Source of the DNA: Podocnemis expansa
Taxonomy: Eukaryota; Chordata; Testudines; Podocnemididae
Assembly (NCBI GenBank): GCA_007922195.1
Contig: ML682001.1
Span: 750,084 to 814,083, forward strand
Reading direction: 5' to 3'
DNA: 64,000 nucleotides
The translations under genes were made by a program, and so were the position numbers. The first letter of the stretch is position 1; each line of letters starts with the position of its first letter. The notes under the pieces were generated by a model. It saw only the letters and a program-made list of their open reading frames with translations. It searched no databases and was not told the origin of the DNA. This document shows, piece by piece, positions 1 through 64,000 of this stretch.

Positions 1-550
1 TGTAGATTCATGTTAGCAATTTAACAGGGCACCATTGCTCCTCCAATTGCTAGCAGTGACAAGAGAATAGCTCTCCACAATGATGGTGGACTTTCTATAG
101 GTCAGCTACTACTGTCTATGAATACGTTTGGGCTGGAAATTAGAAGAAGTTTCCAACCGTCAGAGGAGAGAAGTTCTGTACTCGCCTTCTGGGGCTAGGG
201 AGGGGTTGCAAGGGCATCAACTGAACCAGTTTGAAGATGGATCTTGCTATGCTTACAAGTGATGTTGTATGATAAGGTAGCCTGTGATAGCAGAGGCTGG
301 ACTTGATGACCCAGGAGGCCCTTAACCATCTCATGGCCCCAAGTTCTTGCTCTTTCAGCTCAGACATTAATATTTCTCCAGAGACAGTTACACCACCCCA
401 GAAAAATGGGCTTGGAATGAAAATGTCGCCTTGTTGACCATAGTTCTGTGTGCCCCAAAATGGGTGTGGGAAGGAGGCTAGCGAAATGGCTCATCTTGTT
501 TGGTGCTGTACAGCTCTACAGCAAGAGGCCGTCCCAGCACTTAGCTTGAA

Positions 551-839
551 GGGTACGTCTACACTCTAAAAACAGACAAAACCTCAGAGCCCAGGTCAAA
601 TGACTTGGCCTTGTGCTGTGGGGCTACAAAGAGCAGTGTAGACATTCCCACTCGGGTTGGAGCCAAGCTCCCTTTCTCACTGGGTTTCAAAGTCTGCATT
701 CCAGCCTGAGTGGGGACGCTGCGTTGCTGTTGTTTGCACTGTGATGTGAATCCCTCAAGCTACAGTCAGTTGACCCAGGCCGAGACTGGCTGCCCTGCGG
801 ATATTTTTGCAATGTACACCTGCCTTGTGTAGACAAGTC
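551..839. mobile_element. MITE-like element with GTCTACAC / GTGTAGAC ends
   Basis: Starts GGGTACGTCTACACT and ends TTGTGTAGACAAGTC, giving short inverted termini related to the elements at 1501-1909 and 38429-38760. No coding capacity. I could not read a convincing target-site duplication. Confidence 0.5.
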
Positions 840-1500
840 AATTCAAAGTGTTTGGCTTAGACTCTTGACGCAGACTGGGAATGCAGGAAATCTCTGATGG
901 AGGCAGGAATCAAACCCAGTTATCTTGAGTCCCCCCTGCTGTCCTTAACTACTCAACCATCCCAGCTGACGTATTATAATAGATGCTGTGACATTCCTGC
1001 AATGCTGTGTTGGTGTCATGCTGAAGGACCTGTGGGTTCAGACGTGCAGCCCCACAGCAGACCCAGATTCTTCTAACCATGGTGGTGAGGTGGCGCATCT
1101 CAGTACACATCCCTATTTCTGGCCAAGTGTCTTAATACTTCCAATGCTTTGTTCTGAGCAAGCCCCGTGTTACACACTCTCCTACCTCCAGCATTGCCTG
1201 ACCATGGAGCCTTCAGCATATTGGAACTCATTAGTCACAGCACAGTGATCTCACACACGGCGCCTCTCCTCGGGATACATACAGGGTGTTATGCACGTGC
1301 GGTCCCGACCACCCACAGACAGGCAGGCTGGCTGCTGCAGAGACAGGAGATGAGGCTGGTTCACAAAACCCATTCAGACCGACAACTAGCTGGCGCACGT
1401 GTATTTGGACAGTCAAAAGCGTGCTGCCTTTATTTGCCACTCTATCTGGCTTACTTCTGATGCAACAGACACCGGTGGCAATTTTGCCATTGATTTCAAG

Positions 1501-1909
1501 GGGTAAATCTACACTGGAGGCTCTGTTAAGTCTATTCTACAAGGTCGACATTAAGTTGACTTAAAATTGATCTTGTTAAGTCAACTTAGAGAGTCTACAC
1601 TGAAAACTCCTGTTGACTGCCTGCATCAACACTGGCAGGTGCTAGGTCAACCCTTCCTGGTGGCCAGGAACTCTGGGGGCGGGGGGGGCCCCCGGAGGCC
1701 AATTAGGTTGACTTAAGGGCTTTTCCCTGTCTACACTGGCCTAAGTTGACTTAATAAGGTCAACTTAAGCATTAAGTTGACCTTAAGAGGTGGTGTTATT
1801 AAGTCAACTTAAGGAAGCACTTAAGTTGACTTAATAAAAGCCCAGTGGGGGTCTATAGGTCAACTTAACCATCCTTAAGTCGACCTAAGGCTCCAATGTA
1901 GACATGCCC
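1501..1909. mobile_element. Palindrome-rich MITE with TTAAGTTGACTTAA core repeats
   Basis: 409 bp. Ends GGGTAAATCTACACTGGAG and CTCCAATGTAGACATGCCC are inverted repeats of 19 bases with a few mismatches. The inside holds about ten copies of a near-palindromic unit TTAAGTYRACTTAA in both orientations. A GC-rich segment near 1675-1700 interrupts it. Non-coding. Confidence 0.7.
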
Positions 1910-3373
1910 ATGGAGACTGCAGCTCTATCCCAAAGTGCCGGCTCATCCAGGACCCAAGCACTCTACAGTGCTCCCAGGAGGGGGTGTGATTGGCATCTCC
2001 ATTTACAGACAGGGAAACTGAGGCACAGAACAGTTATGTGGCTAACTTAAAATCCTGGTGTAAGTGTCAAGATTCTGGATCAGCGCAGAGGAGTCCTGAT
2101 TTCCTGCCCTTTTGAGTTGTCCAGTGATCCCCACTCTCCTGAGGGTTCAACTCCCAGTTTATCAGCTAAATTTGTGTCACTTCTCTGGTGATAGCTGCTC
2201 ACAGTGTCATTAAGTGGATTGCAATTTATGTCTATACTGATGGTAGGAAAATTGCAGCCATCAGTGTGCTCTTCACCCCAGTAACTTCAGCCCCAGAAGT
2301 GGTTTATTGCTAAGGTGACTGAACGGCACTTCTGGTCGCCTTAGTGAAGTGTGTAAGGACTAGTTAGTAAGTCCTCAGGAGATATGCAAGGTAGTTTATG
2401 TACCTTGTCTATCGCCCATCGACTGCCACTGAAAAGCGTGGTGAATGTAGACTAGGGTGCAGGTGCCAGGTGGCACAACTAATGGGATGCAGGTCATTGC
2501 TTGGCGATGAGAGGGGAGCCCTCTGCAGTCAGTGGGAAGGACGTGGGTCTGTGTCTTCCATTTCTCCCCACTGCTCTGTTGTCTCTTCTTTTTGGGTGAT
2601 GTTGTAGCCATCTAGCCAGAGCCCCATGGCAAGCATGGGTGCAGAAGAGCAGCACCCACTAGAAGCTGATTTGGGTCCCTGGCCATTGGGACCTCCAAGA
2701 AGAGCAGGCCAGACTGACACCCTTCCAGCAATGAGCTCTGGTCCATCTGTAGTCTCCTTGCCTGCAGGAAATGACCGTGGGTCACTTCTGTGCCTAACGC
2801 CTGAGTAAAAGAGCAGAAGTGGAGGGAGTGTTTGTGGGGATTTATGGTCCTCACACCCCTCCCCACTCGGGCTGTGTGTGAAAGCGGTTTAGCCCATCAC
2901 AACATGCATGGACAAAGCAATTCTTCACTGTAGCGCAGATGGCTGCAGAGCTAGGACTGGCTTTTACACAGGACAGCATTTCTCTAACCTGAGCTGTCCT
3001 GCAGATTGGATTCCTGGCTATTCCTCTCATCACAGGCCAGTGATGCACTGCGGCACTTGCAGAGCAGGCATGTTAAAATGGACACGATCCCTAGGCAGTG
3101 AGAAACCAGAAGCCAAATCCAAACATGCAAGGGAAATTCCCTTCTCATGGGCATGCCTCACAACCAGCAACTCCTACAGGTATTGGAGGAGATCATGTCT
3201 GACCAGCCAGAATCCCCCCAGTGTGGTCCAATCCTTAGAAGCACTGAGTCCCTCAGTGTTGGGCTCCCACCAGAGATGTGCTCAGCACTTCGCAGGACCA
3301 GCCCTCTGAGGGAGGCTCATGAGCACCAAAAAACCCAGCAGACATGGACATGGAGGAAACGCAGAAAATTATC

Positions 3374-3379
3374 TTTATT
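3374..3379 (-). promoter_or_regulatory. Poly(A) signal AATAAA of TRPN1
   Basis: AATAAA on the minus strand (TTTATT on the plus strand), 105 bases beyond the stop codon. A T/G-rich stretch follows on the minus strand around 3330-3360, as expected for the downstream element. It implies a very short 3' UTR of roughly 125-140 bases. Confidence 0.75.
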
Positions 3380-6300
3380 GTATTCCATTTGGACATACAA
3401 GACGTCATCACTAACTCCCTACCGTGTTCAGGTAGCTTGGCGGGGACCCAAGCCCTGGCATCATCGTTGTTGGATGCAAACAGGCTAGACCTTGCAGATG
3501 TCCTGGCTGCTCACCAGCAGATGGACGGGTTGCATGACCGTCCTTTCCTCGGGGTGCATGGACAGCTCCCTCTCAAACTGTGCTTTGTCCATTCGCCCTT
3601 TCAAGGAGTAGTAGCGGAGAGCCACGCTGGGCCAGTCTATTGCCTCCTCAATGTGCAGAGGCCCAGCTGGGAGAGGGCTTCGAATGTGCCCACCTAAGGA
3701 TAGAACAAGAGATGGGTCATAGGGCAAGAGAAGAAAGTCACCTACCCATATCCCATGACCCTCTTCTTTGGTACCCCTGAAATTGGTGGAGATGGTTCAG
3801 TATAGGTATCAGACAGCATTGTCCTCTCCTGCATGAAATCAGACCAGCTCAAGTGTTTGCAATTTTATCACCTCCTGGTGGCTGGAGGACTGCAAAAGTC
3901 TAATCACACAATATTACCTTAAAAGGTAACAGGATTTCCCATTGTGTTCAGGTGGCAGAGGTTTGCTTTTGGAGCAAAAAATCTACAGTTCAGTCCCCTG
4001 ACTGTGTGAATTAGGTGGCAATTGTGGCGTTTATGGAACCTCACAAAATCAGGGTCTGAAATTATATCTTCTGATATTATTTGTAGCTCCTAAGATGATT
4101 GAGTTCTTAAATTTTTCATTTCTCTTAATTATGGAAAGAAACTTCTGTAAATCACTAAATTATCCAATAAAATGTTGCTTAGCGTTAACTGTAGGATATA
4201 TTCTATTATATATGTCACATTAATTTTCTGTAGTTAATGCAAGGATTGCCTCTGATTAAATGGGTTTGCTCACAGAAAAGATTCTGCCCTTGGATGTGAA
4301 CTTTAAGCTCCTATCGAGGAAGCAGAGTCTGTTAAGGGAGCAGAGCCTGGCCCTGTAACTACTGGACTTTCTCCACTCGTTTACGGGTTCAAATCCAGCC
4401 TATATCTTACTGAAAGCTGTCAGGGGCTATGCAAATGAAGTTGGTCTGAGTCCAATCTGATGAGGAAGTGGCAACAGCTCATAGGAAACAAATATGAATC
4501 AAGAATAAAAATGCCATTGCACATCCTCAGTGAAACATGCTCTTGCTGCAGAGCAGAATCCAATCTATCCCTTCAAGGCACAGCACCTCCTCTGTCTGTC
4601 TCTGCGATAGGATGGCCCTGCAGCCGAGAGGGGAGGCGCTATTCCTTGCTGAATCCGTTCTTGGTTGAGTGAGTAATGAGAGAGGCAGAAAGAAGAGATG
4701 GAAGCACCCTGTCTTCTATTCTTCTACAGCAAAGACAATGAAAAACGAGGAGATGTGCCCCCTCATTCCCCCAAAATTCATTCTGACTATGCCACAGAAT
4801 TCCATCTTGTTTGTCTGATCTCCCAGAGTCTAGGCTCCTCTCTTCAAATGCACAGGGTCGGCCTAACCTACTGAACAGAAACTTCCCTTCCAGCCGCCTC
4901 CAACAGCACCTCAAGTTACAAGCCAAGCCAGATAACAGCCGAGTGGGAGGAGAAATCTTTGCAGAGTCGTGCTAGTGAGATGTTGGGTTACACTGATGCA
5001 CAGTTTGTCCTCTCCAGACAAAACATAAACAGTGCTGGCCAAAGCCCCCTCCCTCCCGCTGCTTTGAAAACTGACTCCTAAGTGTCTGAACCAACAGCAC
5101 TGAAGCAAAAGACAGGCAGAGCAATGACTCAATCCTTAGTGTGCTCTAGTTGTGCCTAGATATGGTAGCATATGCAGAAGTTTGTTCTGCAGAGCACCTT
5201 CCATCCGCAATATTTCCCAAAATGGATAATACTCTTCGGAAGTGTGACAGCAAAGGGGGACAAAAATTCAGATGCGTAGATAAGGGAGGAAGGGAGACTC
5301 TTCCAGCTATGTGAACCAATAAGAGAATCATTGTGGTGGAGAGATACAGCAAGGCAACTGCAGGATATAGGAAGGCAAGAGCTGCCGAAGAAAAGGCTAT
5401 TTGCACCAAGGCTAATGACTCTGCACAGAAGAGAGACATATGGCAAGAGCCCACCCATGTAGTCTGACGCTCCGAACAGTACAGAGAAAAAAACCCAAGA
5501 GGTATATTAAGGATTGACTGGGCACCTTTCCTAGGGAAAGACTGAGGATCAAGGAGGGGGAAAAGACCCTTAGTGCATCGAGGTCATCACAGGGGCCAAT
5601 GGGAGGGTTGTTCCCTGCACTGCACCCTCCAGCAATGGGGACTTCTTTCCGTTCCAGTATCCAATAGCTCCCCTTCCAAGGACACTCCCACCCTAATACT
5701 CATCCTATGTTTTTCTTTGCTCAGTCTCAGAGGTGTACCCCACTGGGGCCCACCGTCTAATCTGGTCCTCTTCTGGAGGCTTATTGTGGATTTCCATCAG
5801 ATGACTCAGCAAAGGGTTAGTACCTTCTGGTGATACTTGTGTCATCCTCTTGGCAGTGACCCTAATCCAACCCATGGACGTATGAGCCAGCATGTTGATG
5901 GATCGCGTGTCGGAAGCGCTGTCCAAGTCTTCCTCTTCATTTATCAGGTCCTTCTGTTCAGTGGTGGACAGCTTACCTGGGAGGAGCACAGAAGCTCAGA
6001 GAAGTTGGGTTGTGCAAAATCATGATCTTGACCTCATCAGTGAGAACTTATCATCAGATTCTCCAACGCTCATACTATTATTCTTTTCTGGACACGATCA
6101 TGTCAGCCGGTGTGAGAGATACACATAGTTTGTACCAATAACCCATCCTGTCCTCACCCAGGAAATTAGTGACAGACAAACCTTTCACATTCAGTTAAGA
6201 GTCCCAAAACTTGGATGTTCATTTAAGGCAGGGTCTCAAACTCATAGCCCATGGGCAGCATGTGGCCCCTGAGGCCTGCAACACTGTTGTTATCAACATT

Positions 6301-9300
6301 TGCAAAATCATTGTATGAAAAGGGTTCAGTGGTGCGGCCGTTGGGCTAACATACTAGTCCTCATGTGGCCCTTGGGGTGATTTAAGTTTGAGACCCCCTG
6401 ATTTAAGGCTTATGAGAGTCTTCTGGGTGTGGACATCTCCAAAGGCTGGGGTCTCCAATAAGATTTCTAGGGGTGCGTGGTTTAGATGAGACCAGAAACA
6501 GACTCATAGACTAAGATCAGAAGGGACCATTATGATCATTTGGTCTAGTCTCATGCCCTGTACAATGCAGGTAGAGAACTTCTCCCACCAACTCCTGTAA
6601 TAAGCCAATGACCGAGTTATTAAATTCCTCAAATCATGGTTTAAAGACTTTAAGGTACAGAGAATCCACCAGTAATTGAGCCATGCCCCATGCTACAGAG
6701 GAAGTTAAAACCCTCAGCAATGGCAGGGCCTCAGATCAATTTGGGCAATGGGTTGGTCAAATTATTTAGAGAAATGATTAATTATTAGACCCCAATAGTT
6801 ATTGCCGATTATTTTCAAGGTAATTTTTCACTGTTTGTGTCCAGCATACTGGGTCATGCTGGAAAGACTGCTGATGTGCAGGACTGGGAGTTTTGGATTA
6901 TCCTTCTCCTCGTCCTCAAAACTGAAAAACATTATCCACATTTAATTCTTAACTCTCAAAACCAGTCAGATAATATTTGAGGATTATTCTAATCAACTGG
7001 TGATATTTTCAAGCCATTTTGTCTATAGTTCAGCTCATGAATATGGATTGAGGCTCTGAAACTTTTGTTTGGGGGTCTAAATGAGGCCACATTTAGACTA
7101 TCAGATTTGTAAATTCCATAGAACCTTTTTTGAAAAGCTCCCCCCCAACCCCTCCCAAAATGAAATTAAAAAAGTACATTTTTGCTAGAGATTTTGGTTG
7201 GTGTTTTGGGGCTTTTTTTCATCATCAGGCAAAAATGAAAATGAAAATTTTCATACAACTGACTTGAATATTTTTTGGTTTTCATTTACCAAAACCCCTC
7301 AAATTCTCCATTTTGTGTGTTTTGGTTTCTCATAAGGAAAAAATAACATGATTTTTTAAAATTGAAATGAATCATTTCCCATGCATTTTCCAGTTTGAAA
7401 GAAAGAAAGAAAGAAAGCCATTTTCCACTACAAAAATAATTCTGACATCTTTCCCAATTCATCAGCTCTTGTGCTAACACACTGAATTTAGAACTGAGTA
7501 AATAATTCATAGCTAATAAATTATTCACTGATTTTAGCCTACTTTTCCATTTGGAAGTTGCCCACTAACAACTTACAATTTTCTTGAATTTAATCATTAT
7601 TAAATACTGTATTGTTTGTTGGTTAGTTTTGGTGAATAATTCTTGGTCTGTAGATACCTGGTTCACTTAAACAGGGTAGCACAGTCATGCTTCTGATCTC
7701 TGGCAGGATGAATTGGGATTGCAAAATTCACTCTCCAAAACTATTTTCTCATATTGACTTAACATTTGCTGTTCACACCAACTTCCCCAGCAGGATTATG
7801 CTCTGTGGGTACATTCACCAATTTTAAACCCAGCGAGGTTTTCATGTGAGCAAATATTTGAGCTGAATGTTTTTTCAGATGTTTGCTCCTCTCTGTATGA
7901 CATTGTTCCTCTGGCAACCCTGACTGGTAAAAAAGACTGGGCCACATATCTGAACCAGACAGCTGGGAAAAACTTGGAAGGGAACGCAATCCATAACGTG
8001 GTGGAAAATCACAACTTCAAATGCCAAGAGGGTCTGAAATGACTGAGAACGGGGCCCGTGCCAGTAAACGGTCCTGACATAAACCTATTTATAGTAGGTC
8101 TGCCTAGGGTGAAATCTAGTCCATTGACTTCGCTTCCCAGGATCAGGCCCTCAGTCTCCTGGGATTAAATTTCTCATAGAACCACAGAAACTGGAGATGG
8201 GAAAGATTTCTTGGATCATCTTGTCCACATGCCCCCTGCTGGAGCCATGTGGGATTTCCTCAGTTTAACTATTCGTTTTCAAACGCCTAGTCTAGGTTAG
8301 ATGGAAATGTCTCAAGCAATAGGAGTCCTAGTGTCAACCACATCCACAGAACCCGCCAGGGTCTTTTTCTCAGACTTCTTTGTTTGTTTTTACTATTTGA
8401 TGTTAGTTTCTTAGTTCTGCCCTGTCATGGCATCATGAGGAAAGAAAGGACAGAGTTCAACAGAACCTTATAGATCAGTCTAATGTGTTCTGCAATTCTA
8501 TCATGGATTAATTCCAATTCAGGGGTTCTCAGGCCAATTTTCTGGGGGCCAGACTCACACTTTTTCCTAACATACTTGATAAACTTTAGGAAAAACAAAT
8601 GGGTATATACATGTCCAAAATCATTGCAATTTATTTTCAGCTAGCTAGTGAATCAGCTGTGAAAAGTGATATTAAAAAACAGACAAGGATAACTTTTTCG
8701 TCACAGACTGACTTAGTCCATGCAAGCCTGGGGCCAAATTAAACTGTGGATGGGGGACATGGGAAGCAGCAGAGGCCAAGCGTGATGGGCTAGGGGCCCG
8801 GGTGAGGCAGCAGGAGGCTGGAGTCCAGCTGGAGCCTGCCCCCCCCAGGACTGAAACCCAAAGTCTGAGCCCCACCACCTCTGGAAAGGGGGGGAACGCA
8901 CCAGCTGCCTGCTCCTCCAGCGCTGTTTCCAAAGGGGGACAGGGTCCAATCCCTCCTGCCAGCCCTGGCAACCAACACCAAGGTGGTGCATCCAGGAGTA
9001 ACCAAGAAGGAGAAGGTCCACTGCTTTGCCCAGCCCCCAAACAGCCCTAGGAGGTTGTGACCACAATAAAAGCCCCTACTGGTGGCATGCAGCCACAGCT
9101 GGTTTTGGGATAATTACAACATCTGTGCTGGTGCTCAACCTTAACCCTATGTTGCTGTCATTTTTATCTGGGAATATACTAATATGTCCTCTTTCCACAG
9201 TTACTTGGGAAATAAATAGTATTGTGTTTATCGGCTACTTGCTTAAATTGTGCAGCCTTGGTTCTGGTTCAGAAAGGGGGGATTACACAACAGTCCATGT

Positions 9301-12300
9301 AACATTTATATAGGAAAAGCCTATGTAGACGACTCCCTCCCCCACTGCAATTACATCATGTTTTCTGGAACGCTTCCAGTCTAATTGGTGACAATGGACT
9401 AAAAATGTGTAACCCCCACCCTTTATTTTAAACTATATTATAACTGATCTCTCTGGAGACGTAATATAGCAGCCTCAAGCCCTGTGAGGGCCCCATTCCC
9501 TTGTCTATCTGTGAAAAGGAATGGAGTCGTGCCTCTTTAAGAGAGCACACATCCGCCCCTCCCTGAAAGTGAAAGTTTCCATCAGACTTGGAGACACTGT
9601 TTTCTCATTTCTCTACCACCCATTTAGCCCCGCTGATGTCCAGGGCAGCGGCATCATTTCAGAAAATATGCAGGGCCAGAGGGCAAAGCTGTGTCAGCAT
9701 ATAGACCATTATAGGTGACAATATGGGTTGGTGAAGTGAAGTAGCTAGGCCTATTAATTTGGGAGGAGAGGTAAACCAACATCTGGGGGGCTACCTGCCC
9801 TTCTTGCCCCACATTAAATGATGCCCCCAGTTCAGGGGTTGCCTGGGTCTAACAGAGATCTACCTTCATTGGCAAGATATTTGTTGTTGGAGGTGATCAC
9901 TGCTCGTTCACCCAAAATCTCTATATTTCATCCTGCTGGACCATATTTTGGTACAAATGAGTGGAAAGTGTTTTCTTGCATTGTTTGTGTAGAACAATGG
10001 TATGAAGTTTCTATGCATCATATTAATGTGCATGATACTGACAGCTGGATCAGAAATACTGAGGTTCTGTGTTTTCCAGACTAGACATCTACTGTTGGTT
10101 CACATGGAGGGTATTTGGTCTGTAAAAGACTGGTTGGAAATTTTTCTAATGGAACATTTTCTTTTGGACAACACTGATTTGTCAAAAGTGAAAGATTTCA
10201 CCATAAATCTCTCAGTTTGGATGAAATTTTAGTTTTGGGAAAGAAAAAAAACATTTGGATTGTGCTAAAACATTCCATTTGATGGAACATTCATGGAACA
10301 TTTCTATTTTTTGGTTTGAAGTGACTTCTCATTTAGTAATGTATTTTATATGATACAAAACAAAAAGTGTTAAAAATGGAATGAAATGTTTTGATTCACC
10401 CAAAATGAATCAAAGTTTGTTTTCCAGGAAATTTTGAATTATTTTGTTTTTCTTCCATTTTGGAATGGAAAAGGCTTTTTTGCAAGCTCACAGACTTTCC
10501 TACATATTGAAAATCTGAGTTTCCACTCATCCCTAGTCTGTAAGGTAAGCAACAGAGATAACAGTGGGTTCATGTTCTACCTTCCACCCCAATATGGTTG
10601 TCTGGCTATAGGCGAAGGAAGAGTAACATGCCATGAGCCTGTTACTCATGCAGCACATACTGCCCCCTCTGTGATGACCCTAAATAAATCAAGGCACTGC
10701 CCTCTGATATGCTTTCACTTCTCAAAGTGTCCCTAAAACCTTTTACAGCCGCTGACATTCAATCATTTCATTTCATTTCTCCAATAGGCTTTGGGAACAA
10801 CACATCCAGGACTCTAGAGGAAAAATGTTCTGTGAAACAAATCTACATATAAATTAGCAGTTGTACCTCTGTGTTTGCAAAGTATTTTGATGTAATAGAG
10901 AAGATTTGTGAAGAGGTTAAAGGGGGAAGGTGTTCCAGACTTCCTAGTCATATCCCTGATGAGCATGGCCCTTCCAAACTTCCACTCTGTGTCAGATTGG
11001 GCCTGTATCCGCTGGTAGGTGTCACTCATCATGGCAATCAGCAGGTTGATCAGCACGATCAAGGTCACTACCAGGTAGACCCCAAACACAAAGCGGATGA
11101 TGACAAAGGTGAACTGAGGAGTTCTGGTGAGTGAGGGCAGGCACTCGGGGTCAACGAGTCCAAACAAGGAGAAGAATAATGTGACCATAATGACAACGGG
11201 GTCCTGGATAGAAGAGTTCACAGTTGCATTTGCAGAGGCAGCTGAGAGATTGGTCTTTGGTTCAGGGTAGACCGGCTGGTAGACAGAAGAGAGCTGCATG
11301 GTGAAGGCTATGTGAAACAAGCCTAGGATGACTGCGAACCTGGTGAGATCCTTCATGAGGTTCCTGATTATGACAGCCCAAGGGCCAAAAAGGTGGTGGA
11401 AGGTGAGGAACTCCAGGAACTGCACAAAGGAGAGTGTCATGGCCACCCCGAGGAAGATGTTCCTAGCAAACAGGCAGTGCAAGCGATCTGTGCCGGTGAA
11501 CATCAAGGCTAGCAAATGGCAAAGGAAAGCAATGGCAGAGAAGCCCAAGACGAATACTCTGATCCAAGCCAGGCCAGCCCTTTCTCCAGGATGGGTGAGC
11601 TCTGTGACCAGGGTCCCCAACAACCATGCTAAGAGCAGCCACTCGTTCCAGTATGGCATCATGTGACCTTCATAGATGGGGCTAATCGGAGGGTACACTA
11701 TGGTTAGGATGAACAGGATGAGCAGGAAGATATGCGATGCCAAGTGGCTCATGAACTTCATGATGGGAATTTTATTGAACCTATGTTTCAGGGGCAGGGA
11801 GAAAACCAGCCACATGGGAGGGCATGCTAGGAAGCAGAAGAACAAGAGGGCTATCTTCCATGGGGCCCACTTCAGGCTGCCATACCAGACTTCGGTTAGA
11901 TATTTTTGCACTGCTGGATGAGCTACTACGTCCTTCTGTTCACATTCAATTAATGAGTCCAGCATCGTGATGCCTCTGTGATCCACGGCACGGAGAAGGT
12001 AACCAGCGCTTCTCCCTCCAGAAGCCAGTGTCAGCAGCTCAGTGGCCATGCTCTCTGTGAACTTGGCGGCACTCAACAAGTCTTTGGCACGCTCCTTCTC
12101 CTTCAAGGCTGCCACGTGAAATGCTCGGGAAAGCTTGACTGCCGTGTCCAGGGGAGCGGAAGAGTGAAGGACGAATTCCTCAGTCACCTTGTTGTTGTTC
12201 AGTTTTCCACAGACCATGAGGTCAAAGATAAACTGGAAGAACAAACACTGTAATTAATAACAGGAAGAGGAAAGATGCTCTGGAGTTAAGGAATAGGACA

Positions 12301-15300
12301 GGGCCCCTGATCTGACTTCAATTCCCAGCCCTGCCACATGATCCCAAGTACAACCTCAGGCAAATCACTGAGTATTGCTGGCATCCTTCTGTAAAATGGG
12401 AACAACAATACTGTCTCCTCCTCCTCCTGTTGGTTTTCTCTATTTGCAATATAAGCTCTCTGGGGTGAGGCTCATCTCTTCCTAAATGCGTGCACAGCAC
12501 CTGGCATGATGGAGCATGTAATGCAAATTACAACAAAGACTAATACTTTACAAACATTGACTAACCCACAACACATCTCTGGGTAGGACAATATCATTAT
12601 CACCACTTAGCATATGGTGAAACTGAGGCAGAGATTTGGTGACTTCCTAAAGCCACAGAATGACCCGGACTGAGATTAGAAACCCAAATTCTGTACTCAG
12701 AGACTGTATTTAATCTCTGGATTTACTAAATAGCTCTGTGGGGAAAAAAAAATCCAATTTGAGATGAATAATTCCAGAATTCCATGAACATTCACATATC
12801 TTCCACGGGGAATAGAGAAGGCATGATCATATAAATGCTGGCTGCATGGGCCTAATGCTCAGTGATGTTTCTTTCATCTTCTAGGAACAGAGCAGAGGTG
12901 ACTCTGACCAGGTCAACTGCCCAGTCAAAAAGTCTTTTGCATCTGGGTGAATAAGGGATTTTTAGGTTCATTGGCAGTTCTAACAAAGGTAAAAAACATT
13001 GTTTCAGGTCAGACCAAATCCGAAATTTTTTGATATTTTTGCACTTTGAGAAATCAACATTTTGATTTTTCAGTGAACAGAATGTTTCATTCCAATAAAA
13101 TCAAAATGTTTCATTTACTTTTGAGTGTTTCTAAAATAAAATGAAAAGAAATTTTGAAACAAAAAGTCATTTCCTACCAAAAATCAAAATGTTTAATTTT
13201 GGACATGTCAAAATAAAACTTTTTGATGTTTTTTGGTTTCCCCCCCCCCCCCGAAACTAGGTGAAACAATTAAGTGAACCAGACGCCAATTCATGAAACA
13301 TTTGGGTTCAGTTATATTCATCTCTTTAACCAGATCCTGTGCTCCATGTAGGACTAATTCAAGAACTGTCTTTCCTCTTGTTGGTTCCAGGGCTAGCTGC
13401 TCCAAGAAGCAGTCATTTAAGGTGTCAAATGAAATGACATAATCAATACAGGGATAGTTTAAATCTCCCATTATTATTGAAACTTTTTTTAATAGCCTCT
13501 TTGCTGAGCATTTCACAGTCACTATCACAATCCAGAGCCGGTGGTGGGTAGCATATCCTCGCTGCTATATTTTCATTATTCAAGCTTCGAATTACTATCC
13601 ACAGAGATTCTGTGGCACAGCTTGGTCTTAAGGTTTTTACTGCATTTGACTCTATGCTTTCTTTTACATATAATGCTACTCCCTCATCAGTATGACCTAT
13701 TCTGGCCTTCCAATATATTTTGTACCCTTCTCTTACTGTATCCCATTGATTAGCCTTACTCTACCATTTGCCAGCAGCAGCAGGGGCCAGATCCGGCTCT
13801 GGCCCTCTTGCTGGCAAGTGGCAGGAGGCTTGAAGCCAGAACTGGTCCCTTCTGTTGCGCTTCCGGTCAGGCGTGGCAGGCGGGAGATGCAGGGCCTGTG
13901 CCTCGCTGGCCCCAGTGCATCGACACGCCTGCTGGGTAGCCCCCACTCTTTTACTGGACTTTTACTGGCATTCTCTCTTCACTCCTGCAGCTTATTTTAT
14001 TGTTTGTTTTTTACTGGGGGAGATTATTGTCTTTCGTTTACAGAATGTTAATTAAGTGAACCCTCCCTCTGAGAAGTCCTGTGCTAGCTGCCCTGTTTGC
14101 TAGCTCCTCTGGTCACATAGAGGCAGACTCTTTAAACCCTGGTTCTCCCTGAGTAGCCTCGCCTTGGTTAAGGGTTGATGGATGCTAAAGGATCAAACTC
14201 TCAGCCTTGCCCAGCAGGCCATGAGCATCAACCCGCAGTGCCCCAGACAAACAGACCACAACATACTCTTCAATCAAGCAGCAGGCACAGCACAGACACG
14301 CTACAGGGGACAGACTCACCCAACAAACTCACCCCAATGACTCTACAAACTCCTACATTAAACGGGATCCCAGCCATGTTATTGCAGCCTCAGAGCACAG
14401 GGCAGGTGTTTAGAGCAGGAGTTTGCAAACAAGAGTAGTACAACATATGCATCTTGGCTCAGGGCTCACCCACTTCACCTCCCCAGCACTCCGGCTACGC
14501 TTTACCTTCCTGTCCTCAATCAGTTTCAAAGTGGGGGTGGTTTTTTTCAGCAGGAAGCTCACTACTTCTTGGTGGTTCTCAGCAGCAGCATGTTGGATGG
14601 GTGTCCTGCCCTCTTTGGACTCGAGGTTGGGTGTCGCGCCGGACTCCACCAGCAGCCGGACACAGGCCAGGAACCCTGATTTTGCAGCAAAGTGCAACGG
14701 GCTCCAGCCTTGCTGTGGAATGAAAGGACACCCAGTGAAAATGCTTCCTTCATTAACTACAGGCCTTAGGCAGCCATATAGTGGGGACGGATGGCAGTAA
14801 GGGGATAGAATCACTTTTAGTGGAAGTGAGTGCCAGATATCAAGGGATGGGCATATTGGAAATCCACATGTAGTTGACTTGGCTGCCAGTTTTTGTCAAC
14901 AGAGAACGATACTGTGATAGGACTCTGGAAATTCAGCACAGAGGGTTTGCTGACACTGAGCAGCAACCCCCGTGTCACCATGTATTGTTTGTGGCACTGA
15001 CTGGCAATCAAGGCTTAGTGTGAGGCTCTACGTGAAAAGATGCTGCACAGAAAGTGTGACTGTCCCTTGCTTTTCCTGCAGGTCAACACCCACCCTGCAA
15101 GCTGCCCCTCTACCTTGTCAGTGACGTTGATCTCAGCTCCCTGGCCCAGCAGCGCCCGCACCATCTCAACGTGGCCATTGGCAGCAGCCAGGTGCAGGCA
15201 CGTCCGCCCTCTCTTGTCTCGAAGATGCAGCTGGGAGGTGGATTTACTCAGAAGGAGGCCAACAACAGCGGTGTGACCATGCTGAGCCGCCAGGTGGAGA

Positions 15301-18300
15301 GGCGTGGAGCCCTAAGCACAAGTGGGCCGTCAGCATGGTGCAGCGTTTGGGATGGGAGGTCTCCCAGGTCAGGAATGGGATGCTGAGCTTAGTGCCTGTG
15401 GGCTCACCCAGACTCAACAGCCACAACTCATACTAGCTCTTATGAAACAATTTGGTGGTCCCCATTCTCAGTCCAGGTCCTAGCAGGCAGCTGCTCGTGT
15501 CACCTAAAATCATGATCTTACTGAGCGCGGAGTGATTTCTCTCTTACAGCAAGGACAGAGGCTGAGGACTACCCTCTGCCACCAGAGAGAAGAGGGCTGA
15601 GGTCTGCTGGCCAGGGGTTAGGTGGATGAAGCTTGCACTATGGCAGCCTCTTCTGCAGAGGGAGGAGCATCCTCCAGGGTTATTAAGCCAGCACCTTTCA
15701 GAAGCATGAAGTTCAGAAACCTGCATAGTGGGGTGCATGGTTTAGGTTGGCCTGGGTTGGAGAGCCACCCAAGCAATAGGCTGTGGGACTGAGCATGGAA
15801 CATCCCAAAAGTTTGATGTGTCATAGCAACCTTCCTCTTGTGTCATCAGACACCAGCGCCAAGCGGGGGTGCCATGTGAGGCCCCCTGAGGCTACTCTCA
15901 GAGTAGCTTAACATGGCTTGGTGGCCATCAGCTTGGGGGGTGACATACAGTGGCCAGTGAAAGACGAAGTGGCCACTGTGACGCACACCCCGTGTCTGCC
16001 TCTTTCTTCTCCACCCTTGGTCCACTCCTTGCATCCTCTTTCCTTCCTATCCCTCCTCTACACCGTGGACCCCCCCCCCGGGGTCTCTTCTCACTACGTC
16101 TTCTCCTTCCCGAACCTTCTCTTCCTTTCACGGGCCTCGTGTATCCAAAGGACTGCCCCCAGGATCCTCCTTGACACACCTTTACACCTCTGCTAGTGCA
16201 GAGACAGAATGAGGGACGAAGCCTGCCAGAGCCTCTGTTATCCCAGAAGTGATACTCTGAGAATCAAAGACACCCCCCATCTCAACAGACTGCATCCTTC
16301 TGCCTTGCTGAGCCATGGCGGCCCCATGCACTTGGGAGTAGATGCTGAACGCGACTAATCTGGGCTGGTGTCTTACCTGCAGGCTGGTCTGGCCGTCCAC
16401 CTGCACGCCAGGGTAGTTGAGCAGCAGCCGGACCAGGTTCTCGTGCCCTGACTGGGCAGCCAGGTGCAGCGGTGTGAACCCTGACTGCAATAAATCACAC
16501 AGAGCATGGCAGGGCCTCTGTGATGCTCTGGACTCTTAGGCACATGGGGAGGGCAATACAGTTCCCAAATCTACCCTTCTCCTCCCAGCAGGAACCGGAG
16601 GTGAGAGCAGCTGCTCCTTGTTTTCTGCAACTGCCTCTTAATGATCTACACGCCTCTTTCTCTCTCTGAGGCCCTGGATAATGCACCCTGGTTGCAGCCC
16701 CCCTGCCCCCCACTCACCATTACACTGGGGCCCCTCAGGGCTTAGGGGCCTGGTGCCTTGTTGGGCAGGAGGCCTCACACAGCCCCTCACTAACAACCCC
16801 TGCTGTCAACCAAGCATTTGCTGGCTGCTACTTGGGCAACAAGCCTGCAACGCAGCCTGGCCAGCAGAAAAGCCTTCACACATTTTTGCTGCCTGTTACC
16901 CCATCAGATATCACCCATGCCTGTCACTGAGGCCAGGCTTCACCTTGCCTGTGAGATACCCAGCCATGTACAGTGATTCTGGGGAGCATATTATATTCCC
17001 CCAAGAACCGCATCCTATTCTAGGACACTTCTAAACCTTTACGCCAGTGGGGTGCGCTGAGTCTGACACCTGTTTGCTTCCTCCTGCCTCTCAACCTGGC
17101 CGGAGGATGGCAACTCCATTTTGGGGCAACTTTTGAGGTTTCAAAATTTATTTCTGTTCCAGATTGGAGTTGTAAACCTAAAGGCTTTAAGGAGAACTTG
17201 TGTCACTATAGCCCGGTGGCTAAGGCACTGATGTGGAAGACCCAGGCACACATACTTGCCATTGATTCAGAGCAGATAACTCTGAACTAGACATCCCCCA
17301 AATTCCAGACCAACAACCTGCTCTCCAGCCCCAAACCCTCCTGAAAACAGTTTGTGGAAACCAAAACTTTTCGCTTTTGATGAAGCAAGGCATTTCGGCA
17401 AAATGGCCTAAACAGTTCTACCATCTTCCCAGGTCTTGAACCAGTGATGCTGTGGGGCCAAAAGCTGAAGTCTCTATGCTACACAAAGTCCACACACAGC
17501 CTGTAACCTTGCCATTTGTCTTCCAAATCTCCTGTTTCTGGCTCTTTGGAAAGATGCCCCATGTTGCCAAACATATGATCGCCAAGGAGAGCACAGATGT
17601 GGAGAGAATGAATAGAGGGGTGTCTCCTTGGTCTCACTCCATGCGCCCAAGAAAGAAAGGAACCAGGGCAGCTGTGTTATTCAGACGTGTGTGACATGAT
17701 GAAAGGAATTGGCAGGGGCAGGGGGGCTCACCACAGCCTTCCTGCCCCAGAGCTGGGATCTATACATACTAACATGGAAGGGTGTGATGAGGCTGTCCAG
17801 GAGCATGTGGCAGGCAGGAGGATCTGCGACTATGAAGGTTCACTGGTTAAAACCACAGCTTGGACAGGAGTAAGATGCCAGCAGATGTGGACGTTACTAA
17901 CTAGAGCTTTCTGATCTACAGGAGCAGCAAAGAGAGCCACCAGGGTGGGGGATTGGCCCCTCTTCTAAACCATTTTACAAGGGAGAAGACTTGGGCCAGC
18001 CACACGTTGAAATCAAACGGCTCTGTAACACAAGACCCTCTGTTATGCAGTTGCACAGAAACACACAGGTGGGATCAGGGTGCCATGCATCAGCTTGGCC
18101 CTTCATCCCTCTTTGGGGCTGGCTGTTGTGTTACCTCACTGCCTTGCTCCTTGACCCGCTGTCCTGCGGAGGGGAATTTCGGAGGCTCACTGCGCATGGT
18201 AGCTAGTCCCCTGGTGAGCATGTCTCGGACAAAATCCAGCTGGCCGGAGTGTGCTGCCACATGAAGGGCAGTAAATCCTGTCTTGGAAAGGAAAGAAAAA

Positions 18301-21300
18301 CACATCCACAGTTCAGGGAAAACAAACAAGCTTTGCTCTTTTAAATGAACCAGCGTGCTCCCATTTAGCGTTGGATCAAAGCACCATACATGCTGGCCAG
18401 CTGGAAGGAAGAAGGCTAAAAAGGAGAGGTCATGGAAGACATGAGAATGACAGGAAAGAAAACAAAGAGGGGGAAAAAGAGAGAGTCAAAGGAGGAGTTT
18501 TTGTGGTTATGTGACGCGACAGTAAGTGTCCTTTGCATCTGGCATACATGGCTGACTTTGCGAGACTCTGGAAAAGAAAACACCCAACAAAGCCATAAAA
18601 GGAGGGTCCTGTCTGAGGCAAGAGAGTGGAGCCAGGAGCTGGGGAATCTATTCTTTTCTCTGTCATAGCTGAGATTTCTAAAAAAGAATAAACTACTTAG
18701 GATGTCTCTACTTCTGGGGGCTCACCTTGAGATCCCGAGCCTAGCCTGATTTTGTGGAAGTGCTGAGTGCTGGCCCTCTCAAATTTAGATGCCTTTATGG
18801 CATCCAGAAAATGAGGCCCTCAGAATTCACTAGTCATCTTTGAGCACCTCGTCTTGATCTCGCTGGGCCTCAATTTGCTATCTGTAAAATGGAGATGGTA
18901 ACGCTTCCCTTCTCTTCTCCCACCTTCTCCCTGGGCTCTTTGCAAGCTCACTGGGGCAGGGGCTGTCTCTCACTAGGTGTACACCCAGCACTTGCCACAC
19001 AAGGGACAAAAGATTGCCAGCAACTGCTTTGCCATGTGTCCTATTACCCCTTGCCATGCAGCCAGGTTGTGATGCTTGCCTGTGACCCGGTTATGACAAA
19101 CCTAAGCTGAGCTGTATCCACACAGCAGCTGTTTTCACAACACAGCCACACGTCAAGTGTGCCGTCATGGCCACACCTTTGTCATAGGTGGCACGGTCCT
19201 CCCTCTCCTTGCTCTGTAAAGCCAGTGGCCTCTCACTCACCTTGGTGCTGGTGATTCTCAAGGAGACGCTGCCCTTTAAGACCTCCAGGACATTGATGTG
19301 CCCGTGTTTGGCTGCCAGGTGAATTGCCGTCATTCCTTCCTAATGAGGAGGAGAGGACAAGCATCACAAGACATGGCCTAGTGCAAACACCAGCATGTTA
19401 TCACAGCAATGGAGGAAGGCTGGGTGAGGGACAGAGGCTTGGAACAGGCCTCCTGGGGTCTACTCATATCCTTTGAGGTCGTGACACTTCCATCATGGCC
19501 TAACTCCATGCTATGAGGGTACAATTCAAGGCATTACAGGCTGGCTGGGCAGTCAGGACACGGGGTCAGCCAACGGAGAGCTACGTTAGCCTAGAACTGT
19601 GGGAAGAGTCATGAAGAAAGAGGAGACTGGCTCTTTACAAGGGAAACATTGCTGCCCTCTTACTGGGTAAAAAGAATTAATCCCTCATCCTGGAAAGAAA
19701 ACTCACCACACTAGAGTCACAACAGGTCACTATCGTGGGTCTAGTCTATGAGATACAAAAATTGGGGGTGGGAGAGATGGAAAGAGCAAAAAGAGGGATG
19801 TTTTACTTTAGCATCTCAGAGAAATGTTAGCACCTTCCTCAAAGGAGAAAGGGTCCAGGCCTGCCACTCACATAGGTGCACATCACAAAGAGGAGCAAGG
19901 AGGTGAACATAAATTTTGTGAATGCAACTTTCCCTTCTGAGCATGCCCCCTGAAATGAGGGAGGGGAGCTCAATATAGCTCCCAGCAGCCCACGGTTTTG
20001 ACTGCAGAAGGGCCAGGCAGTTGGCCAAAGCAGGCAGCCATCACTCATTGCGTTGATCACATCTGCACTTTGCACGGGGAGCTGTCTAGCAGAGCCCTTG
20101 CTACTTACACCATCCTCATCCGCTGCCGAGGCGCCTGACTGCAGCAAGACCTTCACCACCTCGCCGTGCCCGCCCGCAGCTGCCAGGTGCAGAGGAGTGG
20201 AGTTGTTTGTCTGCAACACAAAGACAGAGCGGCTGGGTAACTAGTTATGTGCAACCTGGGTCTGAACGAGCTCTCCCTGCTGTGGGAAAACGTCAGGACC
20301 AGAATGTGGTTGCATTAGCACACTCACTCTGTAGGAGCTCAGCACAATGGGATGGCTTTGTCCAAATGATCCCTTTGGCTGGTGTTAGGTGACAAATCAC
20401 TTTCATGCTAAATACAAGGCGAATGAAATATTTCCCCCCTCTTTGCATAAGTAAAGGGCAGCAGAACTGTGTTCTGATGGGGAGACCACCCTCATCTGAA
20501 ACAGGCAAGCAGGAGGCTCGGATGCAGACCCCGTCTCCTCTCACTGGTGAAAAGGACTTGGTGTAGGTGTCCCTGCTGGGAGATAGTGCTCCATATAAAA
20601 GTCCTGTGCATGGTTGACTAACTCCTCCCCGCTGTTCAAAGATAGAGCTTCCTAGGGCTCCACGAGTCTTGTTAAGTGTTCACTAGAGCTGAAACCCCTT
20701 GGTGTGGGGCAGCGTTTTCTGCCCTGCCTGCTCCAGCAGTGAAGTTCCCACTGGGAGCTGGGTGGTGCCTCGAGGTCTCAGTAGAAAAGGAGGTGGCAGC
20801 AGAAGGTGACGATGTGCACGGGTGGCAGCCGGTGGGACAGTCAGTGGAGCACAGGGCGACCAGCAGATACAGGGAGCGACTGGCAGGGTGGTGAGCAAAC
20901 AGGGTTGCTGCAATAATGGCCAAACAGCAGAGCGAGCAAGGTGCCTTCTTTTCCCCTCGTCCCCTAAATCAGAGTACAAGGGGACCCTGCAGCTGCACCT
21001 CTGAACTCTGGGTCAGCCCTGACTAACGATAACTACTGTAAATGTGGTGCTGTGAGGGAAGACATGTTAAAGAAAACTTGGTCGCTGGGCTTAAAAAACT
21101 GAGGCAAATGGAAACTGTTCAGTGTACTCTGGACTGGGTGTTTTGCTCATGCATATATGCTCGTCAACATGCTTGTGGCATTTTCCCAAGATAATGCCAA
21201 GTTACTTTTCTCTGTTTGTTAAAAGTCTCATTTCTACACTCAGTCTCTGTGCTTATGAGAGGGAGGGGAGGTGTTGCCTGGACCTTGCATTCGACAAAGG

Positions 21301-24300
21301 AAATGGTGAAGGAAGGACACCCGCTATGGAATTAGACCTCCCACATGGCAGGTGCAAAGAGGCAGAAATTGCATTAGTCGCCTCTTCAACATCACTACCC
21401 TGATGGGGCGGCGGGGGTGAATAAACCCAGTCACGTCACACAACATGATATTTCACCACTTTGCTTCGATTGCACTGGCTTGAGCCCTAAATCTGGGATC
21501 CTAATCCAACCTTTGCCTAACTTTAGGAGTGTGGGAGGTAGGCTTCTTGGGTTGGCCAATTATGTCGATAGGAACCAGCTGAAATGCTCCAATCCAGCAT
21601 CTCAAAAAGTATAAATAGGAAACCCCTTGGCTTCCCTCCCAGCCATAAGACACAGGGGTCTCGACAAGATAAAGGGAATGTGCCTGCAGCTCTTAGTAAG
21701 GACATTTTCCTCTTCCCCTTTGTGATGAGATGACTGTCAACGTTGCTACAGCTGCCAGCTGGTTTTTGTAGTGTGTGCTATACAGTGACACCACCAGTGG
21801 ATCTCTTCAGACCTTGCTTTTCGGGCCAAACAACTGAGGCTGAGGTTGCAGTCCATAGTTCCTGGTTAAATGCAGCTGTTGGACCCTCTGCCTCCTCTCT
21901 TTGGCTTGTATGACGAATCACAGAGTGCATCCTTAGGGCAAGTTAGTGCTGAGAAGACCCAGGATTGAGGCATCTGGAGGTGAAGCCTGTGAGAGAATCC
22001 CACATAGTCTTACAAAACAAACAAGCAGTCCTGTGGCACTTAAAAAACTAAGAAATTTATTTATCACATGAGCTTTTGTGGGAGAAAATCCCACTTCGTC
22101 GGATGCTTCTGACAAAGCGGGATTTTCTCCCGCGAAAGCTCATGTGATACATATATTTGTTAGTTGTTAAGTGCCACAGGACTCCTTGCTTGTTTTGCTG
22201 AACTCGACTAAGACGGCTACCCCTCATGGTCATGATGCTCTGTGCTGTTGCACTGCTGTGGCGTTTGGTCTTTAGAGATGCCACCCAACACTCTGATTCC
22301 CAGTAATGTCAGATCTTAGTGATGGGCAGCTCCTTGTGGGGCACCCTCCATGCTGAAGGCGGGTGGAAGCACAGGCCCGCAGGAGGTGATTTCCATGCTA
22401 GTGAGCACTTAACAAAAGACTCCTAACAGAAGCTTGCCTAGCTCTGTATTTGAACAGCGGGAGGGAAAGGCATGCTTGGGGCTCTCAGGCTGAGCCCACA
22501 CTTCCAGGCAAAAGGTCCCCAACCCCTATCAATGTCTGTCATCCGAACCCCTTGGTTAGCCAGTTTGGTTAGAGGATAAAGACACTTCAATCAGAACAGG
22601 CTCGGCACCATTCTGCTGCCCTTTGCTCATGCTGTAAGGAGACAACTTTCTCATTACTCCTGCATTTAACGCTAAAATGTTAACCCAACACCAGCAAACA
22701 GGAGCAGGAGAGAGTCCCTCCAAGCCCTGCTTACATCTCTCTTATTGGGTTGTCCATTGGCCGCGGAGCTAGGACTTCGATAGTGTGGCCATGCAACAAG
22801 GGCAACTGAGGCATTGAGAATGAAACACTGGATTTTAGCTGGGCACTGCTTGAGCTTTCACACACGGGGAAACAGGAGGTGCAATACCCCCTCTTCTTCC
22901 ATACAGGTTCAGCACCAGCTTCAAACTCCTCCCACAGATCAACTAGTGAGCGTTCTCCATTTTCCCTCGTCCTCCTGCATGAACGTTTGACTCCCAGATT
23001 TCTCATCCCATGAGGATACTGGAATAGGTCAGATCTAGATGGAGAGATCAGTGCTGTGAAATGCTACACAGCTGAACAGGACCAAAGCTTGGGGACAGCC
23101 CCACGTGGACTCACCTTGTTGCGTGCTGTGGTCACCCCCACCTTGTTGAACTTCAGTAGTTCCTTGATGACAGCAACACTGCCTTGCGAGGCAGCTATGT
23201 GGGCACAGGTTGAACCTTCCACGTTGGCAGAGGTCACCAATTCCGGCTTGTGCTTCAGAAAGAACTTAACCACCTCTGAATGGTCGTTCTCCGCAGCCAG
23301 GTGCAGCGGTGTCTGTCCTTCCTGGGGAGAAAACAGAGCCAAGCACCTTAAAACTCTGGCCTGCCACTGGACTGAGTTGGGGCTTGATTGTGCCTTGGTT
23401 CCTCTGGGGTGGATGTGGCTGGAAGGTAAAGGCTGGGGCAAAAGAGGGATGTTTTTCCAATTCACACATTCAGATCTGAAAAGCAGAAACTTCCAAAAAT
23501 TAAAGGCTTCTGCCAGAAAAACTGGAAATTCAGCCACGGGCCACCTGGTCTGTACCTGAATGGTCACAGTTAGAGGTAAATCAGCCTTTTTTCGGTCAGG
23601 CAGCTGGAGACTGAAAACAAAATCAATCAAACACGAAGATTGAATGAAGAAGCATTTTAACTTGCCAAGACTGTTGTTCAAGTGTCTGCGTTCCTGCTAA
23701 AACATCTGCTGGCAACACTCATTCTGCCTCCAAAGCAGGGCGTGGCACAGTGGGGGACAAAGTCCCTTTCCTGCTTTACGCATTAGCAAAATCAAAAATG
23801 TGAAGGGGATCTTGCTTGTGTTCTCTGGCTCTTTCCACTGCTCCTTAAGGTACATGTGAACCTGCAACTTAGATTTACCCGTGGGCCCGGTCTGGCCAAT
23901 GCTGATGGAGATGGACTAGGGGCAGATGTCAGAACTCAGCTAAAACACCTGGTGGTCAGCTAAGAGCCGCCTGGGTGAAGGACATTGGTGACCATGAGCA
24001 TGCACACATGGCGGAGTAGGGATCTTGCTCGGCTACAGGTATAAGGTAGGCAGCGTCTGCATTAGTTTGCACAATCACATTGTCAGAGAGGTCAGTCTTG
24101 TTCCTTTCACCAGCACTCAATTCGCATACCCATAGCTCTCTTCGCGCTTCACTTTTAAAGCATGGGATTTCACACAACAGACACATCCGCTTTTCTTTCC
24201 ACTTCCACCCAGCTACTTAGTTATCTGCAATGTGTAGGCTGGTCCACTTCTGGTCATTTTTCAGCAGTGCACACTCCATAGTCAATGGGCCAGATTATTT

Positions 24301-27300
24301 ATATGCCCAATGGGACTGCTACGGAAATCCTAACAGGGTGATTGCTGCAACTGCTGGGGAAATCCCTGCGGTTTGACACACAGAGCCAGAATGATTAGGA
24401 AGTGGAAAGGGAGGGGAACAGAGAACGCTGCTGTTGTGAAAGACAAATGTCTCACATAAGGAATGATAGAGGAAGGAATATTAGACAAGGGAGAGATAAA
24501 CTGGGCTTTATTTAGACCCTAGGGATGTTTTTGACAGCTGGCTACGGCAGACTCTGTTGTTTTGAATCTTGTTATTTGCAGACAGAGGGCTGAGCACATG
24601 ACATCTAACACAATTCAATGACAAGTCGAGTGAGTGCATCTTCACTAGACAGGCTGAGGGTGACCAGACAGAGTTGGAAAAAACAGGACCAGGAGGGGAG
24701 AGATCTGGTTATTCTACCCCTCCTTCCCAGCACCTCATGCCCTGGGGCTGCCCGCTCCCTGCCAGCACGTCCTCCACCTTCCCAGAATGTCTCAGGACCA
24801 GCCCCTCACTGGCCCCGGCTCCCTGGCCCCAGGACTAGCACCCACAGCGCCCTGGTCCAGCTCCCTCTTTCCTCCCTGCAGCACCCATAGCGGGAGCTCC
24901 CTCCCTCCCCTGCCCCATGGCTTCCCAGTCCAGCTCTCTCCCAGCACCTCGGGCGCCCTTCTCCCACTGCCTCCCCTCCCAGCGCCCACACTCTCCAAAG
25001 TGGAGGCAGAGACCCTGCAGTGGCTTTCCATTTCCCACTTTGAGAAACCCGGGCACTGCCTGGACTGTGCGTGGTGGGAGATTTAAAGTGGCTCCACTGG
25101 CCCCAGCTGCACGAGGAGCTGCAATACCAAAACGAGGGACAATTCATCCATTTTTGACTGAAAATACAGGATATGTGATAGAGGGCTAAGATAAGGGACT
25201 GTCCCTTTCAAAACAGGATGCATGGTCTCCCTAGCCAGGCTGACGGCTACGTTTCAGCAGGAATGATGGCTAATGGAGTGCTAATGAGCCTTGCTATTCC
25301 TAACCTTGCACGGCATCTTACCTGACATTATCGGAAATGAGCCAGGGCCTGCAGAGCCCAGAAAATTGAGTGAATTTAGACTTAGATTTTAATGGGAGTA
25401 ACTGGAACCATCAGCACTTACAGAGGTCTGAGGAAAGTGTGTGGGGCTCTATCATAATCTGGCAGCAGCAGCAGTTTTGCTAAGACAGTGCCAAATGCTC
25501 AGCGTCCGTGTTCCACTTCAACTTAAATTTATATTTTTGCTGATTTCTCTGCCCCTTCAGGCCCAGGCTTTAATCATGGGGACTGCTGCTCCTTTAAAAT
25601 TGTTCCTTGGGGAGGAAGCCAGCTGTCCTGCAGTGTGATATCAATGTCACCGTGCCACCAAGCTGCAAAATGGGACAACCGGCTCCGCTGACTTTCCATC
25701 AACCTACAGTGCTGTGGGTTAGCACGGCAGCCTTACAGTGAACAGCAGCGCCAGGCTAAGGGGGTTGAGTGGTTTCCTCAGCTGCAAATGTTGGGGTTCA
25801 GCTATTGGTTGTATAGGCACTCAGAAAGGCATATCAAGGTTGAATGTATCTTCATCCCTGTACAAGCTGATGATCTGCTGAGGCAATCACAGGGGCCTGC
25901 TTGGGTTGCAACAGCAGAGTTTTAGTATGCTTTGGAAGGACTCAGTTTCCCTGGGGATTCTTCCAAGTGTGTATGTTCGGCTATGGATGCTAAACTGTCC
26001 TGGGTCGGGGAGGGAAACAGCTGTAAGCTGTTTCTATGGGAGATGGGAAGCCAGGGGGAAGCAGCTGTGAGTGGGGCCCTGAGAGGAAGCAGAGGTAGAT
26101 CTTGGGCAAAGAGCTTGCTTTAGATGCAAGCTGGGGAATTCTGGAGCAAGGAAACCGCCTGCTGTTTGTTTTCACTGCATTCAGGGAAACAGGACTTTGG
26201 TGGATGTTCCGTTTAAATAAACAAGAACAGACCTGACCGTATCACCAATTTCTCATCCCAACAGCAGCAGCTGGGTAAGGCTCTGCATTTTGGCTAACAG
26301 CTTGGGCCGAAGGAGCCTGTCACAAGGCCGTGCTGTGAGCGCCGTATCAGGGTTGGCCTTTTTAGGCATTCTGCAAGCTAGGCTGCTGTTGGATAATCTC
26401 CTATTTTTTAAACACATGCCCATCCATAGGGTACTTCACAGAGGGGCCCTTCAGCAACAGTGTAGGATCACAAGTTACCATCCCTATATGATTCATGCTG
26501 GCTGTCCTTTTTTTTTTTTGAGGGTCTCAGCAGAGGTTTCAAGGACTAATGGGCCATGGAGACCAATGTGACTTCTCCCCCATGGAGGAAGCTCCTCCAG
26601 GTTATAGTCAAGGCACAGTGGTATGTGACAGATGCATGCTGGCTAACCCTGGGTACCAGTTTTCTGTCCATATGGTTTGGGTCTCCAGGACTCTTCCAGT
26701 TAGACCCTCCAAATTCTGGCTGGTCAGCTGAAGGAGACAAAGGTCTTATCTGGCATCAGCTCCAGCTCCACCTGCCTCCCCCAGGAAACAGCTTCTGGTG
26801 AGGGACAAATTGGGCACGTTGGGTAGACACAATGCAGAGCGCTATGTCAGCCCTGCATCCTCATCTAGCAGGTGATCACTTAGGAACTTTATGCCTTTGG
26901 TGTCAGCCAGCGCCACACCTATTCTCCTTTAACTCACGGTTGAGTAGGCACATACCAGGCCATTGAATCAGCTCCCAACTTCCCTATGCCAAGAGGATTT
27001 CTGGATAGGACAGAAAAACTTTTTAAAAGATACAGTAACAATTGAACATGCCATATAAAAATAACCACTTATACCAATTGGTGGCCTTTGTTTTACATTA
27101 TGTTTTTCCCTCTTGTTCTCCACATGGCGCCCCATCTATTCCTGCTCCCCAAGAGGTAAGACGGCCCCTCCAGCATGCTCCTGATGCTTATTTTAGCACA
27201 GGAACTAACAGCAAGCCTGACACAGGAATCAGCAGTGGAAATAGGCCAGCAAGCAAAATATCCGGTCGTAAAAGCCAGTGCAGAATGTTTGCAATAAAAC

Positions 27301-30300
27301 ATTTGTATGCAGGGGAAAAAGCAGCTGGGGACACAAAGCAGAGCAGTAAGTGATGAAAAGTGACGTCTGGCACAGACAGGGAGGTGTAAGCTCTCCCACT
27401 GATACAATAAAGCCTTTGGCTCATCAGCTCATCTTCCACTGGAGTCATTCAGACTCCCCAATGAATAAACCTCATGGAAACCCCATGAACGATCCCATGA
27501 CTTGCCCAAAGTCACAAAGCAAGTCACTGGCAGAGGCAACCCCATCCGCTCAGAGGAGTCAGAGGGCGGCTCTTGTGGCACAATGATTCATGGGGTACTT
27601 CTGCCATCAGACAGAGGCTGATCAAATTCAATCCAGCTACAGATTAGAAACAGAGCAGGGGGCGCAGGCTTCCTGGGGGTTAAAATAAAAGGAGGGTCCT
27701 GTCTGTTATATACTTACTGACAGCTGGTTGCATGGCATTATACAGTAGTAAGCCTCTTGCCCAGTGGTGAGGCTTTCTTTGGGCAGGAAGGACAATCTAA
27801 CGACTAAGACAGAGTTGAGATTCTGGAGACTTTTACTTCACTGGCGCCTTACAGACTAACAGATTTCTTCTGGCATACACTTTTGTGGGCACCAACCTGC
27901 TGCTCCACTCCTGCTCCTTAGACAACTTGTTGTGTGTCTTGTCTCATTGCCTCCAAATAAGGTAATACCCCCAAGCCGTCAGCCTAGACTACTCAGTGCC
28001 TGTAAAACCTTGGCAGAGAGAGGCTACTGGAGAGCAGAGTACTCATCTGGTGAGTTAAAAGATTTCTAGGCCGTGGGGAGCGTTAGAGCTGGCATTCTGC
28101 TGGTGGAATGGCATTATCTGGTGTAGGGCTATAGGCACCCCTCTCCGAGGGCATGGGGTCCCCCTACCTTAATGGCACCAGCAAAGGGAAACAGCAATCA
28201 GAAGGAGAAAGGAAAGAACCCAAATGGATAACAATGAGCTCCTAGGTCACATCCAGACAAAGAGCCTGTAAAGTTCATGGGGAAAGGAAATTATTTTGCC
28301 TTTGGCAGCAGGGGCGGGACCTTCTGAATCACAGGATGTTTTGCTCCTAGACACGTATTCATCTCAGCAGAGCTCATATGCAGGCTGCAGCGCCTCTTTG
28401 CGAGGCTGGGACAAGGAGCTAGGATCCGCGCGGGAGCCTTACAATGTCCGTGGCGTTGACGTCCACACTCAGGTTCAGCAGGCTGGTGCACACGTCCAGC
28501 TGGCCATTCAGTGCTGCCAGGTGCAGAGGGGTTCGCTTGGTCTGCCCAAGAAGAAAAGCCAAAGTGAATTCAGCACACGGCTTCCTTTAAAGAGCCAACA
28601 CAGCACCAGGAGAAAAGGTGGCCCTGTAGGGATCCAAGTGGATGTGGACGTCTACTCTGGGGCAGAGATACCCGTTGGCCTTTGAAGGATACACTATGTC
28701 TCCACTAGGAAAGCAGGTATTTTCTTTACCTCGTGCAGCTGACATGGTAAAGTCCTATGGAAGACAAGACACCTGAATAGACTGAGGAGAAGCTTGGGAG
28801 GAGACCAGAGTTTATATCTCAACCTGCTACCACACGTGAAAGCTACACTCAGCCTTGTCTGCACTAGGATTTTACTTTGTGTAGGTTACTGCGTGTCAGT
28901 TAACAATACTCCTCTTTCTCCAGTGAGGACGAGGGCTAAAATTTAAAGGGGCCAATGTTAGCACTTGCTAGCAAACACCTTTGAAAAGCCTGTAGTTCAA
29001 GACTTTAACACCTGCTAACCCAGACAAATTAAAGCCCAGACTGGCCCTGGCTTTAGATCAACCAGGTTAGCATACGTTAAAAGCAGGGGGTGTTGTGTGC
29101 ACTAGACCAGAGGTTCCTGGCTTGAAGGCCACAGACATCATTTTTACAACCCTGAAGGTCCAGCAGACACTGTCAGTCGGGCCCCCATCCCTGCAACCAG
29201 CTGGAAGGAGCTCAGGGAGCAGGTAGCCTCCTTGCAGACAGCCAGTCTCCCTGTCCTGTAGCCCTCGGCACCTGGGTCCCCAGGCAGTAGCTCCCTGCTG
29301 CAGCCAGGGGTGTGGAAGATCAGGGCCCCCCTTCCTTTGGCTCCAGCAGGGACCCTAGCACCCAGGGAATTAAGTGGATTGCTTTGTCATGCTCCTTGCT
29401 ACAGCCAGGGGGAAGGAAACACTGATCTCTTATCCTCTTGGTCACAGCAAAGAGCCTGCTCTTGTCTCTTAGTCCCATTGAGTGCTGTGCCTGGGTCCTT
29501 AGGCACGGATCTCTTCTGCAGCCAGCAGGAGGGGAGCTACGGGCCACTTTGAAAGCTGTCGCAGGCCGCAGATTGCAAACCACTGCACTAGATATTCCAA
29601 GAACGTTAGCAAACACCACAACGTCTACCTTGGTTCAGACAAAGCCCAAGCAACTGAGAATGCCGTGCAACTCCTCACGTAGCAGGGACGCTTAACCTGA
29701 AGTCTCCCTGCCCCTTTTCTTGGGCTTTGGATGATATTCTGGGTTGAGCTGCTCAGAGGCACCCCCAGAACTACCAGTCCAGAGCAAGGACGACTCTGGA
29801 GGCGGTAAGCCACCTTTGTGGCCTTCAGAGTCTGGGCTGCTTCAAGGACTGGAGAGGCCCCCACCATAAGAAGCCAGCCCTGACAGAGTTATTTCTGCCG
29901 TTGCCACTGGGCCATATCACTGCCAGGAATTTTCTCAGCACCGTGCATTGTGTTGGTCCACCCTTGACACATCTCTCCTGCTCCTAGCTCTTCCTCTTGC
30001 ACATCCCCTAAGGTAAAGTTTGTGAGGTGGGCCTTGCAAGGTAGCTTTACTACAGTCTTCCACAGTGCCTCAGCTAGAGGGCTGTGCCCCAGCCAGCCAG
30101 AGTTATTTTGGGGCCCCTTTACACCACTCCGACCCTTTTACCATCTGACTGAAGTGGGGTGTGAGACCCTCATGTACCAGCCCTGAAAAACCAGCACAGT
30201 GCTGTGATAGAACGGACACCAATGCAAGTGAAGTGAAGGGCTATATGGGGTCAGAAACCACATAGCTGATATGTTTGTTCCCAACAGTCACCAGCTTAGC

Positions 30301-33300
30301 AGAATTTATTTTGGTAGCTGCTACTTTCCCTGGGGAACCTTGATAGTGGTTCATGCTATTGCAATCCTAAAATTATCCCAAGCACGCCAATGTCTGTCGG
30401 TTTGAAGGAAGCAGGCTCGGCTGGTGTTAAGACCAAAGCCCTTTTTATGTAGCTCTGTGCCTCCTTGCCACTGGGCCTGGATGCTTGAGCCGTTTATTTA
30501 CTAGCTGACTGAAACCAAACGAACAAATACTCTTAATATGATGGAAGGCCGAGCTCTGATTTAATTAGGGTTGGCAAAGGGTATGAGGAGAGAATTTCAA
30601 CCTATAGGATCTAAGCTAACCCCATGTCAAGGCAGCTTTTACCGGAGCCCATAAGAGACTTGAGAATGGGCTTATGTTTGATCTCATCACACAAGTCTTA
30701 CAAATGGGGTTGGTGTCCCCTGGATCTTTACCAAACCTGCCTGAGTCCGAATAAGAATGTCTCCGTCTGATGACCATTATTAGCACCCCTTTGGTTTGTA
30801 TGGGGTAAAGCTCTGTAAAAAGCAGGCAGGCATCTGGCAGTTTTTTGCTTGCTTTCAGTCAGTCACAGAGTTTGGGCCCAGAAACCTGGCTCTGACGGCT
30901 TTCTTTGCTGATATACAGTGCCAGAACTAGCTCTTCCGGCACCTGGGGCAAGCATCCCCAAAGGCACCATCCCTGACCTGGGCCCGATCCAGCCCCAGCT
31001 GCAGCTGGAAGGTGACGGGGAGCCAGATCGGTCCCCAGCTGCCGTCCAGCCACAGCTGGAGCTCCCCACTGCCTCCCAGCAATGGCTGGGGATGGATCCA
31101 GCTCCCAGCCACTGCATTGTAGCGGGTGCAGGGGACAGATCTGACTCCCTGTGGCAGCTGGCGATGGATCCGGCTCCTCAGCAGCAAGGAGCCAGATCCA
31201 CCCCCAGCCACCATGGGGTGCTGGATCTGTCCCCTGTGCCATCTAAAATTCAGCTGCTGGGGCTTTGCCCTGGTCACCATGGCCTAGTTACAACCCTGCC
31301 ACTTTAGTTATTTACTAATAGTACTGTATATATGGTCACAGCTAAAGGCCTCCATCAGAGATCGGTGTCCATTGTGCTAGGCCGTGTACACAGATATCAA
31401 AGAGATGCTCCATGCCCCACTAACAGGGCCAGAAGCCCTGGGTACCAGCAAAAATGGGACTCCATCCCTATGTTCCCTCTAAGCTGTGCACATGTGCATG
31501 CGCACAAAGGTTGTGAAACCTGTGCACCCAACAAATTAAAGTGCGCACAAAAAAATTCAACAGTGCTAAAATTTTTATGCTGCTTTAAGTAGGTAATTTC
31601 AAATAGCATGTTTCAAATAAGGCTTTGTAATTTATGACATCATTTCCATCACCATATCAAAATAAAATTTAGAAATTATTTGCATCATACACATTTACTT
31701 CATTGCACTCACCAGTTTGACCACAATCACTGGCACGTGCACAGATTTGACCACTGGTTCCAAAAATTTGCACAAAAGAAATTTTTTGCTCACACAGCCT
31801 ACGAAAAGTTAGAGGGAACATTGCTCCATCCCCTAATGCTCCTGCAAAATCTGGCCCCCTGCCTCACCAACCTCCCATTACAGCACTGGTGGGGCTTGCT
31901 TGGGGGTGTGGGGTGAGGTCCTGGGGCCAGAGGCCAGGCTCCACGAGGTCCCACCCTGGCCCTAGACAGGCTAGTCCACCCCCAGGGGTGGGGTGGGGTG
32001 GGGTGGGTGGCTTTCCAGCCGGCCCCTAGGGACAGACCAGCTGCTCCAGGGCTGGGGCGAGAGGCCCCTTGTGCCCCCCAAGGATGCCTCCCCCCCAACA
32101 GGCCACCATGGGGGGCCTTGGTGGGGCCCCTAGAGGGGGTGGCTGTACAGTGGTGGGCAGCCTGGGGCCACTTAATCCAGCCCTGTCCACACGCCTTAGC
32201 ATTTTACACACTTCGGAAGACACGACAGGGAATAAATGAGCAGAGGACGAGGTGAACAGTCAGTTAGTAAGGGGAAGCATAAGTAACTTTTCTGGGACTA
32301 CTTAGACCCACTGATTCAGATGCCCTCTTGTCTGCATACGGGTCTAGTCCCTTGGACCTTGCAGGCTATTCGCTGTGCCACGTATTTCAGCCTACAATCA
32401 CCACCCCTCCTGCCCACATACAGGTGCATCGCTCCTCCAAGCTGTGCCTTACCAGGGTCATCGCATCGATGCTGGCTTGGTGGGTCTCCACCAGGAGCTT
32501 GACTAAATGGTTGTAGCCGTTCTGTGCGCTGAGGTGAAGAGGCGTCAGGCCCAGTTTGGTCTTGGCGTTGACAAAGGCCTTGTGCCACAGCAGGATGTCT
32601 GCAATCTGGTCATGGCCGTTTTCAGCTGCCAGGTGCAAAGCTGCCTTCCCGTGCTGCCAACAAAGCCCTGAGGTTACCTGCTGCACTTACCCAAGCAGCC
32701 AGAAAATCACAGATGGGCCCCCTTGGAAACATGACCTTTAAGTTATTCCTAGAGATTTGCTGTGTGCTCTGGACCTATAAATACTGGGCCATGAAAAGAG
32801 TGCTGCATGACTATTTTTGATCATAAGCAAAGAAGTCAAACATGGTCTGAGCTGTGTGTGAGTGTGAGAGAGACGGAGAGTGACAACAGGAAGAATGGCC
32901 CAGTGGTTAGGGCACTCAGGAGCCCCGGGGCCAAGGCCCTACTCTCACAATGTCCTGTGTGACCTCGGGCAAGTTGCTTAGCCTCTCTGGATATGTCCAC
33001 AAAGGAGCAGGCCTCAGAGCCTGAGTCAGTTAACTGGGGCTTGCACTGTGGGGTTAAAAATGGTGATGCAGAAATTGGGGCTCAAGGTGAATCCTGGGGA
33101 GGTTCTCAAAGCCTGACCAGCTCCATTGCTATTTGTAATGTGAGGTCAGTCTTGCTCCCATGAATTTTTTCACAGCACAGACATATCCTCTGTGCCTCAG
33201 TTCCCCATCTATAATATGGGGACAAGAGCACCTCAGAGGGGGTCGTGAGCTGCTCAGATATTGGGGTGACAGGGGCTGGGTAAGTAGCTTAGATAGATGA

Positions 33301-36300
33301 TGCCCTCCAGTGACTGGACCCCAGAAAGCGCCCATAACCTTCTGCTACTGTCTGCCAAAGAAGCGCTCTTTCAGATCAAATGCAAAAGGTCTGTTTCTGG
33401 AGCTGTGGGATAGAGGTTCAAGTCCCTCCACCCCAGGCAGGCGAGCTTGTGTGTTGTCTGCAGGATGCAAAATTATTGTAGTGTCTTTACCTCATCAAGA
33501 AAGAGTTTTAATCCCCTCTCTAGCATGGGTGGCATTTGAACATCTCCTGGGGGAGTCTAGTTCCCTGTCAAACTTTTTCCACCTGCCTACCCCTGCTCTG
33601 CCCCAGGGTCTGTGTCACATCCCTTCCCATTGCTAGAGGAATGAGGCAAGTATTGGGTCTTGCAGGAGTGGAAGAAGGTATGTAGTGAGGGGCGGCATGT
33701 GAAGAGGAGGGACCTGGTGGGTGGGGAGAGAGGAAGGTGCAGAGGGTGGAGGGGACTTGTGACAGGAATAAGCAACAGGCACAGGCACAAGGAGCTGAGC
33801 AGCAGGTGCTGGGGCCTTGAAGGAGATAAGCAAGGAGGAAAATGGGGGGATCACTATGGACCAGGCTTCTGGCAGTTGCATCATGGATGGTTTAACCTCC
33901 CCTGGCCTACTATACCCACCGCCCATGCTCTAAGGCCAGAACAGTATGGAGCCAAATAGGTTACAGGGATGCAATGCAGACAAATCTCTATGCATTTATT
34001 TAGCATCATACATGTTCTGTGTGTTACAGGCAATGCACCTGCCCCAACGTGATGTCAGACTAATTAATCTAAAAGCACAGCTAGCTGGTAGACGCTAGAG
34101 GAGCCAGTGGCAGGGAAAGATGGCCACATAATTTTTCCAGGCAGAGCAAATCACCAGAATGGGAGGAAAATCCCATTCTGTAAATTCCTCATCTTCTAGA
34201 GTCTGACGAAGTGGGATTTTTCTCCTACGAAAACTCATGTGATAAACATAAATCATTCCAAATTAAATAGCATTCCATACTAACTATCATTTTGATCATG
34301 TATTAGCAGCCCACGTTGCCTGCAATGAAGAAGAAGTTGAGAGAGCTGTACAGAAAGCCAAGAAAATCCTATAGTTGGAAGATCAATTCCTTGCTCTTCT
34401 GGCTTACAAATCAACATCAATAGCAGCTACTGGATATAATCCAGGCCAGCTCTTGATGGGAGGACAGCTCAACACTACTGTTCCAACTTTGGGGGAAAAA
34501 AAATCTGTCTCCAAAGTGGCCAGACATGAAAAGAGTAGCCAAATCAGATAAAAAAGACAAATAGGAAATAGTCATGGGATAAGAGGAAAGTCCTCTCTTG
34601 GATCAGTAACTAGTTAAAAGACAGAAAATAAAAGGTAAGAATAAATGGTCAGTTTTCAGCATGGAGAGAGATAAATAGCAGGTCCACCTAAGGATCTGTA
34701 CTGTTCAACGTATTCATAAATGATCTGGAAAAGGGGTAAACACTGAGAAGGCAAATAATAAGAAACAGAATTATTCATGGTGGAAGAGTCCAAATTTGAC
34801 TGTGAAGAATCACAAAGGGATCTCACAAAGCTTGGTGACTGGAAAATAAAGTAGCAGAAGAAATTCAATGTAGATAAATGCAAAATAATGCACGTTGGAA
34901 AGTATAATCCCAGTTATGCATACAAAAGATGGGGTCTAAATTACCTCTCATCACTCAAAAAAGAGATCTTGGCATCATTGCGGATAGTTCTTTATAAACA
35001 CCTTCTCCATGTGCAGCAGCAGCTGTCAAAAAGGGCTAATGGGGGAGTTGCTGCTGCAGCCCCCCCACATCTCTGGCCCAGCCCCGGCAGCTATTGGGAC
35101 TGGATCGGGCTCACAGAGGCCACCAGAGGCAGGAGCCAGATCTGAGCTTGGGTCACTTGCTGCTGGCTGTCGGTGGCAAAAGTCAGATCCAAGTCCAGGT
35201 TGTTTGCCGCTGGCTGGCAGGCAGTGGCTGGAGACAGATTAGGCCCAGGGGCGAGGCTGGGCCAAGGCCCTGAGCTTTTTTCAGAGGAGCAATGCTCCTG
35301 GCTAACAATGTTAAGAATCCTTAGAAAAAGGATAGAAAATTGAGAAAATATAGTAGAGATACTATATAAACAGGGCCGGCTCTACTGTGAGGCAAGAGAC
35401 AGACATGGCTTCAGGTGACAGTTCTTAGGGGCGCCTGGCTCCCCTGAAGATCAGGCTGGCTCCTGCCTCTTCAACTCTTTCCTAGAAGCTCAGGCACTGT
35501 TAGTCAACCTGCAGCTTAAGTCATGTAGGCAGAGTGCACTTTAAATCCCTCTGCAGGCAGATGCTGGAGATTTATGGACTTTGGAAAACCATTTTCCACC
35601 TCCATGAATGAGATGGGGGGGGGCACCAAGTCAAAATTTGGCTTGGGGCGCCACAACCCCTTGAGCTGGCCCTGTATATAAATCCCACATCTTGAATACT
35701 GAGTGCATTTCTGGTCTCTCCATCTCAAAAAAACATATATTGGAGTTGGAAAAAGAACCTAGAAAGGAAACGAGAAAAAAATATTAGGGGTATCAAACAA
35801 CTTTCATATGAGGAGAGATGAAAAATACTGGGGCTGTTCAGCTTGGGAAAGAGACAACTAAGGACAGATATGACAGAGCTCTATAAATCATGAACATGGT
35901 GGAGAAAGTTAATAAGGAGGTGTTATTTGCCCCTTTACACAACAGAAGAACCCGGTGCCAGCTGATGAAAATAGTTGGCAGGTTTAAAACAAACATAGGG
36001 AAGTATTTCTTCACATAGTTCACTATCTATCTGTGGAACTTGTTATCAGGTGAGGTGGTGAAGACCAACAATATAACTGGTTTCAAAGAAGTATTAGATC
36101 AGTTTAAGGAGAACAGGTCCATCAGTGGCTATTAGCCAAGATGGTCTGATTGCCAAATGCTGAGACCAGATGGAGGACAAGATACTGGACAAGATGGACG
36201 ATTAGTCTGACCCAGAATGGCCAATCTCACGTTCTTATGTTCTATGATTGTATGAACACTCTCGCAACAGACATCACACAGAGAACTACTGGTTCTAGAG

Positions 36301-39300
36301 CCTGGTGACTGTATTCACATCAAATTGGATGGAGAAAAAGGACAGACCACTCCAGCTGTTGCAAAGAAAAAGAATTCAAAACCCAGATCATATGTGGAAA
36401 AAACCAACAGTGGAGCTCAACGGAAAACATTGGCATCTACAGCATGTTCCTCAGAAAGAACGAACAAACAAACGCTACACACGGAGGATGAAGAACAAGA
36501 GTGACAACTCCTCAAGAATCCTAGACTGACCACAGCCAGTCATCAGAAGTCCAAAGTTTGATTTGTGCTCTTAGAAAACCAGTACATATCACAGAGGCCT
36601 AACAGATGGGTCTGTACTGAACTTCAAAGATAGCATGATAGTATAAATATTGTAAATGGCAGGAATGTAGAACTTAAAGGGGGAGACAGAATGAAGTTAC
36701 ACTGTGGGTAAAACACCTTATTTAAGCGAACATCAGTGACACCTGGGAGTAGATCTCAAGATCTCCTGATGAGCACATCTGGTCTGAATCTGGAACAGAA
36801 GGAAGCTCTGTAGCTAACCCATATCTGGCACAGGAACACGGCAGCCAGGACGCCTACTCTCTTTCACTCCCCTTCCAACAGTGTTCAGGGAGGGTACGCC
36901 TGATCAGACTGGCAATCCTCAGACTCCTCCAAGGAACAGGGGTCTGAGGAAAACTGCCTCTAGTGTAAGCCTCTGCCTTTGATGGATCCGAGGTTAATAT
37001 TGGCAACTATGAGACACATCTAAGCCTACATTGAAGGGGGATCTCGCTCGGATTCCTCTCAGCCCCTGCTTGCCCTGCCCTCTCTGCATAGCCCAGCTTG
37101 GGTCACTGCCACCTCATGCTAGGCTGTGGTGACATGGAAGAGGCACCTGTCCCCTACCTCATCGAAGACATCAACCCGGGCATGGTGCTGGAGCAGGATC
37201 TTCACTATCTCTGTGTGTCCTTGGTCCGCTGCCACCAGCAATGGGGACCAGCCATTCTAGAGAAGAGGAAGAGATGGGGTGTGCTGAGCTCTTTGTCCTT
37301 TTCCTGCTATTGTCATGGACCTAGAGAGTCAGCACACTTGGATGGTCAGAAATACACTAAATTCAGTGGTGAGAGGGGCAGGATTCACCGGTGCTGGAAG
37401 TGCTGTATAGTCACACAACAGGTACAGCACGGCCAACAGTGGCACCAGCTTCTTCACACACCTTCCCTGTTGATGCACTCTGAGGGACCCACCTCTGGCA
37501 GTTGTGGCACTTCACAGTCAGCACCTAGTAAGTCCCCGGCCTTTCTTTAAGGGGGCTGTCAGTTAACACCAGCTCTGTCGGTGGTTCTGCGACGTGGCCA
37601 CTCGCTTCCTCACAAAGGGACCGAGGCCACCAGATCACCTCATGCCAGCCAAGGTGGCAGCAGATAGAAATGACTCCACCACTTCTCACCCACCTGACAG
37701 AACAATGACTGTACAGCCCACCAACATCCCTCGACCTTCCCATTTCAGTCCTCCCACTGGCTACAGATTCCAATTGCAGCTCATGTGAGCACAGTGAAAG
37801 GATTCAGAGTCACTATGGAAGCTGTCTTCTGAACTCTTTCCAAGCCAACATCAGAGACTGGAGATTTTATATCTTGGATCTTCCATCCACTCATTAGTTC
37901 CAGCCCTGCTTTCAGTGTTTGCTACCCCTCTCCCCCCCCCAAAATCTGGCTAACAATGACCGACATGACATAGGATGCCAAGACAAAGCGTTCCCTGTTC
38001 CCAACTGTTACTGCAGCCCTGATAAATTCACTCTACCAAAGGCATTACTTACAGGGCATTTGTCCATAAAGGGTAACATATCAGATCTCTTTTGAAAGCA
38101 TTCAACTTATTGATGCTCATAATCATAGAGAAAAGTGTGTTTGGGTAATATAAACGAACCAGGAATCCTGTGCACTGAAAGACTAATTTATTTTTTGCAT
38201 GAGCTTTCATGGGAGAAAATCCCACTTAGACGCTTTGAAGATGGGGGAACTAAGTTCAATACATCTGATGAAGTGGGATTTTCTCCCATGAAAGTTCATG
38301 CAAAAAATAAATTAGTTAGTCTTTAAATGCCACAGAACTCCTTGTTTGTTTGTTTTACTGAACTTGACTAATTTGGCTACCCCTTTGGATTCAGGTAATA
38401 TGTAAGGAATGATGTCAGTACACTGAAAGGCTGTGTCGACACTAGAGGGCTCAAGTAAGTCAACTTAATAAGGTCCCCTTAGAGAGGCCCAGTTTGTTTA
38501 AGCCGACTTTATAAAGTCGACTTAAACCAGGGGTATCCATTTTAAGTTGACTTTATAAGCTGACTTTAATGGCTCACCTGCCTTAAGTTGACTTTATTTT
38601 GTTGACTTTCATGGCCACATTTTGTTAACTCAACTTAATAAAGCTGACTTAACCCTTAAAGTTGACTTTAATGGTGAGAGTTATTAAGTCGACTCAATGA
38701 ACTCCAAATGTGGCCCTAGAGTTGCTTAAGTTGACTTAAGCCTCCAGTGTAGACATAGCCAGTGTGATGCTCAGTGATCTTAAAGTTAAAAGGAGTCACC
38801 AGGAAGTGCAAGAACTCAGTGATGGCCTATTTGTGTAGGAGAGATTTGCTATCCCATCCTGGTCTGCCAGGATGGGGTAATGCATGGCTCAGTTGACTAC
38901 CTTTGGTCCGTCCCAGAACAGTTTATGGAAAATCCTCAGAAACCAAGGCAAATGACTGAAACCACTTGGAAGTCAGAAAAGACATTTCAACACAGGGGAT
39001 CACCCTGTCTAGGTGTATGGCAAGAGACTGATTCAGTACAATACAGAGTGGGGAGAAAAGGCACTCTGGATCCATTTCCTGAGAGACATCTTGTTGAGCG
39101 GGAGTGTCTCATGAAAAAATGGATCCTAGTTTCTGTGAACTTTTTTCACTAGCTATGAAAAGGAACTGTTACCAAGTGTAAACCCTACTTCATGTGTTAT
39201 GATGCTCTTTGCTCATTTCCATCATCCTCTAGTTTCTAGCTGAACCTCTATTCCTTTGAAATAAACCTTCCTTTGGTTTATCAAAGGATTCACAAGTGCT

Positions 39301-42300
39301 ATGAGTTACACCAAAACAGTGGTTAAAGGGAAAACTGGTGAGCAAGGGTATATGGTTTTTTTAGGCATAGAGGATCATGGATTTCAAAGTAGCCAGTAAG
39401 GTAAAAAATTCCAGTGTGGTAGCCGTGTTAGTCTGTGTACAGGAAAAGCAACAAGAGCCCTGCACACCTTAAAGGTGAACAGATTTCTTTGGTCATAAGC
39501 GTTCGTGGACTCCAACCCACTTCATCAGATGCTTATGCCCGAAGAAATCTGTTGGTCTTCAAGGTACCACAGGACTCTTGTTTTTAAAGCCAGTGTTATG
39601 GGCTGCTATCACAGGGGAATGCTTCAAGGGGCCTTAGGGACTGGGTTCACCCCTTGTTAACCTGCAAGGTGCTAACAGGGCTGGTGCAGGCTGGTGGAGA
39701 GCGTTTGAGTAGCTGACAGGCTGGTGCCTTTCAGAAACTCACATGCCAGGCTCCCTCATGCTGCAGGCAGGCGGTAAGAAGTGGACTCATGGCTCGGGGT
39801 ACCCCAGGAACCGTCACACAGAGCTAGAGCTTAAAGAGTTTGGCAAGGAACCATGCAGTTATTGATTGGTACTAGGTATTGTTCTCTCCACGGCCTAGTG
39901 AAAGTAGTCTGCCATTGACTAAGCTGGGAAGGGTTTTTCTTCGGCATCCATGTCAGTTTAGCAGCATCAGGCCATGCTGGCTATTTACCATTTTTCTGGC
40001 CATTCAAAGCTCAAGTTGCTGAAGGACACAACGTCTACCTTTTTGCAACGGATGCTTGGTGCAGAGCAGAACACCCTCACCTAGTTTACATTGCAGTGGA
40101 CCTCTTCCAAACTAAACTTCATTCAAGGCATTGCTCCTACTGGGAAATGCTCCATTCAGAGATGCAGGGGAGAGGCATCAGCCCAGGACAGAAATACCTT
40201 GGCTTGCTTGTTAATGGACTGCTGCATTTGACTGGTACTCATGTGCTTCAGCATCTCCAGCAGCACGTCTGCATTGCCCACGCGAGCGCAGTAATGCAAA
40301 GGGGTCTCATGTGACTGCAACACAGAAACAACCAAAGAGACTCTGAGAAGCCTTCCTCCATCAACCCATTAGCTTGAAGAATTTTGTCACCCACCCCGTC
40401 GAGAGCAAGGAGAACTTTGGGGGACACCTTAAAAGCCAATGTCTTGCCTGTTCTGCGTAGACATGGAGAAATGGGTTTCCTCTGGCATCCTTAACCAGTA
40501 TTCCTTCCTCACCACTACAGGACAACATGCTTTGCATTCGATGTTTCTGCATCTGATGTACTCCACCTCAAAAGATGATGCCTTTCTGTGGGGCTGGGTG
40601 TAAATAACTGGAGGAGGTGCTTTGGATTCCATCAAGATACATATAAATACCAATATGCATTGTATACGAACATTTTTATTCTTCGCTATTTTCTAAAATC
40701 AGACAGCTAAGCTGAGAAGAATCTAGGTGGCTGCATGGGGGGGGTCTGTTTTCACAAGAGCTAAGCACATAATCTGCTTTAACAAGGAGAGTGGCACTTT
40801 TGCAACTAACTCCCCATGAAGCCCATTCAGTAAACAACCATTTTGACAGGAGCCTTCAGGACAAACAGGTCATGGAAAAAACTCCAGCTTCATAGGTCTG
40901 GGAAAACCCAGGCCCCCAACTTTGCTAGCTTTGAAGATCAGATCAGCCTGTTGGAAGGTGCTTGTTAGACAGTCTCTATGCCTAGAACAGTGACATGATG
41001 CCTCTATGAGTGGCGGGGCCCCAGCCTTGCACGTACCAGTCGAGTGGTGTGAGAAACATCGGCATTGTACTCTAGCAGCATGGCGATGATCTTGGTCTCC
41101 TCTTCCTCAAAGTGGACCTTGTCTTTCTTCATTGCAGCAGCCAAGTGAAGGGGTGTCTCCCCTGCCTGCAAAAAGACATGACCCAAAACACAACAAGCAA
41201 AGCGGAGCATGCACCCCGTGGTCTCATCACGCTATCACATAGCATGGCTCTGTCACCATGTGGGGTTATCACAGCATGTGGGCAAGCACAGTTGCCCTGC
41301 AAACAAGGAACCCTGGTCAGCTTCCTCTGATTCTTCACTGTTTATAGCTCCCCCTCAGAAAGGCTACTCTGGTTTAACAGACCCGGTATTTGAGGCTTCC
41401 CCGTGCTTGTGAGTGCTAGTGAAAAACATCCTTTTTCCCTGGTGCGTGACTGATCTCGCCACAGAGGGTCTCTCGCCCAGCAGGACTTCGTCCTTCAGAC
41501 TCAGGTCTTCCAGTCAGCGCAGTAGGAATGTGGGAAGGGAACAGCAGCCCCTCCGCTGCTTGAGGGTCTGAGCCAAAGCCCATGGACATCAGCGGGAATT
41601 TTTCCATTGACTTTGGACCAGGACCATGGAGAGGAGCCCAGGGCAGAGTGAGATGAGGAAGAAAAAGGGGGCAGGAATGGGGGAGAGAGAAGATTTCTGG
41701 GCAGAAAACGGCAGTTTGGGCTGACCCCAGACCCTAGAAGTGGTTTCTAAAAGCAGCTTTTGTTCCAAATCATATTGACTTGGAAGGGATCGGGCACCCC
41801 AATAGAAGGCACAGTGAGGAAGAAAGACTTCTTGGTAAGCAGAAGGTCCTACAAAAAAAGCCTTCTCAAAATGCACTTGTGAACTGAATTGCTGCCTGCT
41901 GCCCGGTTCATCAGCCTGTTCCCAGACGCTTATCTCTCACACTGTGGTTGGGCAGAGGGTGCTTGTTGTCGTTCTCACCCTCCGCGGGGACTCAGCCACA
42001 TAGCCCCATGCCCCTCCATTGGAAAGGGTCACCAGCTGATGCCTCCAGCTCTCCCCATGACAAATCTAAGAAGTGTTTCTGTGACTTGACTGGGAGGAGA
42101 TTAATTCCCCCATACCGTGTCCCTCCCCGCCACACACATACATAACACGCTCAGTTTCACATGCCCCAACATTTACATACTGGGCTCTTCTCGCCTACAG
42201 GCTCCTCCCTCTACCCCTGTCACCTCGTTTTCCTGGTTGACACAGGTGACGGCCTCCGTGTGGCTCTTCTCCATGGCCAGGTAGTTGAGGATCGACTCCA

Positions 42301-45300
42301 CCACGGGTAGGTGACAATGCCGCACTGCGATGTGTAGAGGACACTCTCCGGCCTGCCAGTGGGGAGCAGGAAATGGACATTGAGATGGGTCTTCCAGGGC
42401 TGACCCTAGCCCTTGAGGCTGCACACACCATCTACCACCCTGACAGAAAAACTCCTCCAATCTCAGCTCCGTTCCCTTGCTGGACCTGGAAATGAATGAG
42501 CTGCCGTGTGTGGAGACAGCGAATCCAGCCATGTGCCAAGAACCATCCCTCATGCCCAGCTGCAGTCTTGTCCCTTTTCAGACTCTGCACTTCTAGGTCT
42601 ATACCCCAAATAAAGCTAATCCATCCCATTCCTTTAGACTCTCAGTTCCCTTTGGACCTCCACTGACACAACAAAGAGTCACAAGGCTCACGTGTGTAGC
42701 ATGGAGTTTGTTTTGCGGATGGTGCCCTGCATGGTACCCAAGTGCTAAAGACTACCTAAAATTCAAGGTCCTTCGAGTACCGGGATCATTGTTCATGACT
42801 CTCCCTCATCAGGTTGAGCATTCATTAGTGCGAATACAGTTATTTAGTCTGTCCAGGGGATTTCCTGTTTGCTCCACATCCAAATTCCAAGCAGGATTCA
42901 TTTCTGCTCCATCAGAGATAGCTAGTGAAATGACCACATCACAGGAGAGTAAAGTTGAGCAACCAAGAGGCGGAGTCCTCAGTAGTTCTCCTTGCTCCCT
43001 TATTCATTTTCTTCACTGTTTTTTTCTGCCCTTCAAGACTCTGTGGTGACTGGACAGCTAGTGAAATGACCACATCACTGGAGAGTACAGTTGAGCAATT
43101 GAGAGGGGAAACAATTGTTTCAAAGTCTTTGCTGGTTTGTTTTTGACAACACCTTTTTCTATTCAATAACTAACATTCTGGAGAATGCAGGTCTTTGTTA
43201 GATGTCCATCCACACTCTCCTTGCCCAACTGACTCATAGTAAACATGCTCTGAGCTGTTGAAGAGATTTCCCAGCAAAATCAAGGAGCAGCAGCACCAGC
43301 ATTCGAGATATCTCTAAGATAAAGAATGGACAATAAAAAACAAAAGCCCACAGCTTTCAGGTTGCCTTTCTACACCAGAAAGAAGCCCCAGGGCACAAAT
43401 TCCAGGGCTGTAAGACTTGTTGGGTCTTCTCTACCCAAGAACCAGAAGGCAGCTGTGTGCATTTGGTTTGGGGTGAATTTAATGCTCCCACGAATGCTAG
43501 TCTGAGTACAACGGCAAAAGTTGAGGTTAGGAGTGCAAGCAGCGCCACACTTCCTGCTAACCAGTTTTTCATTTAACTCTCCTGAGGTCTCCCCTGACCA
43601 GCCAGTGCTCAAGGAAATAAGTCTGACTTAGCTGCAAGGTGGGTAGCTAGAGAACTGGCAGAGAGACCAGCAATTTCGTTTAAACAATTAGAAGCTAATG
43701 TCTGTGTGAGCCCAGCTTTCCAGGGAAAACAGACCAATGAATTCACAGCTCATTCTATCACTTGGTTATTTATACTTGGCCTCATAATTGCTAAATAATG
43801 AGCAGTCGTGGTTTGTTTGACAGACCAATCTAACCCTTTGCGCAAGTTAATGTTAAGACATATTTTAGCTCTGATGTAAATCCCAAAGGGATAAACCTGA
43901 GGTTGCAGAAACGATAATCACCAGCCCATGGTGGGCTGGATAGTCCCATTTGCTGGGGGTGCACTGGAACCAGTTCTTAGTATGTATACGGGCACTGGCT
44001 ACTCCTGAAGGGGCAACACATGGGACTTGATGAGCCAATGGTCTGGTTCACTCTGGCAAGTCTTACCTTTCCATTCTTGTGCTTCCCATTCTTTCCTGCA
44101 GATTCCTGGAACAAGTGACAGGGACTGAGTGTGTCTTGGCCCTCTTAGGGTCACCTACCTTGGACTGCCAGGTGAGCTCCCCTCCTTCCTCTATCAGGGC
44201 CTTGATCATACTCAGGCTGCCATGGCGAGCTGCGATGTGCATGGCCGTCTCGCCGTCCTGCAGCCAAAATGCAGCACTGAAATGAGTTACCTGCCACCAG
44301 GATCCAGCAACCCATCTAACCCCCAGGAACGTGGCCACGTGCATCACCTCTTGCTCTACATTGACATCGGCTCCGCTCTTCAGCAGCATCTCTGCTACCT
44401 TCTCTCCCTCGCTGATGCGGGCTGCGATGTGCAGGGGTGTCTCCTGGGCCTGACAGAGACACAGGTGAAGGCTCAGAGCTCAGTGGAACCGTGTCGGCTT
44501 CTCTCACTACATCCGCTCAACCCGAGTCTCGTTGCTGCCTGGCACCCTGTGCCAGCACTTACCCCTCTGCAAGGGGTAACATGCTGCCCTTTTGATCAGG
44601 TAGGTTTCACACCCACCAAGCATATAGGGTACAAAACAGGGACAATCAGGCCTGGTATATTTCATACGGTTCTCACTCGAAGCCCGTGATGACAAGTTCG
44701 GTCTCCATGGGACACCTGGCCTCATCCTCGCCTCTCCTAGCCCCAGTGTCCAGACCCTTCCTGTGCTGTGACCCTTCTGCTTAACAATCCAGTCCTGTCC
44801 CTTCTGTAGTGCTGCCACCTTTAGACCTCACCCCCTGGCACAAGGTCATTGAGCCATGGACGGAAATTTTCCGAATTTTGATTCTGTTTTGCAAAAATGT
44901 TCAAGTTCCCCTCTTCCCTTGTTTTTTAATCCAGCACTTGTCATGATGATGCCACTGAAGAATTTGTCTCATGTCACAAGGATGCATCAGTTGTGGAGGT
45001 GTTTTGGCGTAGAGTTCACAGTCAGCTGCAGGCATGGACCTGCCACTTCAAAATCCAAACTGGTCCACCCTAATCCAAATGACAGTCAACTTTCCTTACC
45101 TTCCCCTCCCAGCTAGTGAGAGATTCACCGTTAAGGTTGGAGGAGCTCTCCTCTTTTCCTTCTAAAACCCCAGATTTGGTGGGCTTGGTTTATATTTATA
45201 TGATTTCATGTATCCAGAAGTCAAAGGTGAACGGGTAAAGCTATTATGTCCCCTGGAACCCACCCTGGTTAGCACTTTCTTTCCAAGGCATAAGTTCAGA

Positions 45301-48300
45301 GCTAATAAATAAATGGCAATTCCATTTTATTTGACAAGTTTCCAAACCACTGGGGATTTTGTCACTGGGAAGATCCGATAGGTTAGCTCCATCTATCTAC
45401 TTATGAGAGACCCATGGCTATCTTACTAAGACACTGAATCGCTAGCTTCAGCAGGATTTTTACAGCTTGGTTCTCAGAGCAGCCTGGATTAAACCAAAGA
45501 GAATCACAAATAAACAGATGAGACCAGACAAAGTTTTTCAAATAAACTTTTTTTAAACCCCATCTGAAAACAATGCAGATTCAGACTGACTGGAACGTTT
45601 GGCAAGCGTGTGTTTAATTTGCCTAATTGGCTTGGTCACATATAAAGTGCTAAAAAAGCTGAACTGTTTCACTGGGATTTTTTTGAAATGAAACTTTACA
45701 ACTTTTCAATTCTGAATAGCTTTTCCTTTTGCATTTTACTTCAATTAAATTTAAAGAAAAATTTGGAAAGATAAAGAAACTGGGAAACAAAACCAAATGG
45801 AATTAGTTTTTTATTTTTCCCATTTGGCTCCTGAATGGAAAAATCAGATCCAGCTCTATCAGGAATGGCAAAAATATGGATTCAGGATTGTTGCTGAATA
45901 CTGTGACAAAGTTCCTCTGCTACCTGGGTGGGTCCTTGGCTTTCCTCTGCCGTGAGTCTGTTTCCCGCAGGCCTCCAGGCCTGAGAAAAGTTCATTGCCC
46001 GCTTCAAAGATGGTTTTCGCTTCTCCCCAGTCCTTGTACCTGCAAGACTCTTCCTGACCAGAGCTCTGCTCCTTCTCCAGATCTGCCTGCCTTCCAACCG
46101 CACCTTGCCTCCTCTCACACACTCCTGTACCTCTCCTCACTCTCATACTCCCGCTACCCCCTTTCTCTGGATGGGAGGCTTTTAATGAGTCCCTGGCTGG
46201 GCGTTCATTAGCTCCAGGTATGCTAATTACCCTGGGGTAACACTGCTCAGCTACAAGAGGGAAAGGGACTTTATGAGCCTGGGGCTAATATATTGGTTTT
46301 CTAGAGCTCCCCGGAAACCCTCCAGTCTGATCCTGTCACAGCGCACAGGTGGACTACATGACCCAAACAAACGAGTCCTGTGGCACTTAAAAACTAACAA
46401 ATATATTTGTTGTGTGAGCTTTCAGGGGAGAAAATCCCACTTTGTCAGATATCTGTGATTTTTTTTAGTCTTTAAGTGCCACAGGACTCCTTGTTTGTCT
46501 GTTTTACTGAACCAGACTAACACAGCTATGCCTTTGGATCTAGGTGACCCAAGAGATCATTTCATCTCAAACTTGTAGGATTCCACATTCTTCAATGCAA
46601 AAGGTTCTTTTAAAGATACAAGCTGCAGCCTAGTTAACAGAGAGGTAGATCGATTATTGATCAGTCCCACAACGATCAACCAGCATCCAGTCTTCTTACA
46701 ACCAAAGCATCAGGAAAGTTATTACCAATATCATCAAAATGAAAGCCCCTCTATAGCACATGAAGAACAGTAACACCCAAGTAATTACATGACCGTTTAT
46801 TATTAATTTTGCTATGCAGATAAATAATGCCACAAAACACCAAAATGCAAGAGCAGGCAGGAGCATGCAAAGGTTTAGCTCTAGGTCTGGCCACTCACAT
46901 CTCATATCTACTGCTAAGGAAACCTGGAGCATCAGTCATTTTCTTTCCCATTATTACCTTTGTGGTTGTCATCTAAAGCTGTCATCCTGGCATTTCCTTT
47001 TACTCTGAATTATGCTCATGCCTCCTAAGACTCAGACTTACGCATAAGAGTACCAACCCCTTTTTCCTTCGACACCCTGCTAATTTAGTGGTGTCTCATT
47101 TCTCATTGACTATCCCCTTATTCTCAGTAACATCTACTTTAACCAGTTACCACAGTAACTCAAAGTTACTACAGAATCCCCCAAAATGTTAGTATCCAGT
47201 ATCTTACAGTATTAACTGGTAAACTGCAGAATATTGTAAAGTCTCTTGCTGCATGGCTTCCCCAACATCAGCACTTCATGCATCTTTTACTATGATCTTG
47301 TCTTTACTGCTACCAGGATATCTTTCAGTCAGCTAGCCCCCCTCAATTGTCTCAGGTCTGAGCCTTGTGCATCTCAGCTAAATATTTCACAGGCCTCTGG
47401 GCTCTGTGTCACAACACTAATTAATAGGCATATTTCACCTCTATATCCTAAGTATATTCTCTCTCTTTTATTCTTGGCTACAAAGAACTTGGGAGAATAT
47501 TCCACGGTTTATAGATCCTGCTTTAGGGGTTTTGCTGTTATTCCTCGTTATAAATCCCTGACTCTCTCCATCGACGTAAATATTTACATCAGTGGCTCCC
47601 CAGCTCTTTGGCTTGATGGCCACAGATATCATTTTTACAACCCTGAAGGACCATTAGTCTCCACTAGCAGAACCCCAGTGCCTGGGGACCCAGGCAGAGT
47701 GCTTAGCTCTTTGATGGGGCCGACAGGAGAGAAAAAGTGATCTCCTCTCCTCTGGCGCCAGCAGGGAACCCAGCGCCTATGGACCAGGATGGCGTGCTTT
47801 GACATGCTCCCTGCAACAGTCAGGGGAGGGAGTGCTCCTCTCCATCCCCTTGGCTGCAGCAAGGCACCTACACCAGCCTTTCAGCCCCGTGGAAACACAC
47901 TCTGCAAGGGTCCTCAAGCAGTGGTTGTCTCTGCAGCCAGCAGGAGGGGAGCTGCGGGCCACTTTGAAAGCTCCCACAAGCCACTTTTGGCCCCTGGATC
48001 ACAAGCTGGAAAACACTGATTTGCATCATGGCCGTTGAGCCTGGTGACCCACTGAAGTGGTGGTGAACTGATCTGTACAGCATCTTTCCATTTCTACAAC
48101 CGCAGGTGGCAACAGAACGTGTTAACCAGTCACCAGAGATGAGCCTATAGCCCAGGAACGCTTCCTCGCTGGTCCTTCCTGGTGCAGAAAATGCCACTGG
48201 CTGGTGGTACTGTCTTGCCACCTGGTGTGCTTGTGATATGACACTGTGTGTTCAGAGGGATCCTGGATTAGCCTTCCTTTTTAAAACCCATTGGCTCAGA

Positions 48301-51300
48301 AAAAATTAGAACTGGATACAGCAGAACTCTGTCAGCAAGTGAAATCCTAGCAGAGTTCACAAAGGTCGTGATCACTTGGCAATCTGTCTCCCCTCTGAAA
48401 CAGACAGGGCATTGGAAGGGTGTGGGTGCCGTGGGGAATAGGGAATAGCACAGGACCACTCCAGTGAAGGAATAAGAAAGCAGCCCTGATTATGGGAGCA
48501 GGGAATAAGGTTACATGGCCTGCAAGGAAAAGTCACATCCCAGCTTTTGCCCCTACCTTGCCTCCCTTGAGCTGGACCTGTGCCCCAAAGCCCAGAAGGG
48601 TCTGTACCACCAGCGGCTTGCAGTGCTGGGCAGCAATGTGCAGGGCCGTGTAGTTTTCTTTGGTTCGAGCATCCACATCTGCACCCCTCTGCAGCAGCGC
48701 CTTCACCACGGCAGCATGACCCATCTTGGCTGCTATGTGCAAGCAGATCGCCCCATTCTGAAAGAGAAGCAACCGGTTTCAGCGGCGTTTGTGTTTTCAA
48801 CACTCAATAACGACCTTCACGCTGAAAAAGTGGGCAGGGGGAACCAATTGGTCAGCGGGCCAGGGCATAACGTGTGCTGTAGGGGCTGGTCTGACAGCTG
48901 CCACACTGGCCTATCTGAGGAACTGAACTGGGGATATCCAGAGTGAGAAACCTGAGTCCCGGCTTGTGTAGCTGTGAGAGACTCACACTGATTCTGTATC
49001 AGGCTCGGGGGAGGACACAACATATATTGATCAGTGGACTAGACTGGCTCTTTGTGGCTAAGAAAAGCTGAAATTTAGTGAGCTAGATGGGAAGACAAAG
49101 GGGGGTGGATTATGGAAACAATTTAGGGGGTGATTTTCACCAAAATTGGGATGAAAAATTGCTTTGAAATGAGAAAAACTTCTGCCACTTGTAAATCAAG
49201 ACCCAGTGACACTGAAATATTGCTCCTGGTGTGCTAATTATGTCCTTGGGAAATCAGGCAGAAAAGCTGGGAAAATGTATGAAGAAGTTAACAGTTTTCA
49301 TCGGGTTTAAAATGTTCTGTGAAGTTTTTCTCTCCATTACATATCACTTTGTTTTTTTGGGTGTGGGGCAGTCAGAGCTGAATACATTTCTCCAGCTGTT
49401 TTATGCAAACTTTTACTGTGATTGTAAATGCAATTTCAATAAAGCAGATGCAACTCGAGGCTAAAAAGAAGGCAGCTGGGAAGCAAAGATGTGTGGCTAA
49501 TAGAAGCAGTTTAATAAACAAGTTGCATCCTAGCATCTTGGAATGAAGGATCTCAGCATGTTTTGGAAACAGAGAGTCTTGCAGCATCCCATGGGGAAGG
49601 TTGAAATTGTTTCCCTTTCACAGATGGGGAAACTGAGGCAGGGAGTTAATAAAGGTTTTATGAGAGGCCACAGAACTAAATCAGTGACAGCTGAGTGGAG
49701 GCCCTCGGAAATCTGTATAGCTGAGAAATGGTGTCTGTCACAGGCATGCTACTAGCTGGGGTGGTTGGTGAGACCAGAATGGGCTGGTGGGAAATAAACC
49801 TCTCTAGTTTTTCCTTTTCTCATTGAAAAATGATGGGAAAGACATGGAGGGGAAAACTCCACTCCTATATGTTTTTTTCCAGGAAGGGAAAATAATAAAT
49901 AATTATGGGGGCAAGGGGTGTTCCTCCCCCACATTGAAACTAAATTTTTAAAGACTTTTTTGAAAAACTTCAACCCAAATGATATTTTTTTTCCCATGAG
50001 GCAACGTCTTTTATTGGCCTATGGTTGGGGACAGAGAGATGCTTTTGAGCTACACAGTGCTCTTCTTTTGAACCTGCCGGCCCCAGAATATTAGAGAGGC
50101 AAGGATCAGAAGAACGGCTCTGTGTATCAATGTCCACAACAGACATCGGTCCGAGGTGAGATCTCTTCACCGGCCTTCTCTCTAACTTCCTGGGAGAGAC
50201 ATGGCTACAACAGTGCTGAGTCTTTTTCGTGAACATTTTTGTTTGGCTTGAAAAGGCATTTTTCACCCGCTCCAAATCAACCCTTTGGCCGTAAGGTTTA
50301 GGTCCTGTTGCTGGCCCTGCCCACCTTCCTGTGCCAGGTTACCTTATTGGGCATGTGCAGCAGGACTCCTTTCTTCAGCAAGGCCAGAGCAGTGTCAGCG
50401 TGCCCATACTCAGAGGCCACATGCACAAAGGTGCTGCCATCCTTCAGGGACAAAAATGAGCAGCAAGTAAGGATGATGAAAATCTCTGGGCTAGGCCAGA
50501 AGCCGGGTAAAAAATCCACAGGCAGAGGGGTTCAGATAAGGACCCTGCCTCCAGCCCCTCTCCCCACCTCCCCATCCCTTCAATTTTAGACTATGGCACA
50601 GCTCTCTCCTGCTGTCGCCTGTCACCTGTGCACGGGAAACAGGTTCTTGGTGCACAGGCTCTTTGGGGCTGTTGTCACAAGGCACTGGGGTTTGTGCCGC
50701 TTGTGTCTGACAGTACAATGAGGGCTGGAGGTCTACAGGTGGTGTGTTCATCACAGCCACAGTACATGGAACAGAAAACCAGCCCAAACATAGGTCTTTT
50801 CCATTTGAGACTTCAGAAAATCCTCATATGTTGGCATTGGGGCTTTGTTCTCTCCATGGGCCAGCCATGATAGACTCTAAGGTCAGAAAGGACCTCCTGC
50901 ACAATGCAGGCCACAGCACCCCACCCACCCACTCCTATACTAGCCCCTAACCTGAGACTGAGTTATTAAAGCCCTCAAACCAGAAGGCAAAATGTGCAGC
51001 CGATATATTACAATGGAATTGTCACTATGTCCTCTTTCCATTTGGATTCCAGATAGAGCTGAGGCTGTGAGGCTCCAAGGTAAGGAAACCAGGCCTTCAT
51101 TTCCAATCCAGTTTTGTCTTGCTCAAGGTAGTAGCAGCACTCAGATTAACAGTAGGTGCAAGTGCTGGTCTCACTTGTTACACAGAGCGACATGGACATA
51201 CGTGCAATCACCTTAGTGCGAGCTAGCACATTGGAGTGGAACTTCTCTGTCAGTAGCTCCACGATGCTGGTGTGGCCTCTTTCTGCAGCAATGTGCAAGG

Positions 51301-54300
51301 GGGACCTGTCCATCTGCAACCAAAAAACCACAACATTTCCGAACAAGCAGCTGGAGCGGTGGGCATTTATATGCAAGCACAACATGAGCTCAGGAGGTAG
51401 ACAACCTGAGTGCAAGTCTAACTGAAACGTGCCCTTGGCTGAAACGGAACAACATCAACATCAGCGGCTTACCAAGAACCGCTCTGAAAGCTGGAACTTC
51501 CTCGAATTCTTGATCTCATGTCAGGTCACGATCTAGTGATACATAGCCACCAGCCTCTTGGTCAGCAGTGGCCAGGAAAAATTAATGGACACAAATGCTA
51601 AATGCACTGAGTAACCCCATCCGGGGTAGTCTGTGTCCACTTCTGGCAGGTCCTCGAGGTACCTTGCTTCTCTTACACTTTGTATACTGAGAGTAAGTTT
51701 GGGTGCAAAGCTGTAGAGGTTGGAAGGAAGCTGCCACAGCTGCTGTCTTTGGGGCATTTGCTCACTTGTTAGATCAATGGTTTTCAAACCACAGACTGGG
51801 ACCCAGTACTGGGTCATAAACCTTCTGGTGCCACTGTCAGAAGACTGGAATGCGTTGCTCAAAGATGTGTCAGCATAAGTGATTTTTTTCAACCAGGTCC
51901 CGAGGCAAAAGTTTGAAAACGATTAGATAACTTCAACCTCCCCAGGTGCCAACCTGTTTCCAGTATGACCACCTGCCTATACGTTTCTTTAAAAATCCAC
52001 AACGCCCAGCACTGCTAGAGCAAGTGACAGCCACATGAATGATCAACTTGTTCAGGAAATGGCTCATGCCCTTTTGTCTTCATTGAGTTGCACTAGTTAA
52101 CAGACAGGCTCTTACTGAAATTGGGAAAGGCTGTTATTCCAGCATGATGGTAATGGGACCTTGGAAGTCTTTCCTCCCTTATCTTAGGGCTGTTTCCTGC
52201 CTAGACAGGGGAAGGGAGGAGGAAGGCACTTTCTCCAGCTTCCTCAGCACTGTGAAGTTTAAGGAAAGGAGACAAGCTTTGAGCTTAGCCTGTGTACTTG
52301 CTGAAGCAGACGCAAGATTGAGAATGCCAAAAAAGTGAGTCAATGGTGCCCTGTATAGGAGTGGTATTGCATCTGCCAGTTTCAAAGGTCTATCACTCCA
52401 ATAGCTGCCCCAAAAGGACTCAAACAAGGCTCTTGGTCTTCTCTGTAAAGGGTTAATCTGCTCTCTAGAATTTTTACATAATAGTTTCTCCATCCTGGGA
52501 TGAGCCAATGTCAGTTTATTCTGCTGGTGTAATGCTGCACGTTGCATGGTCTATTGGTCAAAAGTATTGATCCACCCACTCGTCTATCACCATTTTCCTG
52601 TTCGGTACGGAAATGGAAGGTAAAAGGACTCTGGATCAGACAGTTCCCTCTCCCCACTCCCTTTACCTTGTCTGTTATGTTAGGGTTGGCCTTGCACTGA
52701 TGGAAGAACTTAAGCAGGCCTTCATCGCCTTCCCAAGCAGCTACATGTAGAGGAGTCTGACCTTCATCCTGAAACAAAGGGCATCAGAAGATGCTGGGTT
52801 ATCCTAGGGTTTAGCCCAAGCAGACAACCTACTGGGCGGGAGAACTTGGGTACCTGAGATGGCCACTTTCTGTAGCATGAAAGCATCATTCCTCCGCCCT
52901 GAAAGCTTCATCTCCTGCAGTGACACCACCAGATTACAAACTATCACCGAACCACGCTTGGAGGCAGTCAGGCCACAGCTTCCTGTAGCATTGGGGCTGC
53001 TACTGTCCAGGAAGCAGGGACTGTCCTAACCAAACCCAGATCAGTTTTCAGGGATGCAGCGCCCTTCTAGAAGAGGGTAGGTGACACTGACAGAGACCAG
53101 CTCCTATTAATTCCTTTATTGCATTGTGTAAAGAATCCATGCCCCTCTTCTGAGGACCACGTGGATCATAATGATGAACAGAACTTGGAGCCTTCTGCAT
53201 CAAAGGCCCAGTCCCCCCAACTCCATCTAAAGCAGAATATCTTTGGCTGTACATGTCCTAGAGTGTCCAGAATATACTTCTGTGGACCTCTCAACTCAGA
53301 TACATCACTCAGAAGTGACCTGTTTAAATACAGTTCAATGTGGTGGCAAGTCTTTGACCTGGATGGGTAAGTATGGGTCTTGTCTACCCTCCTTTTCTTT
53401 ATGGCTACATGAAAGGGAGTCCCTGAAATTATTCTGCTATGACCTGGGGTGCTGATATGGAAGAGGGGGAGAATCACCAAACCAGGTAATGGTTGTAAAA
53501 GTCACTAGCAACAGCTATTGGGGAAAATCCAGGACTGAGAATGGCCCCTCCAAAGAGAGACATGACCAGAGAAACAAAAAAGGAGTCTGGTGGCACTTTT
53601 AAAGACTAACACGCGTATGACCAGAGAAGACAATCAACGTGGGTTTCTCTACTGGTCATTTTAACCATTTCTTACTAATACTTCCATAAACATATGCTTG
53701 TGCATTGGAACCATTTTAAACCACCCTCCTCGCTCTGCCAAATACTGGAAGAAGAAGAAGGATTTGAACTTTAATGGCTTTTTGGTGTGTTTTGGCACAA
53801 AGCTGATAAGTGCTAGTGTGAAGCCTGCCCTGGTTCTGAAATACTACAGCCCTAGATTTATCTTGGCATTTTGTCTAATTCACTTAAAGGCCTTTTATAA
53901 ATAACTCAGGACCTTTCAGACTTACAGTTCTACAGAATTGCTTTGTTTATGTGAGGGTTTAAGTTGGTCTTGATGTTTTTAATAAAAATAAACTTCTTGT
54001 CAGAAGCCTCTCTCTTTTGGGATCTCTGAAAGGTCCTCATGAAGAGCTGTGCACCTCTTTGGAGCAGGCTTTTCTTATTACTTGCACCTTTGGGTTTATT
54101 TGAAGAAGAAGAAAAGGAAGAGAATGGACAATTTGGAGAAAGGTTAGTGGCTCTCAGCTGGTTCTATTCTACCCCCTCCCACAGAGACTGTCTCAGTCCC
54201 TGACTTTTGTGAACCAGACTAGAGCGACGGACCCCCTCATTTGCGCTCAGCGACTCTAAACCCTGCACCTAAACCTGCACCTGCAACAACCTTTTCAAAA

Positions 54301-57300
54301 AGGTGATGCTAGCAAGATTCAATCCATAGCATTGCCAGACAGACACATAGAGGAAGATTGTACAGCTATAGAGCAATAACCCCACACCTTCAAACCTCAC
54401 CAGTTGATTGGGGGCCCTAGAAGCTATATGAAACAGCTGTCCCACAACTTTGAAACCTGGGTCAAAAACTCCAGAGTCCAATCTACCCTCCTGCTTACAT
54501 TGTCCTCTGGTGAGGAGAGCTGGTCAGGAATTTTTCCATCTAAAAATTTTGATTCATCAAAATCAACACTGTTTGTGAACAGGGTCAGGTTCAGCAAATT
54601 TCTCAACTTGGAAAAATGTCGAGCACAACATTTCAAAGATGCTGAAATGTTTCATTTTGACATTTCCTAAATGAAAAATTACTTTTTTGGGAGAAAATGG
54701 CTTTTTTATTGCTAGTTGAAGCTAATTAGACTGGAAAAAAAAATCAAAACTGCAATGTTTTGAACTTATTGAAATGAACTTAAAAGAAAAAATGTTTTTG
54801 GTGCATGACAGGATTTATACTTTTGACTTTTTATATCCTGATTCGAGACAGGACAAGTTCTGAACTCTTGAAAATATTTGCAAAATAGGAAAATCATGTC
54901 CTACTCCTCTGTGCCCAAACCACAGACGATAGCAGTCTGTTACAGAGTCAGCTGAGAAGTCTTGTCTCTTTACCTCAAGCTACATCTGCTCATGCCTTTA
55001 GTGCCAGAGGTTACTGGTTCAATCAACCAGCGTCTCTGACAACATGGTGGTCATCACACCTACACTGTCTGTTAGCGATGCTGCAGCTGCCCTGCTGCTT
55101 ACAAAACTTGTACGCATGTTCATAGTGCAGATATGGTCAGAAAGATTTAAAAATAAGCATCAAGAAAATGATTTCAATATTAAAGCTGTAAACATTTAAA
55201 GTCACTAATTTCACACAGGCATGTGTGAATTTCTCTGTCATTGATACTAAATTCCTTTTCAGCATGTATGCAGTTAAAGGGTGGCCTTTTTTAAAGACTA
55301 ATTTAATCTGTTGATGAGCTGATAAACTCTGCCAGCTGAATATTTCCATATATAGGAACGTTTGATTTAAGAGACCTCAGGTTAAAGTTACAAGCCCATG
55401 AGTCTTCACTGTTTAAAAGCTCCTCAGGAAAGGAGGCCAAAAAGCTGAGGAACTTTGAATTCAGGAATTTAAACTCCACTGATGAAGCTATATAGAGCTT
55501 GTGAGAAACCCCACCGCATACAATAGTGCTGGCCTGCTCTTGACTCAGAAAATTATATACAAACCATGACTGCCCTCTAGTGCAACAGAAAGATTAGAAT
55601 ACCTAGCAGACCGACTGCCAAAATGTCATATTTTCTACCCCAGTTTTCTTCTTTAAAGGTAAATTTTAAAGTATTCTTGACTGTGTTATTAATTTAAGAG
55701 ACAGGAAGTGCATGGTGGCCAAGATGATTTTGCTGAAGCATGCTACCCTTGGGAATGTCCCATATCTGAACATATTTCCACCTTAATAATCAATAAACAA
55801 TTTTGAATTTAATTTAATATTACAGCTTGGACAGCACATGATGGCAGGAGGCAGATTCTGCTTGGCCTATCAAGGATATGAACAATAGCATTGACTTTCC
55901 AAGGGGAAGCATGGTGAAGATTGACTATCCAGTATGTCATACTCGGCATTTTGATCTTGATGTCTCATTAGATAACTACCGATCTTATCCCAAAGTCTCT
56001 GGTTCGCCAAGGCTGGAGAACTGAGCAACTAATTCATAATTAAGGATTGATTTCTTGAGCTTTCATGAGCAGATCACAACCTTCTTGAATTTATCCCTAG
56101 ATTTTCATCATAGGAGTGTCATGCATAATATTAAACTTTGAAATTCCCACTATGTTGTTGGTTTGTTGCATAAATTAGATGAAATTGTTTATGTACCCTG
56201 ATTGGGTGGTTTATGTAACTATTCAATACTACACAGATTTTGAATATTACAACTAGGGCTAGGCAATTTATTGATTGATTGACTGCCAGAAACTCTTTTT
56301 TAGTGAGAAGGGTGGATTTGGTGACATTGAAACATTTTCTGAATTCATATGGATTTTTACTCAATTGTTCTGGTCACAAAATATTCTAAAAAATAATTTA
56401 GATAACTTAAAAATGAAACTTTTCCATTTTTCAGTTTGAAATTACTTTTTGTTTAAAAATTTCCTTTAATTTTCTTAAACAATCAAAAAATTTAAAATGG
56501 GTGAAATTGATACAAATTGTTTCCACTTTGTCAAAATCAAATGTTTTGTTTGATCCCTGTTTCATCTTTTCCATTTGTTGATTTTTTAAAAAAAAATGTT
56601 TTTAGTGTAAGGCAGAGTTAGAAGCTATGCCTAACAGCTTCTGGGGTGGGGGGCACAACTAATCTGCATGGGTTTAGTATTTGCATGAGCACAAAGAACA
56701 TATTAGCATAAATATACTATGGGTGCAGAGCAATACGGGTAAAAGTATTTGGGATTAATATGATCACAGATTTGTCATTATCTGTAATTCTACTGAAGGG
56801 AAACGTGAGATATCGTCTTTTGTAATATGCTACTCTCTTGCTGGATCAACCTCTGGTTAGGTTAGTTAAAGGGTAAAAGCTACCCCTAGCAAAAAAAAGA
56901 AACTTGTAGGAGAGGCCACTTCCTGTTTCAGCCTGAAAAAGTTAAGACAGGGATGGGGGGTTGCATAGCCACTTCTGGAGCTATGCCCTGAGGCATTGCC
57001 TCACCCCCTGACCCCCTTGTCAAATGATAGATTTGGCTGGGCGTCTTATGAAGCCTTTCTTGTTATTTTAGTGGAAAAAGCTGTTTGCAGCTACTGGAGG
57101 TTTAAGAGCTGAAATCACTGAGAAAGGCAAACCCTCTCTCTGAGCTGAAATCACTTAAGAGGAGCAGCAGATGGAGTGAATGACCAGCGGGTGGAGCCAG
57201 CGGACGGTGAGAGCGTCCAGCGGCCGGCTGGACGGCATGAGTGACCAGCGGGCAGAGTCAGCAGCTGGTCAGAGTGGAGTATGAGTGACCAGTGGGAGGA

Positions 57301-60300
57301 GCTGATGGCCAGTGGGTAGAACGAGGGAACAGGGAGAGCGGCCAGAGGCAGGCGGACGGTATGAGTGACCACAGGCAGAGCTGGCGGACAGTGGGTGGAT
57401 TCAGCAGCTGGTGAGAGCAGAGTGTGAGTGATCAGTGGGTGGAGCCGGTGTACAGTGGGCAGAGCCCAGAGGACAGCGCTAGTGACCAGTGGTTGGCGCT
57501 GGCAGATAGCTGGGGTGAAGACACTCCCTACATACTGTGGAGTTTGTTGGGAGCCTGTTTTGCACTGATTCTCCAGATCAGTGCTGGGTTTGCTATTGAG
57601 TTTATGTGCTGTTATGCTGTATGGGATCATGTTGGGAACCTCTTCTGCACTGATTTTCCAGATCAGTGCTGATTTTTGTTATTTGGCCGTTTACACTCTG
57701 TTTTTACTAGTATTAAAAGTTTTTTATGCTACACTCAGACTCATGCTTGCAAATGGAGATGCATTACCTCTTTAGCGTGCCCAGGAGACAGTGCATGATT
57801 TCCCAAAAATCTGGGTGGGGGCTTGAGCCAGTTGGTGGTGTTACATTATTTGGAAACCCCTAAATATAGAACCTGGCTCTTGTTCTGCCATCTCACCATG
57901 GCAGAAGGGTTGTATTAGTTTTACATAAAATAATTCCCTCCTCACTGATTTTCTTGAAATTGTCCATGCACTGAAAAATGCGTCATCCTCACAGTTCTAA
58001 TTACAACCAAACTTAAGTTTGAAATTCAGATATTCAGATATTAAGCATAAAATTCATTTCCTGTGAGCATTCATGCTTGTAAAACCTAATCACTCCAGTG
58101 TCTGTGTAAAGCAAACAGGATGGGGTCACAAACAAAGAGCAGCAACATTTGTTTTTACAATTGATCAGCTATCAGGAGAATTTCCTAGCTGTCTGATCAT
58201 CTCTACTGATGACACAGGCTAAACCTGCAGTGCTCACATTCCCATTCTTGTGTATTTTATACTCACATTCTGGCAATCCACCACAGCCCCGTACTCCACT
58301 AGGATTTTGGCAATTTCCACATCTCTTTTCCTACAGCTTGCATGCAGCACAGTGTCACCATGTCTCTGTAATGGGCAAGCAATGTTTTGCCTATTAATTA
58401 CACACACACACACCCCACACACAGCGCAGATGCTCCTGTTTTCACTTTAGAGAATTACTTGGTATCTGATGCAGAATACTGAAGGGTTAACTTGTTCTGA
58501 ACATTCAAATGGCACACTTTCCACTCACACAGCTCTATCAAGGCATCCCATGCCTAGTTTGTTGCACCTTTGCAGCCAGCTATTTCCTGTCTTCCCCCAC
58601 TGCCCTGCCTAACTGCGAGTCATCTGCTATTCTTCCTCCATCTCCCCCATCGCTTTCCCCATGCTCCAAAGGGGTAGCTATGTAAGTCTAGTTCAGTAAA
58701 ACAAGCAAGCAGCCTTGTGGCACTTAAAGGCTAACAAATTTATTTATTGTGTAGGTGATTGTGGCACCCGACCTGGCTGGAGGGTGCCTCCTGCTGGTGA
58801 TACTAGGGAGTTAGCCTCATTGTGTCCTCCTCCAGGCAATCGGTGCTTCGCCTCCTACCTGCAGGACTCTGCGCTGAGTCCTTGTCTGGTTTTAGCTCTC
58901 TGGCCAAGCCTATCAGTCCTCCCCTTCTGGGGTGTCTGGGAACAAAGGAGTCCATAGCCCCAGCCCCAGGTGGCACAGGCAAATACAAAGTCAGTAGTTC
59001 TGGCCTCCAAGTGGGGTTGGCAAATACAAAGTCAGGAGCCCCAGCCACCAGGCAGGGCAAGTGGATGCTACAGTTCACTGCCCAGCCCTCAGGTGGGGTC
59101 AGGCATGCACCAGATGGGCAAAAGCACTGCTTGAACCCCTCAGCAGCCCTGGCATGGGGTTCAAGCACTCCAGGTGGTTGGGAAAGGAAAGGGATGAGGA
59201 GGAGGATGCAGGTCTATCCATCTCCACTGTGTCCCAGCCCAGGGCCCTACCAGTGACCGAGGGGTCAGTCACTGAGTCAGCGGGGCTCCTGCCACAATGC
59301 ACTGACACAGATCTGCTCTTCTGGCAGCTGCACGGCCGTCCCCTTCCCTTGGGCTACTTCCTCCCAACTTGGGCCCAGATTAATGGCTCAATAGGGGGTA
59401 GAAGCCGTCGGCATTTTCCAGGTAGATCGCCCATGGGATCCTGGCGAAACCCTCTGCGTCCTTTGGCAGCAGGTCCGGGAATTCCTCTAGCCTGTTGGCA
59501 GAGGGCAGCTCCTCCAGGTCACAGGGGCCTTCTGCTGCTGGCGGCTCTTCCTCGACCGAAGGGAGATCCTGCAGGTCGCAGGGCTGGTAGGGGTGTCTGT
59601 CCTCAGCCTCTCCCAGCTCCAGGTCAGCCCCAGAAAGGAGCAACTGGTGATGGCCCCAGCGGACCTTGGGGCACCTCCCCAGTTTGCAGCCTCCAAGTCA
59701 CTGGGTGCAGGCAAGCTAGGTAGGTTGTCAGTCCCTCTTGTTGGAGAGGACGGGGTGCCCCAATTGACAGGGGCCCAGCCTCATCCAGCTCGCCACCTCC
59801 AAGGAGGCATGTCCTTCCCTGGTGGCAGCTCAGCCCCTACTGAGCTACCAGGCTGGGCTTTTATACTTCCTGGTCCTGTCTTGGCTCCACCCCTCTGCCT
59901 CCAGGGTCAGGGCCCTGCAGTTCCTAGGTCTGGCCAGAAGGGGTGTTCAGGCCGTTCCTCGAACCCAGGATCTGAGAAGGGCCACAGCTCCCTGCTACAT
60001 ATTAGATGAACTTTTGTGGGAGAAAGTCCTACTTTATCAGACGCTTCATGACGTGGGATTTTTCTCCCACGAAAGCTCATGCAATAAATAAATTCGTTAG
60101 TCTTTAAGTGCCACAGGAGTCCTTGTTTGTTTCCCTCTACCCACGTATCTCAGCCCCAGACTTCAATTCCAGGCCTGGGTACTCTGACATGAAAGCAGCT
60201 ACAGATGCTGCTAACTTGGGTTACTTTTCCACACCGTTTCCTTTCTGTTTTTCACTGCATTATTAACCCTTCTATTTTACTATCTGGCAAACACCAGTGT

Positions 60301-61146
60301 AAGGGGCCCGAAATGAACACAAGCTATTTTTCTGTTTACTCTCAGCAGTCCTAGGAACAGGGCTAGTTTGTTAACAGAGTCTTGAGAACCAGCAGAGGGT
60401 GTCCAAGAGCAAGAAACCAACATGCACCAGCTCTACGGATGGGTTTAATCTCTCTGGGGCCAGCTGGTGTAAATCAGCATAGCTCTACTGATGTCAGTGG
60501 GCCACCAGGGGAGGATCTGATCCTAAGTGCGAAACCTGGTGGGTGTCATCTGTGGAATGAGTTGGTAGTTCTCAGGCCAGCTCTCTGACAGAATTTGATC
60601 TCTCCAGCCCCTAGTGATTCAGCAGCAAGGAAGGAAAAAAGCTGTAAAACTACCTGGCAGTAAAACTACCAGGTTGTGGAGCCGATGGTGATCTAAAGAT
60701 GTCCCATACCTTTTCCCGTGCTCTCAGCTGGGCCTCAGCATGTGCAGAAAGCAGTTCCTTGCAGACTCCCAAATTCCCAGCTTCCACTGCAAGGAAGAGA
60801 GGTGTGCAGCCATCCTGCAAATGGGACACAAGAAAACCAAAACCTTGGAGGGGTTTGTAACACCACCCCTTTCAATGCAGTGCCCCTGTGGAGAGCACAA
60901 GCCTTGAGTATGGAGCTGGTGGCACAATTCAGCCCCACAGCCCATGGTATTCACTTCGTACCACTCCTCGCCTCCAAGCTGGGCCTGTGTCAGAAAAATT
61001 CCCATCTCATGTGGGGAAAGGCCCCCACTCACCTTGTCTTGGCTCAGTCTCGCATCTCTGTGAGAAGCTTTCAGCAGGATCTGCATCACACCGACTGCCC
61101 CGACAGTGCGGAGGGCTGCGTAGTGAAGAGGCAACTGGTCCTTTGG
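3374..61146 (-). CDS. TRPN1: TRPN1 (NOMPC-type) mechanosensitive TRP channel gene, 25 exons, 5' end outside window
   Basis: The span covers 25 coding exons plus the 3' UTR. TRPN/NOMPC channels are tetrameric, non-selective cation channels of sensory cells; a long N-terminal ankyrin spring tethers the channel to microtubules and converts displacement into gating. The joined exons here give 1530 residues: 27 ankyrin repeats (1-955), pre-membrane linker, S1-S6 with pore and TRP helix (956-1410), and a C-terminal tail (1411-1530). Repeat order, exon-specific loops and the channel core align one to one with fly NOMPC repeats 3-29 (comparison from memory). All introns are GT-AG; 22 are phase 0 and the last two phase 1. 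No frameshift or internal stop is seen. The two first repeats and the N-terminus, roughly 200 residues, are missing because the window ends. TRPA1 and generic ankyrin proteins were considered; the repeat count, the DTYQRIQAQSD motif and the linker fit TRPN best. Confidence 0.95.
3485..3693 (-). CDS. TRPN1: TRPN1 last coding exon and stop codon
   Basis: 209 bp, completing codon 1462 and coding 1463-1530, then stop TAG at 3487-3485. Acceptor ATCCTTAG in phase 1. The product begins GGHIRSPLPAGPLHIEEAID and continues with WPSVALRYYSLKGRMDKAQF and EREL, a probable amphipathic helix, ending QDICKV. The match of phase with the previous exon, the clean stop and the poly(A) signal 105 bases after it support this as the gene's end. 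Orthology of this tail needs a transcript or a related species to confirm. Confidence 0.85.
3694..5823 (-). other. TRPN1 last intron
   Basis: 2.1 kb, phase 1. AT-rich from about 3900 to 4260; the rest is unique-looking sequence. I see no further exon or clear transposon. Confidence 0.7.
5824..5976 (-). CDS. TRPN1: TRPN1 penultimate exon, cytosolic C-terminal tail
   Basis: 153 bp, phase 1 at both ends, completing codon 1411 and coding 1412-1461. Acceptor CCTCCCAG, donor GTACTA at 5823-5818. Translation is hydrophilic and acidic at first (KDLINEEEDLDSASDTRS), then SINMLAHTSMGWIRVTAKRM. Support is the match of phase on both sides, the open frame and the non-repetitive composition. An alternative donor 18 bases upstream (CAA/GTATCA) would be phase 0 and would break the frame with the last exon. 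I recall no clear fly counterpart for this tail. Confidence 0.82.
6229..6400. mobile_element. hAT-type MITE, 172 bp
   Basis: Begins CAGGGTCTCAAACTC and ends GTTTGAGACCCCCTG, an inverted terminal repeat. It is flanked on both sides by the identical 8-bp duplication ATTTAAGG (6221-6228 and 6401-6408), which is the hAT signature. Non-autonomous. Confidence 0.88.
6501..6725 (+). repeat. Dispersed sauropsid repeat (TCATAGA...AGAAGGGACC family)
   Basis: The stretch with AGATCAGAAGGGACCATTA, GTCTAGTCTCATGCCCTG and GAGTTATTAAATTCCTCAAA resembles a repeat I know from turtle genomes. Related copies lie at 50868-50985 and 63420-63665. Class (CR1-related or SINE) is not settled from sequence alone. Confidence 0.6.
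6780..7560. repeat. AT-rich dispersed repeat with (GAAA)n
   Basis: AT-rich tract with repeated AAAATTTTCAT and TTTTGG-type words and inverted arms. It contains a GAAA microsatellite at 7397-7417. Similar tracts occur at 10190-10520, 12950-13250, 45630-45860, 54520-54800 and 56380-56600. Confidence 0.5.
7397..7417. repeat. (GAAA)n microsatellite
   Basis: Five consecutive GAAA units on the plus strand, uninterrupted. Confidence 0.95.
10190..10520. repeat. AT-rich dispersed repeat
   Basis: Holds repeated GGAACATT and AAATTTT words in both orientations, related to the tract at 6780-7560. It lies about 350 bases beyond the donor of the channel exon. No coding content. Confidence 0.5.
10867..12232 (-). 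CDS. TRPN1: TRPN1 exon: linker, S1-S6 channel core and TRP helix in one 1366-bp exon
   Basis: 455 codons plus one base, residues 956-1410. Acceptor TCTTCCAG at 12240-12233 (phase 0 start); donor GTACAA at 10866-10861 (phase 1 end). Order within the exon product: linker with FDLMV and PLDTAVKLS (1-45), coiled or helical TRP-like linker KEKERAKDLLSAAK (45-60), pre-S1 hydrophobic stretch (125-148), S1 near 160-182, S2 195-213, S3 223-247, S4 258-279, S5 297-316, pore helix and filter near 346-362, S6 376-403, then the TRP helix with DTYQRIQAQSDTEWKFG (404-420) and LIRDM. The motif FHHLFGPWAVII before S5 is a TRPN signature. The S5-pore loop carries three N-glycosylation sequons. Without splicing, the frame would run on for 17 further codons to a stop; the phase-matched next exon makes splicing more likely. 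Confidence 0.97.
10949..11023 (-). other. TRPN1: TRP helix after S6
   Basis: Encodes the DTYQRIQAQSDTEWKFG run followed by RAMLIRDM. This run differs at only one residue from fly NOMPC up to the phenylalanine-glycine (my recollection of the fly protein). The TRP helix lies along the membrane and couples the ankyrin spring and linker to the gate. Confidence 0.9.
11144..11185 (-). other. TRPN1: TRPN1 pore helix and selectivity filter
   Basis: Encodes VTLFFSLFGLVDPE. The FGLVDPE segment sits where fly NOMPC has FGQTTTE. The filter glycine is kept, while the residues behind it are more TRPC-like (LFG). Aspartate and glutamate just outside it would give a negatively charged pore entrance. Confidence 0.85.
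11210..11251 (-). other. TRPN1: Three N-glycosylation sequons in the S5-pore loop
   Basis: The loop contains NLS, NAT and NSS within 14 residues. By topology it faces outside the cell, so glycosylation is plausible. Sequons are seen directly; use is inferred. Confidence 0.7.
12290..12720 (+). mobile_element. tRNA-type SINE fragments
   Basis: Phrases such as TTCAATTCCCAGCCCTGCCA, then CTTCTGTAAAATGGGAACAA and a later AGCACCTGGCATGATGG follow the order seen in tRNA-derived SINEs of turtles. A MIR-like piece with GGTGAAACTGAGGCAGAGA follows at 12610-12700. Boundaries are approximate. Confidence 0.5.
12950..13250. repeat. AT-rich dispersed repeat ending in a C run
   Basis: Repeats of AAAATGTTTCATTT-type words in both orientations, with a run of 14 C residues at 13239-13252. 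Same family as 6780-7560. Confidence 0.5.
13270..13770 (-). mobile_element. CR1-like LINE fragment, endonuclease region
   Basis: On the minus strand the translation contains MGDLNYP and later FLEQLALEPTRGKTVLELVL, the pattern of the endonuclease domain of CR1-type non-LTR elements (GDFN and EPTRG motifs). The flanking part to 13770 resembles other dispersed LINE sequence. It is a short, degraded and non-functional fragment. Confidence 0.65.
14506..14712 (-). CDS. TRPN1: TRPN1 exon, ankyrin repeats 28 and 29 (end of spring)
   Basis: 207 bp, 69 codons, residues 887-955. Acceptor TTCCACAG, donor GTAAAG at 14505-14500, phase 0. First core GWSPLHFAAKSGFLACVRLL then VESGATPNLES; second GRTPIQHAAAENHQEVVSFL, ending LKLIEDRK. 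The ending corresponds to fly LMEDKR, where the ankyrin domain hands over to the linker. In the NOMPC structure this junction contacts the TRP helix. Confidence 0.97.
14713..15113 (-). other. Short TRPN1 intron
   Basis: 401 bp, phase 0. No repeat or other feature recognised. Confidence 0.8.
15114..15311 (-). CDS. TRPN1: TRPN1 exon, ankyrin repeats 26 and 27
   Basis: 198 bp, 66 codons, residues 821-886. Acceptor CTTAG at 15316-15312 with a weak pyrimidine tract; donor GTAGAG at 15113-15108; phase 0. First core STPLHLAAQHGHTAVVGLLL then SKSTSQLHLRDKRGRTCLHL; second AAANGHVEMVRALLGQGAEI then NVTDK. Fly has RNGRTGLHIAAMHGHIQMVE and GQGAEINATDR. Confidence 0.97.
15312..16376 (-). other. TRPN1 intron
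   Basis: 1.07 kb, phase 0. Includes a pyrimidine-rich tract on the plus strand near 16005-16140. No transposon recognised. Confidence 0.75.
16377..16484 (-). CDS. TRPN1: TRPN1 exon, ankyrin repeat 25
   Basis: 108 bp, 36 codons, residues 785-820. Acceptor TATTGCAG, donor GTAAGA at 16376-16371, phase 0. Core FTPLHLAAQSGHENLVRLLL then NYPGVQVDGQT; the fly repeat has MTPLHLAAFSGNENVVRLLL and NSAGVQVDAAT, an unmistakable match. Confidence 0.97.
16485..18134 (-). other. TRPN1 intron
   Basis: 1.65 kb, phase 0. A tRNA-like phrase GCCCGGTGGCTAAGGCACTG near 17212 may be the head of a degraded tRNA-derived SINE. Otherwise nothing recognised. Confidence 0.7.
18135..18281 (-). CDS. TRPN1: TRPN1 exon, ankyrin repeat 24 with long C-terminal loop
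   Basis: 147 bp, 49 codons, residues 736-784; 16 residues longer than a canonical repeat. Acceptor TTTCCAAG, donor GTAACA at 18134-18129, phase 0. Core FTALHVAAHSGQLDFVRDML is followed by a Pro/Ser/Lys-rich loop (SEPPKFPSAGQRVKEQGSE). Fly NOMPC carries a comparable loop after its repeat 24, so the break in the ankyrin spring is conserved in place though not in sequence. Confidence 0.94.
18282..19240 (-). other. TRPN1 intron with SINE-like tract
   Basis: 0.96 kb, phase 0. At about 18838-19000 the phrases GGGCCTCAATTTGCTATCTG and TAAAATGGAGATGGTAACG resemble the body of a tRNA-derived SINE. Confidence 0.65.
19241..19339 (-). CDS. TRPN1: TRPN1 exon, ankyrin repeat 23
   Basis: 99 bp, 33 codons, residues 703-735. 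Acceptor CATTAG at 19343-19340, donor GTGAGT at 19240-19235, phase 0. Core MTAIHLAAKHGHINVLEVLK then GSVSLRITSTK; the fly repeat has FTAVHLAAQNGHGQVLDVLK and STNSLRINSKK. Confidence 0.96.
19340..20108 (-). other. TRPN1 intron
   Basis: 0.77 kb, phase 0. No repeat or exon recognised. Confidence 0.75.
20109..20210 (-). CDS. TRPN1: TRPN1 exon, ankyrin repeat 22
   Basis: 102 bp, 34 codons, residues 669-702. Acceptor TGTTGCAG, donor GTAAGT at 20108-20103 chosen to keep phase 0 (a second GT two bases upstream would break the frame). Core NSTPLHLAAAGGHGEVVKVL then LQSGASAADEDG; fly has ATPLQLAAEGGHADVVKALV and RAGASCTEEN. Confidence 0.95.
20211..23114 (-). other. TRPN1 intron
   Basis: 2.9 kb, phase 0. 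Contains the long-palindrome MITE at 22011-22224. The remainder has no recognisable feature. Confidence 0.7.
22011..22224. mobile_element. Long-palindrome MITE (GTCCTGTGGCACTTAA family)
   Basis: Two long inverted arms: the left has AGTCCTGTGGCACTTAA and AGCTTTTGTGGGAGAAAATC, the right has their reverse complements GATTTTCTCCCGCGAAAGCT and TTAAGTGCCACAGGACTCC. It ends in GACGGCTACCCCT. Other copies are at 38152-38386, 46367-46544 and, split, at 58671-60131. Non-coding. Confidence 0.8.
23115..23321 (-). CDS. TRPN1: TRPN1 exon, ankyrin repeats 20 and 21
   Basis: 207 bp, 69 codons, residues 600-668. Acceptor CTCCCCAG, donor GTGAGT at 23114-23109, phase 0. First core GQTPLHLAAENDHSEVVKFF then LKHKPELV; second GSTCAHIAASQGSVAVIKEL then KFNKVGVTTARNK. 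Fly shows GNTCAHIAAMQGSVKVIEEL and FDRSGVISARNK. It is among the best conserved repeats in the gene. Confidence 0.98.
23322..28442 (-). other. TRPN1 intron
   Basis: 5.1 kb, phase 0. Carries a hAT-type element (24658-25235), a T run at 26510-26519, a MIR-like phrase near 27495-27560 (GACTTGCCCAAAGTCACAAA) and a fragment at 27840-27900 related to the GTGGCAC MITE family. The rest is unassigned. Confidence 0.7.
24658..25235. mobile_element. hAT-like non-autonomous element
   Basis: Starts GGGTGACCAGAC and ends GGTCTCCCTAGC, an imperfect inverted repeat. It is flanked by the 8-bp duplication CAGGCTGA (24650-24657 and 25236-25243). The inside is GC-rich and C-rich with many overlapping spurious frames and no transposase. 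Confidence 0.65.
28443..28541 (-). CDS. TRPN1: TRPN1 exon, ankyrin repeat 19
   Basis: 99 bp, 33 codons, residues 567-599. Acceptor TTGGGCAG, donor GTAAGG at 28442-28437, phase 0. Core RTPLHLAALNGQLDVCTSLL then NLSVDVNATD; the fly repeat has QTPLHLAAASGQMEVCQLLL and ELGANIDATD. This exon stands alone between a 3.9-kb and a 5.1-kb intron. Confidence 0.96.
29108..29585. mobile_element. hAT-type non-autonomous element, copy 1
   Basis: 478 bp, starting CAGAGGTTCCTGG and ending GCAAACCACTG, flanked by CACTAGAC and CACTAGAT (7 of 8 bases). A related element lies at 47590-48018; both share ATCATTTTTACAACCCTGAA and GAGCTRCGGGCCACTTTGAA. Confidence 0.75.
31468..31823. mobile_element. hAT-type MITE with CTATGTTCCCTCTAA ends
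   Basis: 356 bp. Terminal inverted repeats CTATGTTCCCTCTAA and TTAGAGGGAACATTG, flanked by exact 8-bp duplications CTCCATCC (31460-31467 and 31824-31831). AT-rich inside, with no coding capacity. Confidence 0.88.
31985..32010. repeat. (GGGGT)n microsatellite
   Basis: About four GGGGT units in a GC-rich block that runs from 31830 to 32180. Confidence 0.85.
32453..32653 (-). CDS. TRPN1: TRPN1 exon, ankyrin repeats 17 and 18
   Basis: 201 bp, 67 codons, residues 500-566; two repeats in one exon. Acceptor TTGGCAG, donor GTAAGG at 32452-32447, phase 0. First core AALHLAAENGHDQIADILLW, then HKAFVNAKTKLGLTPLHLSA and NGYNHLVKLLVETHQASIDA. Fly NOMPC has NKAFINSKSRVGRTALHLAA and HNAVIDILTL at the same sites. 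Confidence 0.97.
32883..33300 (+). mobile_element. tRNA-derived SINE, interrupted
   Basis: Head part 32896-32990 has GGCCCAGTGGTTAGGGCACT and GTGTGACCTCGGGCAAGTTG; the tail resumes at about 33170 with CTCTGTGCCTCAGTTCCCCA. A 170-base piece starting near 32992 (GGATATGTCCACAAAGG) interrupts it and resembles a fragment of the GTCTACAC-ended MITE family. Confidence 0.6.
34330..34560 (+). mobile_element. Ty3/gypsy-type integrase remnant, 5' part
   Basis: On the plus strand a degraded frame shows the C-terminal integrase pattern of vertebrate Ty3/gypsy elements (LLAY then AATGYNPGQLLMG). Frameshifts and an A run at 34495-34502 break it. The CR1 insertion beginning near 34560 interrupts it, and the matching downstream part resumes after 36250. 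Confidence 0.7.
34560..36254 (+). mobile_element. CR1 LINE, 5'-truncated, with internal insertions
   Basis: Nucleotide signature of the 3' end of CR1 ORF2 and its 3' UTR: FNVFINDLEKG-type coding near 34705-34740, CTTGAATACTGAGTGCATTT near 35690, GACTAATCGTCC-type tail on the other strand near 36200, and the degenerate 3' octamer TTCTATGATTGTATG. Many stops and frameshifts make it inactive. It is interrupted by a GC-rich insert around 35037-35288 and by the hAT MITE at 35371-35674. Confidence 0.82.
35371..35674. mobile_element. hAT-type MITE inside the CR1
   Basis: 304 bp, starting CAGGGCCGGCTCT and ending GAGCTGGCCCTG. Exact 8-bp target-site duplication TATATAAA at 35363-35370 and 35675-35682. 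Removing it restores continuous CR1 sequence, so it inserted after the CR1. Confidence 0.92.
36255..36700 (+). mobile_element. Ty3/gypsy-type remnant, 3' part
   Basis: Continues the interrupted integrase C-terminal region (LEPGD, then IKLDGEKG-type residues), with the frame broken. A purine-rich tract at 36675-36690 is a candidate polypurine tract, so LTR remnant may start just after it, but I could not define an LTR boundary. Confidence 0.62.
37158..37256 (-). CDS. TRPN1: TRPN1 exon, ankyrin repeat 16
   Basis: 99 bp, 33 codons, residues 467-499. Acceptor CTCTAG at 37260-37257, donor GTAGGG at 37157-37152, phase 0. Core GWSPLLVAADQGHTEIVKIL and tail HHARVDVFDE; the fly repeat has GWTPLLIACHRGHMELVNNL and ANHARVDVFDT. 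It is flanked on the 5' side by a 2.9-kb and on the 3' side by a 4.5-kb intron. Confidence 0.96.
38152..38386. mobile_element. Long-palindrome MITE (GTGGCACTTAA family), copy 2
   Basis: Inverted arms AGCTTTCATGGGAGAAAATC and GATTTTCTCCCATGAAAGTT, with the outer words AATCCTGTGCACTGAAAGAC and TTAAATGCCACAGAACTCC. It ends in TTTGGCTACCCCT. Same family as 22011-22224. Confidence 0.78.
38429..38760. mobile_element. Palindrome-rich MITE with TTAAGTTGACTT core, copy 2
   Basis: 332 bp. Ends GGCTGTGTCGACACTAGAG and CTCCAGTGTAGACATAGCC are inverted repeats. Inside are repeated GTTGACTT/AAGTCGAC words in both orientations, as in 1501-1909. It lies only 42 bases from the preceding MITE. Confidence 0.75.
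39407..39583. mobile_element. MITE related to the GTGGCAC family
   Basis: Has GGTAGCCGTGTTAGTCTGTG at one end, ACAGATTTCTTTGGTCATAA and its approximate inverse TTATGCCCGAAGAAATCTGT inside, and TACCACAGGACTCTTG at the other end. A diverged subfamily of the 22011-22224 element. Confidence 0.7.
40198..40314 (-). CDS. TRPN1: TRPN1 exon, ankyrin repeat 15
   Basis: 117 bp, 39 codons, residues 428-466. Acceptor GTTGCAG, donor GTATTT at 40197-40192, phase 0. Core HETPLHYCARVGNADVLLEM then LKHMSTSQMQQSINKQ; the fly repeat has ETAFHYCAVAGNNDVLMEM and ISHMNPTDIQKAMNRQ. The HYCA core replaces the usual HLAA in both. Confidence 0.95.
40315..41036 (-). other. TRPN1 intron
   Basis: 0.72 kb, phase 0. No repeat recognised. 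Confidence 0.75.
41037..41165 (-). CDS. TRPN1: TRPN1 exon, long ankyrin repeat 14
   Basis: 129 bp, 43 codons, residues 385-427. Acceptor TTTGCAG, donor GTACGT at 41036-41031, phase 0. Core GETPLHLAAAMKKDKVHFEE with an acidic insertion between the helices, then TKIIAMLLEYNADV. Fly shows the same inter-helix extension (KEEVKIPESDKQIVRMLL), so it is conserved rather than a mis-called intron. Confidence 0.94.
41166..42223 (-). other. TRPN1 intron
   Basis: 1.06 kb, phase 0. No repeat or further exon recognised. Confidence 0.75.
42224..42352 (-). CDS. TRPN1: TRPN1 exon, long ankyrin repeat 13
   Basis: 129 bp, 43 codons, residues 342-384; about ten residues longer than a canonical repeat. Acceptor ACTGGCAG, donor GTGACA at 42223-42218, phase 0. 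Core GECPLHIAVRHCHLPVVESI, then an extended charged loop (LAMEKSHTEAVTCVNQENE). Fly NOMPC has a similar extension at this repeat (ETVKEKHGPDKATTYINSVN), so the insertion is ancestral. Confidence 0.94.
42353..44158 (-). other. TRPN1 intron with local duplication
   Basis: 1.8 kb, phase 0. Contains a direct repeat pair (42919-42972 and 43055-43108). Nothing else recognised. Confidence 0.75.
42919..43108 (+). repeat. Direct repeat pair, about 54 bp each, 136 bp apart
   Basis: TAGCTAGTGAAATGACCACA and the following words ATCACAGGAGAGTAAAGTTG recur as CAGCTAGTGAAATGACCACA and ATCACTGGAGAGTACAGTTG. Only a few mismatches separate the two. Looks like a local segmental duplication of about 136 bp that has since diverged in the middle. 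Confidence 0.8.
44159..44257 (-). CDS. TRPN1: TRPN1 exon, ankyrin repeat 12
   Basis: 99 bp, 33 codons, residues 309-341. Acceptor GGCTGCAG, donor GTAGGTGA at 44158-44151, phase 0. Core DGETAMHIAARHGSLSMIKA then LIEEGGELTWQSK, matching fly TPVHVAARHGNLATLMQLL with EDEGDPLYKS. Repeats 11 and 12 lie within 300 bp of genomic DNA. Confidence 0.95.
44348..44449 (-). CDS. TRPN1: TRPN1 exon, ankyrin repeat 11
   Basis: 102 bp, 34 codons, residues 275-308. Acceptor CTGTCAG, donor GTGATG at 44347-44342, phase 0. Core ETPLHIAARISEGEKVAEML then LKSGADVN; the fly repeat has ETPLHIAARVKDGDRCALML and LKSGASPN. The inserted residue between the two helices (ISEGEK) is shared. The intron after this exon is only 90 bp, the shortest in the gene. 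Confidence 0.95.
45630..45860. repeat. AT-rich dispersed repeat
   Basis: Words such as TTTGAAATGAAACTTTACAA and AAATTTGGAAAGATAAAG relate it to the tracts at 6780-7560 and 54520-54800. Confidence 0.45.
45902..46340 (+). mobile_element. Possible solo LTR (TGTGACAAAGTTCC type)
   Basis: 439 bp starting TGTGACAAAGTTCCTCTGCT and ending TCCTGTCACA, with TG...CA ends and a short inverted terminus (TGTGACA/TGTCACA). The opening phrase and GGTGGGTCCT match an LTR family I recall from turtle genomes. No clear target duplication and no internal coding region. Confidence 0.5.
46367..46544. mobile_element. Long-palindrome MITE, copy 3, with 8-bp TSD
   Basis: Same family as 22011-22224 (GAGTCCTGTGGCACTTAAA and its inverse). 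Flanked by identical TGACCCAA at 46359-46366 and 46545-46552, which indicates an 8-bp target duplication and therefore hAT-like mobilisation for this family. Confidence 0.82.
47590..48018. mobile_element. hAT-type non-autonomous element, copy 2
   Basis: 429 bp, starting CAGTGGCTCCCCAGC and ending GGAAAACACTG; flanked by ATTTACAT and ATTTGCAT (7 of 8). Shares internal sequence with 29108-29585. Confidence 0.78.
48557..48757 (-). CDS. TRPN1: TRPN1 exon, ankyrin repeats 9 and 10
   Basis: 201 bp, 67 codons, residues 208-274; two fused repeats in one exon. Acceptor CTTTCAG, donor GTAGGG at 48556-48551, phase 0. First repeat core CLHIAAKMGHAAVVKALLQR, second NYTALHIAAQHCKPLVVQTL then LGFGAQV and GGK. 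Fly NOMPC shows NYTALHIAVESAKPAVVETL and GFGADV at the same position. Confidence 0.97.
48758..50342 (-). other. TRPN1 intron
   Basis: 1.6 kb, phase 0. A MIR-like phrase (ACAGATGGGGAAACTGAGGC) lies near 49620. AT-rich around 49800-50000. Nothing else recognised. Confidence 0.7.
50343..50441 (-). CDS. TRPN1: TRPN1 exon, ankyrin repeat 8
   Basis: 99 bp, 33 codons, residues 175-207. Acceptor CCTGAAG, donor GTAACC at 50342-50337, phase 0. The repeat DGSTFVHVASEYGHADTALA ends in LLHMPNK; the tail YLHMPNK is identical in character in fly NOMPC at the same repeat and is a good orthology marker, because most ankyrin repeats end in a NAxD-type loop. Confidence 0.96.
50442..51211 (-). other. TRPN1 intron
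   Basis: 0.77 kb, phase 0. Contains the dispersed repeat fragment at 50868-50985. Confidence 0.75.
50868..50985 (+). repeat. Dispersed sauropsid repeat, copy 2
   Basis: TGATAGACTCTAAGGTCAGA, CTCCTGCACAATGCAGGCCA and TGAGTTATTAAAGCCCTCAA show it to be a truncated copy of the family at 6501-6725. Confidence 0.65.
51212..51313 (-). CDS. TRPN1: TRPN1 exon, ankyrin repeat 7
   Basis: 102 bp, 34 codons, residues 141-174. Acceptor GTTGCAG, donor GTGATT at 51211-51206, phase 0. Core DRSPLHIAAERGHTSIVELL followed by TEKF and ending ARTK, matching the fly repeat with the unusual tail DKFKAS and ERTK. The donor GTGATT is weaker than its neighbours. Confidence 0.95.
51314..52666 (-). other. TRPN1 intron
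   Basis: 1.35 kb, phase 0. Contains a small element at 51775-51924 with inverted ends. The rest is unassigned. Confidence 0.7.
51775..51924. mobile_element. Small hAT-like element
   Basis: About 150 bp with inverted termini CAATGGTTTTCAAAC and GTTTGAAAACGATT. The target-site duplication is not clean, so the boundaries are approximate. Confidence 0.55.
52667..52768 (-). CDS. TRPN1: TRPN1 exon, ankyrin repeat 6
   Basis: 102 bp, 34 codons, residues 107-140. Acceptor GTTTCAG, donor GTAAAG at 52666-52661, phase 0. The repeat reads DEGQTPLHVAAWEGDEGLLK at its start, nearly the same as fly GQTPLHIAAAEGDEALLK. It is separated from the upstream exon by a 5.5-kb intron, the longest in the window. Confidence 0.96.
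53562..53627 (+). repeat. 44-bp insertion flanked by 11-bp direct repeats
   Basis: ATGACCAGAGA occurs at 53562-53572 and 53617-53627. The 44 bases between them resemble one outer arm of the GTGGCACTTAA MITE family (GTCTGGTGGCACTTTTAAAG), preceded by an A run. Confidence 0.75.
54520..54800. repeat. AT-rich dispersed repeat
   Basis: AAATGTTTCATTTTGACATT and related words in both orientations; same family as 12950-13250. Confidence 0.5.
56380..56600. repeat. AT-rich dispersed repeat
   Basis: AAAAATGAAACTTTTCCATT followed by inverted-type words. Same family as the other AT-rich tracts. Confidence 0.45.
57150..57530 (+). repeat. GC-rich degenerate minisatellite
   Basis: Repeated words GAGTGACCAGCGGGCAGAG, GTGACCAGTGGGAGGAG, GTGACCACAGGCAGAG and GTGATCAGTGGGTGGAG at irregular spacing of 50-100 bases, alternating with GCGGACGGT or AGCAGCTGGT. 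Immediately after it, GCACTGATTYTCCAGATCAG occurs twice (57560-57590, 57645-57670). Confidence 0.65.
58267..58365 (-). CDS. TRPN1: TRPN1 exon, ankyrin repeat 5
   Basis: 99 bp, 33 codons, residues 74-106; exactly one canonical repeat. Acceptor TTACAG, donor GTGAGT at 58266-58261, phase 0 at both ends. Core GDTVLHASCRKRDVEIAKIL matches the fly repeat GDTALHLAARRRDVDMVRIL. A CA-rich microsatellite lies about 35 bases upstream of the acceptor (58400-58424). Confidence 0.95.
58400..58424. repeat. (CA)n microsatellite
   Basis: Alternating CA units with one CCCC interruption, in the intron just upstream of the repeat-5 exon. Confidence 0.9.
58671..60131. mobile_element. Long-palindrome MITE, copy 4, split by an insertion
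   Basis: Left arm 58671-58758 (GGGGTAGCTATGTAAGTCTA, then CCTTGTGGCACTTAAAGGCT); right arm 60003-60131 (TTCTCCCACGAAAGCTCATG, then TTAAGTGCCACAGGAGTCC). The two halves fit the uninterrupted copy at 22011-22224. Confidence 0.78.
58759..60002. mobile_element. 1.24-kb GC-rich insertion, unclassified
   Basis: Splits the MITE around it. Flanks show an imperfect duplication, TAGGTGA (58752-58758) and TAGATGA (60003-60009). It begins near TGTGGCACCCGACC and ends near CCTGCTACAT, so an LTR with TG...CA ends is possible. Open frames of 220 and 144 codons on the plus strand are of proline- and arginine-rich composition typical of GC-rich non-coding DNA; I recognise no protein in it. Confidence 0.5.
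60710..60814 (-). CDS. TRPN1: TRPN1 exon, ankyrin repeat 4
   Basis: 105 bp, 35 codons, residues 39-73. Acceptor TTTGCAG, donor GTATGG at 60709-60704. Both ends are phase 0. The repeat opens DGCTPLFLAVEAGN and has the helix CKELLSAH; fly NOMPC has PLLLAVESGN and CRELLAA at the same place, which fixes the register. Confidence 0.93.
61033..61146 (-). CDS. TRPN1: TRPN1 exon, ankyrin repeat 3 (NOMPC numbering)
   Basis: 114 bp, 38 codons, residues 1-38 of the visible protein. Acceptor is a pyrimidine run plus GCAG at 61150-61147; donor is GTGAGT at 61032-61027. The exon starts and ends in phase 0. It encodes a divergent repeat with the core LPLHYAAL and helix IVQ-like VGVMQILLKAS, matching fly NOMPC at its repeat with TAVHLVSS. 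It is the most upstream exon I can identify; repeats 1 and 2 must lie beyond 64000. Confidence 0.88.
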
Positions 61147-61765
61147 CTGCAAGGGGGAAAGAAGGCAAGGGGCAGATTTAGATTAACACCCTCAGGGGAC
61201 AGAGACTGTGGATTTCTCTTTTAATCTCTTACACTCCCTGCAAAGCACCATGTGCCCTTCCAGTGCCTCAGAAATAACAATGATTCTGGTGCTGAAAGGG
61301 TACGGGCTGAGGGGCAGCTTTCTCGCTGGAGGACAGAGCTGCCCCTCCATGGGGATGGCATGGTAATTCCAGTCTGCCTTGGGTGCAGCAAAGTTAGGTC
61401 TCCGAGCGGGAGACCGCACCTGGGAATGAGTCAGTAGGGTAACAGCGACCAGTCAGGCCTTCTCCCAGTGAGTTGCTCGGGTTTTCTTGTAGGGGGCTTT
61501 GGATGCATAGTGACCGTTGTAAGGACTGTCCGTCCAATTGTGAGCCTAGCACCGCATTAGGCTCTGAAGGGAGGACAGTGCTAGATAGGGAGAGACAACT
61601 TCTCCATGCCTAGCAAGCATCCCACTGCTCTGGCTTGCATGGGTTGTTTGTCATGACCATACCAAGCCCTGGGCAGTGAGCTCGGGGCCTTGTAGTGAAG
61701 GGCAGCTGAACCTAGGAAAAAGAGTTTGTCTCCAACAGCACCTCTGGATCTCAAAGGGCTTAAGT

Positions 61766-61943
61766 CAGGAATTCTCAACCTTTTGCAGGTTGTGACACGC
61801 TTTGCAGCATATCGTGACCCTACAGGACACACCAGTCCACCCCTCTCTGGGCAATTCCAGCCATCTCCCTGGCCCTCCGTGAAACACTTACCACTGTGTG
61901 GCAACACAGTAATGTGCCCCGACACAGTGGTTGAGAACCACTG
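61766..61943. mobile_element. hAT-type MITE, 178 bp
   Basis: Starts CAGGAATTCTCAACC and ends GGTTGAGAACCACTG; flanked by GCTTAAGT and GCTTAAGC (7 of 8 bases). Confidence 0.82.
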
Positions 61944-63419
61944 GCTTAAGCTACACAACAGCCTTGTGAGACAGGACAGACACCATTTAGGGATCAGTCA
62001 GTGGTTCATATAGCGCTTAATCCAGAGACAGAAAATCTTTCTATTTATTTCACTGGGCTCTGGAGCACTGGCTTCTGAGAAAAGGATCTCAAAGCACACT
62101 AAAAACCAATCCAAGCAGGCATCTGTGCATATGGGCTATCCTGCTGACTATGGAGGGGAGGAGATGATACGTACAGGGTGGTTATTACAGGGGATCTGTT
62201 GGCAGCATGTATTCCATGCCTCAGTTGGACACTGGGGCTAACAGCCGTGCTCTCCTGCAAACCACAAGGGGACCCCTTAATGGCTAGGGGCATGCAGGGG
62301 AGTTGCTGGCACCTGGCACATGGGCCCTGTGCCCCACATCCTGGTGCCAGTGCCCTGGGTCCTGGTGGGGCCCCTGCCTCTCCCAGTCTCCGGCCAGAGA
62401 TCCAGGGCTGCAGTGGTGGCAACTGCTTCCACCCCTAGGCCGGGCAGCCCCGTGGCCGTGGCTGCCGTTCCCTGCCCTGTCCCCAGCTGGGGGTGTGGCC
62501 TGCCATCAGGGGGCGGGGCTTGGGCCAGTGCCCCGGGTCCTTCCCCAGGGCAGCGACACTCCTGGGAGCAGGACCTCTATATTAAGTCTCACCAAAAACA
62601 TGCATGTGTTTTATACAGTGAAGCATCCACTCCAGCATTTTGTGACTATGCACAGCTACTCCACACGCTGTAGACAGGGCCTCCGCCTTCTGGGTTTCCT
62701 ATGCAGTTGCAAAGTCCACTCACCACCGCAGCATCTAGGCTTTCAGTGACAACACAACTATGTTTCTAGATCTCCTGACTCCAAGTCAGCCAGTCCCCAT
62801 GGTGTGTGAACAGATGCAGTGCCCTCTTCCCTTCCCAAGCCTGGAAACGTGCATGAAACAAAAGAGAACTGCTGCCTTTCCTGACATGGTTGACACTGAA
62901 AGCCCTAGTGACAGTTCAAAGAGCAGCATTATTAGACTAGTTGTATTTTGCACCAATGCTGCATGTAGGGTTGAATAATGGAGTGGGGCAGATGGTTGAG
63001 GTTCAACATTCTGCATTCAAGCCATAGGCCACTAAAATGTCAGTCATCTCCCACTCTCCACACAAGAAGGGAGGAAAAGAAGAGCTGTATCCTCCTTAGA
63101 CTGCCAAAGCCCTCCATGATATCCATGTGCCAGTGAGCTAAACCACCTCCCATGTGGTTCTAACTGCCAGTCCCTCCACATTAGCACCATGGTGGTCATC
63201 GTCTTCTTCCTAGCCACTTCCCTAACTGATGTCAGAGGCTTTTACAGCTTTCTTCTAGTACCCATGATCATAAACCAGGCTGTCATGCAGCTTGATCTCT
63301 CTGAGGTCCACTGGTACCTGATCCATGTGCTGAGTCTTTGGTCTCTCCCTTGGCCACCTTCAGGCCACAGTCATTGCAAGAGCCATCCTAACACTATAGT
63401 GCACCGCCTTATAGACTTT

Positions 63420-63665
63420 AACTTAGTTAACTTAGGACTTTAAGATACAGAGACGCCACCAGCAATTGAGTCATGCTCATGCTACTGAGGAAGGCAAATA
63501 ATCCACAGAGCCTTTGCCAATCTGCCCTGAGGGAAATTCTTTCCCAATCTTATCATGGCAAACACATAAACCCTGAGCATGTGGGCATGGCTCATCAGTC
63601 AGACACCCAAGAATTCTCTGGAACACCTCAGCAAATCCACCACCAGGAGCCAAAGATCAGTCAAT
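63420..63665 (+). repeat. Dispersed sauropsid repeat, copy 3
   Basis: Contains GATACAGAGACGCCACCAGC, CTTTGCCAATCTGCCCTGAG and CTGAGCATGTGGGCATGGCT in the order of the family at 6501-6725, here extending further 3'. Confidence 0.62.
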
Positions 63666-64000
63666 TGTCAAACTAGGCTTTCCCATTAATTTGCAGGTAT
63701 CCTCACTTTCCTCCACTTGAGTTCAGCTGGAGCAACTCATGGTAGGCCCCTTACAACCCCACTTAGTTTCCTAACAGGAACGTCCAACCTCTTGATCACC
63801 TCAACATCTTTCTTTCTGTTACAGTGAGCATACTCGTTTCCTTTTCTGTGATTGGACTTAATTTTGTTCCATACTTTCCAGTAACAATTTTATACATTCT
63901 ACCTTTTGACTTTATGGGCATCTTTTTGTGCCAGACAACCAGGGTCAGCTCTCTCACCGCTTAGACCATGCAGTTTTAGCACGATGCTTGGCCTCCAGGA

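What the first reader, a model, noticed from the sequence alone, without database searches (positions are those of the whole stretch)
3374..61146. Intact TRPN1/NOMPC gene in what looks like an amniote genome
Seen: 25 exons joined by 24 GT-AG introns, one uninterrupted frame of 1530 residues, a complete pore and TRP helix, and a stop codon with a poly(A) signal. Known: TRPN1 is described from fish and amphibians and is generally reported as missing from mammals and birds. Inference: the repeats suggest a turtle or a related sauropsid, so the gene survived in this lineage past the amniote split and still looks functional. If right, at least one hair-cell or ciliary mechanosensor would have been kept in a reptile.
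Basis: partly seen in the sequence, partly recalled or inferred. Interest (0 to 1): 0.88.

Follow-up and report, generated by a model that had tools for sequence, protein, structure and literature searches.

The report
Touch-channel gene TRPN1 in a turtle
This stretch holds most of an unbroken gene for TRPN1, the NOMPC-type channel, in a turtle (likely a side-necked one); it is predicted to make an ion channel pulled open by force, and although a 2015 survey put the loss of this gene before reptiles, birds and mammals parted, a 2014 paper had already found it in turtles and alligators.

Summary
On the minus strand, 25 exons joined by 24 GT-AG introns (61146 down to 3485) give one open frame of 1530 residues, a TAG stop and AATAAA at 3374-3379. 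It is TRPN1/NOMPC: collinear with the solved fly channel (1547 bits), ankyrin repeats 3-29, all 12 TRP fingerprint residues. The start codon and about 118 N-terminal residues lie outside the window, so 'intact' holds only for what is here. The gene tree puts it beside the side-necked turtle Emydura (98/99), inside turtles (100/99), with alligator and tuatara in one amniote clade (100/100): vertical descent. Changes private to this lineage avoid conserved sites (p 6.7e-14), so it was under selection until recently. The headline is not new: PMC4282873 (2014) names nompC homologs in three turtles and two alligators, none in Anolis, and no mammalian or avian ortholog; PMC4494053 (2015) nevertheless places a single loss at the amniote root, which these data contradict. 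None of the 17 turtle rows found is named TRPN1. Expression and mechanosensitivity are untested.

The parts
61033..61146 (-). exon (model 1), ankyrin repeat 3
   Evidence: 85% to P0001
60710..60814 (-). exon 2, ankyrin repeat 4
58267..58365 (-). exon 3, ankyrin repeat 5
52667..52768 (-). exon 4, ankyrin repeat 6
51212..51313 (-). exon 5, ankyrin repeat 7
50343..50441 (-). exon 6, ankyrin repeat 8
48557..48757 (-). exon 7, ankyrin repeats 9-10
44348..44449 (-). exon 8, ankyrin repeat 11
44159..44257 (-). exon 9, ankyrin repeat 12
42224..42352 (-). exon 10, ankyrin repeat 13
41037..41165 (-). exon 11, ankyrin repeat 14
40198..40314 (-). exon 12, ankyrin repeat 15
37158..37256 (-). exon 13, ankyrin repeat 16
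32453..32653 (-). exon 14, ankyrin repeats 17-18
28443..28541 (-). exon 15, ankyrin repeat 19
23115..23321 (-). exon 16, ankyrin repeats 20-21
20109..20210 (-). exon 17, ankyrin repeat 22
19241..19339 (-). exon 18, ankyrin repeat 23
18135..18281 (-). exon 19, ankyrin repeat 24 plus linker
16377..16484 (-). exon 20, ankyrin repeat 25
15114..15311 (-). exon 21, ankyrin repeats 26-27
14506..14712 (-). exon 22, ankyrin repeats 28-29
10867..12232 (-). exon 23, linker, S1-S6, pore and TRP helix (single 1366-base exon)
5824..5976 (-). exon 24, C-terminal tail
3485..3693 (-). exon 25, C-terminal end and TAG stop
3374..3379 (-). AATAAA poly(A) signal

Best explanation
The window holds 25 exons of a TRPN1/NOMPC gene of a turtle (likely a side-necked one), and the protein is predicted to be a force-gated cation channel. 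Shown here: the spliced frame is open; it carries ankyrin repeats 3-29, the linker, six transmembrane helices, pore, TRP helix and stop; it groups with turtle TRPN1; its recent changes avoid conserved sites. Inferred from fly NOMPC and from Xenopus and zebrafish TRPN1: four subunits assemble, the 29-repeat ankyrin helices tether the channel to microtubules in a cilium or kinocilium, pulling on that spring moves the linker and TRP helix, and the pore opens to cations in hair cells or other ciliated cells. Inferred from the tree and from absences: the gene was in the amniote ancestor and was lost separately in mammals, squamates and birds rather than once at the amniote root.
Against: No transcript, protein or current was seen. 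The N-terminal ~118 residues and the promoter are outside the window, so a defect there cannot be excluded. dN/dS was not measured on DNA. The constraint test bounds, but does not exclude, a loss of function within roughly the last 9 million years (4/363, upper 95% limit 2.8%, over 0.31% per Myr, with the turtle fourfold-site rate 0.0014 from PMC7116210). Three of the four private changes at otherwise invariant sites fall in ankyrin repeat 8, so that repeat may be loosened. All 10 amniote rows aligned have N1246 where 33 of 33 sampled non-amniotes have D, so gating need not match the fly channel.
Confidence: 0.85

Rival explanations
1. A recently dead TRPN1 pseudogene: the exons are still open but the gene lost its function (or its 5' end) in this species a short time ago.
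For: The 5' end is not in the window. At the small divergence of the terminal branch, zero stops alone would be seen by chance in about 7-12% of neutral draws, so the open frame by itself does not exclude it.
Against: Private changes follow site conservation (p 6.7e-14), which neutral draws do not reproduce; all splice sites and the poly(A) signal are kept; Chrysemys and Chelydra align over the whole window protein without any gap or insertion.
Confidence: 0.06
2. The window is amphibian or fish DNA (misassignment or contamination), so nothing about amniotes follows.
For: TRPN1 is classically described from fish and amphibians (PMC2882365, passages).
Against: 93% identical to Emydura against 79% to Ambystoma and 64% to Danio; nested inside turtles with 100/99 support.
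Confidence: 0.01
3. A different ankyrin-rich protein (ankyrin or PP6 regulatory subunit, as databases name it), joined by accident to a TRP exon.
For: 8 of the 17 turtle rows carry the name serine/threonine-protein phosphatase 6 regulatory ankyrin repeat subunit.
Against: One collinear match to NOMPC from repeat 3 through the TRP helix; ankyrin repeats followed by the pore in all nine amniote orthologs aligned, though three of those models lack a stretch of repeats (Pelodiscus 7-336, Dermochelys 174-273, Caretta 428-466 in window numbering). The names are automatic labels, probably drawn by the ankyrin part.
Confidence: 0.01

Closest known systems
TRPN1 of turtles (e.g. Emydura P0001, Chrysemys P0002, Chelydra P0015), database proteins, none named TRPN1
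   Same: Same architecture, 95-96% identical over the 455-residue pore exon in rows P0001-P0016; no gap or insertion in Chrysemys and Chelydra, one single-residue gap and a missing last 33 residues in Emydura
   Different: Another species; four private changes at otherwise invariant sites, three of them in ankyrin repeat 8
Drosophila NOMPC (PDB 5vkq)
   Same: Ankyrin array of 28-29 repeats in the family plan (PMC2882365), linker, S1-S6, TRP helix; 44% identity over the pore exon model
   Different: N1246 in place of NOMPC D1435 (S4-S5 linker region); N1351 at the fingerprint site where NOMPC has Q; mechanosensitivity untested
Xenopus / zebrafish TRPN1
   Same: Orthologous vertebrate gene; 76% (X. 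tropicalis) and 64% (Danio) identity
   Different: Those are vertebrates with localisation or loss-of-function data (cited in PMC2882365); I saw none for turtles
Alligator TRPN1 (P0031) and tuatara TRPN1 (P0018)
   Same: Amniote orthologs, 82.7% and 83.9% identity; share N1246 and T1165
   Different: Longer end branches (0.17 and 0.14 against 0.05); alligator lacks residues 1284-1288 and has other small gaps near the C terminus

Membership tests
TRPN (NOMPC) channels | N-terminal array of 28-29 ankyrin repeats (PMC2882365, PMC4494053) | tested here: met
   27 repeats (numbered 3-29 by me) in exons 1-22 by exon-wise reading; repeats 1-2 lie outside the window by comparison with P0001
TRPN (NOMPC) channels | TRP pore domain nearest to NOMPC among TRPs | tested here: met
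   421 bits to 5vkq against 102 to the next, TRPC4; fold match 5vkq first
TRPN (NOMPC) channels | Group-I TRP fingerprint residues (W F H G F F Y N L I A W, PMC9242649) | tested here: met
   12 of 12
TRPN (NOMPC) channels | Phylogenetic place inside vertebrate TRPN1 | tested here: met
   turtle clade 100/99, amniotes 100/100
TRPN (NOMPC) channels | Complete coding sequence with start codon | not testable with these tools
   5' end outside the window; the own-genome search did not complete
TRPN (NOMPC) channels | Mechanically gated cation current; microtubule tether; ciliary localisation | not testable with these tools
   needs expression experiments

The most novel reading that the evidence does not exclude
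TRPN1 did not vanish once at the amniote root: it stayed under unbroken selection in turtles, tuatara and crocodilians for over 250 million years, was lost at least three times (mammals, squamates, birds), and took on an amniote-wide change in its S4-S5 linker region (D to N), so living turtles and crocodiles keep a working NOMPC-type mechanosensor whose loss elsewhere can be set against the rise of prestin-based hearing.
Probability: 0.6. Interest if true: 0.55.

Novelty: new member of a known kind. Interest (0 to 1): 0.36.

Why it matters
The printed record conflicts: PMC4494053 (2015) puts one TRPN loss at the root of amniotes and PMC9774356 (2022) says TRPN is present only in worms, flies and zebrafish, while PMC4282873 (2014) lists turtle and alligator homologs and proposes that prestin replaced NompC. 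A well-resolved turtle gene, with tuatara and alligator orthologs in one clade, settles the presence side and makes the replacement idea testable in living reptiles. Database names hide the gene, so surveys that go by name will keep missing it.

Tried and rejected
Search for remnants in birds, mammals and squamates: none of the 120 rows listed of 955 (full-length candidates) shows such a name. Several names were cut in the output; the one that could have been a snake ('Pse...', P0028) is nearest to frog rows (83.7% to P0035). Three rows are unnamed, at 84, 68 and 64% identity. In one search (250-796 residue candidates, 120 listed of 308, many of them unnamed) only a frog row reaches 80%; all others are at 69% or less. 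Rows below the best 120 were not seen, and ankyrin-only remnants were not searched.

Amniote-wide changes: T1165 and N1246 stood out against 33 of 33 non-amniote rows, but a motif scan of 240 rows (no motif match in 153 rows for the first site and 36 for the second) found T at the first site also in three Scleropages rows and three other rows outside amniotes, and N at the second in a cricket, a termite, a springtail and one unnamed row (P0196, P0200, P0222, P0199). NOMPC itself has F at the first site. Only N1246 is kept as a possible amniote mark among vertebrates.

dN/dS: not possible, no other turtle DNA held; replaced by the site-class test. Neutral simulation uses a rate from PMC7116210 (0.0014 per site per Myr) and split times of 100, 150 and 200 Myr that I assumed; it predicts 37-58% identity and 14-27 stops per lineage, against the 92.6% and no stop observed.

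Rfam and tRNA scans of the window: no match. Pfam on three non-exonic reading frames: none. Papers: ten searches, open-access library only; subscription papers were not seen, so no claim of absence from print is made. PMC1194908 is not held.

Full report
WHAT IS THERE. The gene lies on the minus strand. A six-frame scan with a generic ankyrin consensus put its 20 best hits on that strand. Exons read by eye and by match to turtle proteins were fixed base by base: 25 exons from 61146 down to 3485, 24 introns of 90 to 5498 bases, GT at 24 of 24 donors, AG at 25 of 25 acceptors, 1530 codons, TAG, and AATAAA at 3374-3379. Exon 1 of the model starts at an acceptor and at residue 119 of the turtle protein P0001; no upstream orthologous exon is found in 61147-64000. 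The start codon is therefore outside the window.

WHOSE IT IS. In the protein search (955 hits among 7991 scored candidates, 120 listed) rows P0001-P0017 are turtles of 10 genera, P0018 is tuatara, P0031 alligator (named TRPN1 by NCBI); the rest are amphibians, fish, lampreys and invertebrates as far as names show. Several source names were cut in the output; Gopherus, Dermochelys, Ambystoma and 'Haliotis-like' are my completions. Identity to the window over the aligned protein: Emydura 92.6% of 1496, Chrysemys 91.3% of 1530, Pelodiscus 88.1% of 1195, Sphenodon 83.9% of 1483, Alligator 82.7% of 1504, Ambystoma 79.3%, Danio 63.7%. A careful tree of 20 rows (UFBoot/SH-aLRT) gives window + Emydura 98/99, turtles 100/99, turtles + Alligator 81/79, amniotes 100/100; a quick tree with Danio agrees on these clades. 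Emydura is a side-necked turtle, family Chelidae. So the window is a turtle, likely a side-necked one, and the gene came down by descent.

IS IT ALIVE. No other turtle DNA was available, so dN/dS was not computed. Instead sites were classed by conservation in 33 non-amniote TRPN proteins. Changes private to the window branch fall at 4 of 363 invariant, 3 of 332 high, 16 of 450 middling and 19 of 129 variable sites (p 6.7e-14); only sites where the other turtles agree were counted. Neutral mutation of the same coding sequence spreads evenly (about 3% per class at d = 0.015); the smallest p in 300 draws was 0.00044 there and 0.0055 at d = 0.02. Unevenness was nominally significant (p under 0.05) in 6 of the 7 other turtles tested singly, not in Dermochelys (p 0.17). 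Their counts are small and not always in order: Chrysemys has 1 of 111 at variable sites, Caretta 0 of 422 at middling ones. At the fourfold-site rate of turtles in PMC7116210 (0.0014 per site per Myr, passages) the invariant sites bound any free period at about 9 Myr. Zero stops alone would not settle it (7-12% of neutral draws at matching divergence). Against a fully sound protein: three of the four private changes at invariant sites sit in repeat 8 (L179F, P189A, F195L).

WHAT IS KNOWN. PMC4282873 (section 21 read whole) reports recognizable nompC homologs in Chrysemys, Chelonia, Pelodiscus and two alligators, none in Anolis, no mammalian or avian ortholog, and proposes that prestin took over. 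PMC4494053 (abstract, sections 5 and 21, passages) says TRP-N occurs once in all Bilateria except amniotes and puts the loss at the amniote root. PMC9774356 (passages) found no TRPN in eight saurian genomes. PMC7116210 (passages) finds tuatara TRP-like sequences in all seven subfamilies without naming TRPN in the held main text. The presence in turtles is therefore already printed; the single-loss statement is contradicted. Given presence in turtles, tuatara and alligator and absence in mammals, birds and squamates (literature, and no such name in the rows seen), the fewest losses are three; this step is inference.

HOW IT WOULD WORK. By analogy with NOMPC (ankyrin repeats as a spring bound to microtubules, as cited in PMC8828769, passages; tetramer recalled) and with Xenopus TRPN1 in the kinocilium and zebrafish hair cells (cited in PMC2882365, passages): ankyrin spring, linker, TRP helix, pore. 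None of this was tested in a turtle. All 10 amniote rows aligned have N at 1246 where 33 of 33 non-amniote rows and NOMPC (D1435) have D; the site lies eight residues past the S4-S5 linker glycine of PMC9242649. N also occurs in three named arthropods and one unnamed row, so it is tolerated elsewhere.

VERDICT. A real, open, constrained TRPN1 gene of a turtle; a new member of a known family, with a headline already in print but contradicted by later surveys.

Noticed in passing
44258-44347 (-): Intron 8 is only 90 bases, in frame and without a stop, so its retention would add 30 residues; the Chrysemys, Emydura and Chelydra proteins have no insertion there.
   Followed up: partly
50343-50441 (-): Ankyrin repeat 8 gathers three of the four window-private changes at otherwise invariant sites; tuatara and alligator also vary at some of them.
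   Followed up: partly
13211-13564 (-): Reading frame of 118 residues that resembles, from memory, the endonuclease part of a CR1-type LINE; no Pfam match.
   Followed up: no
P0002 (Chrysemys): NCBI names a Chrysemys TRPN1 isoform as protein tyrosine phosphatase type IVA 3, which suggests that PTP4A3 is the neighbouring gene and that the two models were merged.
   Followed up: no
P0001-P0017: Of 17 turtle TRPN1 rows, 8 are labelled 'serine/threonine-protein phosphatase 6 regulatory ankyrin repeat subunit', 7 uncharacterized, 1 unnamed and 1 a tyrosine phosphatase, which hides the gene from name-based surveys.
   Followed up: yes
Caretta and Dermochelys proteins, after window residue 784: A 20-residue insertion near the exon 19/20 junction in these two sea-turtle models, absent from the window and from the Emydura, Chrysemys and Chelydra rows; perhaps an alternative acceptor.
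   Followed up: no
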